Source: Syntrophaceae bacterium CG2_30_58_14 (GTDB lineage: Bacteria > Desulfobacterota > Syntrophia > Syntrophales > UBA5619). Taken from it: a stretch of DNA of 43,857 nt. Made by a program: the position numbers and the translations under genes. The stretch is from NCBI GenBank assembly GCA_001873745.1, contig MNZQ01000045.1:1-43857 (forward strand), written 5' to 3'. Of this stretch, positions 1 through 43,857 are shown piece by piece (position 1 is the stretch's first letter; each line of letters starts with the position of its first letter). The notes beneath the pieces are model-generated. The model worked only from the letters and a program-made list of their open reading frames with translations. It searched no databases and was not told the DNA's origin.

Positions 1-2
1 CG

Positions 3-2417
3 TCGCCGCCGGTCGAAATCAAAGGCCCTTATGATTCTGAAATTCCAGTAGAATACCTCAATCGCCTTCGCCGTATCCCTGCCGCCGCCGATGAGGCCGC
101 TCCGCTGACCCTGCTTGCCGTTGCCGACCACTTTGCCGTACGGGGAGAAGTGGACAAGGCCCTCCATTTTCTGGACCAGGCCGCCAATGGGTTCGTCCTC
201 GGAAAGAACCGGAGCGGCGAGGCAACGGCATGGAGTCGAAAGGTTATTCTGCTGTTCCATTTTAACCGGGAGAATGAGGCGCTCGGCCTGATCCGGGAGG
301 CCGGGGAAAAATGGAAGGCGCCGCCGCTGACCGCCTTCCCCGCATATCTGGAGGGCCACCGCGCCCTGCTGCAGGGGGATTTCCACCGCGCCCTATCGCT
401 CTTGAACCGGGCGCTCCAGGACAACGCCGCGTTCCCGGATGATCCTTACCTCCGGATTCTGCGGCGGGATACGGAACTCGACGCGGGGATCGCCGGAATT
501 CTCTCCGACCGCCTTCCCCAATTGCTTGCGATCTACGGTGTGAACGGCGCACCGGCGACCCGGAAGGAAGCCGCAGCCGGCGAAACCCATCTCCGCAATG
601 TCCTTGCGCTGAATCAGCAGCTCCGGCAAACGAAGTTGGAACGGCTTCTTCCCGCAGCCGATTTCGGGAAATCAGAGGCCGATGCGCACAACTTTCTGGG
701 CCTGGATGCCTGGATGAAGGGGAGTCGGGAGGAGGCGCTCCGGCATCTTGTCGCTGCGGGGGAATGGTCGCGGCGGGCAGGATTCCCGGCGGCAGAGCTC
801 CGCGGCCTGCTCTTCCAGGGCGAACTCGGTCTCCAATGGGAAGAGGGAATCGAGGGGCGGCAGGCGGCCGAGCTGCTACTGGAGAGGGCGGACCGTTACC
901 GGGCCTCTCGCTATCGGGTCTGGGCAAGACTCATCATGGCCCGCTACGAGGCGAGGACGGGACGGAACCGGGAAGCGATCGGGTTACTCCAGGAGGCGGC
1001 CGCCATCATCGAGGCTGAGCGGTCCGGTCTGAAGGCGGAGATGCTCGACGAGATCTGCCGCCGCCAACGCCGGGCGGTCTATGAATCCCTCGTTGAGCTT
1101 CTAACCGGGGAAGGGATGGTCTCGGAGGCGCTGACGGCGGCGGAGAAGGCTAAATCGCTCATGACGGTGGATCTTCTAAGCGGGCAGGAGCTCGGAAGAA
1201 ATCCCGCCGAAAGGGAGCGGATCAGAGAGGAGGTCGCACTCGGTGAGGCGATCCGGGGTCTGCAGCGAACCATCCTGCAGCTCTCCGATGAGGCGACGGC
1301 GGATAATCTTCGGGAACGGCTGAAACATGCCGAGGCAGCCTACCGTGATTGGCTCGACCGGATCGGCGGGGAGGATGAGAATCTCCTCTCCCTGATCGCC
1401 GTGCGCGGGGCAGATCCGGTTGCCCTTCAGCGCCTTCTCGATGAGAACACCACCCTTTTTGACTATTTCGCAACGGCGGGCAGCCTGTATGTCTGGGCCA
1501 TTCACCGGGGGATGATTCATCAGGAGAGGATTGACCTGTCCCGCGAGGAGCTGCGCACCCTCGTCTTTTCCTTTCTCGCGGCCATCCGCGACCGAAATAA
1601 AAGAAAAACGGAAAGCATTTCCCGCAAGGCCTACGATCTGCTGCTCAAACCGGTCATTCCTTTTGTCTCCGGAGAGAGGATCGGTTTTATCCCTGACGAT
1701 GCGCTCGTCTATCTTCCTTTTGCGGCGCTGAACTATCGGGGAAAGTTCCTCGCCGAAGGCTTTTCCATATTCCAGCTTCCCGCGGCCGACCTGTTCCATA
1801 GCGCCATGGGGGGAAAGGGCGCTCGGGGTTTGCGCATCCTGGCGTTCGGGAACCCCGATCTTGAAGACGAGGCGCTGGATCTCCATTATGCCCCGCGGGA
1901 GTTGGAGCAGATCCGGAAGCGGATCGGCGGCGCGACCGTTCTCCTCGGTCCGGATGCGTCGGAGGCGAACGCGGAGGAGATGCCGGCGGGTTACGACATC
2001 CTCCATTTTGCCGTCCGGGGGCAGTTTTTTCCGGAAGAGATCCTGAATTCGGGCCTGCTGCTGACACCGGGCGCAGGCCAGGATGGCCGGCTGACCATCC
2101 GTGAAATCTTCGGCCTCCGGTTTCAGGGAAGGGGCGTTGTTCTGAGCGGCTGTGATCCGCTGCCGGAGCAGGATCCGGAGGGAAAGGGATTGCTCGCCAT
2201 GCAGCGGGCGTTTTTGAACACGGGAAGCCCCGCGGTGATTTCCACGCTGTGGCTTAGAGACGACAAGGCGGCAGCCCATTTTATGGAACTGTTCTACCGG
2301 CAATTAGACCGAAAGGTGTCCTTTGCCGATGCGCTCCGGGCGGCGCAGATCCATCTGCTCCGCGAGGGGCAGCCGCCGTATGTCTGGGCGGCGTTTGTGC
2401 TGACCGGGGGATACTGA
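3..2417 (+). CDS. TPR-like/CHAT domain protein, 5' partial
   Basis: The reading frame is open from the first bases of the window, so the N-terminus lies outside it; the track's GTG start at 150 is only an internal codon. About 500 residues of helical, TPR-like repeats (for example EKAKSLMTVDLLSG) are followed by a C-terminal CHAT domain, a caspase/separase-like cysteine peptidase fold. The expected His-Cys pair is visible: His in DILHFAVRG (residue 619 of the 150-start ORF) and Cys in VVLSGCDP (residue 668). CHAT proteins are known as proteases or signalling platforms, sometimes in bacterial defence or death pathways. No partner gene is adjacent, since the next gene is a sugar-nucleotide enzyme, so the substrate is unknown. 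The family call is firm and the role is open. Confidence 0.85.
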   Translation, partial: SPPVEIKGPYDSEIPVEYLNRLRRIPAAADEAAPLTLLAVADHFAVRGEVDKALHFLDQAANGFVLGKNRSGEATAWSRKVILLFHFNRENEALGLIREAGEKWKAPPLTAFPAYLEGHRALLQGDFHRALSLLNRALQDNAAFPDDPYLRILRRDTELDAGIAGILSDRLPQLLAIYGVNGAPATRKEAAAGETHLRNVLALNQQLRQTKLERLLPAADFGKSEADAHNFLGLDAWMKGSREEALRHLVAAGEWSRRAGFPAAELRGLLFQGELGLQWEEGIEGRQAAELLLERADRYRASRYRVWARLIMARYEARTGRNREAIGLLQEAAAIIEAERSGLKAEMLDEICRRQRRAVYESLVELLTGEGMVSEALTAAEKAKSLMTVDLLSGQELGRNPAERERIREEVALGEAIRGLQRTILQLSDEATADNLRERLKHAEAAYRDWLDRIGGEDENLLSLIAVRGADPVALQRLLDENTTLFDYFATAGSLYVWAIHRGMIHQERIDLSREELRTLVFSFLAAIRDRNKRKTESISRKAYDLLLKPVIPFVSGERIGFIPDDALVYLPFAALNYRGKFLAEGFSIFQLPAADLFHSAMGGKGARGLRILAFGNPDLEDEALDLHYAPRELEQIRKRIGGATVLLGPDASEANAEEMPAGYDILHFAVRGQFFPEEILNSGLLLTPGAGQDGRLTIREIFGLRFQGRGVVLSGCDPLPEQDPEGKGLLAMQRAFLNTGSPAVISTLWLRDDKAAAHFMELFYRQLDRKVSFADALRAAQIHLLREGQPPYVWAAFVLTGGY

Positions 2418-2463
2418 TGACGGCTTCGGATCTTGAATCTCGGCTGGTTGAGAAAGGAAAATC

Positions 2464-3522
2464 ATGGATAGCGACAATGTACTGGTTACAGGGGGCTGCG
2501 GTTTCATCGGGAGCAACTTCATCCGCCATCTGCTGGCAGGGGCCGGGTTCCACGGCCGGATCGTCAATGTGGACAGCCTGACCTATGCGGGGAATCCGGA
2601 GAATCTCCACGGGATCGCGGAGGCCTATCCGGGGCGGTACGTCTTCGAAAAAGCGGATATCTGCGATCCCTCCGCACTGCAGGGCATCTTTGCCCAATAT
2701 CGGATCGATACCGTCTGCCATTTTGCCGCCGAGTCCCATGTGGACCGCTCAATCAGGCGGCCGGACAGCTTCATCCGGACCAACATCATGGGAACGTTCA
2801 ATCTTCTCGAGGCAGCCCGGGCCGCCGGCGGTTTCCGGCTTTTTCATCACATCAGCACCGATGAGGTCTATGGCAGTCTGGGCTCGGAGGGGTATTTCAC
2901 CGAGGAGACGCCCTACCGTCCGAACAGCCCCTACTCCGCCTCCAAGGCCTCTTCCGATCATCTCGTCCGCGCTTACCATGAAACCTACGGCCTGCCGACG
3001 ACGATCTCCAACTGCTCGAACAACTACGGCCCCTATCAGTTTCCCGAAAAACTGATCCCGCTGATCGTCCTCAACGCCCTGGAGGAAAAGCCCCTCCCCG
3101 TTTACGGGGACGGACGAAATATACGGGACTGGCTCTACGTTACGGACCACTGCGAGGCGATCCGGACGATCATGGAAAAGGGACGGCGCGGGGAGACCTA
3201 CAACATCGGCGGCCATGCGGAGATGGAAAACATTGCCATCGTGGAGATGATCTGCGATCTCGTGGATGAGCTGGCGCCGGCGGCGGGCGCCAGGCGGCGT
3301 CTGATCACCTATGTTGCGGACCGGCCCGGCCACGACCGCCGTTACGCGATCGATTTTTCGAAGTTGCACGACGAGCTGGGCTGGTCTCCCGCGGAATCGT
3401 TCGCCTCCGGACTCCGGAAGACCGTCCGCTGGTATCTCGAAAACAGGGCCTGGAGCGACCGGATCCGCAGCGGCGCGTATCAATCCTGGATCCGGGAACA
3501 ATATGGAGAACAGCCGGACTGA
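2464..3522 (+). CDS. rfbB: dTDP-glucose 4,6-dehydratase
   Basis: This is an extended short-chain dehydrogenase of 352 residues, the usual family length. It has the NAD-binding TGGCGFIG motif at residues 9-16, the STDEVYG segment at 131-137 carrying the Asp-Glu pair used in dehydration, and the YSASK catalytic Tyr-Lys motif at 157-161. It converts dTDP-glucose to dTDP-4-keto-6-deoxyglucose, the branch point to dTDP-rhamnose and other deoxysugars of surface polysaccharide. The ATG follows an AAAGGA ribosome-binding site 46 bp after the CHAT gene. The rfbA, rfbC and rfbD partners are not adjacent, so here the gene stands alone. Confidence 0.93.
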
Positions 3523-3613
3523 TCTTCAGGAAAAGGGTTTTGCGTCAATCCTTGAATGTGGGATTCATATTGGGGGTGATGGCAGATTGGGCGGCAGATG
3601 ACCCATATTGTGT

Positions 3614-3642
3614 TTGACAATAGCAGGCATTCACATTAAATG
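3614..3642 (+). promoter_or_regulatory. Candidate sigma-70 promoter for the methyltransferase gene
   Basis: TTGACA at 3614-3619 is followed after 16-17 bp by a weak -10 (TTAAAT or TAAATG). It lies about 65 bp before the preferred TTG start of the methyltransferase and downstream of the longer ORF start at 3608, which argues against that longer start. Confidence 0.4.
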
Positions 3643-3706
3643 CATCCCGCAGATCACACGTAACCGATGTTCTCATGATTGCAGGACACCGTTGAAGGAG
3701 GCGCCG

Positions 3707-4528
3707 TTGGTTGAAGAACCTTATTTTTACCTGATGGAACATGAAGGCGAAAAGGATCGCCTTGAAAAGAAAACGGATCCTTTGGCTTTGCGCAAACAGG
3801 CCGAGTGGTGCGGCATCAAGCCCGGTCAGCATCTCCTGGATTTGGGCTGTGGCCCGGGCAAAACGACCGCGATCCTCTACGACCTGATTCAGCCGGGCGG
3901 ATCGATCCTGGGGCTGGATGCATCCCCGGAACGGATTGCCTATGCAAAGAAGTGCTATGGGGGCAAAGCGGGGATGGAATTCGCCGTCCATGATATCCGG
4001 AGGCCTTTGAACGGTTTTGGTAAATTCGATGCCATATGGGTAAGATTCGTCCTGGAATATTACCGCCGGGAAAGCCGGGAGATCATACAGAATGCTGCGG
4101 ATAACCTCCATCGGGGCGGCTTTCTGTATCTGCTGGATCTGGACTACAATTGTCTCAGTCACCATGAACTGCCGCTGCCCCTGGCGAAGATTGTTCCCGA
4201 AATCATTCATCGTTTGGAAGACCTCTATAATTTCGATGCGTATGCCGGCCGTAAACTTTACGCCCATCTTTTTGATCTGGGCTTTGAGAACATCGAGATC
4301 AATGTCACGGCCCATCACGTGATTTATGGGGAGATTCGAGATGTTGACAGTTACAACTGGACGAAGAAAATCGAAGTGATCGCCCCACGTTTGGCGGATC
4401 TTTTCGAGACATATCCCGGCGGATACCAGGGGTTTTTCATGGATTTCCGCAAATTTTTTCATGATCCCCGTCGGTTTACATACACCCCCTTAATCATGGG
4501 TAAAGGAATGCGACCTTACGCCGATTGA
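3707..4528 (+). CDS. Class I SAM-dependent methyltransferase
   Basis: The Rossmann-type methyltransferase motif I is clear (LLDLGCGPGKTT), followed by an acidic strand (ILGLDASPE) that would bind the SAM ribose and a motif II/III-like DAIWVRFVLEYY. The ORF opens at 3608, but a GGAGG sits five bases before an in-frame TTG at 3707 and the candidate promoter lies between the two, so I prefer 3707 (about 273 residues). The C-terminal half (LYAHLFDLGFENIEI) resembles small-molecule methyltransferases of the UbiE/arsenite-methyltransferase kind, but the substrate cannot be read from sequence. The 3' end overlaps the convergent kinase gene by 13 bp. Confidence 0.8.
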   Translation: MVEEPYFYLMEHEGEKDRLEKKTDPLALRKQAEWCGIKPGQHLLDLGCGPGKTTAILYDLIQPGGSILGLDASPERIAYAKKCYGGKAGMEFAVHDIRRPLNGFGKFDAIWVRFVLEYYRRESREIIQNAADNLHRGGFLYLLDLDYNCLSHHELPLPLAKIVPEIIHRLEDLYNFDAYAGRKLYAHLFDLGFENIEINVTAHHVIYGEIRDVDSYNWTKKIEVIAPRLADLFETYPGGYQGFFMDFRKFFHDPRRFTYTPLIMGKGMRPYAD

Positions 4529-7374
4529 CCTGCATCATCCAGAATTTCCCTGATTTTATTGCTCATGTCCTCAATATAATATGGTTTCTGAATGAAGGCC
4601 CTGGCCCCGGCGTTGATGATGTCCTTTGTTTTTACATAGGTCGTGTTCCCGCTTGCGATCATCACCTTCATCGCGGGAAAGATCTTCCGTATTTCCACAA
4701 GGCATTTTTCCCCCCCCATTCCGGGCATCATCAGATCCATAATGACGATGCCGATGCGCCCCCCCTCCCGTTTGATCGTGACCAGCGCGTTTTCCCCGGA
4801 CGATGCAGTCAAAACGTTATAACCGAGATACGACAGGAGCTCCTGGCCGGTTTCGAGAAGAGACGGTTCGTCATCGACCAACAAAATGGTTTCATGGCCC
4901 TTTGATAAATCGGGCTTTTTGCCCATTTCCATCCTTTTTTCAATCCTCATGATATCCAAAGCAGGCAGATATAACTCAAATGTCGTTCCCTTGCCCGGTT
5001 CACTGGCGCAAAAGATGTAACCGTTGTGATTTTTGATGACGCCATAAACAACGGACAGTCCGATACCGGTACCTTTGCCTGCCTCTTTGGTCGTAAAAAA
5101 AGGTTCAAAGATTTGATCCAGGTTTTCTTTTTCGATACCGCATCCCGTATCGGAAATCCTGAACAGAACATGATGACCCGCGTTCATCTTTACATGATCC
5201 CGTTCAAGAGAGGTGGCGAGTTCGATATTTTTTGTCTCGATGCTCAGTTCACCGCCGTTGGGCATGGCGTCTTTTGCGTTCACCGCCAGGTTCATGATGA
5301 CCTGTCCCAACTGGGTCGTATCCCCGTGGATGGGACGGAGATTGTCCGCCAGATTCAACCTTATGGCAATCGTTTTGGGGAAGGTGCTGACCAGGAGTTC
5401 ATGATAATTCTTGATCTCTTTGTTCATATCGATGGGGACCAGTTTGCTTTCGGCTTTTCTGCTGAAAATGAGCAGTTGTTTGATCAAGCCCGTGGCCCTT
5501 TTTGTTAAGTCATTGATATTCATAAGATACTTCCAATCAGGATCGTCCTCCGTCTTTTTTATAGTCAGCAGTTGATTGTAAGCGCTGATGGCCTGTAAAA
5601 TATTGTTAAAATCATGAGAAATACCGCCGGTAAGCCTGCCTATCGCGTTCATCTTGGAGGCCTCGCGAAGTTGATATTCCAATTTCCGTTGTTCCGTGAC
5701 ATCTTTCAAAGTGCCGACAACGCCCGTCATTTCTCCGGAAGCATTGAGATTGGGGGCGCCGCTCATGTCGAACAATCGCACCGTGCCGTCCTTGGACAGG
5801 AGTTTCCCTTCGAAATTTTTTATGGTTTCTTTACCTTGCTTGATTCTGTCAAACCCTTCTGAAATCGTTCCCACATCATCCGTCTTGATAAATTCGGTAA
5901 AATGTTTACCAATTACATCTTCTTGTGCATATCCCATAATTTCATCCGCTGCCGGATTGACATAGGTCAGGAACCCGCTGTTATCTACCGTGTAGATAAT
6001 GTCCGGCGAGTTTTCGCTGAGGGCGCGGAAGCGTTCCTCGCTTTCCATGATCTGGCGGAGAGATTTGGCGTTGTTGATGCTGATGGCGATCTGAGGGGCA
6101 ATCCCCATTAACAGACTTACCTCGCTTTGGTTGTGCGGTCTGTGGGATCGATAATTATCCACCGCCAGGATGCCTTCCGATTTTCCCTCGTAGATGATGG
6201 GGACGCAGATAAATGAACTTACACCCAACGTTTCGATCAAGTTCGCGCTCCGCGAGGAAATAACTTTTTGCACATCCTCGATGTCGTTGACCTGGATTGG
6301 CTCCTGCCGTTTGAAGGCGATCACGAAGGGGCCCTTGGATTTGGGGTTGTCCAGGTGGAACTGCGTCTCTTTTAAAATCATTTCAAGCTCGGGGCTGTAT
6401 CCGTAGCCTGTTACATAGACAAGTCTCGTTTTGTCCGGGTTGGCGAGCATGATCATGCCCCGGTCAAAATCGAGCCTCTTTTGCAGCGTCTCCATCACAA
6501 ACTTCAGCAGATGGTCGATATCCAGGATGCTGGATACAGCCTGACCGATCTCTTGCACCAAAAGGGCGTTGTTGTAGCCGAGGGTGATCTGGTCGAGAAG
6601 ACGATTGGCGGTATCGCCCTGCTGTTGGATTTTTGCATAAATATCGTTTTTTTCGACAGATTGAGCGTAATAGGAGATTCCAAAGATAATGCCCGCCAGC
6701 ACGGATCCCAATCCCGCGAGTTGTAACGGGGAGAGTATAAAACCGCAGACCACCAGCGATAAAACGGCGGGGACGGCCAAATAATTCCGAATCCGTTGCC
6801 ATTTCAAAAATATCGGTTCTTCCCAACTGATGATGTATTGGCAATGACTTCCGCCTTCGTGAATACAGACCGGATGTTCCAAAGTGGGGAATTTGTTTGT
6901 GAAGAGTTTGGCCACGGCCTCGAAGCTGCCCTTGCGATTCTCGCATTGATAGGGCTTGTCGCTGACGCCGTCGACGGGTTTGATGATGATTTCAACCTTG
7001 TTCCGGCTGATCTTTTTTGCCTGGGAGGTCACTCCGCGGTCCAGGTAGGACATGATCTTCCCCAGCATGGTGTAGGCATGGACTGGTGTAATAAAACCCA
7101 TGAGGAACTGACGGAGCGCGCTCAAAGAACGGGAAGATGCCATGTAGCGCCCGGCCTCCCGGAAGATCGAAGGGTCATCCGTTTGCCTCAGCACGGCATC
7201 GTGAAAGTCGTCCACCTGCCGCTGCGTCAACCAGTGCCCTTCGTCCTCCACCTCATAAGACCTGATGCCGGAATCCATCAGCAGGGCTTCGATATCGATA
7301 TCGGGCCGGGCATTTCGGAAATACTCCAAAAAAGTGTTGATGATCCTGCTGTTGTATAGACGAGGTTCTTGCAT
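4516..7374 (-). CDS. Membrane hybrid sensor histidine kinase (GAF-PAS-HisKA-HATPase-REC)
   Basis: Domains in order along 952 residues: an N-terminal region of about 190 residues ending in a Cys-containing motif (HPVCIHEGGSHC, reminiscent of V4R-type ligand domains, not certain); two membrane helices at about 198-240; GAF at about 275-435; PAS at about 445-565; a HisKA H-box with phospho-acceptor His587 (GGISHDFNNIL); an HATPase with N-box NLAVNAKDA at about 695 and G-boxes DTGCGIE and GKGTGIGLS; and a receiver domain with Asp880 (IVIMDLMMPG) and Lys930 (IQKPY). It should sense a cytoplasmic or membrane signal and phosphorylate its own receiver; no output regulator is adjacent. Its ATG directly follows the TAG of the upstream PilZ gene, so the two are probably translationally coupled and functionally linked. 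Confidence 0.9.
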   Translation of the reverse strand: MQEPRLYNSRIINTFLEYFRNARPDIDIEALLMDSGIRSYEVEDEGHWLTQRQVDDFHDAVLRQTDDPSIFREAGRYMASSRSLSALRQFLMGFITPVHAYTMLGKIMSYLDRGVTSQAKKISRNKVEIIIKPVDGVSDKPYQCENRKGSFEAVAKLFTNKFPTLEHPVCIHEGGSHCQYIISWEEPIFLKWQRIRNYLAVPAVLSLVVCGFILSPLQLAGLGSVLAGIIFGISYYAQSVEKNDIYAKIQQQGDTANRLLDQITLGYNNALLVQEIGQAVSSILDIDHLLKFVMETLQKRLDFDRGMIMLANPDKTRLVYVTGYGYSPELEMILKETQFHLDNPKSKGPFVIAFKRQEPIQVNDIEDVQKVISSRSANLIETLGVSSFICVPIIYEGKSEGILAVDNYRSHRPHNQSEVSLLMGIAPQIAISINNAKSLRQIMESEERFRALSENSPDIIYTVDNSGFLTYVNPAADEIMGYAQEDVIGKHFTEFIKTDDVGTISEGFDRIKQGKETIKNFEGKLLSKDGTVRLFDMSGAPNLNASGEMTGVVGTLKDVTEQRKLEYQLREASKMNAIGRLTGGISHDFNNILQAISAYNQLLTIKKTEDDPDWKYLMNINDLTKRATGLIKQLLIFSRKAESKLVPIDMNKEIKNYHELLVSTFPKTIAIRLNLADNLRPIHGDTTQLGQVIMNLAVNAKDAMPNGGELSIETKNIELATSLERDHVKMNAGHHVLFRISDTGCGIEKENLDQIFEPFFTTKEAGKGTGIGLSVVYGVIKNHNGYIFCASEPGKGTTFELYLPALDIMRIEKRMEMGKKPDLSKGHETILLVDDEPSLLETGQELLSYLGYNVLTASSGENALVTIKREGGRIGIVIMDLMMPGMGGEKCLVEIRKIFPAMKVMIASGNTTYVKTKDIINAGARAFIQKPYYIEDMSNKIREILDDAGQSA

Positions 7375-9396
7375 CTATCCACCATAATCAAATTTTATTC
7401 GTAACTTCCGTCTAAGATATTCGACGTATGCATTTGCATATTGCATATCCGTAATCCACAGAAGATACTGTTTTTTCTCATAATCTATACCTGTTTTCCG
7501 GGCATAGTCTTCGGGAGAGATCAGCAACGAGAAGGACTCCGTGGAACGGTTGCCGATCAATTCAGCGATTGCGCTGAAAAGGATATCCGGGCGAAGTTCG
7601 GGGTCCGCGACAAACACCTTGAAGCCGTTCAGCAGGTTTGACAGGTTGATTCCAGCATCGGATTGTTCGGCGATGATGAAGGCTTTCGGCTGATCGAGAT
7701 AGGTCAGTGCAAAGGTCTGCCATCTGCGGACAAAGCCGCACCCGGCAAACGCCTCTTCGATCGACGGCCTGTTCCGCCGATTCTTTCCCGTGAGAATGGA
7801 CCAAAAGAGGCCGCCGGAATGGTTTTTGTAAAACTGTTCAAATTCCCATAAGTCTGAAGAAGAACATTCTCTTAATGACCAGCGAAGCGGGAGTTTATCG
7901 GCGGTTTCGCGGGTCGGATATGTGAGGCAGGTGAACAGATCGAGGGAACAGTGCTGCGGATTGTTATGGTCTTCGGCGAATCCCCCAAAAAAGCGCGCCG
8001 GGAACTCATTTTCCGGACGATAATAGGCAATTACATAGTCCAGATTTGCAGAAGGGAAGCGATATAAATCAACCAGGGAATAGATCAATTGTTTCAGAAC
8101 GGCCAGACCAATAGATTTTCCGCCAGTCGGCCGGGCGGCGTGGTGGTGAACCATCCATGTCCGTTCATAGGCCCGCAGCATCGAGATGTGGCCATAGATC
8201 CGTCCGTTGATCTGATAGGTAAAATGGTGGGCGATCTCCGGCGCTTCTTCGTAGAGCCTCCGATAGGTGTCGCGGAAATGATCCTTGAATGAGCGGATAA
8301 CTTTATATTTGGGGGGATAGATAAAATCCGTGTCGAAAAAAAATTCCCAGAGGGCATCCAAATTGACCTCGTTTGACATGCCCGTATCGGCACTGTGCAG
8401 GTTGTTCAGGAGTCGGTTTAAATGTTTATAGTTGGTTAAATCCATGTCCAGGATCACGAGACCGAAACGGATCTGATCGTCTCCCCCTTTGCGATAGATA
8501 ACCTGGGCCTTGCAATGAATCTTGAGAACCCCGGCATAGGTGATCGTCATGTCGGGGATGATCATCCCCGGAATCAGCACGACCTCCTCGGATTTGTCGC
8601 TGATGGAGAATCCGGCGGTGGAGATATCGAAGATTTCGCGTTGTATCTGCCTTTTGGTAAAAGGATGTTCAAAAACGGCATGGAGAGGGGAAGAGCTCTG
8701 CCTGCGGGGATTGCGTAGAGCCTTGGCCTTGAATCGCTGTATCTGATCATCTGTGGGGGTTAGAATGATCTCGCGGCTGCGGCCGTCTTGTTTCTGATAC
8801 ATGCAGTTGCAATGACCCGAATAAAAAACCTCTTTGCCGTCCGACAGGTGGAGGGCGGCCGGCGCATCGAGATTAAACCATTGAAACGAAGAGGGCGAGT
8901 CGGCTTGAACGCGGATGTGAAAGGCATGGGGACCGAAATCCATTAATACTCCCTCCGCCTGGAAGCCGTTCTGCCATAGTTCGGCTTTGACGCCTTGGCA
9001 GGGGAAGCGTGGGGCTTGTCGTTGGCTGATCACAAAACTTTGCTCCGGCAGTCGCATGGTCATTCCGTCGCTGTTCGTAACAAACATTCGGGTGGGGACG
9101 AGGATAATGGATTGCTCATGGGGGAGCACCAGATATTGGAAATCGTATTGCTCCAGTTTGTAAACGGAATAGGCCCGATCCCAGTGACAGATGAATTCAT
9201 CGCCCAAACAGGGTTCAGGATGGGCTTTGACCAAAATCCCTTCTTCATACCGAGGATGCTTGAGGAGCACATAGAGATGATCCCCCTTGAAATGTAGATA
9301 GTTGAGCGTGTTTGTCAGTTTCTTTTTGTCGATATGAGCTGCGGACGCGATTGTTCCGATCAGGTCGTTGTGGCGGAACAACCAGGGCGGCAGCAA
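7375..9396 (-). CDS. Tandem PilZ protein with C-terminal acyltransferase-like region
   Basis: Two PilZ-type stretches are visible. The first, with RQAPR at 126-130, has a degenerate second motif (DFGPHA). The second has RNPRR at 228-232 and DISTAG at 257-262, the intact RxxxR and DxSxxG pattern that binds c-di-GMP. Residues about 345-673 resemble GNAT/FemAB-like N-acyltransferases (for example WMVHHHAARP), with lower certainty. The product probably couples c-di-GMP to an acylation or motility/adhesion output and is transcribed ahead of the hybrid kinase. The coordinates use TTG at 9396, the only canonical start in frame, but that codon has a weak Shine-Dalgarno. The frame stays open and protein-like to a stop just upstream, and an ATT at 9469-9471 has AGGA at ideal distance, so the protein may be 25 residues longer. 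Confidence 0.8.
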   Translation of the reverse strand: MLPPWLFRHNDLIGTIASAAHIDKKKLTNTLNYLHFKGDHLYVLLKHPRYEEGILVKAHPEPCLGDEFICHWDRAYSVYKLEQYDFQYLVLPHEQSIILVPTRMFVTNSDGMTMRLPEQSFVISQRQAPRFPCQGVKAELWQNGFQAEGVLMDFGPHAFHIRVQADSPSSFQWFNLDAPAALHLSDGKEVFYSGHCNCMYQKQDGRSREIILTPTDDQIQRFKAKALRNPRRQSSSPLHAVFEHPFTKRQIQREIFDISTAGFSISDKSEEVVLIPGMIIPDMTITYAGVLKIHCKAQVIYRKGGDDQIRFGLVILDMDLTNYKHLNRLLNNLHSADTGMSNEVNLDALWEFFFDTDFIYPPKYKVIRSFKDHFRDTYRRLYEEAPEIAHHFTYQINGRIYGHISMLRAYERTWMVHHHAARPTGGKSIGLAVLKQLIYSLVDLYRFPSANLDYVIAYYRPENEFPARFFGGFAEDHNNPQHCSLDLFTCLTYPTRETADKLPLRWSLRECSSSDLWEFEQFYKNHSGGLFWSILTGKNRRNRPSIEEAFAGCGFVRRWQTFALTYLDQPKAFIIAEQSDAGINLSNLLNGFKVFVADPELRPDILFSAIAELIGNRSTESFSLLISPEDYARKTGIDYEKKQYLLWITDMQYANAYVEYLRRKLRIKFDYGG

Positions 9397-9520
9397 TGTT
9401 TCCGCATTCGGCTGAATTTCGAGGAATCTAATTTTGTCGATAACGCCTCTGGTCTTCTCGGGATTATGAATTATAAGTCCTATATATCTTTAGAGATAGT
9501 GTCTGCTTGTATGGAAAGTG

Positions 9521-9549
9521 ATCATACATGCTGTCACAATCCTTTGCAA
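9521..9549 (-). promoter_or_regulatory. Sigma-70 promoter for the PilZ-kinase operon
   Basis: On the minus strand TTGCAA is followed by exactly 17 bp and TATGAT (5/6 match to the -10 consensus). Transcription would start near 9514 and run into the PilZ gene, giving a short leader that contains AGGA just before the candidate ATT start. Confidence 0.6.
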
Positions 9550-9790
9550 GAAAAAAATGTTATAAATTTTGATTTGGATGTCGGCCCGGGGCGGAAAACA
9601 TTCTCCGGCTGCATATCTACCTGATCGCTCATACATCGCGAAACATGGCTTGCGAAATCCCCGGCCGACAATCATATTCAGCTTGAGGGTGGAATCAATA
9701 TTTGATAGAAGCAGGATGGTCGGCGGTGGGGTGATACGGCGCCCGGGTCGTCGTGCTCTTTTTCCTTCCCTATCCGCAGATGCGAAGTCA
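9550..9790. other. Intergenic region without a supportable gene
   Basis: Between the PilZ promoter and repeat element A I see only short frames that lack ribosome-binding sites and family resemblance (for example a 61-codon minus-strand frame at 9490-9675). The stretch starts AT-rich and ends GC-rich. I see no gene, RNA or terminator in it. Confidence 0.5.
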
Positions 9791-9911
9791 TTACTCCGGC
9801 AACCATAAATGCCAATACTGTCATTCCCGCGAAAGTGGGAATCCAGAACAGGACTGGATGCCGGATCAAGTCCGGCATGACAACCATTGACAGGTTTACT
9901 TGCCGGAGTAA
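9791..9911. repeat. Nested inverted-repeat element, copy A (121 bp)
   Basis: The outer arms are a perfect 12-bp inverted repeat, TTACTCCGGCAA at 9791-9802 and TTGCCGGAGTAA at 9900-9911. Inside, TGTCATTCCCGCGAAAG with its hairpin and a second hairpin ending in CCGGCATGACA span 9819-9882. The inner TGTCATTCCCG motif recurs in copies B and C. A TTGACA at 9887-9892 inside the right part could serve the downstream crotonase gene, but its -10 is poor. Confidence 0.75.
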
Positions 9912-9950
9912 CAATTTCCGGGGGACCGATTCGAAGATGAGGAGGCGGCG

Positions 9951-10760
9951 ATGGGATTGAACTACGAAAAGGAAGGGCATATCGTGAAGGTGGGGATGAA
10001 CCGGCCGAAGGAGCGGAATGCGCTGGATCCGCAGATCCTGATGGATCTCCATCAGGCCTGGAAGGAGATCAACGCCGATGATGCGATCCGCGTGGTCATC
10101 CTCCACTCCTGCCTGCCGGAGATCTTCTGCTCCGGGATGGACCTGCGGACGGCCATTCCCATCCTGACGAAGATGAAAGAACCCCAGACCGACGCGGAGC
10201 GGTGGCTGTCCCGGATGGGCCCGCATGTGGGGGAGGCGATGCTGAAGCAGAACACCGTGAAAAAGCCGGTGATCGCGGCCGTCAACGGCTACTGCCTCAC
10301 CGGGGGATTCGAGATGATCATGGGGGCGGATCTCCGACTGGCCTCGGAGGATGCGGTCTTCCAGATGCGGGAATCCAGCCTCGGCATCATGCCGACCGGC
10401 GGATCGAACGTCTATCTCCCCCGAATCCTGACCCCTTGCCGGGCGCTGGAGATCTTGCTGACTGCCGGGAATTTCAGCGCGCGGACCCTCGACGAGTGGG
10501 GTTTTCTGAACCGGGTCGTTCCGGTCGGCGGTCTGATGGAGGCGGCGATGGAGATGGCGGAGAGGATCGCCGGAAACGGGCCGCTGGCCATCCAGGGGAT
10601 CGTCCGCTGCTTCCGGGAGAGCCGCGAGATGGGCTATACGGATGCCTTCCGGAAGGAGATGGAGATCGGCATGCCGATATTCAGCAGCGCCGACGCCCGG
10701 GAGGGGATTCGCGCCCAGAAGGAGAAGCGCAAACCGGAATTTCCGGGAACGTACGACTGA
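9951..10760 (+). CDS. Enoyl-CoA hydratase/isomerase family protein (crotonase)
   Basis: This 269-residue protein is a full-length crotonase. Oxyanion-hole segments are CSGMDL at 60-65 and CLTGGFEM at 115-122, and both acidic residues expected for a hydratase are kept (Glu121 in GGFEM and Glu141 in MRESSLG). It probably adds water to an enoyl-CoA in beta-oxidation or in aromatic/alicyclic acid degradation, common in syntrophic fatty-acid oxidisers. The exact substrate is not readable. ATG follows a strong GAGGAGG site. The gene stands alone between repeat elements A and B rather than in a beta-oxidation operon. Confidence 0.88.
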   Translation: MGLNYEKEGHIVKVGMNRPKERNALDPQILMDLHQAWKEINADDAIRVVILHSCLPEIFCSGMDLRTAIPILTKMKEPQTDAERWLSRMGPHVGEAMLKQNTVKKPVIAAVNGYCLTGGFEMIMGADLRLASEDAVFQMRESSLGIMPTGGSNVYLPRILTPCRALEILLTAGNFSARTLDEWGFLNRVVPVGGLMEAAMEMAERIAGNGPLAIQGIVRCFRESREMGYTDAFRKEMEIGMPIFSSADAREGIRAQKEKRKPEFPGTYD

Positions 10761-10764
10761 TGAA

Positions 10765-10884
10765 CTCGTAAAAGTCTGAAAATCACATATTCTGTCATTC
10801 CCGTGAAAACGGGAATCCGGTATTATCAATTCGTTCCATCATCTCTGGATTCCTGCCTGCGCGGGAATGACGACTTTTTGCGAG
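10765..10884. repeat. Nested inverted-repeat element, copy B (120 bp)
   Basis: Outer arms CTCGTAAAAGTC (10765-10776) and GACTTTTTGCGAG (10872-10884) pair imperfectly. Within them GTCATTCCCGTGAAAACG from 10794 and the opposing CGCGGGAATGACG ending near 10872 form the conserved inner inverted repeat. The overall architecture and length match copies A and C although the outer arm sequence differs. It separates the crotonase and rubrerythrin-like genes. Confidence 0.75.
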
Positions 10885-10914
10885 AGCGTCACAACGGATG
10901 ACCCTAAAAGTCGT

Positions 10915-10932
10915 CCCCGCAATGAAGCGGGG
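10915..10932 (+). other. Short leader hairpin before the rubrerythrin-like gene
   Basis: CCCCGC and GCGGGG enclose a six-base loop about 25 bp before the ATG at 10957. The preceding bases (AAAAGTCGT) resemble the flank of repeat copy B, so it may be a degenerate repeat fragment rather than a regulator. Confidence 0.4.
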
Positions 10933-10956
10933 CGCATACCAGAAAAGGAGAATTTC

Positions 10957-11472
10957 ATGGAAAAACGTTTGGATGCGCTGGACATTGCGTTGAAGAATGA
11001 GATGAATGAGCACCATTTCTATCTGAAGAACGCCGAGAGAACGGCGAACCCCGTTGGCAAGGCGATGTTTGCGCAGATCGCCGCCGAGGAGTTGGAGCAC
11101 CACGAGCGGCTGAAACAACTGGCCGAGAGCTGGAAACAGGACAAAAAGTGGCCGGAGACCGTTCCTCTGAAGGTGAACGATACGGCGGTCCGATCCGTAT
11201 TCGGGAGGGCGGCCCGGGGAGGCGAGAAAACGGCCGGGGACGACGATGATCTGAAAGCCGTCCGCACGGCGATCGCGTTCGAGGCCAAGGGCGCCCAGTT
11301 CTATGCGGGGCTGCGGGACCAGTCGGCTGATCCGAAGGAAAAGGCGTTCTTCGGGCTTCTGGCCGATATCGAACATGAACACTTTGTCTCCCTCAAGGAT
11401 ACGGAAGAGTTTTTCATCGATCCGGCCGCATGGTATCAGAAGGCGCAGAGTTCGGGCCTGGATGGGGCGTAA
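10957..11472 (+). CDS. Rubrerythrin/ferritin-like di-iron protein
   Basis: The 171-residue product has two similar helical halves, each with Glu and ExxH iron-ligand patterns: NEMNEHHFY with EELEHHERL in the first, AIAFEAKGAQFY with IEHEHF in the second. This is the four-helix ferritin-like fold of the rubrerythrin group; no rubredoxin CxxC domain is present. In anaerobes such proteins act in peroxide detoxification or iron handling. The start is the ATG with AAAGGAG upstream; the longer ORF start at 10867 reads through repeat copy B and is rejected. A strong terminator follows. Confidence 0.85.
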   Translation: MEKRLDALDIALKNEMNEHHFYLKNAERTANPVGKAMFAQIAAEELEHHERLKQLAESWKQDKKWPETVPLKVNDTAVRSVFGRAARGGEKTAGDDDDLKAVRTAIAFEAKGAQFYAGLRDQSADPKEKAFFGLLADIEHEHFVSLKDTEEFFIDPAAWYQKAQSSGLDGA

Positions 11473-11504
11473 CGGAGACAAGGTTTATGATTGAAACGAT
11501 GGGG

Positions 11505-11532
11505 CGGGCCGGTGTGATGCCGGCCCGTTTTT
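11505..11532 (+). terminator. Rho-independent terminator after the rubrerythrin-like gene
   Basis: A perfect 8-bp stem CGGGCCGG/CCGGCCCG with a seven-base loop is followed directly by TTTTT. It lies about 30 bp after the stop codon. Confidence 0.85.
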
Positions 11533-11583
11533 ATTCAACACAGTCATCCAGGTTCTCGAAAAATGATGCGACCCTCTCAAATA

Positions 11584-11696
11584 TTCCCGAACGGGAACAA
11601 CAGGACTTTTCAGGAGGCCTTTGCTAACAATTATTCCCGAACGGTAATATTGTGCTTGACAGGGGTTCGCAACCCATTATTCTTACCGAGAGGTAA
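11584..11696 (+). promoter_or_regulatory. Promoter flanked by three evenly spaced operator-like 14-mers
   Basis: TTCCCGAACGGGAA (11584-11597), TTCCCGAACGGTAA (11634-11647) and TTACCGAGAGGTAA (11683-11696) share the form TTMCC-N4-GGKAA and start 50 and 49 bp apart. TTGACA at 11656-11661 and TATTCT at 11678-11683 (16-bp spacer) form a promoter pointing right; site 2 lies just upstream of the -35 and site 3 overlaps the end of the -10. This is the usual layout of an autorepressed helix-turn-helix regulator or antitoxin gene, but only a 17-codon stub follows. Confidence 0.55.
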
Positions 11697-11729
11697 CCAT
11701 ATTGCGATGTGCATCGGAGGCAGACTTGG

Positions 11730-11783
11730 ATGAACGTCCAACTCTTCTCCAAGGCCGCGAGAAAGTCTTCCCGCGTTTTTTAA
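11730..11783 (+). pseudogene. 17-codon stub of a lost operator-controlled gene
   Basis: Downstream of the operator-flanked promoter, a GGAGG-type site precedes ATG and an open frame of 17 codons (begins MNVQLFSK) ending in TAA. The end coincides with the end of the convergent toxin gene. I read it as the surviving 5' end of a gene whose body was lost or displaced by the neighbouring module. It could also be chance. Confidence 0.3.
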
Positions 11784-12061
11784 GCCATATAGCGCTTCAG
11801 ATCGCGGTAGAAATTCTCGTGCGCGCCCAAGGCAAGCAGAAACACTTCCTTTTCATCGTATTCATAAGCCAGGAGATACAAGCTATCCCGGACCTTGAAT
11901 TTGTGAACAAAAACGCCTGTCAGGTCTCCCTTTTTCGCCTCGCCGATTTCGGGCGCCTCGCAGATGCGCCGGACCTCGTCATCCAGAACGGCAATCTCCG
12001 CTTTTGTCAGACGCTTCTTTTTCCTCTCAAAAAGGGGCGACTGGGAAACCTGCCGACTCAT
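11780..12061 (-). CDS. RelE/ParE-family toxin
   Basis: The 93-residue protein has the size and C-terminal pattern of RelE/ParE-fold toxins: a helical N-terminal half rich in Lys and Glu, then beta strands (VFVHKFKV, LYLLAYEY, VFLLALGAHENFYRDLKRY). RelE members cleave mRNA on the ribosome and ParE members poison gyrase; the sequence alone does not decide between them. The gene overlaps the antitoxin gene by 4 bp and is translated after it, the standard order for such pairs. Confidence 0.75.
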   Translation of the reverse strand: MSRQVSQSPLFERKKKRLTKAEIAVLDDEVRRICEAPEIGEAKKGDLTGVFVHKFKVRDSLYLLAYEYDEKEVFLLALGAHENFYRDLKRYMA

Positions 12062-12285
12062 TTGCCTTCACCAAAGACATAGGGCGTCTTCAATCCGTTT
12101 TGCACCTGCGCTTGGGCGATGAGGATCTCCTTGATCAGGGAGACCGGAAGATCAGCGTTTTCATCTGCTACCCTTCCCAGCTTCGCCCAGTACTCCACCT
12201 GGCCGGCAAGTGACCGACCCTCGACGCCGGCATATACCGCGGCGGTGCTTGCCAGCTCATCGGATATTTTGACGGCTTTCGGCAT
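12058..12285 (-). CDS. ParD-like antitoxin
   Basis: This is a 75-residue partner of the toxin. The start MPKAVKISDELASTA and the GRSLAGQVEYWAKLGR helix match ParD-like antitoxins with a ribbon-helix-helix style N-terminus, which bind DNA and repress their own promoter while a C-terminal tail neutralises the toxin. ATG follows GGAGG at 12293-12297, and a good promoter lies directly upstream. The pair sits between a collapsed gene and an operator-controlled stub, suggesting recent arrival by transfer. Confidence 0.75.
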   Translation of the reverse strand: MPKAVKISDELASTAAVYAGVEGRSLAGQVEYWAKLGRVADENADLPVSLIKEILIAQAQVQNGLKTPYVFGEGK

Positions 12286-12317
12286 AATTGATCCTCCAAT
12301 CTATTTTTTATAGGTTC

Positions 12318-12346
12318 ATTGTATTGCATTATGAAATATTTTGCAA
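12318..12346 (-). promoter_or_regulatory. Promoter of the toxin-antitoxin operon
   Basis: On the minus strand TTGCAA and TACAAT are separated by 17 bp, about 35 bp before the antitoxin ATG. The surrounding 60 bp are AT-rich. Confidence 0.6.
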
Positions 12347-12367
12347 CACCTTTGCCATCTCACCTCC

Positions 12368-13294
12368 TCACCTGCTGAAATAAAAGAAAATCTGTGCCTT
12401 GCCGCGACGCTGCCCCGGCTTGTGAAAAAGAGGCACAATAATCAGCAATACCGCCGCCAGCGCGGCCTGAAGCAGGGTTAAAAAGACCGCCAGATAGCCG
12501 ATTTCAAAAAAAGGAACGGTCCGGTTCCCGAAATGTTCCGCGATGTTCGGCAGGCTTTTCCAGCGCAGAAACTGGGCAAAGTAGGGGCGGTCGTCCGTGG
12601 CCGGACGAATGTTGAAATCGTAAGCGGCATATAGAGATGTTCGTTCGGGCGAAAGCAGTTGGTCGAGGTGGTTGAAAAAAAGATCATCCTGCAGGGCGTT
12701 GAAGAAGGCGCGTTCGGCTGCCTCGATGTCGGGCAGAAGGGCAGGATCGAAGTTCAGGCGGCGGCAGAATGCGCGGATATTGCTGATTTCTTCAGGACGG
12801 AAGGGTGTTTTCTTGACCATGAAGGTGATCGCACCCCAGCTTCGCGCGGGGACGGCGTCCGTATAGGTCAAGCTGAGTTCTGGCGCGTAACGGAGCGCCG
12901 GCGATGAAAAAACCAGCATGAAACCGCAGGGGCTGTTTTTCCCCAGCGTCGTCTGCGCCTCAGGAAGCTGCATGGCCCGGCTTAACCCTTTGTATTCAGA
13001 GGGAACCAGCGCCGGAGGCCGGAGGATCGTTGCTGTTACACAGATCAGAGAGAGGGTTGCCATGATCAGGATCATGGCGCCAGGTTTTCTGGGAATGACC
13101 AGAAGACCCGAAAATACGGGGATCAACGCCAGGATGGCCGGTATTTCGCGGGGCGGGAAAACCCACATCAGGCCGAGCGCCAGCAAACCTCCCGCTCCGG
13201 AGCCGACCAGATTCCAGAAATAGAGAACGCCGATGCGACGGCTGTATTTTGTAAAGGTCAGCCCGATGGCCAGACAAAACCTTGGCGGGATCAC
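12368..13294 (-). pseudogene. Collapsed spermidine-synthase-like membrane protein gene
   Basis: The frame (308 codons, GTG start overlapping the pcm TGA) resembles multi-TM proteins carrying a spermidine-synthase-like domain, usually 700-800 residues, but several parts are missing. It starts inside a membrane helix (GLTFTKYSRRIGVLYFWNL). It passes from LSLTYTDAVPA straight to RSWGAITFMVKKTPF, skipping the whole SAM-type catalytic domain (roughly 200 residues in relatives). It ends at IFFYFSR where relatives continue through more helices. The frame is nevertheless unbroken and DDRPYF and neighbouring conserved segments remain. I call it a pseudogene; translation by coupling to pcm is possible. 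Confidence 0.65.
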
Positions 13295-13896
13295 GGGCTT
13301 CTCCTGAAGGGGACGAATTGCACGGGCAACAAGCTCGTTGTTTTGACTTTTCCCTTGTCTTTTTCAACCAGCATGAGGGTCTGCACGAGGAAGGGGGCGC
13401 CAACGGGGATTACCATCCGGCCGCCGTCTTTTAACTGCCTGATGAGCGGCGTCGGGATATAGTCCGCCGCGGCGGTCACGACGATGGCGTCAAAGGGGGC
13501 CTGTTCCGGCCAGCCGTCATAGCCGTCAGCCACGCGCACCTGGACGTTGCGGTATCCCTGTTTCTGCAAACGCTCACGGGAGGCATTGCCCAATTCCGGG
13601 ACGATCTCGATCATATAGACCTGCTTGACGATTTCTGCCAGCACGGCGGCCTGATACCCGGAGCCGGAACCGATCTCCAGGATTTTTTGGGTCGCTTTCG
13701 GCCGGATCAGCTCCGTCATAAAGGCGACGATATAGGGCTGGGAGATGGTCTGCCCGTAGCCGAGGGGCAGAGGCTGGTCTTCATAGGCGCTGCCGGCCAG
13801 GTGAGGCGGGACAAAAAGGTGCCGGGGCACGGCGCGCATCGCCTGCAGCGTGGCCTTGTCCCTGATTCCCCGTTCCGCGATCTGCGTCCGGACCAT
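13291..13896 (-). CDS. pcm: Protein-L-isoaspartate O-methyltransferase
   Basis: The 201-residue ORF contains the family signature MRAVPRHLFVPP, QTISQPYIVAFMTELI and the SAM motif LEIGSGSGYQAAVLAE. The enzyme methylates L-isoaspartyl residues to start repair of damaged proteins. Upstream of the ATG the same frame continues with LISIFILLF and TPSALADDAYQTRREA, a convincing signal-peptide core and cleavage site, back to an in-frame TAG at 13972-13974. Repeat element C begins 4 bp beyond. The ancestral protein was therefore probably periplasmic and has lost its start; today's product may be cytoplasmic from 13896, or the gene may be decaying. Its stop overlaps the collapsed gene downstream. Confidence 0.85.
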   Translation of the reverse strand: MVRTQIAERGIRDKATLQAMRAVPRHLFVPPHLAGSAYEDQPLPLGYGQTISQPYIVAFMTELIRPKATQKILEIGSGSGYQAAVLAEIVKQVYMIEIVPELGNASRERLQKQGYRNVQVRVADGYDGWPEQAPFDAIVVTAAADYIPTPLIRQLKDGGRMVIPVGAPFLVQTLMLVEKDKGKVKTTSLLPVQFVPFRRSP

Positions 13897-13977
13897 GGCT
13901 TCCCGTCTGGTTTGATAGGCGTCATCGGCCAGTGCGGACGGCGTAAAAAGAAGGATGAAAATAGAGATAAGCTAGGT

Positions 13978-14098
13978 AATTGCAAAACCATTTGTCATTC
14001 CCGAATGCCTCTATCGGGAATATGGTTTTTCAAGCTGTTAGAACCAGATTCCCGCTCAGAATCGTTGCGGGAATGACAGAATGGGGAGTTTTGCAATT
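13978..14098. repeat. Nested inverted-repeat element, copy C (121 bp)
   Basis: Perfect 11-bp outer arms AATTGCAAAAC (13978-13988) and GTTTTGCAATT (14088-14098) enclose TGTCATTCCCGAATG and, at the other end, TTGCGGGAATGACA. The size and inner motif match copies A and B. It abuts the broken 5' end of pcm. Confidence 0.75.
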
Positions 14099-14120
14099 GG
14101 CTCAAGCGACCATCTTTTGT

Positions 14121-14492
14121 TCATAGCGGCCTCCTCCTGTGCCATACCCATACGTAAACCGAGACATTGATGAACAGAACCGCCAGGCCCAGGGCCATCT
14201 GCAGCTCTCGCGTAAGCGCAGCCGGGTAAAGGACCGGCATCATGTAATGCTCAATAAAATCAGAACGATAAATCACCTTCCCGGCACGGTGGCGCAGCAG
14301 GTTTTCCAGCGGCGTCAACGGACAGATCCAGCCGGCCATCTCCACCAGCGCCGCCCACAGGACAGCCGGGATATGGAGCCAGGCCAGCCGCCGCCACCGA
14401 AGGACCAGGAAACCGCCGAACACCGCGAAAAGAACAAACGCCGCGTGCACGAGGACAACAATGTCGGCAAGAATCCCGTAAATCATCTCCAT
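14121..14492 (-). CDS. DUF2784 family membrane protein
   Basis: This small integral membrane protein (about 123 residues from the ATG at 14492) carries DUF2784 features: an N-terminal helix with VVLVHAAFVLFAVFGG, the WLHIPAVLWAALVEMAGWICPLTPLEN core and a C-terminal helix (GLAVLFINVSVYVWVW). The function of the family is unknown. The ORF track starts at 14549, which would add a hydrophilic, Pro/Ser-rich head without family resemblance, so I prefer 14492; that start overlaps the end of the radical SAM gene. Confidence 0.8.
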   Translation of the reverse strand: MEMIYGILADIVVLVHAAFVLFAVFGGFLVLRWRRLAWLHIPAVLWAALVEMAGWICPLTPLENLLRHRAGKVIYRSDFIEHYMMPVLYPAALTRELQMALGLAVLFINVSVYVWVWHRRRPL

Positions 14493-14511
14493 TTGCCCTG
14501 AAGGCTCCGCT

Positions 14512-15429
14512 TTATCTGTCCAACCGCCTGATTCCGGCCGCGATGGCATCCCGGACGGCGGCGGCGTATTCTGCAGGAGTGATCCGCCGGTCGATCATGG
14601 GATCGCCCGTGGCCTTGCCGCAGGGATGGTACTGGGCCATGATGTTGACATAGGTGTCGGGTGAGACCTCCTCGGCCAAAAAGGTCATGACTTCCCGCGT
14701 GCCGGCCAGACCATTGGGCATCACCAGATGGCGGACCAGCAATCCCCTGACGGCCAGGCCTGCATGATCCAGGACCAGGTCGCCCGCCTGGCGGTGCATT
14801 TCCCGGATGGCGGCCGTGGCCTGCTCGCGGTAATCCGGCGCCTGACAGAAACGGGTCGCCCAGGCTTCCTCCCAGAACTTGAAATCCGGCATGTAGATAT
14901 CGAAAACGCCGTCCAGCATTCTGATCGTATCGGCGCTGTCATAGCCGCCCGAATTGTAAACAAGCGGAATATTCAGCCCCTGCCCGACGGCGATGAAAAG
15001 GGCCTGCAGGATCTGGGGAACCACATGGCTCGGCGTGACCAAGTTGATGTTGTGGCATCCCCGCTTCATGAGATGGAGCATCATGGCGGCGAGGCGGTGG
15101 GGGTCCACTTCCTCGCCCTCCCCCAGATGACTGATCGCGAAATTCTGGCAGAAGGAACAGAAAAGATTGCAGGAACTGAAGAAGATCGTTCCGGAGCCGG
15201 CAGACCCCACCAGCGGGGCTTCTTCGCCGAAGTGGGGATGAAAACTGGCCACGCTGGCTCGGGCGCCGGTCCGGCAGACACCCAACTCGCCGCTTAGCCG
15301 GTCCACATGGCACTCCCGGGGGCAGAGGCGGCAGTCTTTCAGCAGGTCGAGAGCCTGCCGAACCCGTGACGGCAACTGCCCTTCCCGGTAAAGCTTAAGA
15401 TAGGAGGGCTCACAGCGTTTTGTTGTCAT
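14512..15429 (-). CDS. PflA-like radical SAM protein
   Basis: The 305-residue protein has an N-terminal Cys-rich segment (CRLCPRECHVDR) followed by the radical SAM cluster motif CNLFCSFCQN (CxxxCxxC), the layout of the putative pyruvate-formate-lyase-activating-enzyme-like group (COG1313). The [4Fe-4S] cluster reductively cleaves SAM to a deoxyadenosyl radical; members are presumed to activate glycyl radical enzymes or modify proteins, but the target of this group is not established. No glycyl radical enzyme is adjacent. It lies between an RNase Z-like hydrolase and DUF2784 on the same strand with short gaps. Confidence 0.85.
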   Translation of the reverse strand: MTTKRCEPSYLKLYREGQLPSRVRQALDLLKDCRLCPRECHVDRLSGELGVCRTGARASVASFHPHFGEEAPLVGSAGSGTIFFSSCNLFCSFCQNFAISHLGEGEEVDPHRLAAMMLHLMKRGCHNINLVTPSHVVPQILQALFIAVGQGLNIPLVYNSGGYDSADTIRMLDGVFDIYMPDFKFWEEAWATRFCQAPDYREQATAAIREMHRQAGDLVLDHAGLAVRGLLVRHLVMPNGLAGTREVMTFLAEEVSPDTYVNIMAQYHPCGKATGDPMIDRRITPAEYAAAVRDAIAAGIRRLDR

Positions 15430-15463
15430 GGCCTTACCCGAAAATCCCCACCCTTCAAGGGCA

Positions 15464-16498
15464 TCACGCTGGATGCCCCCGGAACGCCGTCATGGCTTCT
15501 TCGGCCAGGACATGCGGAGCGATCTTGTATTTCGGGGAAAAGTGAAAGGGGACCATCCGTTTCACGTGCGCCTGTCTCGCCAGCGTGCCCGCCTGCCGGG
15601 CGGTGAGGTGATATTTCCTTGCCGCCGTTTCTGCATGATCCTGAAGAAAGGTCGTTTCGATAAAGAGCAGATCGGCATGATCGGCCAGTTCAAGGATGGC
15701 GGCGCGATTTTTCCGACTATGGATCGCATCGGTGACATAACCGATCCGCAGGCCCGGACTCACCTTTACGGCCTGTTTCAGTGCGCCCAGGGGCAGCCAC
15801 GTTTCCCCGACGTTGCCCAGTGGATCCCTGGACCAGATCCGGACGGGCGTCTCGTCGTCGTCGCCGTTTACGAGATGTTCTTTCAAGGTCATCAGCCAGG
15901 CGCCCGTGGGCAGGTCCATTTCCTTCAGAACCGTCTTCAGGATGTTGAACCGTTGCCGCTCCTCGAAGCGGAAGGCAAGGCAGGGGATGAGGTGATCGAG
16001 AAAGACGCCTTGCACGGTGAAGAAGCGTGTCTCCACGAGGATGCCGTCAAAAGCACGGCATTCCTCAAGGGTTTCCGGCTGGAAAGCCGTCCGGCAGCAA
16101 TAGCGTTTTGTGGTCTGAGCATGCGGATGGACCTCCGTCGCGATTACCGCGAAATCGTTCGTGTAGTTTTCCACGAGATTCCAGGTGTAGGCCATCAGTT
16201 TGTGCTCCAGGTGCTGGAGAAACCCCGGTGGGCCGAAGAGGTGCAGGTGCTTGTCCCGGCCCAGACACAGCCTGAGCAGATGATCAAAACCGATAAAGTG
16301 GTCCATGTGGGTGTGCGACACAAAGATGTAATCGATTTTCAGGAGTTTGCGGGGCGGAAGGAGATGCAGATCGCCGAGATCAAAAAGGACGGCCTCGCGG
16401 CGGTACTTGCATTCCACGTAAGCCCCGGGATCTCCGAAAGGATCGTTAATGAGTGCGGCGTTGTACATCGCTACACCATTCCCTCCCGCCTGCTCCAT
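15464..16498 (-). CDS. RNase Z-like metallo-beta-lactamase fold protein
   Basis: The metal-binding motif SHTHMDHFIGFD, the upstream strand VLFDLGDL, the later GYVTDAIHS and a histidine near the C-terminus (MVPFHFSPKY) give the metallo-beta-lactamase fold in its ribonuclease Z-like form. At 344 residues it is somewhat longer than typical tRNase Z, so it may process tRNA 3' ends or be a related phosphodiesterase. An in-frame ATG at 16468 (MYNAALIND) is an alternative start with GGGAGGGA upstream. It is the first of a three-gene minus-strand run with the radical SAM and DUF2784 genes. Confidence 0.8.
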   Translation of the reverse strand: MEQAGGNGVAMYNAALINDPFGDPGAYVECKYRREAVLFDLGDLHLLPPRKLLKIDYIFVSHTHMDHFIGFDHLLRLCLGRDKHLHLFGPPGFLQHLEHKLMAYTWNLVENYTNDFAVIATEVHPHAQTTKRYCCRTAFQPETLEECRAFDGILVETRFFTVQGVFLDHLIPCLAFRFEERQRFNILKTVLKEMDLPTGAWLMTLKEHLVNGDDDETPVRIWSRDPLGNVGETWLPLGALKQAVKVSPGLRIGYVTDAIHSRKNRAAILELADHADLLFIETTFLQDHAETAARKYHLTARQAGTLARQAHVKRMVPFHFSPKYKIAPHVLAEEAMTAFRGHPA

Positions 16499-16556
16499 AA
16501 ATGTCGAATTGCGGAGCAGGAAGTTATTAATAACACCCCTACACTACCTTCATTAC

Positions 16557-16835
16557 TCAAGCCCCGTTCACCCTCTCTTTCAATTCCTTTCCAACCTTGA
16601 AAAACGGCAACCTCTTCGGTTTAACGTCAACCTTCTTTCCGGTCTTCGGATTCTTTCCCGTATATGCGCCATACTCCCTCACGGAGAAGCTCCCAAAACC
16701 CCGGATTTCAATTCTTCCACCCTTCTTGAGCGTATTGGCGAAACCATCAAAGATGAGGTTGACGATGGTGTATGCCTCTTTTTCCTGCAACCCTTCTTTT
16801 ACTGCCAATGCTTCAATCAGATCCGCCTTATTCAT
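16557..16835 (-). CDS. HU/IHF family DNA-binding protein
   Basis: The 92-residue histone-like protein has the family signature GFGSFSVREYGAYTGKNPKTGKKVDV, covering the DNA-bending beta arm with its NP intercalation pair. It binds DNA as a homo- or heterodimer in the nucleoid. HU and IHF subunits cannot be separated safely from sequence here. The start has GGGAG seven bases upstream and overlaps the upstream unknown gene by 4 bp, so both are co-translated. Confidence 0.92.
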   Translation of the reverse strand: MNKADLIEALAVKEGLQEKEAYTIVNLIFDGFANTLKKGGRIEIRGFGSFSVREYGAYTGKNPKTGKKVDVKPKRLPFFKVGKELKERVNGA

Positions 16836-17143
16836 GTGTTTTCTCCCTCAATTCTCTCCCCAGATTTATCGAGCAATTCCCTGATAACGGGTATTACATA
16901 TAGATCGTCCATCTCAAATCCCTTCAATGTCTTTATGATAATCCCGATCTTCTCTTTTACGGTTAACCGGGAATGAATGATCAATACGTATTGTCCTTTA
17001 ACCCGGCATAGGCCTCCCGTACGGTGTGACTCTTCAACGGCTATATTCCCATAGCGGATCTCGATCCCGAGTTTTCCGGCCAGTTCCTCAATCTGATTTA
17101 AAAGGACCCCGTCATCCAATGGAAAGATCCTTTGTCTAATCAA
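16832..17143 (-). CDS. Conserved-looking hypothetical protein upstream of HU/IHF
   Basis: I do not recognise this 103-residue protein. It is hydrophilic with a strand-rich middle (GLCRVKGQYVLIIHSRLTVKEKIGIIIKTLKG) and no Cys pair, membrane helix or known motif. The TTG start lacks a clear Shine-Dalgarno and no ATG lies in a better place. The 4-bp overlap with the HU/IHF gene and normal composition argue that it is real. A 22-nt perfect palindrome lies 21 bp upstream, so the two-gene unit may be controlled by a dimeric repressor. Confidence 0.65.
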   Translation of the reverse strand: MIRQRIFPLDDGVLLNQIEELAGKLGIEIRYGNIAVEESHRTGGLCRVKGQYVLIIHSRLTVKEKIGIIIKTLKGFEMDDLYVIPVIRELLDKSGERIEGENT

Positions 17144-17164
17144 TAAAAAGGGTAATGATTGAAA

Positions 17165-17186
17165 TCACTTCAGTGCACTGAAGTGA
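17165..17186. promoter_or_regulatory. 22-nt perfect palindrome, candidate operator
   Basis: The half-site TCACTTCAGTG is followed immediately by its exact reverse complement. There is no loop and no T-tract, so it is an operator-like dyad rather than a terminator. It lies between the end of nuoN and the start of the HU/IHF unit, 21 bp before the latter's TTG. Confidence 0.6.
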
Positions 17187-17273
17187 CTAATTTATATGAT
17201 ATCATTTATAATACACAGACACCACCGATCATTTTCATGCCACCTTTTGAAATGGAAAAGAGGGGCCACGATT

Positions 17274-18662
17274 TTACATCGCGTCGCGGAAGAGATCGAT
17301 GAGGCCGAAGGGCATCAGACCCAGGTAGATGATAACAATATTGAAGACACAGCAGAGAACTTTTTCATGGAAGGCCAGAGCGAGGGGACGCAGCTCCTCC
17401 GACTCGCGGGAATAACTGACCCGGACGAGGTTGAGGTAGTAGAAGAGGGAGATCACGGTGTTGACGGCCGCGATGATCACAATGGCGAGATAACCCGCCT
17501 TGAATGCGGTCACAAAAAGGAAGAACTTGCCGGTAAAACCGCCGGTCGGCGGAATCCCCGCCAGGGAGAAGGCGGCCACGGCCAGGGTCAGGGCCAAGAG
17601 CGGAGACCTTCGGGCAAGGCCGCTCAGGTCGTTGATCGTGACATTCTTCTCCCCCCTTCGCGAAAGCAGCATCACCACATAGAACAGGGCGAGATTCATG
17701 AAGAGATAAACGGCAATATAATAGGCAGCAGCCGCATTCCCCTCCCGGTTGAAGGAGAGAAGACCCATCATCAGGTAGCCTGCGTGGGCGATTCCCGAAT
17801 AGGCAAGCAGCCGCTTGAGATCCTTCTGGACCAGGCCCACCAGGTTGCCGAGGGTCATCGAAAAGGCGGCAAACACGATGATCACCGTCGCTAATTGCGC
17901 CGGGGACGACGAGGCCAGCATCGCCAGCCGGATCAAGAGCGCCGTGGCCGCGATCTTCGGAACCGTCGCAATAAACGTCGTCGTGGCGTCGGATGCGCCT
18001 TCGTAGATGTCCGGCGCCCAGAAATGGAGCGGGAAAAGGGAAAGCTTAAAGAAAAAGGCGCTCAGCGCGAGGATGATCGCCAGCACCCCCAGCGGCTGGG
18101 AAAGAAACTGGGGCAACCTTGCCATGATATCCGGGAGATAAGTGGAATGGGCCATGCCGTAGAGGTAGCCCATGCCGTACAGCATGATCCCCGTCGAAAT
18201 GGCGCCGAAAAAAAGATATTTCATCGCCGCTTCAATCTGCGTTCGGGTCTGGGCCTTTCGCAGCGGAACGATGGCATAGAGGCTGAAGGAGGAGATCTCC
18301 AGACTGACGACGATGGAAATAAGCTCGACCGAACTGACCAGGATCATGAGGCCCAGCGTGGAAAACCCGAGAAACATGAAAAATTCAGGCAAGTTTTCCA
18401 CTTCGTTCTCTTTCTCGAACATGAAAACGACGAGCGTAAATCCGGCGGAGAGCAATACCTTGAATATCTGGGAGAAAAAGTCAACCTGGTAGGCCCCGGC
18501 GAAAAAGACGCCCCGTGCGCCCGAGCAGACCAGCGTAATGAAGAAACCCACCAGCGCAAGGACCCTGGCCGCGGTAAATAGGGAGGTCCTTTTCTTCCCC
18601 ACCGACAGGAAGAGAAAGAAAACGGAAAACAAAAACATGTACAGTTCTGGAAGCAGCGTCAT
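17274..18662 (-). CDS. nuoN: Complex I subunit N (antiporter-like)
   Basis: This polytopic membrane subunit of about 462 residues has the channel residues expected of NuoN: Glu in VVSLEISSFSLYAI (TM5) and Lys in FFKLSLFPLHFW (TM7), plus the later IEGLVQKDLKRLLAYSG-type TM10/11 segment. It forms one of the proton paths in the membrane arm. I choose the ATG at 18662, which has AAGGGG nine bases upstream, over the TTG at 18671 in the track. It is the last gene of the nuo transcript, 13 bp after nuoM; no terminator is obvious behind it. Confidence 0.92.
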   Translation of the reverse strand: MTLLPELYMFLFSVFFLFLSVGKKRTSLFTAARVLALVGFFITLVCSGARGVFFAGAYQVDFFSQIFKVLLSAGFTLVVFMFEKENEVENLPEFFMFLGFSTLGLMILVSSVELISIVVSLEISSFSLYAIVPLRKAQTRTQIEAAMKYLFFGAISTGIMLYGMGYLYGMAHSTYLPDIMARLPQFLSQPLGVLAIILALSAFFFKLSLFPLHFWAPDIYEGASDATTTFIATVPKIAATALLIRLAMLASSSPAQLATVIIVFAAFSMTLGNLVGLVQKDLKRLLAYSGIAHAGYLMMGLLSFNREGNAAAAYYIAVYLFMNLALFYVVMLLSRRGEKNVTINDLSGLARRSPLLALTLAVAAFSLAGIPPTGGFTGKFFLFVTAFKAGYLAIVIIAAVNTVISLFYYLNLVRVSYSRESEELRPLALAFHEKVLCCVFNIVIIYLGLMPFGLIDLFRDAM

Positions 18663-18675
18663 CTTTGTCAACCCC

Positions 18676-20160
18676 TTACTGGGACAATTTATTCAGTTGC
18701 ATAAAAAGGTGTACGAGCGTGGTTTCCATAACCCGGACAAACGGGGCGGGGAAAAGCCCCACCCAGAGCACAAAAATGGCAAGCGGCGTCAGGTAAACAA
18801 ATTCCCGGACATTCAGGTCTTTGAAATCCCTCTTGTCTTCCCTGCCCCAGGCGATCTGTTTCAGAAGCTTCAGCATATAGGCGGCGGCCACGACCGCCCC
18901 AACCACGGCGAAGAAACCGGCCGTTCTGCTTCTAACAAAGGCACTGATCAGCACATACAACTCGCCCACAAAACTGTTCGTCCCGGGAAAGGCGAAGGAG
19001 GAGAGGGCAAACAGGCCGAAAAAACCCATATAGGCGGGCATGAATTTGCCCAAGCCCGCATTGTCATAGATCTGGCGGCTGTGCGTGCGCTCGTAAATAA
19101 TGCCCACCATCAGAAAGAGCGCGCCCGTGGTGACTCCGTGGTTGAGCATTTGGAGCATGGCGCCCATAAAACCATAGACCGTGAAGGTGAATATGCCCAG
19201 CGTCACGAAGCCCATATGGGCCACGCTCGAATAGGCGATCAGCTTTTTCATGTCCGTCTGGCTCAGGCAGACAAACCCCGCATAGATGATTGCAACGATG
19301 GAAAGAACCATCATGAAAGGGGCGAAATAGATACTGGCCAGGGGAACAATGGGAAGGCAAAACCGGATAAATCCGTATGTTCCCATCTTCAGCAGAATGC
19401 TCGCCAGCAACACGCTGCCCGCCGTCGGCGCCTCCGTATGGGCGGCCGGCAACCATGTGTGAAACGGAAACATGGGAACCTTGATCGCAAAGGCAATCGC
19501 AAAGGCCAGAAATACCCAGATCTGGAACGTGAAACTGTAGCCTTTGAACATCGCCTCGGGGATGCTGAAGGTGCCGTTCACAAGGTAGAGGGCGATGATG
19601 GCGACCAGAAGAAAAACGCTGCCGAACAACGTGTAAATGAAGAACTTCAGCGAGGCGTAATCCTTGTTCGGCCCGCCCCAGACGGCAATGAGAAGGTACA
19701 TCGGGATGAGCATCGCCTCCCAGAAAACGTAAAACAGGATAAAATCAAGGGCGCAGAAGACGCCGATCATCGCCGTTTCCATCAGCAGGATGCAGATCAT
19801 GAATTCCTTCACCCGCTTCTCGATCGCCTTCCAGGAGCAGAGAACACAGAGGGGGGAGATCATGGTCGTCAGCACGATCAGCATGATCGAGATGCCGTCC
19901 ACCCCGAGAGCGTAGGTAATGTTATAAGCCGGTATCCAGGCGAGACTCTCGCCGAACTGGAAAAGCGGCGTCCCGGCATCGAAGTTGAAAAAAAGGATGA
20001 GCGAGGCCGCCAGTGTCAGAAGCCCCGCGACGAAGGCCGTGGTCTTGATCTTGTTGCCGTCCTTCAGGAAAAGGATGAAGAACACCCCCGCCAGGGGCAG
20101 AAAGATCACCGTGGAAAGTATGGGGAACCCGAAGGGATTCATGGTCAAGTATGGCGACAT
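18676..20160 (-). CDS. nuoM: Complex I subunit M (antiporter-like)
   Basis: At 494 residues this is a typical NuoM. FYVFWEAMLIPMYLLI carries the TM5 Glu, AIKVPMFPFHTWLPAAH the TM7 Lys, and SQTDMKKLIAYSSVAHMGF the TM10-11 region; the NuoM-type ending FPAPFVRVMETT is also present. It pumps protons in the distal membrane arm. ATG is preceded by AAGGA and follows nuoL by 36 bp. The 549-codon plus-strand ORF opposite it is an antisense shadow. Confidence 0.95.
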   Translation of the reverse strand: MSPYLTMNPFGFPILSTVIFLPLAGVFFILFLKDGNKIKTTAFVAGLLTLAASLILFFNFDAGTPLFQFGESLAWIPAYNITYALGVDGISIMLIVLTTMISPLCVLCSWKAIEKRVKEFMICILLMETAMIGVFCALDFILFYVFWEAMLIPMYLLIAVWGGPNKDYASLKFFIYTLFGSVFLLVAIIALYLVNGTFSIPEAMFKGYSFTFQIWVFLAFAIAFAIKVPMFPFHTWLPAAHTEAPTAGSVLLASILLKMGTYGFIRFCLPIVPLASIYFAPFMMVLSIVAIIYAGFVCLSQTDMKKLIAYSSVAHMGFVTLGIFTFTVYGFMGAMLQMLNHGVTTGALFLMVGIIYERTHSRQIYDNAGLGKFMPAYMGFFGLFALSSFAFPGTNSFVGELYVLISAFVRSRTAGFFAVVGAVVAAAYMLKLLKQIAWGREDKRDFKDLNVREFVYLTPLAIFVLWVGLFPAPFVRVMETTLVHLFMQLNKLSQ

Positions 20161-20196
20161 GGTTTCTTTTTCCTTAAAAGCCTTTAAGTATCCACC

Positions 20197-21954
20197 CTAT
20201 AAAACCAGCCACAGGATCGCAAAAAACAGGAAAAGCGAAAGGCCGATATAGGTCTGAATTCTTCCCGTCTGCATTTTTTTTACGACGGAACCGAAATCCA
20301 TGACGGAATAGGCGGCGCCGTCAACAACCCCGTCAATGGCCTTCCGATCGAACAAGTAGGAAAGTTCCGCATTCTTGAAAAGCGCACGGAGCCCAAGCGT
20401 GCGGTAAAGTTCGCCCCACAGCGTGTCAACCGGCGCGATCACTTTTTCGTCAAACTTCATGAAGAGCAGCGTCCCCTTGCGATAGAAGTAATCGACGTCG
20501 AGGTTCATCTTCGCCTCGGGCGAGAGTTTCTTCACCATCAGGTAGAAGACCAGGCCCGTAAAGCAAAGGATCTGCATCGTCTCCGAGAGGTGGCCCAGGT
20601 TATAGGGGCGGTATTCCACCGGGAAGGGCAGCAGGACATACAACGTCTGCGGGAAGACGCCGATGATGAAGCAGAGAAGGGCGGTGAGTCCCATCGCCCA
20701 GAGCATGTTCAGCGGGGGTTCCTTGGCATGGAGAGGCTCCGCCGCTTCCTTGCCGAAGAAGGCAAAATAGGTCACCTTCAAGCCGACGGAGAGGAAGGTT
20801 CCGATGCCGGCCAGATTCAGGAACGACATGAGCCAGATCCTCCCCTCATGATGCGCCGCCGAAACGATCATCGATTTGCTGACAAACCCGCTGAACAGCG
20901 GAAATCCGGAAATGGATACGGCCCCCACGACGTAAAAAATCATCGTCAGCGGCATGTATTTGTATAAACCGCCGAGGCGGCTGAGTTTCGCCGTCCCGGT
21001 CACATAAAGCACGGACCCGGCGCCCATGAAGAGCAGCGCCTTGTAAAGGATGTGGGCAAAGGCGTGGGCTGCGGCGCCGTTCACGGCCATCGCGGTGCCA
21101 ATGCCGACGCCGGCCACCATGTAGCCCACCTGGCTGATGATGTGATAGGCCAGAACACGGCGGATGTCGTTTTCGATGACGGCGTAGCAGACCCCGAATA
21201 CCGTCATGGCCGTTCCCATGATCGCCAGGATTTCAAAGCCGGTAAAACCCCTGGCGAGAACGTAAACCGCCGTTTTGGTCGTAAACGCGCATAAAAATAC
21301 GGCGCCTTCGACGCTCGCCTCCGGATAGGCGTCCGGGAGCCATGCATGGAGGGGCAGTACGGCGGCGTTCAGTGCAAAACCGGCGAGAATCAGGTACTCC
21401 GGCCAGGAGGCGTTGGGGGGAAGGATGCTGTTGAAGGCAAGGCTCCCCGTCTTGTGGTAATAGAGCATCATCCCGGCAAAGAACAAGAGACCGCCGAAAA
21501 TATGGAACAGCAGATAGCGGAAGCCCGCCGCGATCGATTCTTTCTTCCTCCCATACCAGATGAGAAACACGGAAGAAAAGGCCATGATCTCCCAGAAGAT
21601 GAAGAGGGTCAGGTAATCGCCGGCAAAGAGGGCGCCGAGGGCGCTTCCCACATAAAAGAAACCGGCCATGTGGTGCCCGTCTTCTTCCCGGTGCAGCGCA
21701 TAGAGGGCGCCCAGGAAGGCCATGATCACGAATACCCACGCAAAGACCATGCTCAGCTTGTCAACGCGCCCGAACACCCCTTCCGCGCCGAGGAAATGGT
21801 ACGCCCCGTACATCCCGTACTGGGCAAACGCAACGGAGACGATGGCCGCAACGGGGATGAGGAGAATAAACCCCTTTTTTGCCTTCCCCCTAAGCAGCGG
21901 CAAAAGCAAGGCTCCCACGAAAAAGAAGAGCGCCGGATGAATCCAACTATCCAT
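20197..21954 (-). CDS. nuoL: Complex I subunit L (NuoL-like), TM7 lysine replaced by Asn
   Basis: This 585-residue antiporter-like subunit has a C-terminal end that fits NuoL (IDGVVDGAA, then KKMQTGRIQTY before the last helix). TM5 keeps FWEIMAFSSVFLIW, and HAWLPDAYPEA and FTTKTAVYVLARG (TM7-8) are clear. At the position of the conserved TM7 lysine, five residues before PLH, it has Asn (NAAVLPLHAW). Nearly the same architecture, including DVDYFYRKG near the C-terminus, is found in the 574-residue protein at 28.5-30.3 kb. It overlaps the small DYY protein gene by 8 bp. The NuoL call rests on position and tail; it could also be called an MrpD-like subunit. Confidence 0.82.
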   Translation of the reverse strand: MDSWIHPALFFFVGALLLPLLRGKAKKGFILLIPVAAIVSVAFAQYGMYGAYHFLGAEGVFGRVDKLSMVFAWVFVIMAFLGALYALHREEDGHHMAGFFYVGSALGALFAGDYLTLFIFWEIMAFSSVFLIWYGRKKESIAAGFRYLLFHIFGGLLFFAGMMLYYHKTGSLAFNSILPPNASWPEYLILAGFALNAAVLPLHAWLPDAYPEASVEGAVFLCAFTTKTAVYVLARGFTGFEILAIMGTAMTVFGVCYAVIENDIRRVLAYHIISQVGYMVAGVGIGTAMAVNGAAAHAFAHILYKALLFMGAGSVLYVTGTAKLSRLGGLYKYMPLTMIFYVVGAVSISGFPLFSGFVSKSMIVSAAHHEGRIWLMSFLNLAGIGTFLSVGLKVTYFAFFGKEAAEPLHAKEPPLNMLWAMGLTALLCFIIGVFPQTLYVLLPFPVEYRPYNLGHLSETMQILCFTGLVFYLMVKKLSPEAKMNLDVDYFYRKGTLLFMKFDEKVIAPVDTLWGELYRTLGLRALFKNAELSYLFDRKAIDGVVDGAAYSVMDFGSVVKKMQTGRIQTYIGLSLFLFFAILWLVL

Positions 21955-22195
21955 AATAATCCTCGTCCTTGCTCAGAAACAGGTGCGCGATGCCTTTGCA
22001 TATCTTGATGAGCAGAAAGCAGCCCGCCAGCGCAAAAAACGTCCAGAACGCCCAAATCTTATCCACAACGTAATGGGCGTCCTCCCGCGGCAGCAAGATG
22101 TCCAGCAAAACCAGCGCGCCCAGGAATACAAAAAAGGCGATCCTCAGCGGCCCGGCTTTCGCTCTCAGGTATTCTATGATCTTCAATACATTCAT
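21947..22195 (-). CDS. Small two-helix membrane protein ending in DYY, nuo-linked copy
   Basis: This 82-residue protein has two predicted membrane helices (IAFFVFLGALVLLDILL and IWAFWTFFALAGCFLLIKI) and a charged tail SKDEDYYG. It aligns with the 73-residue protein at 30247-30468 across the second helix and tail (GC-LL/LI, K-I/L-A/G-LFL, DYY). It lies between an MrpD/NuoN-like and the NuoL-like gene and overlaps the latter by 8 bp, just as in the other copy. I know no described function; a small structural subunit holding the two antiporter-like proteins together is a reasonable guess. Confidence 0.75.
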   Translation of the reverse strand: MNVLKIIEYLRAKAGPLRIAFFVFLGALVLLDILLPREDAHYVVDKIWAFWTFFALAGCFLLIKICKGIAHLFLSKDEDYYG

Positions 22196-22204
22196 GGTAA
22201 ACCC

Positions 22205-23674
22205 CTAAAATAGCTTCCCGATAAGCCCTACAAAGAAATCAGGAAAGATTCCGAGCACCAGCGAGATGAGCGACGCCAGAACAAGGGGCGCGACCATCGT
22301 CAGCGGCGCTTCCTGAATATCTTTTCTACTCCAGCGCTCCTTTTTCCCTTGAAAAAACGCCCGGAACGTAATCGGGACAAAATATCCGGCGTTCAGGAGG
22401 CTGCTGGCCAGCAGTACGATGACAATCGGGATATTTTGGATCTCAAGGGCGCCGTTCAACAGATACCATTTCGTAACAAAACCGGCCACGGGCGGCGCGC
22501 CGATCATGCTGAGCGACGCCAAGGCAAAGGCCCCCATCGTAAAGGGCATGGCGTAGCCGATCCCCGCCATGTCGCTGATCTTTTTCTTGTGGTGGGCCAC
22601 ATAGATGGCCCCGGCGCAGAAGAACAGCGTGATCTTGCTGAATCCGTGATTGACGATATGAATGATCCCGCCTAACACGCCCGTATTGTCCAAGAGCGCC
22701 ACTCCCAGGATGATATACGACAACTGGCTGACCGTGGAATAGGCCAGCCGCGCCTTCAGGTCATCCTTCGTGAGGGCGATAATGGAAGCGGCGAGGATGG
22801 TGAAGGATACAAAGTAGGCCGTGATCAGGCCGATTCCCAGATCCTGCAGGATGTTTGTTCCGAACGTGGAAAGCATGACCCGGGAGATGCAGAACACACC
22901 GGCTTTTACCACGGCAACGGCATGCAGCAGTGCGGTGACGGGCGTCGGGGCGACCATGGCCGAAGGCAGCCAGTTGTGGAGGGGCATGATGGCGGCCTTG
23001 GCAAATCCGGCGACAAAGAGCACATAGGTCACGGTAATCCACAGCGGATCGGATGTAGAGTGAAACACGCCCGTACGGATGTTATCGGCGAAGTCCAGCG
23101 TCCCCGTCATGATATACGTCAGGATCAGGGCGGGAAGGAGAAAACCCTTCGATGTTCCCATCAGATAGACAAGGTATTTCTTGCCCCCGGCATAACCCTC
23201 CTCATCCTGGTGGTGTGCAACGAGCGGATAGGTGAAGAAGCTGAGAATCTCATAGAAGAGATAAACAGAAAAGAGACCTCCCGAATAGGATATGCCCTGA
23301 GCGGCCAGGATGGAAACGGCAAAACAGGTGTAGAACCGCGTCTGGGCATGCTCGTTTAAGCTCCTCATGTAGCCGATGCTGTAAAATGAGGTAAATATCC
23401 ACAAAAAAGACGACAGGATGCCGAAGATCAGAGAGAGGGCGTCCACCCGGAAATTCAAGGAGATTCCGGGGGCAATGGTGGAAAGCGTATAAAGGATGCG
23501 GTCGCCATGCCAGATGGCGGGAACCATGGCCATCACGGAAAAAAAGGTGAGCACGGCGCCGGCAATGGACCAGAACTCTCTCAGGTTCGGCCGCTTGCCC
23601 GAAACCATGATCAGAATGGAGGTAACGAGAACAATGCCGATCGGCAATAGGGGTAATGCGCTCTCTATAACCAT
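22205..23674 (-). CDS. MrpD/NuoN-like proton-conducting subunit inserted between nuoK and nuoL
   Basis: This 489-residue polytopic antiporter-like subunit is additional to NuoL, M and N. TM5 Glu is in LFYEILSFFTYPLVAH, TM7 Lys in FAKAAIMPLHNWLPSAM, TM8 in LLHAVAVVKAGVF, and the TM10-12 segment in LAYSTVSQLSYIILG. It is closest in the window to the 500-residue protein at 30465-31967, with which it shares long conserved stretches (for example MVAPTPV-ALLHAVAVVK and ITLFFCAGAIYV). It starts 3 bp after nuoK and is followed by the small DYY gene, so it is the first member of the duplicated cassette. Confidence 0.88.
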   Translation of the reverse strand: MVIESALPLLPIGIVLVTSILIMVSGKRPNLREFWSIAGAVLTFFSVMAMVPAIWHGDRILYTLSTIAPGISLNFRVDALSLIFGILSSFLWIFTSFYSIGYMRSLNEHAQTRFYTCFAVSILAAQGISYSGGLFSVYLFYEILSFFTYPLVAHHQDEEGYAGGKKYLVYLMGTSKGFLLPALILTYIMTGTLDFADNIRTGVFHSTSDPLWITVTYVLFVAGFAKAAIMPLHNWLPSAMVAPTPVTALLHAVAVVKAGVFCISRVMLSTFGTNILQDLGIGLITAYFVSFTILAASIIALTKDDLKARLAYSTVSQLSYIILGVALLDNTGVLGGIIHIVNHGFSKITLFFCAGAIYVAHHKKKISDMAGIGYAMPFTMGAFALASLSMIGAPPVAGFVTKWYLLNGALEIQNIPIVIVLLASSLLNAGYFVPITFRAFFQGKKERWSRKDIQEAPLTMVAPLVLASLISLVLGIFPDFFVGLIGKLF

Positions 23675-23677
23675 AGG

Positions 23678-24001
23678 TCAGTCTTTCATCTCCTTCAGAT
23701 CTCCGCCCTCGATGTGCCTGTATTTCTTGAAAATAAGCATGATGATGCCGAGCGCGATGGCTGATTCCGCCGCAGCAATCCCCATGATGATGAGCGTAAA
23801 AGCCATCCCGTAGCCGTTCTCGGGGGAGACGAATCGGTTCAGGGCAGCCAGGTTCAACCCGGCGCCGTTCATGATCAGCTCCATGGAGACCAGCATCCCG
23901 ATCAGGGTGCGCCGGTAAACCACGCCGGCAATGCCGCAAAAGAGCAAAAACAGGGCTACAAACAAATAGATGTGCTGATAGTTGTATAACAAATCGGTCA
24001 T
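23678..24001 (-). CDS. nuoK: Complex I subunit K
   Basis: The 107-residue, three-helix subunit carries the two membrane glutamates of NuoK, in LVSMELIMNGAGLNL (TM2) and AAAESAIALGI (TM3). It is part of the E-channel/first pump between the quinone site and the antiporter-like subunits. It overlaps nuoJ by 4 bp (ATGA) and ends 3 bp before the inserted MrpD-like gene. Confidence 0.95.
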   Translation of the reverse strand: MTDLLYNYQHIYLFVALFLLFCGIAGVVYRRTLIGMLVSMELIMNGAGLNLAALNRFVSPENGYGMAFTLIIMGIAAAESAIALGIIMLIFKKYRHIEGGDLKEMKD

Positions 24002-24525
24002 TTGTTCCCCCTGGAAAAAAGGGCAAGCATGATCGCGCCTAAAATGGCCACAACCACAAGAAGCGATATCAGCTCAAAGGGCAGAACCAGATCGTTGAAA
24101 AAAAGGCGGCCGATCTCTTTTGTCGTGATCTTGAAAGAGGGACTCTCCGCCAAGGGGACACCTTGCGGCAAGGTGTCCCCAAACGTTTCCATGACGAACC
24201 GGACGAACGTAAATAGGGAAACCAGCGCAACGCCAAGCGCCGCGACGAATTTTCCGACGGTGGTCCACTCCTTCGGTTTCCGGTAAAGCGGGCCGATCAG
24301 CATGATGGCAAAGGCGATCAGAACGGAAACGGCCCCCACATAGATCAGGATCTGCATCATGGAGAGAAAGGGGCTGTTCAGGAAGATATAAAGACCGGCG
24401 ATTCCGAACATGGCGGCGACCAGCCCCAACAGGGCATAGACGATCGACCCGGATAAAACGGCCATTGCGGCGCCGCCCAGCGTCGCGACAACGGTGATCA
24501 GGAAGATGATTTCACCCAAATTCAT
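23998..24525 (-). CDS. nuoJ: Complex I subunit J, with an in-frame palindrome
   Basis: This 175-residue membrane subunit has the NuoJ pattern of five helices, with LGGAAMAVLSGSIVYALLGLV, ILIYVGAVSVLIAFAIML (TM3 with the pi-bulge region) and FELISLLVVVAILGAIMLA. Between TM4 and TM5, residues about 116-124 (DTLPQGVPL) are encoded by a 27-bp perfect palindrome with GGGGACACC arms, apparently an insertion tolerated in a loop. It overlaps both nuoI and nuoK by 4 bp. Confidence 0.92.
   Translation of the reverse strand: MNLGEIIFLITVVATLGGAAMAVLSGSIVYALLGLVAAMFGIAGLYIFLNSPFLSMMQILIYVGAVSVLIAFAIMLIGPLYRKPKEWTTVGKFVAALGVALVSLFTFVRFVMETFGDTLPQGVPLAESPSFKITTKEIGRLFFNDLVLPFELISLLVVVAILGAIMLALFSRGNK
24154..24180. 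repeat. GGGGACA-type palindrome inside nuoJ
   Basis: Arms of 13 bp (GGGGACACCTTGC and its exact complement) flank a single central base. The 27-bp unit equals nine codons and preserves the nuoJ frame. Outer bases GGGGACA/TGTCCCC match the palindromes in dnaG and before rpoD. Confidence 0.8.
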
Positions 24526-24977
24526 GATGTCTTTTTCCTTTTTTCAAATTCCTTGACCAGATCGAAATGAAAATCCTCCCGTTTAAAGCCTGCAAGGTTG
24601 AAATCTGCCGAAAAGTCGAGGGCAGCGGACGGGCAGGTTTCCACACAGATGCCGCACTGGCTGCACGTCGTAAAATCGAGGAGATAAGAGGTAGCGGTCT
24701 TCCTCTTTTCCCCTTCCCGCTTTTCCCCCTCGACCTTCTTGATCGATCCCGACGGACAGTTCCTGACGCAGATGCCGCAGGCAATACAGCCGTTTTTCTC
24801 CGGGTTGTCGCGGTCGGCAACAAGCTTCGTATGGCTGCGGAACCGCGGGCTGATATTGAGCAACTGGCGCGGATACTGGGAGGTCACCACCGGCTGAAAG
24901 AACGCCTTGATCGTAACCCCCAGACCGGCAATCAGGGAACCCGCGCCTTTGATGAATGCCGAAGGTGATGCCGTCAT
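24522..24977 (-). CDS. nuoI: Complex I subunit I, 2[4Fe-4S] ferredoxin-like
   Basis: About 151 residues with two cluster motifs, [12 protein letters not shown] and [12 protein letters not shown], which hold clusters N6a and N6b linking the input side to NuoB. With no NuoE, F or G nearby, this subunit may be the entry point for ferredoxin, as proposed for related 11-subunit enzymes. A Lys/Glu-rich insert ([11 protein letters not shown]) separates the two motifs. The start is the ATG at 24977 overlapping nuoH by 4 bp; the track's longer start runs back into nuoH. Confidence 0.93.
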
Positions 24978-25945
24978 AACTTCAAAAGCCCTCCCGTAAT
25001 GAGCAGGTTGATAAAAGATAGAGGGATCAGCGCTTTCCAGGAGATGTTCAGCAACTGGTCGAACCTCACGCGGGGATAGGTCCATCGGAGCCACATGATG
25101 ACGAAAACGAGGAGATACGACTTGAGCAGAAACCAGATGATGCCGGGTAAAAAGGGCCCCTGGTATCCGCCGAGGAAAAATGTGACGGCAATGGCGCTGA
25201 CGATAAAAATGTTCGTATATTCAGCCAGAAAGAAGAGCGCAAACCGCATGCCGGAATATTCCGTGTGATAGCCCGCCACCAGTTCGCTTTCCGCTTCGGG
25301 CAGGTCGAAGGGGGTTCGGTTGGTCTCGGCGACGCCGGCGATAAAATAGATCAAAAAGGCGAATGGCTGGTAAACGACAAACCACAGCCCATGCTGCGCC
25401 TCCACGATGCTCTTCAACGAGAAGGAGTTGGTCATCATGATGATGGGCAAAAGCGCCAAGAGCAGCGGGATCTCATAGGCAATGTTCTGGGCGATGCTCC
25501 GGATGGCCCCGATCAGCGCATATTTGTTGTTGGACCCCCAGCCGGCCATCAGGATGGAAAAGACCGAAAGGGATGAAAACGCCAGGATCACCAAGATGCC
25601 CACGTTGATGTCCATGACCTGCAGCGAGGCGTCGAAAGGAATAACAACGAAGGATACCAGAACGGGGACGAAAATGATCATCGGGGCGAGATAGTAGAGG
25701 GGTTTGTCCACCTCCCGCGGCGTCAGGATCTCCTTGCCCAGCAGTTTCAGCGCATCGGCGATCGGCTGGATCAGACCATAGGGGCCGACCTCCTTCGGGC
25801 CGATCCGCCGCTGCATATGACCGGCCACCTTTCTCTCCGCCCAGGTCAAGATCAGCGCGTTCAGCACGACAAAAACCAGCACGCCGACAAGGCCGACAAC
25901 CATTTTTACCGTTTCCCAGCCAATCATGTTTCCGATCTGTTCCAT
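24974..25945 (-). CDS. nuoH: Complex I subunit H
   Basis: A 323-residue polytopic protein with the NuoH signatures [33 protein letters not shown] and [26 protein letters not shown] (cited in part as [12 protein letters not shown] and [15 protein letters not shown]). It anchors the peripheral arm and shapes the quinone cavity. The length is normal and all signature acidic residues are present. It lies 15 bp after nuoCD and overlaps nuoI by 4 bp. Confidence 0.96.
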
Positions 25946-25960
25946 TGGGCCATCACTAAA

Positions 25961-27535
25961 TTATCGATCGATTTCCGGTATCACCAGGTCCAGGCTCCCG
26001 AGGATCGCCACCGCATCGGCCAACAGGTTCCCTTTGGCCAGCTCGGGGAAGATCATCAGGTTCGAAAAAGAGGGCACCCGCCACTTCATCCGGTACGGCT
26101 TGTCGCTTTCATCGCTGACGATATAGATGCCGAGCTCCCCGCGGGGCGTTTCCACCGTGTGATAGAGATCCCCCTTCGGCGGTTTCAGTTTCCTGGGCGC
26201 CTTTTCCGTCATGATGGGGCCTTCGGGAAGTCGGGCCAACGCCTGCTCGATGATATTCAGCGCGTTTTCCATCTCCCGGATGCGGACTTGGTACATGTCC
26301 AGGGCATCCCCGCGCGTCCCCACGGGGACATCGAAATCCATTTCTCCATAGGCGGCGCAGGGTTCCGATTTTCTGATATCCATCGGTATCCCCGCCCCGC
26401 GCAGGACCGGCCCGGAAACGGCCTGTTTTCTCGCCCTCTCCTTCGTAATCACGCCGATGCCTCGCGTCCGGTTGGTAAAAATCACATTGCCGCCGACCAG
26501 CTTTTCATACAAGGAGAAGCGGCTCCGCAACCTCTCGATGAAGGCCCTTGTTCCGGCGACGAAGGCATCGTCCACATCGTTGTAAAGACCGCCAAAACGG
26601 AAATAACAGTAGGTGAGCCGGGAGCCGGTGACGGGCTCCAGGATGTCGTTGATCTCTTCCCGGTCGTCAAAGACAAAGAGGAACGGGGTCAGCGCCCCCA
26701 GATCGGCAAGATAGGCGCCCAGCCACATGAGATGGCTGGACAACCGGTTGAGTTCGGTCAAAATGACGCGCACGTAATTCGCGCGGTCCGGCACCGGGAT
26801 GCCGCAGAGCCGCTCCACGGCGGTCACATAGCCGAGATTGAAGGCCATGGGCCCCAGATAGTCCATCCGGCCCGTGTTGGGAAGAAACTGAAGATAGCTT
26901 CTGTTTTCCGCCATCTTCTCGTGCATCCGGTGGAGATAGCCGAGGACCGGTTGCGCATCTTCGATATACTCGCCGTCCATCTTCAGCACGACCCTTAACA
27001 CGCCGTGCGTGCTCGGATGCTGAGGCCCGAGGTTGACAAAGAAGGTATCCTCCCCCTCTCCCGGACGGAAGGCGCCGAGCGCCTTTTTATCTTCGTCGGA
27101 AACGGGAATCTTCTCCTTGCGCAGCGGATAAAAATCGATCCCTTCGTGGAGAAAGAGATAGGTCATATTGGGATGGCCGTCGAAGGAAACGCCGAAAAAC
27201 TCGCGGATCTCGCGCTCATGCCAGTATGCGCAATCAAAAACGGTGGAAATCGTGGGAGCGACGGGTTTGGCGGGATCGATCTTCAGCGTGATCTTTACCT
27301 TGCAGAGCGATGCATGGTTGCTGAAGATGTAAACCAGCTCAAGATACTCCTTATAATCCACGCAGATGAGAGCGGCCAGATAAAAACCGCGTTCGTCGAA
27401 GAAACGGGCGACGTTCAGAAGATCCGCCGAGGCCACTTCGGCAAAAAGATGGTATCCCCGCTCCCGATAGTCCGCCTCCCCAACGGGGGTCTCCTTGAGG
27501 GTGGCGCCAAGCTCCGCTTTAATTCGCTCTACCAT
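25961..27535 (-). CDS. nuoCD: Fused complex I subunits C and D
   Basis: About 524 residues. The NuoC-like part at about 1-165 includes [13 protein letters not shown] and [14 protein letters not shown]; the NuoD part follows with [14 protein letters not shown], whose His is in the quinone pocket, [12 protein letters not shown], and the family ending [12 protein letters not shown] fusion occurs in several bacterial lineages including gamma- and some Desulfobacterota. The first 31 residues of the track ORF lie inside nuoB; the ATG at 27535 overlaps nuoB by 7 bp. Confidence 0.95.
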
Positions 27536-28050
27536 CGACTTTCCGGTCCCGGGAAACGTCTTTTTCCCGTTATTTTTTCCTCTAACTTCAGGAATCCTTC
27601 GAGAAGGGCTTCCGGTCTGGGGGGGCATCCGGGGACATACACGTCCACCGGCACGAGGAGATCAACGCCTTCGATAACGTTGTATTGACCCTCGAAAACG
27701 AACGGGCCGCCGGAGATGGCGCAGTTTCCCATCGCAAGGACCCATTTCGGCGACGGCATCTGCTCGTAGAGGGTGACAAGAACGGGCGCCATCTTTTTGG
27801 TGACGGTGCCGGAGACAATCATCAGGTCGGCCTGCCGGGGGGTGGCCCGGAAAACCCCCGCCCCGAACCGGTCCAGATCGAAGCGGGACATGGCGGTGGA
27901 CATCATCTCGATCGCACAGCAGGCGAGCCCAAACGTCATGGGCCAGATGGAATTGGCCCGGGCCAGATCAAGCACCTTTTCCACCACGGCAAATTTTACT
28001 GGGAAAACTTCCTTTTCCAGGCAAACACCCCTTTCCCCCAAGCATACCAT
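27529..28050 (-). CDS. nuoB: Complex I subunit B
   Basis: The protein has [17 protein letters not shown] and further Cys in MGNCAISGG and [14 protein letters not shown], the four ligands of cluster N2 that reduces quinone. The start is uncertain: the track begins with GTG at 28080, I use ATG at 28050, and a GTG GTG pair further in is possible. All give some overlap with nuoA except the last. No choice has a strong ribosome-binding site, which suggests coupling to nuoA translation. Confidence 0.93.
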
Positions 28051-28376
28051 ATCGCCAGGGCAAGGATTAGGACAAAGCACAACAGTGCGTAAAATTCATC
28101 CGGCCTTTCACCCTTCGCATAGTTCAACGCAACCGGGAAAAGGTAGAGTACGTCCACATCAAAGGCGATGAAGATGAGGGCATAGATGTAATAGTGCATG
28201 CCGTACCTTACCCAGGCGCTCCCGTAGGGTTCGATGCCGCACTCATAGGTATTGAGGGTTCTGGCCCCTTTTGTCCTTGGGGCCAGGATATAGGCGATGA
28301 TGATCGGGGCAAGTGTAAAAAGGAGGGCGACAACGATGAAAAGGGCTACCGGGGCAAATTCCTGCAAGCTATTCAT
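27996..28376 (-). CDS. nuoA: Complex I subunit A
   Basis: About 126 residues with three helices and the NuoA signature [38 protein letters not shown] (YECGIEPYG and [10 protein letters not shown]). It is the first gene of the nuo transcript. I use the ATG at 28376; the track's TTG is four codons earlier. A strong promoter lies 67 bp upstream. Confidence 0.95.
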
Positions 28377-28442
28377 AACGCCACTCAATCCAGGTCATTA
28401 TTTCACACGAAACAGATCAGAGGTTTACCACTGAACGGCGCG

Positions 28443-28471
28443 ACTATAATGACGGCAATTACGGTTGTCAA
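28443..28471 (-). promoter_or_regulatory. Strong sigma-70 promoter of the nuo operon
   Basis: TTGACA and TATAGT on the minus strand are separated by exactly 17 bp, the best promoter match I see in the window. The predicted start near 28436 gives a leader of about 60 nt before nuoA. It means nuoA-N can be transcribed independently of the antiporter cluster upstream. Confidence 0.75.
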
Positions 28472-28507
28472 GAACTTTCTTCTCCAATGGTAAAAAAATC
28501 CCATCCG

Positions 28508-28537
28508 CTTGATTCTACAAGCATTGTGGAGATCAAG
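28508..28537 (-). terminator. Possible terminator of the Mbh/Mrp-type cluster
   Basis: CTTGATTCTACAA pairs with TTGTGGAGATCAAG (one bulge, one mismatch) around a three-base loop, overlapping the stop of the NuoL-like gene. A T7 run on the minus strand follows, but nine bases after the stem, so termination is probably weak and some read-through into nuo is likely. Confidence 0.35.
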
Positions 28538-30257
28538 AGAGAAGCAATCCCCAGACGCTGAATAGCAGGTAACTAAACAACACCAATAGAATAAATAGTT
28601 TAATAACGGGGCGGTGCGCGTCGGGGCTGAAATTTTCCTCACCCGCGGCGCCGGTAAACAGGGCCGCCGGGTTGCGACCGAACACCGCAAGCCTCTGTAC
28701 CGCGTAGTTCATCAGCCTCTCCACCCCGTTGAAGACAGCCTCGAGGTCTTCCAGGAAAATTCTCTGCACCCATCCCGCGGGTCTGCGGTAAAACCAGTCC
28801 ACATCCAGGGTAATGCCGGCTTCACCGGCGACTTTCTTGCGGAAAATCCAGAAGGCGGCAAAAGTGAAGAGCAGGATCTGCGAGGTCTCCACAACGTGGG
28901 GGAATGTATAGGGCGCAAAATGCACCGTGTAGGGCAGCATGTCGTATAACAGTCCGGGCGCCACCCCGTGTAAAATACAAAAAAAGGCCGCCGCCTCCAT
29001 TGCCAGATACATATTCCGCGGCGGGGGAAGCGGGGTTAAGCCCCGGTTCTCGCCGTACCACGTGAAGTAAGGCAATTTTAAGCCCACGGAAAGAAAGGTT
29101 CCCACGGAGGCCAGCAGCATAAGCAGCATGGCGATAGGGTAATGCGCCTCGCCCGCCGCCGCCACCACCATGGACTTGCTGATGAAACCATTGAAGAGGG
29201 GAAACCCGGAAATGGAAAAGGCGCCGATCATGTAGAACCATAAAATCAGGGGTTGCTTTTGCGCCAGTCCGCCGAGTTCCGTCAGTTTGCTTTTCCCCGT
29301 AGTCTGGAGGACCGCCCCGGCGCCCATGAAAAGCAATGCCTTGTATAAAATGTGACTGAATGCGTGGGCCGTGGCGCCATTGATCGCCAGCTCTGTGCCG
29401 ATGCCGGCGCCGGCCACCATGTAGCCCACCTGACTGATGATATGGTAGGCCAATATCTCCCGTATATCGTTGGCCAGGACCGCAAAGACCACGCCGTACA
29501 AGGTCATCAGGACGCCCAGCGCGATCAGGATCTCCCAGCCGGGAAAAATCCTCAAAAGGACATAAACGGCGGTCTTGGTGGTCAGGGCGCTTAAGAAAAC
29601 AGCCCCGGTTACCGTCGCTTTGGGATAGGCGTCAGGAAGCCAGGCGTGCAGGGGAATGACGGCGGCATCAAGGGCCACGCCCGCCAAAATCAGCCATGAC
29701 GAAAGAGAGCTTTGGGAAGTTAGTTGCTCAATAACGATGCTGCCCGTTTCTTGCGTATGGATCAGGATGCCCGCAAGGAGCAACCCTCCCCCGAAGAGGT
29801 GCATAAACAGATAGCGCATTCCCGCCCTTGCGGATTCCCGCGTACCCCTGGCCCAGATCAGGTAGGTGGAAGCCACAGCCATCAATTCCCCGAAGACAAA
29901 CATAGTTATAAAGTCGCCGGCAAAGGTTACCCCCAGCGCGCCCGTCGCGTATAAAAGGGCCGCCGTCTGCTGGCCTGTTTCCTTGATATGGAAGGCAAAG
30001 AGGCAGCCGATAAAGGTGATGAGGGCAAATATCACCCCGAAAATTCTGCTCAACCGATCGACCTTATATACGACAAGCTGATAATCCATCAGTTCCATGG
30101 TAAGGTGAGTGCCTGAGGGCGCCAGCCAGACAAGCGCCAGGGCGAGGAGGGGAGCCAGGAGCGAAAAAGTGGACCGAAAACTGCGGGGCAGCAGGGGCAG
30201 CAAAAGGGCGCCCGCGAGCATGATCAGGGCCGGAGGAAACGTTGCTTCAATCGGCAT
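28533..30257 (-). CDS. NuoL-like antiporter subunit of the Mbh/Mrp-type cluster, TM7 lysine replaced by Asp
   Basis: A 574-residue paralogue of the nuo-linked NuoL-like protein. Shared landmarks include FSISGFPLFNGFISKSM, IREILAYHIISQVGYMVAGAGIG, and DVDWFYRRPAG near the C-terminus; it lacks the QTGRIQTY tail of the other copy. At the TM7 lysine position it has Asp (DAAVIPLHAW), while TM8 keeps Lys in LTTKTAVYVLLR and TM5 keeps Glu in FGELMAVASTYLIW. Start ATG 30257 is chosen over the track start, giving an 11-bp overlap with the small DYY gene. It is last in this transcript. Confidence 0.85.
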   Translation of the reverse strand: MPIEATFPPALIMLAGALLLPLLPRSFRSTFSLLAPLLALALVWLAPSGTHLTMELMDYQLVVYKVDRLSRIFGVIFALITFIGCLFAFHIKETGQQTAALLYATGALGVTFAGDFITMFVFGELMAVASTYLIWARGTRESARAGMRYLFMHLFGGGLLLAGILIHTQETGSIVIEQLTSQSSLSSWLILAGVALDAAVIPLHAWLPDAYPKATVTGAVFLSALTTKTAVYVLLRIFPGWEILIALGVLMTLYGVVFAVLANDIREILAYHIISQVGYMVAGAGIGTELAINGATAHAFSHILYKALLFMGAGAVLQTTGKSKLTELGGLAQKQPLILWFYMIGAFSISGFPLFNGFISKSMVVAAAGEAHYPIAMLLMLLASVGTFLSVGLKLPYFTWYGENRGLTPLPPPRNMYLAMEAAAFFCILHGVAPGLLYDMLPYTVHFAPYTFPHVVETSQILLFTFAAFWIFRKKVAGEAGITLDVDWFYRRPAGWVQRIFLEDLEAVFNGVERLMNYAVQRLAVFGRNPAALFTGAAGEENFSPDAHRPVIKLFILLVLFSYLLFSVWGLLLS

Positions 30258-30468
30258 CGTAGTAATCCTCCCTTTTGCGCAAAAAGAGTTTACCCAGCGA
30301 TTTGGCAAAGAAAACAATTAATAAACAGCCGATAAAACCCAAGAGGCCAAAGAAAGCCGGGATGCGGTTCCACCACGCATCATGAGCAACGTCAGGGGGC
30401 ATCGTGAATCCCGCCAGGAGAGAAACAATGGTCATGATGCCCAGTAATATCCACCGCCATCTCTTCAT
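30247..30468 (-). CDS. Small two-helix membrane protein ending in DYY, Mbh/Mrp-linked copy
   Basis: 73 residues, with helices WILLGIMTIVSLLAGFT and AFFGLLGFIGCLLIVFF and a basic-acidic tail RKREDYYDAD. It is the counterpart of the 82-residue protein at 21947-22195, in the same position between an MrpD/NuoN-like and a NuoL-like gene. It overlaps its upstream neighbour by 4 bp and its downstream neighbour by 11 bp. No known family comes to mind. Confidence 0.75.
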   Translation of the reverse strand: MKRWRWILLGIMTIVSLLAGFTMPPDVAHDAWWNRIPAFFGLLGFIGCLLIVFFAKSLGKLFLRKREDYYDAD

Positions 30469-31967
30469 GGGACGATCCCTCCCAATATGCTGCCGCTTAC
30501 GGCGGCAGCAAGGCGATAAAAGTGAAAAAACAGATCGGGATTAAGTCCCAAAAGCAGGGACAAAAGCGCCGTAATCAAGAGGGGGATGACCATGGCGTAA
30601 GACGCCTCTCCATGTTCGTAAGGAACAGGAGGAGTTTTGAGAAAGGCGCGGTAAATAATGGGCGCAAAATATCCTGCGTTGAGAAGCCCGCTCAGCACCA
30701 GGATAGCCAATGGCAGCGCCTCGCCGGCCTGCAAAGAACCCAGCCCCAACTGCCATTTGCTGACGAAGCCACTGATCGGCGGTATGCCCGCCAGGCCAAC
30801 GGCGCCCACCGTGAAGGCGCCCATGGTCCAGGGCATAACCCTGCCGATGCCGTCCAGTTCGCTGATCTTTTCCTTATGGTGCCTGACGTAAATGGCGCCG
30901 GCGCAAAAAAACAGCGTGATCTTCATCGTGGCATGATTGGCGATATGCAGCAACCCGCCGGTAAGCGACGCCGGGGAAAGCAGGGCCGCTCCCAGAACGA
31001 TATAGGAGAGGTGTCCCACGGTGGAGTAGGCCAGACGTTGTTTGAGATTATCCTGCTGAAAGGCAAGCAGGGAAGCCAGAATGATGGTTACGCCCGCGAC
31101 GGTCGCCAAAAAAATATTCAAGCCGAATTGATGCATCAGCGCCGGTCCAAAGACAAACCCGACGACCCTTACAACCCCGAACACGCCCGATTTGACCACC
31201 GCCACGGCGTGCAGCAGGGCGCTGACCGGGGTGGGGGCGACCATGGCCGCGGGAAGCCAACTGTGCAGGGGCATGACGGCGGCCTTTACCCCGACCCCGC
31301 CGATAAAAAGGAGAAATAAAGCCGTAATCGCGGCCGGGGAAAAGGAGGCGTCGCCGAACAGACCGCCGGCCCGGAAGTCCAAAGTGCCCGCTATTCGGTA
31401 TGTCCAGGCCGTGGCGGCGATCAGCAGGGCGCCCGCCGTAAGGGTATAGACGAGATATTTTCTGCCTGCGGAAATGGCGATTTTCGTTTCCTTGTGAATC
31501 ACCAGCGGATAGGTGGCGATGGTCAGGATTTCATAAAAAAAGACAAAGGTGAGCAGATTGGCGGCAAAGGCAACGCCGATGGTTGCGGAAAGGCAGACGG
31601 CAAAACTGGCAAAGTAGCGGGTCTGCTTGCGCTCCTTGAGTCCGCGCACATAACCGATGGAATAAATGGAGGTAAGGATCCATAAGCCGGAGGCGATCAA
31701 CGCAAAAAAAACACCGAATTGGTCCGCTTTCAACGCCAGGGAGATTCCGGGCGATATCTCCCAGAAGGTGAACGCGGCAATCCGTCCGGCCAGGGCGCCG
31801 GGCAACAGCATAAAAACGAGGGAAAACTTTATTATGCTTGCCGCGAGCGTCCAGAATTCACGCAGGATGGCATGCCGGGAGCTGAGCATAATCAACGGCG
31901 CCGCGATCAGCGAAACCAGCACGGCATAAAGCGGTATGGTGGAGCTGTAAATTTCCGGAGATGTCAT
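30465..31967 (-). CDS. Second MrpD/NuoN-like proton-conducting subunit
   Basis: This 500-residue antiporter-like subunit has TM5 Glu in FFYEILTIATYPLVIH, TM7 Lys in GVKAAVMPLHSWLPAAM, TM8 in LLHAVAVVKSGVF and the TM11-12 segment in LAYSTVGHLSYIVLG. It follows mrpD by 13 bp and precedes the small DYY gene. It resembles the nuo-linked 489-residue protein more than mrpD, indicating that the three-gene cassette was duplicated or recruited as a unit. Confidence 0.88.
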   Translation of the reverse strand: MTSPEIYSSTIPLYAVLVSLIAAPLIMLSSRHAILREFWTLAASIIKFSLVFMLLPGALAGRIAAFTFWEISPGISLALKADQFGVFFALIASGLWILTSIYSIGYVRGLKERKQTRYFASFAVCLSATIGVAFAANLLTFVFFYEILTIATYPLVIHKETKIAISAGRKYLVYTLTAGALLIAATAWTYRIAGTLDFRAGGLFGDASFSPAAITALFLLFIGGVGVKAAVMPLHSWLPAAMVAPTPVSALLHAVAVVKSGVFGVVRVVGFVFGPALMHQFGLNIFLATVAGVTIILASLLAFQQDNLKQRLAYSTVGHLSYIVLGAALLSPASLTGGLLHIANHATMKITLFFCAGAIYVRHHKEKISELDGIGRVMPWTMGAFTVGAVGLAGIPPISGFVSKWQLGLGSLQAGEALPLAILVLSGLLNAGYFAPIIYRAFLKTPPVPYEHGEASYAMVIPLLITALLSLLLGLNPDLFFHFYRLAAAVSGSILGGIVP

Positions 31968-31980
31968 TGCCTGATAGCCG

Positions 31981-33495
31981 TTACATACCCAACGGGATGA
32001 TCCGTTGAATAACCTCCTTCACGATATTTGCGTTCCATAAACCGATCAAGAGCAGGGAAAAGGAGAGAATCACTACGGGCATCATCAGAGAATATTCCTC
32101 CTCGCCGATAAGGGACCCCTTCCTCTTTTCCCCATCCGGGGAGAGGTTTTCACCCGCCGCTGGCGCCGGAGGCGGCGCAAGATAAACCTTCTCCAGGATC
32201 CGGAAGAAATAGACGGCATTTAGCAGACTGCTGATAAGAATAACCGCCAGAAACACCCAGTTTCCCTTGTCAATAGCCCCCAGGGCCAGGTACCACTTGC
32301 TGAAAAAGCCGGCCGTGGGGGGAAGGCCGATCATGGAAAGCGCGGCCAAGGTAAAAGCGGCCATGCTCCAGGGCAATTTTTTTCTGTAAGAGGCATCGAA
32401 CCGGGAGATATCCGAATGACCGAAGCGCTTCCTCAGGTTGGCGGCCACGAGGAACAAGGTCCCCTTCATAAAGGCATGATTCAAAATGTGAAGCACCGCG
32501 CCTATGTAGCCGAGGGGATTCGCCAGTCCTATTCCCAGACCGATATAGCCGATCTGGGCAATGCTGCTGTAGGCCAGCATCCTTTTCAGCTCTTTTTGGG
32601 CCATCGCCAGCACCGATCCGTAGAGGATGCCGATGGCCGCAAGCCAGGCGATCAAGTCCGTAATCGGCAAGGATTGGCTTACAAATTTAACGCCGAAGAC
32701 AAAAAAAAGGACGCGAATAATCACATAGGCGGCGACTTTTGTACCGATGGGGGCGATAAGCGCCGATGAAGTTGACGGGGCATAGGTATAGGCATCAGGC
32801 AGCCAGCCATGGAGGGGGAAGATGGCCATCTTGATCCCCATGCCGATGACCATGAACGAAAGGGCGGCCGCTACGGCAGGATTTCCGTAAACCAGAGGGA
32901 GGATGTTCCTGACATCCGCCATGTTCAGAGAACCGGTGACGATGTAGAGAAAACCAAGCCCCAGGAGATAAAAGGACGCCCCGATCGTTCCCATGATCAG
33001 GTAGCGAAAAGCGGCAACCGGCGCCTGCTTCTCGCCGATGCCGATCAGCCCGTACATGGACAAGGAGAAAATTTCCAGGAATACATAGAGGTTGAACAGA
33101 TCGCCCGTGACGATGATGCCGTTTGCGCCGCAGAGAAACAGCAGGGTCAGCGCATAGTAGGGAACCGATTTCCCCGGAATCTCCCTTCCCTGTATGCCGC
33201 TCGAATGCCAGAGAACAAAAAAGGCGACGACATTGACCACCACCGCAATAAATGAGGAGAGGGGATCCAGCACATATTCGATCCCGATCGGGGGGAACCA
33301 GCCGCCGAAATGGTAGGTCAGCGGACCGTTTCCCCAGACGCGGAAAACATTGTAGCAAGAGATGACCACGGAAAGCAGAGAGGCAGCCATGGCTAACGGA
33401 TAGGCCACTTTTGCTTTCTTGATCGCCAATACGGGAATGGAGATCGCCGTTGACAACAGCAGTAAAGGGACCAAAGCGGGCGAGTTATGTAACAT
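31981..33495 (-). CDS. mrpD: Cation antiporter subunit D (MrpD/MbhH-like)
   Basis: About 504 residues with TM5 Glu in YVFLEIFSLSMYGLIG, TM7 Lys in GIKMAIFPLHGWLPDAY, and AYSSIAQIGYIGLGIG. A cytosolic insert (APPPAPAAGENLSPDGEKRKG) lies near the C-terminus. As in Mrp and Mbh, it should be the ion-translocating large subunit. The true start is the ATG at 33495, sharing one base with the mrpC stop (TGATG); the first 70 codons of the track ORF read mrpC out of frame. Confidence 0.92.
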   Translation of the reverse strand: MLHNSPALVPLLLLSTAISIPVLAIKKAKVAYPLAMAASLLSVVISCYNVFRVWGNGPLTYHFGGWFPPIGIEYVLDPLSSFIAVVVNVVAFFVLWHSSGIQGREIPGKSVPYYALTLLFLCGANGIIVTGDLFNLYVFLEIFSLSMYGLIGIGEKQAPVAAFRYLIMGTIGASFYLLGLGFLYIVTGSLNMADVRNILPLVYGNPAVAAALSFMVIGMGIKMAIFPLHGWLPDAYTYAPSTSSALIAPIGTKVAAYVIIRVLFFVFGVKFVSQSLPITDLIAWLAAIGILYGSVLAMAQKELKRMLAYSSIAQIGYIGLGIGLANPLGYIGAVLHILNHAFMKGTLFLVAANLRKRFGHSDISRFDASYRKKLPWSMAAFTLAALSMIGLPPTAGFFSKWYLALGAIDKGNWVFLAVILISSLLNAVYFFRILEKVYLAPPPAPAAGENLSPDGEKRKGSLIGEEEYSLMMPVVILSFSLLLIGLWNANIVKEVIQRIIPLGM

Positions 33496-33869
33496 CACGA
33501 TGACTTCATCCGTTCCATCAGGACCGATTCGTCTAATGTTTTGTAATGACGGTAGATTACAATCGCCAACGAGAAGGCGACGCCGCTTGTCGCCACGCCC
33601 ACCACAATGGCGGTCAGCATCAGGCAGTGCTGCAACGGGCTGATGTACTTTGCCGCATCGACAACGCCTGTTACGGGATCGAGTACAGGAACCGTCGCCG
33701 ACCACTTCACGGCGCTGGCCACGTAAAACATGATAATGGAAACCTGGAAAATGGTCATCCCAATCAATTTCTTCGCCAGATTATTTTTAAAAATCATTCC
33801 ATAAAGGCCGATAATCAGCAGGGCGATGATGCTCCAATAGACATAATGGCCAAAAATGAAATCAGTCAT
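33495..33869 (-). CDS. mrpC: Cation antiporter subunit C (NuoK-like)
   Basis: A 124-residue three-helix protein homologous to NuoK, with GLYGMIFKNNLAKKLIGMTIFQ in helices 1-2 and LMLTAIVVGVATSGVAFSLAIVIY in helix 3. The DPVTGVVDAAKYISPLQHCL segment before helix 3 is typical of MnhC/MbhG. It overlaps mrpB by 8 bp and mrpD by 1 bp. Confidence 0.92.
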   Translation of the reverse strand: MTDFIFGHYVYWSIIALLIIGLYGMIFKNNLAKKLIGMTIFQVSIIMFYVASAVKWSATVPVLDPVTGVVDAAKYISPLQHCLMLTAIVVGVATSGVAFSLAIVIYRHYKTLDESVLMERMKSS

Positions 33870-34302
33870 GGGGATAGCCTTCCAGCAAATCGTCGTAGAT
33901 GGCGACCAAAATGGCCATCACGGCCAGACCGACACCGATTTCCACCATCAGGATGCCCAGGGCGCGAAGCCCGGCTTCGGTGAAGCCGGCGAAAGGGAGG
34001 AAACCATAGTTCAAGAACTCTCCCCCCGAAATCATAGCAAGAAAGCCGGTACCGAAGTAGATCAGAACGCCGATCGACCCCAACGGCGTCCCCAGAATTC
34101 TCTTGAATTGAATCTGAGCGATGTCAAAACCGGCGGCCAGACGAATCAGCAGCAGGGCCGCGGCAAGCAGAGTGCCGCCCTGGAAGCCCCCCCCGGGGCT
34201 GTAATGGCCGTGAAAGATGACATAAAGGCCAAAAATCATGATAAAAGGGGAAACGACGCGGCTTACCATCAATATGATCGGATTGTATTTATGTTTGCGC
34301 AT
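33862..34302 (-). CDS. mrpB: Cation antiporter subunit B
   Basis: 146 residues with the MnhB signature VSPFIMIFGLYVIFHGHYSPGGGFQGG (GHYSPGGGFQGG) and four helices. It corresponds to MbhF in archaeal membrane-bound hydrogenases and is part of the sodium-translocating module. It overlaps the MbhE-like gene by 14 bp. Confidence 0.92.
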   Translation of the reverse strand: MRKHKYNPIILMVSRVVSPFIMIFGLYVIFHGHYSPGGGFQGGTLLAAALLLIRLAAGFDIAQIQFKRILGTPLGSIGVLIYFGTGFLAMISGGEFLNYGFLPFAGFTEAGLRALGILMVEIGVGLAVMAILVAIYDDLLEGYPHD

Positions 34303-34633
34303 CGGCGCCCGCCTTCAGTGGTTTTTTATCGTCCCGATTTGTTCTCCTCTTCCGTAATACAAGGTAACAGATCAGCCCGGCCGTCAGGATCACGGTTTCC
34401 TCGCCGAGGGTGTCGTAACCCCGGTAATCCGCCAGAATGACCGTGACCATGTTCAGAGTTTCCGCGTCCCGGTAAGCGTTGCGAATGTAGTATGACGACG
34501 CCCCCCAAGACCCTGCCGGGCTTTTCTCCCGGTGCATGACGGCATCCCCGTCGCCGCGGTTGGGCAATCCCAGGGAGGCATAGATCAGCAAGGCCCCGAA
34601 AGAGATCAAGAGAAGCCAGTTGACTATCTTCAA
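34289..34633 (-). CDS. MbhE-like subunit (MrpA C-terminal part)
   Basis: The 114-residue protein has an N-terminal helix (WLLLISFGALLIYASLGL) and the motif LNMVTVILADYRGYDTLGEETVILTAGLI, which matches the MbhE domain at the end of MrpA in other Mrp systems. A hydrophilic middle (GDGDAVMHREKSP) and Lys/Arg-rich tail surround it. Its presence as a free gene follows the archaeal Mbh arrangement. Confidence 0.8.
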   Translation of the reverse strand: MKIVNWLLLISFGALLIYASLGLPNRGDGDAVMHREKSPAGSWGASSYYIRNAYRDAETLNMVTVILADYRGYDTLGEETVILTAGLICYLVLRKRRTNRDDKKPLKAGADAQT

Positions 34634-34875
34634 TCGCCGCTCCTCCTTGAGGTTTGAAAAATCAGGACTACAAAAAAGATTCCGGTTACACCCGCGCCGA
34701 CGACAGCCTCCGTAAAACCTACGTCAATTGCGCCCATAACGGTATAAATCAGGGCGGATATGAAGCTGAAGGCGCTCAGGGTAACGACTGCGGCAAGGAG
34801 GTCTTTGATGTAAAGAGAAATCAGGGCGGTGATGATCAGGAAAACAAAAAGAAGCGCTTCTATTTCCCAGTACAT
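34630..34875 (-). CDS. DUF4040/MbhD-like subunit
   Basis: 81 residues in three helices. LLAAVVTLSAFSFISALIYTVMGAIDVGFTEAVVGAGVTG is characteristic of DUF4040, also found within MrpA and as MbhD; the AIDVGFTEAVVG glutamate is the counterpart of a conserved acidic residue. It starts 3 bp after mrpG and overlaps the MbhE-like gene by 4 bp. Confidence 0.82.
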   Translation of the reverse strand: MYWEIEALLFVFLIITALISLYIKDLLAAVVTLSAFSFISALIYTVMGAIDVGFTEAVVGAGVTGIFFVVLIFQTSRRSGD

Positions 34876-34878
34876 GGT

Positions 34879-35196
34879 CTAATCCGCCTTTCCCGCGTTT
34901 TTCCTGAACCAGGGTTTCAGCCCGCTGCGGAGCGCCGCGTTGGCAAGGGCATGGGTGCCCGTGGGATTCGTGAGAAAAACAAAGACGAGGGCAAAAAACA
35001 GCTTGGCGCTGTTGAGGGTGAAGCCCTCGATCAAAATCATTCCGAAGATCACGAGCATGATGCCGAGCGTGTCGCTTTTCCCGGTGGCATGATTCCGGCA
35101 GTAGAAGTCAGGGAGTCGTATCAATCCTATGCTGCCAACCAGCAGGAAAAAAGCGCCTCCGATAACCGCCGTCATGCCCAGGATGTTTCCAATCAT
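34879..35196 (-). CDS. mrpG: Cation antiporter subunit G
   Basis: 105 residues with GAFFLLVGSIGLIRLPDFYCRNHATGKSDTLG (IGLIRLPDFYCRNHA), the MnhG/PhaG signature, and VFLTNPTGTHALANAA. It is a small membrane subunit of the Mrp-type exchanger. It overlaps mrpF by 4 bp. Confidence 0.9.
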   Translation of the reverse strand: MIGNILGMTAVIGGAFFLLVGSIGLIRLPDFYCRNHATGKSDTLGIMLVIFGMILIEGFTLNSAKLFFALVFVFLTNPTGTHALANAALRSGLKPWFRKNAGKAD

Positions 35197-35465
35197 TCTT
35201 TCTCTTTCTCGGCTCCCAGAAATTTTGCGATGGCGATGGCGCCAATAAAATTGAGAACGGCATATGCCAGGGTAATATCGACAAACATGTCGAATCTGTT
35301 GAAAATAAAACCGATCGCGAGGATGAGCACCATCGTTTTGGTGCCTATCGCCCCGGCGCCGAGCATCCGGTCAAAGATCGTGGGACCCTTGACGACCCGG
35401 TAAAGGGGGATGAAGATGATAACGGTCAATACAATGGTGTAGTAGAGAAAGAATTTATCCATCAT
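35193..35465 (-). CDS. mrpF: Cation antiporter subunit F
   Basis: 90 residues, three helices, with YRVVKGPTIFDRMLGAGAIGTK, the conserved GPT-DR motif of MnhF. In Mrp complexes this subunit is part of the small-subunit group next to E and G. It overlaps mrpE and mrpG by 4 bp on either side. Confidence 0.92.
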   Translation of the reverse strand: MMDKFFLYYTIVLTVIIFIPLYRVVKGPTIFDRMLGAGAIGTKTMVLILAIGFIFNRFDMFVDITLAYAVLNFIGAIAIAKFLGAEKEKE

Positions 35466-36031
35466 ATATCGGCTTCGTTTTTGATCACTTCAACATCCCT
35501 GACAACCTGCCCCGGTCTCCTTGCATAAAGTTTTGCAACCTCTCCCGGCAGGGTTCCGTCAATGATGCCCGAGCAAGAAATATCCATCAGGGAGTGGACC
35601 AGAAACTTCTCCTGCTCGATTTCCAGGGTTATGGTTCCCGGGGTCAGCGTAATGGAATTTCCGAGGATCACTTTCGCGCTTGTATTGACAAGCCCTGTTT
35701 TAAAACGGACCAATGCAGGGTCGATGGGACATTTGGGATGCAAGACGACGAAGGCCACCTGCATGCTTGCAATGATGATCTGCCAGAGCAGCCAGGGAAT
35801 ATAATAGATCAGTCTCCGGATACGGAAAAGCTGGTCGTTCGAGTGCTGTTCCATCGCAAGAAGACGTCTTCTCAAGGGATAATGGATGGAGATGATCACG
35901 GCGACGGAAAAAACTCCGAACGAGATATGCATCCAATCGTAATGACCACTCAAAAGCAGCCAGAAGATCATCAGCATGGCGGCTTGAATGATGGTGTTTC
36001 GTAAAAAGCGTGATTTACGTAGAGATCTCAT
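35462..36031 (-). CDS. mrpE: Cation antiporter subunit E
   Basis: 189 residues with two N-terminal helices and the MnhE domain: LLWQIIIASMQVAFVVLHP, LGNSITLTPGTITLEIE and FLVHSLMD. It is the first gene of the 11-gene antiporter cluster, so a full operon E-F-G-(DUF4040)-(MbhE)-B-C-D begins here, the order of archaeal mbhA-H. The ATG has no clear Shine-Dalgarno. Confidence 0.92.
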   Translation of the reverse strand: MRSLRKSRFLRNTIIQAAMLMIFWLLLSGHYDWMHISFGVFSVAVIISIHYPLRRRLLAMEQHSNDQLFRIRRLIYYIPWLLWQIIIASMQVAFVVLHPKCPIDPALVRFKTGLVNTSAKVILGNSITLTPGTITLEIEQEKFLVHSLMDISCSGIIDGTLPGEVAKLYARRPGQVVRDVEVIKNEADI

Positions 36032-36136
36032 TTTTTTAAAAAGCCACGATAATCAGTGCCGTAAAAAGGGCCGTTGCCGATTCGCCCGTTGTTCTTCGCT
36101 TTGCCTGAAAGCGGCCATCCCAGCGGACGCCTGTTG

Positions 36137-36162
36137 AAAAAAGCCGCCCAAAACCGTGGGCG
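36137..36162 (-). terminator. Rho-independent terminator of engB
   Basis: On the minus strand CGCCCA and TGGGCG pair around a six-base loop and are followed by GCTTTTTT. It lies about 30 bp past the engB stop. Confidence 0.7.
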
Positions 36163-36190
36163 TGCTATCAGAGATCGCATCCTGTGTCAA
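36162..36190 (-). promoter_or_regulatory. Candidate promoter of the mrp/mbh-type cluster
   Basis: TTGACA and TAGCAC are 17 bp apart on the minus strand, just behind the engB stop. The predicted start falls inside the engB terminator stem, so its own transcripts would not form that hairpin. The leader to mrpE would be about 125 nt. Confidence 0.5.
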
Positions 36191-36193
36191 GCG

Positions 36194-36787
36194 CTAATTC
36201 CCCGCCGCCAATTCCCTGCTAATCTCCCGCCAGAGGAGCTCCTTTCCCTCGCCCGTTTTCGCGGAGAAGGTCATGAGCGCCGGTTCCGGAGAAAAGCGGA
36301 TCTGCTCTTCGATCCGGCGCCGCCGGTTCGCGAACTCATTTTTCGACACCTTGTCCGTCTTCGTCAGGCAGATGAGGAAACGGATGCGGTAGAATTGCAG
36401 CCACTGCATGAGTTGCAGGTCCTCCCCCGACGGATCCCGCCGGACGTCGAGAATCACGACGACAAGCCGCAGGGTGTCGCGCTCCCGGAGGTAGGTCTCG
36501 ACCATCGGCCCCCACTGTTTTCGGATCGCCTCGGGGACCTTCGCGTACCCGTATCCGGGCAGATCGATGAAGGCGAACCGTTCGTTGACGCGGAAGAAAT
36601 TGATCTCCTGCGTCCGCCCCGGCGTATTGCTGGTCCGGGCGAGCCCCTTCCGGTTCAGCAGGGTGTTGATGAGGGAGGATTTCCCCACGTTGGATCGCCC
36701 GGCAAAGGCGATCTCGGGAAGCCCGGCGGGCGGATAATGGGCCGGCTCTTTCGCGGAGAGCACAAACTCGGCGGATAGAATTTTCAT
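36194..36787 (-). CDS. engB: Ribosome biogenesis GTPase EngB/YsxC
   Basis: 197 residues from ATG 36787 (AGAGG upstream). All G-motifs are present: GRSNVGKSS (G1, residues 30-38), DLPGYG (G3), TKTDK (G4) and SAKTG (G5). The NTPGRTQEINFF segment is specific to EngB. It assists assembly of the large ribosomal subunit. The track's longer start runs into rnpB. Confidence 0.95.
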   Translation of the reverse strand: MKILSAEFVLSAKEPAHYPPAGLPEIAFAGRSNVGKSSLINTLLNRKGLARTSNTPGRTQEINFFRVNERFAFIDLPGYGYAKVPEAIRKQWGPMVETYLRERDTLRLVVVILDVRRDPSGEDLQLMQWLQFYRIRFLICLTKTDKVSKNEFANRRRRIEEQIRFSPEPALMTFSAKTGEGKELLWREISRELAAGN

Positions 36788-36812
36788 AATCGGCGACCTC
36801 TTTGCACAGGCG

Positions 36813-36853
36813 TAAAAAAGATCCCCTGAAAAGACGCCGAGCTTCTCAGGGGA
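36813..36853 (-). terminator. Rho-independent terminator of rnpB
   Basis: TCCCCTGA and TCAGGGGA pair across a 16-base loop on the minus strand, followed by TCTTTTTT. It lies about 16 bp beyond the RNase P RNA 3' end and just before engB. Confidence 0.75.
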
Positions 36854-36868
36854 CTGAGGAAAAGGGAA

Positions 36869-37253
36869 GGTGTCCGAGCAGATCGTAAGCCGAATCCTGT
36901 TCCGCCTCCCGGTCGCCCGGGGGGCGGCGATGATCATTCCTCTTAGGACGGCCGTTGCCGGCCGCCTCAAGCGACACAACCCGAGAACATGGGGGCGGGC
37001 CGCCCCGTTCTCCTATTTGGTCTTGCTCCGGATGGGGTTTACCAAGCTTTCCCGGTCACCCGGGAAACTGGTGAGCTCTTACCTCGCCTTTTCACCCTTA
37101 CCCCTCCTGAAGCGGAGGGGCGGTATCTTTTCTGTGGCACTTTCCTTAGGGTTGCCCCCAGTCGCCGTTAGCGACCATCCTGCCCTGTGGAGTTCGGACT
37201 TTCCTCCGCTCCGGTCACCCGGACCGGCGATCATCCGCTCTGCTCCGACACCC
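36869..37253 (-). ncRNA. rnpB: RNase P RNA (bacterial type A)
   Basis: The minus strand contains the conserved 5' block GAGGAAAGTCCGAACTCC and GGCAGGATGGTCGCTAACG, and near the 3' end the ACAGGATTCGGCTTACGAT segment. The two ends (GGTGTCGGAGCAGA and TCTGCTCGGACACC) pair as helix P1 with one mismatch, which defines the boundaries to a few bases. At about 385 nt it is a normal type A length. It is the catalytic RNA that matures tRNA 5' ends; overlapping ORFs are shadows. Confidence 0.95.
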
Positions 37254-37263
37254 TTTTTCAATG

Positions 37264-37292
37264 ATCCTTTCAGCCTTTATCCTTCAGCCTTT
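37264..37292. repeat. Two-copy 14-15-bp tandem repeat upstream of rnpB
   Basis: ATCCTTTCAGCCTTT and ATCCTTCAGCCTTT lie head to tail between the zinc-ribbon gene and rnpB, in the promoter region expected for rnpB. Confidence 0.7.
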
Positions 37293-37297
37293 ATTCA

Positions 37298-38017
37298 TCA
37301 ACCGTTCCGGTTTTCCCAGTAGATGATCCGGTTGCAGTTCGGACAGGTGGTCAGCAAGACCGATTTCTGCAATTCATTGTACAACTGGGGAGGAATGGAC
37401 ATGTGACACCCGTCGCAGACCTCCTTCCAAACCGCAACCACCGCTACGCCGCGCCCGACGCTTTTGATCTGCTCGTATTTCCGGAGGATCTCGGCCGGGA
37501 TCTCCTTTTTCAGTTCACTGCCCTTCCGGACGCAGACATTCAGTTCCCCCGCAAGGGAGTTCAGCTCCGCCTCCAAACTCGCCTTTTCCTCTTCATAGAG
37601 CCGGCGATGGGCTTCCAGTTCCCCCTCGCCGGTCTTCAGCGCGGTTTCAAGACGGTCGATCTCATCGAGGAGGGAGATCATCTCATCCTCCAGGCGGCTG
37701 TTCTTTACCTCAAAAGCTTCGATCTCTTTCAGCATCGCCTGATACTCTTTGTTCGTCTTGACCTCAAAGAGCCTCTCCCGCGTCCGCTTCAGCGCCTCCT
37801 GCCCCGCCTGCAACTGGGCGTCCTTCTCGCGCCTGCGTTTCCGCAAGCCTTCCAGTTGCTCCCGCTCGGTATCCACAACCGCCGAAAATGACTTGAATTC
37901 CTCCTCCAGCGTTTTCATCCGGACCGGAAGGTCCTTCTCCTTTGCCTGAATTCCGCCTGCCGCCGATTCAATCTTCTGCAGTTCGATCAGGCGCGCCAAC
38001 TGTTCTTTCAACCGCAT
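37298..38017 (-). CDS. Coiled-coil zinc-ribbon protein (CT398-like)
   Basis: 239 residues: a long coiled coil (about 1-170, rich in Glu, Lys and Leu), then a C4 zinc ribbon CDGCHMSIPP and TTCPNCNRIIYW. Proteins of this type are widespread next to rnpB or Nif3-family genes in Desulfobacterota; their function is not settled, with roles in flagellar or trafficking-related complexes suggested for relatives. All four ligands are present and the length is normal. Confidence 0.85.
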   Translation of the reverse strand: MRLKEQLARLIELQKIESAAGGIQAKEKDLPVRMKTLEEEFKSFSAVVDTEREQLEGLRKRRREKDAQLQAGQEALKRTRERLFEVKTNKEYQAMLKEIEAFEVKNSRLEDEMISLLDEIDRLETALKTGEGELEAHRRLYEEEKASLEAELNSLAGELNVCVRKGSELKKEIPAEILRKYEQIKSVGRGVAVVAVWKEVCDGCHMSIPPQLYNELQKSVLLTTCPNCNRIIYWENRNG

Positions 38018-38056
38018 CCCCCTTTCCTTGATTCTTCACCGGGGCGTCTGATAAAA

Positions 38057-38083
38057 AAAATGCACCAGCCACTGGTGCATTTT
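38057..38083 (-). terminator. Rho-independent terminator of the tRNA gene
   Basis: AAAATGCACCAG pairs with CTGGTGCATTTT over a three-base loop; on the minus strand the stem runs into an eight-T tract. It is partly symmetric and lies about 95 bp after the tRNA. Confidence 0.85.
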
Positions 38084-38176
38084 ACGAGGCTACCCTGCTT
38101 CCCCGCTTTGTCGCTCCTGTGATCATCCATGAAAATCCGCGTCTCACGCACTCCTTCTCCCCTTGTTCTTCATCCC

Positions 38177-38252
38177 TGGTGGGCCCACCTGGATTCGAAC
38201 CAGGGACCGACCGGTTATGAGCCGGTGGCTCTACCAGTTGAGCTATGGGCCC
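38177..38252 (-). tRNA. tRNA with CAT anticodon (probably Ile2, possibly elongator Met)
   Basis: A complete 76-nt cloverleaf with encoded CCA: acceptor GGGCCCA/TGGGCCC, D stem GCTC/GAGC, anticodon stem ACCGG/CCGGT around CTCATAA, and T arm CCTGGTTCGAATCCAGG. The anticodon is CAT. The GC-rich acceptor and overall sequence resemble tRNA-Ile2, whose C34 is changed to lysidine by TilS, more than elongator tRNA-Met. Confidence 0.93.
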
Positions 38253-38288
38253 TTTCCGGGATGAATTCAGCTTTGATCGATGGAGGCT

Positions 38289-38317
38289 TATTAATACCCA
38301 TCACCGGATCTTGTCAA
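38289..38317 (-). promoter_or_regulatory. Candidate promoter of the tRNA gene
   Basis: TTGACA and TTAATA on the minus strand are separated by 17 bp between the rpoD stop and the tRNA, with the predicted start about 30 bp before the tRNA 5' end. Confidence 0.5.
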
Positions 38318-38321
38318 TATT

Positions 38322-40073
<1,752 letters not shown>

Positions 40074-40093
40074 ATCGGTTTCTCCCGGTACTT

Positions 40094-40145
40094 GGGGACA
40101 TGATGCCGCATCGTGTCCCCACCATGATGCCGCATCGTGTCCCCA
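40094..40145. repeat. GGGGACA-type palindrome with 24-bp tandem duplication before rpoD
   Basis: The first unit (40094-40120) has GGGGACATGATG-type and CATCGTGTCCCC arms. The 23-base block CATGATGCCGCATCGTGTC (and on to CCCCA) is repeated at 40099-40121 and 40123-40145, a period of 24 bp. The unit lies 21 bp before the rpoD ATG and is open in the rpoD frame. Confidence 0.8.
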
Positions 40146-40206
40146 TCCATCAGCCGTCCCGTTCTCAGACCGGCCGCTGCTTCTCATTAATAAATTCCCG
40201 CACAAC

Positions 40207-42015
40207 TCAGGCCAGCCTTTTCTCTTCCTGAAAAAGCCTTTCCTTTTCCCGGAGGAGGCTGTCGCACAACTCGCGGTCTCCGGCTTCCTCGGCCTTAACG
40301 ATCTTCCCCTTTAATATCCGGTGGCGTTCTTTATACCATTTCCGCCGAATCTTCCGGAGGGTATCGGCAATGAGGCGGTCGATCAGTTCCTCCGGATAGG
40401 GGCTCTCCCCCATCAACAGGTTGAGGAGCCTCGCCCTCACCGGCCCCTCCTCCAGGCCATGGACGAGAGAATATATGTCCGGTATCGCCCCGTCCTGTTT
40501 CTCCGCGGCCGTCAGAAGCCTCTCACCCAGCGACCGCAGCTCTTCCGATGTGAAACAGGCCAGCACCCCGGACGCCCCCACCGCCGGAATCCGGTCCGGA
40601 CATTCCAGCATCATGTGAATCAGGCTCAACTCCAGATGATCCGGTTGGGGACACGATCCGGATCGTGTCCCCTCGGATCCTTTTTTCATCTGGGCGGCAA
40701 GCGGCGCCGCCTCATGGGAAAGGACGCGCCGGACCTCCGCCTTCAGGACCTCCTGATCGACGTTCAGCTTCTCCGCCACCTTCTTGATGAACAGGTTCCT
40801 CTCGACGGCGTCCCCGATCCGGCAAAGGAAGGCAACGGCCTCCCTGAGTTTGTCCCGGTCCTCCTCTAAGGTCCCCCTTCCACCGAGGATCTCGTCAATG
40901 TAGTAATCGACCATCGGCACGGCCCGGGCCACCAGCTCCTCCATCTTTTCGCGCCCCCGCGTGCGGACAAAGTCGTCCGGGTCATGGCCGTCGGGGAGGA
41001 TGACCGCCTTTGCATGGACATTCCCCGCCAAAAACAGCTCCAGGCTTCTCGCTAGCGCCTTCCGACCCGCCTCGTCCGGATCGAATACAGCGGCCACGCG
41101 GGGCGCGTAACGCCGGAGCAGATCGACTTGGGCCCGGGTCAGGGCGGTTCCCAGCGTGGCCACGACATTTTGAATGCCTGCGCCCCAGAGGGCGATCAGG
41201 TCGAAATAGCCCTCGACCATCAGCGAAAAACCGGCCTGCCGGATCGCCTCCCGCGTCCGGGAAAGCCCGTAGAGGTTGTTTCCCTTCGTGTAAACCGGCG
41301 ACTCGGGGGAATTCATGTACTTGGGCTCTTCCGCACCCATGACCCGGCCGCCGAAGGCGATCACGTGACCGTCAACATCCTCGATGGGGATCATCAGTCG
41401 TCCGCGGAACCGGTCGTAATGACCTCTGGCCCCCTCTCCGGCCCGCGGAATCGCAAGGCCTGCCTGTTCGCTGAGCTTCGGCGGAATCCCTTTCTTATCA
41501 AGGAAATCGAGGAGGTTTTGCCATCCCTCCGGGGCAAAGCCGAGTCGAAACGTGCGGATGGCCTCCGCTCCGATCCCTCTATTCCGAAGATACGCCCTTC
41601 CCCCCGCACCCGCCGGGGACTGGAGCGCCCTCGCAAAATAGTCCGCGGCAAGTTCGTTGACCCGGCGGATCTGTTCCCCAAGTGTACTGCGTTCGCGCTC
41701 CTCGCGGTTCAGAGGCCGGTCCGGAATGACGACCCCGACCTTTCCCGCCAACTGGCGGACCGCCTCCGGAAAGGTCAGATGGTTCAGCTTCATCAGGAAA
41801 GAGACGCCGTTCCCCCCCTCGCTGCAGCCGAAGCAGTAGAACATCTGTTTATCGGGGCTCACCGTAAAGGATGGGGTCTTCTCCCTGTGAAAGGGACAGA
41901 GCCCGAGATAATTCCTTCCCGCCTTCTTCAGGGTCACATACTCCCCGATCAGCGAAACGATATCGGTCCGTCTCCGGACTTCTTCGATCTTATCCTCGGG
42001 AATCGAACCCTTCAA
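40207..42015 (-). CDS. dnaG: DNA primase, with an in-frame palindrome
   Basis: 602 residues, normal for DnaG. The N-terminal zinc finger is [11 protein letters not shown] with FYCFGC; the catalytic domain shows [14 protein letters not shown] and the Toprim segment [11 protein letters not shown] with [14 protein letters not shown]; the C-terminal domain binds the replicative helicase. Between the catalytic core and the C-terminal domain, residues about 448-457 (TRSGSCPQ) are encoded by a perfect GGGGACACGATCC palindrome, apparently inserted in the linker. The stop lies 133 bp before rpoD. Confidence 0.95.
40647..40672. repeat. GGGGACA-type perfect palindrome inside dnaG
   Basis: The 13-bp half GGGGACACGATCC is followed directly by its exact complement. 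It sits in the sequence for the linker between primase domains and does not break the frame. Confidence 0.85.
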
Positions 42016-42063
42016 ACGCCACGCCCCCTGTCCGTCCGTTGAGGCTGCCCTTTCAAGGCCCCC

Positions 42064-42510
42064 CTATGCGGACAATCTAAGCTTGACTTTTTCGCCGACC
42101 GTCTTGCCGTCGGCCTTTCCGGTCACCTTCGGCATGAGGACCTTCATCACCTTCCCCATGTCCCGGACGCCCGCGGCGCCCGTCTCCCGGATCGCCTCGG
42201 CGATGATTGCATCGACTTCCGTTTCCGACATCTGCGCCGGCATGAACTCCTGGATCACCCTGAGTTCCGCCTCTTCCTTTTCCACGAGATCGGTTCGGCC
42301 GCCCTTTTCAAACTGTTCAATCGACTCCTTCCGCTGCTTGACCATCGCGGAGAGAAGCTGGAGGAATTCGGCCTCGGAAAGCTCGCGCTTCAGATCGATT
42401 TCCCGGTTGTGCAGACCGCTTTTCAACATCCGCAGGGCCGAGAGCCGGATCTTGTCCCGCGCTTTGGCCGCCAGGATCATCTCCTGATCCATCTTTTTCT
42501 TGAGAGTCAT
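42064..42510 (-). CDS. yqeY: GatB/YqeY domain protein
   Basis: 148 residues with the YqeY pattern: KARDKIRLSALRMLKSGLHNREIDLKRELSE, VVKQRKESIEQFEKGGRTDLVEKEEAELRVIQEFMP (cited in part) and the ending DMGKVMKVLMPKVTGKADGK. It resembles the tRNA-binding tail domain of GatB and is usual between rpsU and dnaG; its role is not settled. It ends 49 bp before dnaG on the same strand. rpsU is missing from its usual place upstream. Confidence 0.9.
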   Translation of the reverse strand: MTLKKKMDQEMILAAKARDKIRLSALRMLKSGLHNREIDLKRELSEAEFLQLLSAMVKQRKESIEQFEKGGRTDLVEKEEAELRVIQEFMPAQMSETEVDAIIAEAIRETGAAGVRDMGKVMKVLMPKVTGKADGKTVGEKVKLRLSA

Positions 42511-42578
42511 GGTTTACAGATCTCCATTTTGCTTAAGCTATCTCATCTTCCCGCTTTGTCAATGGGACAAGGCCATAT

Positions 42579-42923
42579 TCAGGCCAGATCGTCCCGGAGT
42601 TTTCGGCCGCCCAACAGGTGCATGTGGAGATGAAAAACCACCTGCCCCCCCTCCTCATTGCAGTTGATCACCAACCGGAAACCCCTTGCGTCAACCTCTT
42701 TTAGCCGGGCGACCGCCCGGGCCGCGACCATCATGGCCTGGAGATCCGCCATTCCCTCCGCATCCGCGTCCATCAGCGTGGCAATATGTCTCCTGGGGAT
42801 GAGGATGATGTGGGTCGGGGCCATGGGGTGGATATCCTCGAAGGCTACGACCCGCTCATCTTCATACACCTTCCGGCAGGGAATCGTTCCCGCCGCAATC
42901 TTGCAGAAAATGCACTCCTCCAT
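42579..42923 (-). CDS. HIT family hydrolase (HinT-like)
   Basis: 114 residues with the N-terminal CIFCKIAAGTIPC, the central FEDIHPMAPTHIILIPRRHI, and the catalytic histidine triad HLHMHLLGG. HinT-like proteins hydrolyse purine nucleoside phosphoramidates. ATG at 42923 has AGGAGG eight bases upstream and is preferred over the GTG three codons earlier. It lies 45 bp after hisA. Confidence 0.93.
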   Translation of the reverse strand: MEECIFCKIAAGTIPCRKVYEDERVVAFEDIHPMAPTHIILIPRRHIATLMDADAEGMADLQAMMVAARAVARLKEVDARGFRLVINCNEEGGQVVFHLHMHLLGGRKLRDDLA

Positions 42924-42968
42924 GCTTCCCACCTCCTTCCTTCCGGATGAAACACCCTGGCGTACACC

Positions 42969-43709
42969 TCACGCCTCATCCCTCACCCCTCTTGCGCAGT
43001 CGATAGCCTCTGCGAGGGACAACGCGCCTGTATAGAGGGCCTTCCCCGCAATCACACCGAGAACACCCTGTTTTTCCAATGGCTTGAGCCTCTCGATATC
43101 CCGGATCCCGGAGACGCCGCCGGAGGCGATCACCGGAATCCCGACCGCTTTGGCCAGTTCCCCCGTTGCCTCGACGTTGACGCCGTTTTCCATACCGTCC
43201 CGGGCAATATCCGTATAGACCAGGGCTGCAGGCCGGTCGTCGACAAACCGGAGCGCCAGCGCCAGTGCGGTCTCTTCCGTCTTTTCCGTCCATCCACGAA
43301 CGGCGACGCGCCCGCCGACCGCATCGATCCCCAGGATCACCTGCCCCGGAAACGCGCGGCAGACCTCCCGGACAAACCCCGGATCGCTCTGGGCGGCCGT
43401 GCCGAGAATCACCCACCGCACCCCGCTTTGGAGATAGGTCTCCACCGTCTTCATGGTCCGGATCCCTCCCCCCACCTGGACCGGCAGTCCCGTCCCCGCC
43501 ACAATCCTCCGGATCACCCCCTCATGACGGGGAGCGCCGGCAAGCGAACCGTCCAGATCGACCACATGCAGGCGTTTGGCGCCCTGTTGCTTCCAGACGG
43601 AGGCCATGATCACCGGATCGTCCGCATAAACCGTCGTCCGCCCGAAGTCCCCCTGGGCCAGACGCACACAACGGCCATCCTTCAGATCGATGGCGGGAAT
43701 GACAATCAT
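42969..43709 (-). CDS. hisA: Phosphoribosylformimino-5-aminoimidazole carboxamide ribotide isomerase
   Basis: 246 residues forming a TIM barrel with the HisA signatures MIVIPAIDLKDG (catalytic Asp8), VQVGGGIRT, VYTDIARDGM (second catalytic Asp) and IASGGVSG. It catalyses the fourth step of histidine synthesis. ATG at 43709 has AGGGGAG upstream and replaces the track start. hisF, often next, does not follow; HIT and the macromolecular synthesis genes do. Confidence 0.96.
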   Translation of the reverse strand: MIVIPAIDLKDGRCVRLAQGDFGRTTVYADDPVIMASVWKQQGAKRLHVVDLDGSLAGAPRHEGVIRRIVAGTGLPVQVGGGIRTMKTVETYLQSGVRWVILGTAAQSDPGFVREVCRAFPGQVILGIDAVGGRVAVRGWTEKTEETALALALRFVDDRPAALVYTDIARDGMENGVNVEATGELAKAVGIPVIASGGVSGIRDIERLKPLEKQGVLGVIAGKALYTGALSLAEAIDCARGVRDEA

Positions 43710-43754
43710 CAAGCGATCTCCCCTTAAAACCAATACTGTTCATTTAAGGCTTAA

Positions 43755-43787
43755 CCGTTCGCCCTGAGCTTGTCGAAGGGTGGACGG
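43755..43787. repeat. Intergenic REP-like hairpin (CCCTGAGCTTGTCGAAGGG type)
   Basis: The bases around GCCCTGAGCTTGTCGAAGGG form a hairpin and match the widely distributed CTGAGCTTGTCGAAG class of intergenic repeats. It lies upstream of hisA. Confidence 0.65.
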
Positions 43788-43788
43788 T

Positions 43789-43824
43789 AAGTGCTAAGGA
43801 CTGAGTGCTCAGTCCTCAGCACTT
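43789..43824. repeat. Long hairpin upstream of hisA
   Basis: AAGTGCTAAGGACTGA and TCAGTCCTCAGCACTT pair over 16 positions with one mismatch and a four-base loop. The words AGTGCT and CAGTCC recur within it. On the plus strand TTAGTCCTTTT follows. It may be a repeat or a terminator of the gene beyond the window edge. Confidence 0.65.
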
Positions 43825-43857
43825 AGTCCTTTTATGGCAGGCCGGGGAAGGTCTTCA

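Follow-up and report, generated by a model that had tools for sequence, protein, structure and literature searches.

A 2M complex I of Nitrospira has reportedly been described by Chadwick et al. in 2018. A pair of MrpD-like subunits stands in place of NuoL in the "green complex I" of rhizobia, as summarised in PMC9040806 with reference to Degli Esposti & Martinez Romero 2016. Here we analysed a window of 43,857 nucleotides from Syntrophaceae bacterium CG2_30_58_14 (contig MNZQ01000045.1), in which Mrp-type genes followed by Nuo genes, identified with Pfam and NCBIfam, all lie on the minus strand between positions 17274 and 36031. The closest named relatives of this bacterium are Syntrophus MAGs, which agrees with the syntroph lineage proposed in the initial annotation.

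Gene content of the Mrp and Nuo modules

The gene order is MrpE, F, G, MbhD (DUF4040), MbhE, MrpB, C, D, antiporter genes, NuoA, B, CD, H, I, J, K, antiporter genes, NuoM and NuoN. The family matches agree with the initial annotation on the eight-gene run E, F, G, DUF4040, MbhE-like, B, C, D and on a total of seven large antiporter-like proteins encoded on a single strand. Since all genes match their families strongly and tens of genomes keep each module together, we regard this gene content as real and not as a chance finding. Neighbouring genes overlap or are separated by gaps of up to 36 bp, with the sole exception of 156 bp between the antiporter gene L594 and nuoA.

According to Pfam, the Mrp (CPA3) set comprises MrpB to MrpG and the C-terminal part of MrpA, in line with the Mrp-type Na+/H+ module that had been proposed. 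It includes mrpE (MnhE; 35462-36031; PF01899, E 2e-29), mrpF (35193-35465; PF04066), mrpG (34879-35196; PF03334), mrpB (33862-34302; PF04039), mrpC (33495-33869; PF00420) and mrpD (31981-33495; PF00361 and an MrpD-like NCBIfam), and the C-terminal part of MrpA is encoded in two halves, mbhD (34630-34875; PF13244) and mbhE (34289-34633; PF20501). The start of mrpD was corrected, because its reading frame opens to 33705 and the likely start at 33495 gives a protein of about 504 rather than 574 amino acids. Among the residues proposed for the cation path of Mrp (numbering according to PMC7419157), the equivalents of E706a in MbhD, of D792a and E796a in MbhE and of D29f in MrpF are present, and H37c and H40c in MrpC and D35f in MrpF are here Gln, Ile and Gly, with a similar pattern in 35 related blocks.

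The N-terminal NuoL-like subunit of MrpA, which carries the HL helix, is replaced by two proteins, L1 (L500; 30465-31967; a PRK08375/PRK07234-like antiporter subunit), which has no HL, and L2 (L594; 28533-30257; PRK12668, 710 bits; 574 aa from the likely start at 30257), which has a predicted lateral helix. Between them lies the gene of a small hydrophobic protein of 73 aa (30247-30468) without a Pfam or NCBIfam family. Instead of the "three more antiporter genes" that were initially counted after mrpD, there are thus two large antiporter genes enclosing this small gene.

The Nuo part belongs to the 11-subunit complex I family without NADH module, and its Fe-S and quinone subunits are included. 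We found nuoA (27996-28376; PF00507), nuoB (27529-28080; PF01058, PRK06411 above the cut-off; uncertain 5' start), a nuoCD fusion (25961-27628; PF00329 and PF00346; probable start near 27535), nuoH (24974-25945; PF00146), nuoI with two 4Fe-4S motifs (24522-24977; Fer4 families), nuoJ (23998-24525; PF00499), nuoK (23678-24001; PF00420), nuoM (18676-20160; TIGR01972, 596 bits) and nuoN (17274-18671; TIGR01770, 346 bits). No nuoE, nuoF or nuoG was detected by Pfam or NCBIfam within the run, which confirms the earlier reading as a complex I lacking EFG and thus the NADH-input subunits. After nuoK, where plain NuoL, NuoM and NuoN had been assigned, there are four large antiporter-like genes; NuoM and NuoN were correctly recognised, but the place of NuoL is taken by a triplet of L1 (L489; 22205-23674; PRK08375-like, 753 bits, cut-off 663), a small protein of 82 aa (21947-22195) and L2 (L585; 20197-21954; PRK12668, 744 bits).

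A second complete nuo operon with nuoEFG, which the initial annotation had regarded as evidence against a composite machine, was found in part, since a second nuo cluster with NuoG on contig C126 contains a GltD-like flavoprotein instead of a full NuoF. Full-length NuoF homologues outside the locus studied here are frames of 638-646 aa on two further contigs, one of them a NuoEF-like fusion with an added ferredoxin domain beside NrpR (C41), the other located beside oxoacid:ferredoxin oxidoreductase genes (C50). Rnf and Nqr were not found in the genome, the assembly of which consists of 204 contigs and is 97% complete, so that absences are provisional. Because NuoEFG and Rnf are missing, we infer that ferredoxin is the likely electron donor of the EFG-less complex I.

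The Mrp block as an indel between engB and nuoA

According to the initial annotation, the Mrp genes "run directly into" nuo. This could not be maintained, since the 156-bp gap between L594 and nuoA, the largest of the run, harbors a promoter-like site of nuo on the minus strand (TTGACA-17-TATAGT, 28471-28443), which is near-consensus and matches a promoter better than any other site in 19 kb. Similar promoter-like sites are located upstream of nuoA in relatives without the Mrp block. On the other side of the block, a terminator-like hairpin (36145-36162, minus strand) lies 3' of engB and upstream of mrpE.

Comparison with relatives shows the 7.6-kb Mrp block to be an indel at the engB/nuoA junction, absent in one congener and present in one other genus. 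In the congener (G010), engB adjoins nuoA and the Nuo proteins are 83-95% identical to those of the locus; no extra MrpD- or L594-like gene was found among its matches. In a genome from the other genus, which belongs to the same family (G011), the block is located at the same engB/nuoA site. This shared position might mean that the adjacency is selected or ancestral rather than accidental.

Across lineages, the Mrp-Nuo order does not recur as one unit, because among the loci and genomes examined the adjacency is restricted to this genome and G011, with separate units elsewhere. In 80 named loci, Mrp units and Nuo units are each found on their own and never as a composite, and in one further genome (G016) the two blocks are located on different contigs with unrelated neighbours. 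A genome from another family (G163) carries a stand-alone Mrp block that is 74-88% identical (small protein 64%) compared with 53% identity for RpoD. From this difference we conclude that the Mrp block moves horizontally.

Two probable adjacent machines and alternative readings

We consider it likely that the locus encodes two separate membrane machines from two adjacent transcription units, with any link between them running via shared H+/Na+ gradients and not via subunits. The Nuo unit would represent a complex I that lacks the NADH module. Here L1-small-L2 takes the NuoL place, which would give four antiporter-like subunits (L2, L1, M and N); this complex probably uses reduced ferredoxin to reduce menaquinone, or runs in reverse, with ion pumping, and donor, direction and stoichiometry are inferred. 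The Mrp unit would on its own form a secondary Na+(K+)/H+ antiporter with MrpA split into MbhD and MbhE, in which a second L1-small-L2 cassette replaces the NuoL-like half of MrpA and which would have three antiporter-like subunits (L2, L1 and D). As a horizontally moving unit, it would have entered the locus at a point between engB and the promoter of nuo. The two machines are possibly coupled functionally through the H+ and Na+ gradients.

It is conceivable, albeit not what we would expect, that the adjacency of the two separate complexes is itself functionally selected, with the exchanger turning the H+ gradient of complex I into a Na+ gradient, or back, and both units being co-regulated. 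The presence of the Mrp block in the same slot in two genera points in this direction, as does a Balneolaceae MAG with a Mrp block antisense within a nuo operon and a relative with another gene of the ion-transporter superfamily in the slot. However, the content of the engB/nuoA slot varies among relatives (nothing, Mrp, a CitMHS_2 transporter plus Usp, or TauE), and in most genomes that possess both units these are separated, e.g. by 1.4 Mb in a one-contig genome.

It is improbable that the Mrp block, rather than forming a secondary antiporter, is part of a redox enzyme that is Mbh/Mbs-like or Hdr-linked. The split into MbhD and MbhE as in Mbh/Mbs would fit such an enzyme, as would the genes 3' of the block in some loci, namely an Hdr/Nfn-like flavoprotein in G016 and a molybdopterin oxidoreductase-type gene in three loci. 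However, MbhJ-N-like genes are absent from the block, and a search downstream of the stand-alone Mrp blocks revealed differing neighbours and no consistent redox partner. An Mbh hydrogenase was rejected, since the genome contains no NiFe hydrogenase large subunit above the cut-off and only one sub-threshold fragment match.

Least probable is the single composite machine considered in the initial annotation, i.e. a very large redox-driven Na+/H+ pump of seven antiporter units with Mrp docked at the far end of the arm of complex I, for which the adjacent position on the same strand, the similar cassettes and the same site in G011 would speak, but which we reject because the block is an optional, mobile insert (a close relative has Nuo without adjacent Mrp), each module stands complete on its own in other genomes, nuo has a separate promoter-like site, and both modules end in an L2 of their own, with brace helices of differing predicted length, of which a fused arm would need only one.

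The L1-small-L2 cassette and comparison with known systems

The L1-small-L2 cassette is present in both of the two modules, and each antiporter pair encloses an unannotated protein of about 80 aa. The predicted lateral (brace) helix of L2 comprises 74 residues in the Nuo module (489-562) versus 41 residues in the Mrp module, based on two AF2 models with modest pLDDT (50-77) in these regions and on the constant Nuo-type spacing between motif and TM16; when sequences alone are compared, the difference from the helix of canonical NuoL depends on the anchor chosen (about +12 to +25 residues). In these models, the two lengths fit two distinct complexes with four and three antiporter units, respectively. 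The TM7 lysine is missing in all of the 89 L2 proteins examined, and is replaced by Asp in the Mrp L2 and by Asn in the Nuo L2.

The two L2 genes belong to different clades matching their context (2 label changes versus 23 when shuffled). That the cassette was duplicated recently in this genome was rejected, since the identity between the two L2 is about 51% and they fall into different clades. With a support of 66/21, rooting of the L2 tree did not yield a direction from Mrp to Nuo, and only the nested Mrp clade of the Desulfotignum/Desulfurivibrio type is firm. We tentatively propose that L1-small-L2 might be an exchangeable distal end-module for Mrp antiporters and EFG-less complex I, which moved between machine types at least twice; the brace length of L2 would be set by the number of antiporter units spanned, and L2, lacking the otherwise universal TM7 lysine, might act together with the ~80-aa protein as a terminal gate or cap rather than pumping like a normal antiporter unit.

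One genome carries the same end-module in a secondary antiporter and in a respiratory complex I, where the predicted brace helices differ in length but the key lysine is lost in both. Such natural variants bear on the question whether all antiporter-like subunits pump ions, and on how the number of pumping units used for each electron pair evolves. The locus also cautions against inferring a supercomplex from neighbouring Mrp and nuo genes.

Among known systems, archaeal Mbh/Mbs (6cfw, 6u8y) share the subunit order E-F-G-D-E-B-C-D and are the best PDB matches for several small subunits; however, hydrogenase or sulfane reductase genes are lacking here and the L1-small-L2 cassette is additional. 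The group 3 mrp cluster of "Ca. Nitrospira alkalitolerans" (PMC7784846) likewise contains the full Mrp set and, after mrpD, two NuoM/NuoL-like genes, whereas in our locus the block is followed by nuo. Complex_I_3 of Manganitrophaceae and the Nitrospira 2M complex I (PMC9040806) also have more than three antiporter-like subunits and a lengthened C-terminal amphipathic helix, but contain a second NuoM, whereas here NuoM is single and NuoL is replaced by L1 and L2. As to the green complex I, the order NuoK-MrpD1-small protein-MrpD2-NuoM-NuoN is identical in Sinorhizobium meliloti (CP050513), the rhizobial MrpD2 is 52.9% identical to the Nuo L2 and the motif-to-TM16 spacing is equal. In contrast to the rhizobial form, which has nuoE, F and G, the cluster described here contains none of them and nuoCD is fused. 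With NuoK, MrpD1, MrpD2, NuoM and NuoN but no NuoL in its membrane arm, the Nuo part of the locus is an EFG-less form of green complex I.

Two adjoining units on one strand

The window is the opening 43.9 kb of C196, a 58.5-kb contig in an assembly of 3.04 Mb (204 contigs, 97% complete), and very probably encodes two machines of known kinds, each a variant, with a common transferable end-module. As stated in the initial annotation, an Mrp/Mbh module and a complex I lacking NuoEFG share one strand, here the minus strand. The Mrp block starts at 36031 (MrpE, F, G, MbhD, MbhE, MrpB, C, D, L500, a 73-aa protein, L594) and the Nuo block ends at 17274 (NuoA, B, CD, H, I, J, K, L489, an 82-aa protein, L585, NuoM, NuoN). 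The presumed continuity fails at their junction, since intergenic spacing ranges from a 16-bp overlap to a 36-bp gap with the sole exception of 156 bp between L594 and nuoA. The NCBIfam family PRK12668 takes in both L594 (710 bits) and L585 (744 bits; cut-off 564), L489 exceeds the PRK08375.1-1 cut-off, and L500 is closest to the same families. We therefore conclude that a cassette of two large antiporter-like proteins (L1, L2) enclosing a small one is present in two copies, one following mrpD and the other replacing nuoL. At the window edge (3-2417), a CHAT-domain protease-like protein with TPR-like repeats is encoded.

The 156-bp gap contains TTGACA-17-TATAGT (11/12), which scores highest among the ten promoter-like sites located across 19 kb; as this number is about that expected by chance, the weight of the site lies in its score, position and recurrence. 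A TTGACA-led site also precedes nuoA in the genomes G010 (TTGACA-17-TATACT), G016, G011, G014 and G046, with a weaker second hexamer in the latter three. Upstream of mrpE, a terminator-like hairpin ends engB.

Mobility and distribution of the Mrp block

In G010, which belongs to the same genus, engB directly adjoins nuoA and the 7.6-kb Mrp block is absent, with Nuo proteins being 83-95% identical. The block occupies the same site as in the window in G011 (same family, different genus), while in G016 the two blocks lie on separate contigs with differing neighbours. G163, from another family of the phylum, carries a stand-alone block with subunits 74-88% identical to those of the window (small protein 64%), far above the identity of its RpoD (only 53%; G011, 76%). 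From these layouts and identities we conclude that the Mrp block moves as its own unit. In relatives, the slot beside nuoA varies, holding a CitMHS_2 transporter and a universal stress protein in G014 (L034, 16000-18800) and TauE in G013 (L035, 10023-10838).

All 80 named loci with L2 relatives represent either a Nuo unit (A-B-C-D-H-I-J-K-L1-s-L2-M-N) or an Mrp unit (E-F-G-MbhD-MbhE-B-C-D-L1-s-L2), with varying order, and none has both in the window's arrangement. An L2 homologue occurs in 173 of 395 genomes of the phylum. Among the matches listed, close same-contig L2 pairs were restricted to the window genome, G011 and G309, the last being a tandem s-L2 within one Mrp unit; within that listing, the synteny check found both units in the window's arrangement only here and in G011. 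The two L2 genes of G175, whose genome is a single contig, are separated by 1.4 Mb. The single composite Mrp-Nuo machine, one of the two arrangements proposed initially, is not supported, given the separate promoter-like site of nuo, the indel in G010 and the separate units in the 80 loci.

Three variants were also seen: an Mrp unit with a second tandem small-L2 pair, i.e. four antiporter-like subunits in one Mrp (L169, G309 contig C13, 1-9600); an otherwise ordinary nuo operon of a Balneolaceae MAG in which an entire Mrp unit, in antisense orientation, separates nuoJ-K from nuoL-M (L087, 399-13268); and some stand-alone Mrp units followed by an Hdr/Nfn-like flavoprotein or molybdopterin oxidoreductase-type gene (L026, 1-3633; L067, 11470-13515; L170, 6478-8556).

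The L1-small-L2 cassette

A phylogeny of 89 L2 proteins places the Mrp L2 of the window in an exclusively Mrp clade (13 rows, support 100) and groups the window's Nuo L2 with Nuo-type sequences from its own family; across the tree, the gene-context label switches only two times (mean of 23 after shuffling). The hypothesis of a single Nuo clade was rejected (p-AU 1e-59, with the Nuo group set by gene context and one row's label changed after the first tree), because Nuo types enclose an Mrp clade from Desulfotignum, Desulfurivibrio and their relatives.

AlphaFold2 models of both L2 proteins (mean pLDDT 83 and 86, lateral-helix region only 50-77) match the folds of NuoL and MrpA and predict that the lateral helix spans 74 residues in Nuo L2 (489-562) and 41 in Mrp L2 (488-528). 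Motif-to-TM16 spacing is 82-89 in almost every L2 of Nuo type; most members of the Mrp clade containing the window's copy have 59-74, and other Mrp units have longer or variable spacing. The helices may represent braces sized for four (Nuo) and three (Mrp) antiporter units. The enclosed ~80-aa hydrophobic proteins (30247-30468 and 21947-22195) are unannotated; the 108 sequences gathered matched no Pfam or NCBIfam family, and the C-terminal consensus is FWAxFGFxGCxxxIxxSKxLGHxxLxxxEDYYD.

The TM7 lysine (NuoL K229), termed universally conserved (PMC4938563), is retained in 86/86 L1 proteins; at this position L2 carries Asn (88/89) or Asp (1/89), while retaining the TM5 Glu and the Lys of TM8, TM11 and TM12. 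The Asp belongs to the window's Mrp copy (28533-30257) and differs from Asn by one base; it may be a real change or an assembly error. Across 35 related blocks, the Mrp small subunits retain the proposed cation-path residues E706a, D792a and E796a (suffixes denote subunits; numbering from PMC7419157), and H37c, H40c and D35f are mostly replaced by Gln, Ile and Gly/Asn/Ser, respectively. The ion specificity may depart from that of studied Mrp antiporters.

Electron input and relation to known systems

The check for nuoEFG elsewhere revealed a second nuo cluster on contig C126, truncated by the contig start (NuoD, NuoF-C-terminal/GltD-like flavoprotein, NuoG, H-N, ordinary NuoL), which supplies NuoG but has the GltD-like flavoprotein instead of a full NuoF. 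This flavoprotein, which stands in for NuoF (L003, 965-2983), joins the C-terminal domain of NuoF to an FAD oxidoreductase of GltD/Nfn-like type. Complete NuoF domains are encoded only on C41, in a NuoEF-like fusion with an extra ferredoxin domain, and on C50, adjoining 2-oxoacid:ferredoxin oxidoreductase subunits and a NuoE. Rnf and Nqr were not found in the genome. Judged from gene content, ferredoxin is a plausible donor to the window's complex I.

In the rhizobial 'green complex I', NuoL is replaced by two MrpD-like subunits, and Manganitrophaceae have a five-pump hybrid with an additional 26-aa helix insert (PMC9040806). The Sinorhizobium meliloti operon shows the K-MrpD1-small-MrpD2-M-N order of the window's Nuo unit, but carries nuoEFG. 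The window's Nuo unit therefore joins an EFG-less complex I to a membrane arm of the green type, a combination widespread in Desulfobacterota-type genomes. In Nitrospira alkalitolerans, two NuoM/NuoL-like genes lie downstream of mrpD (PMC7784846), and the window's Mrp unit probably corresponds to this arrangement.
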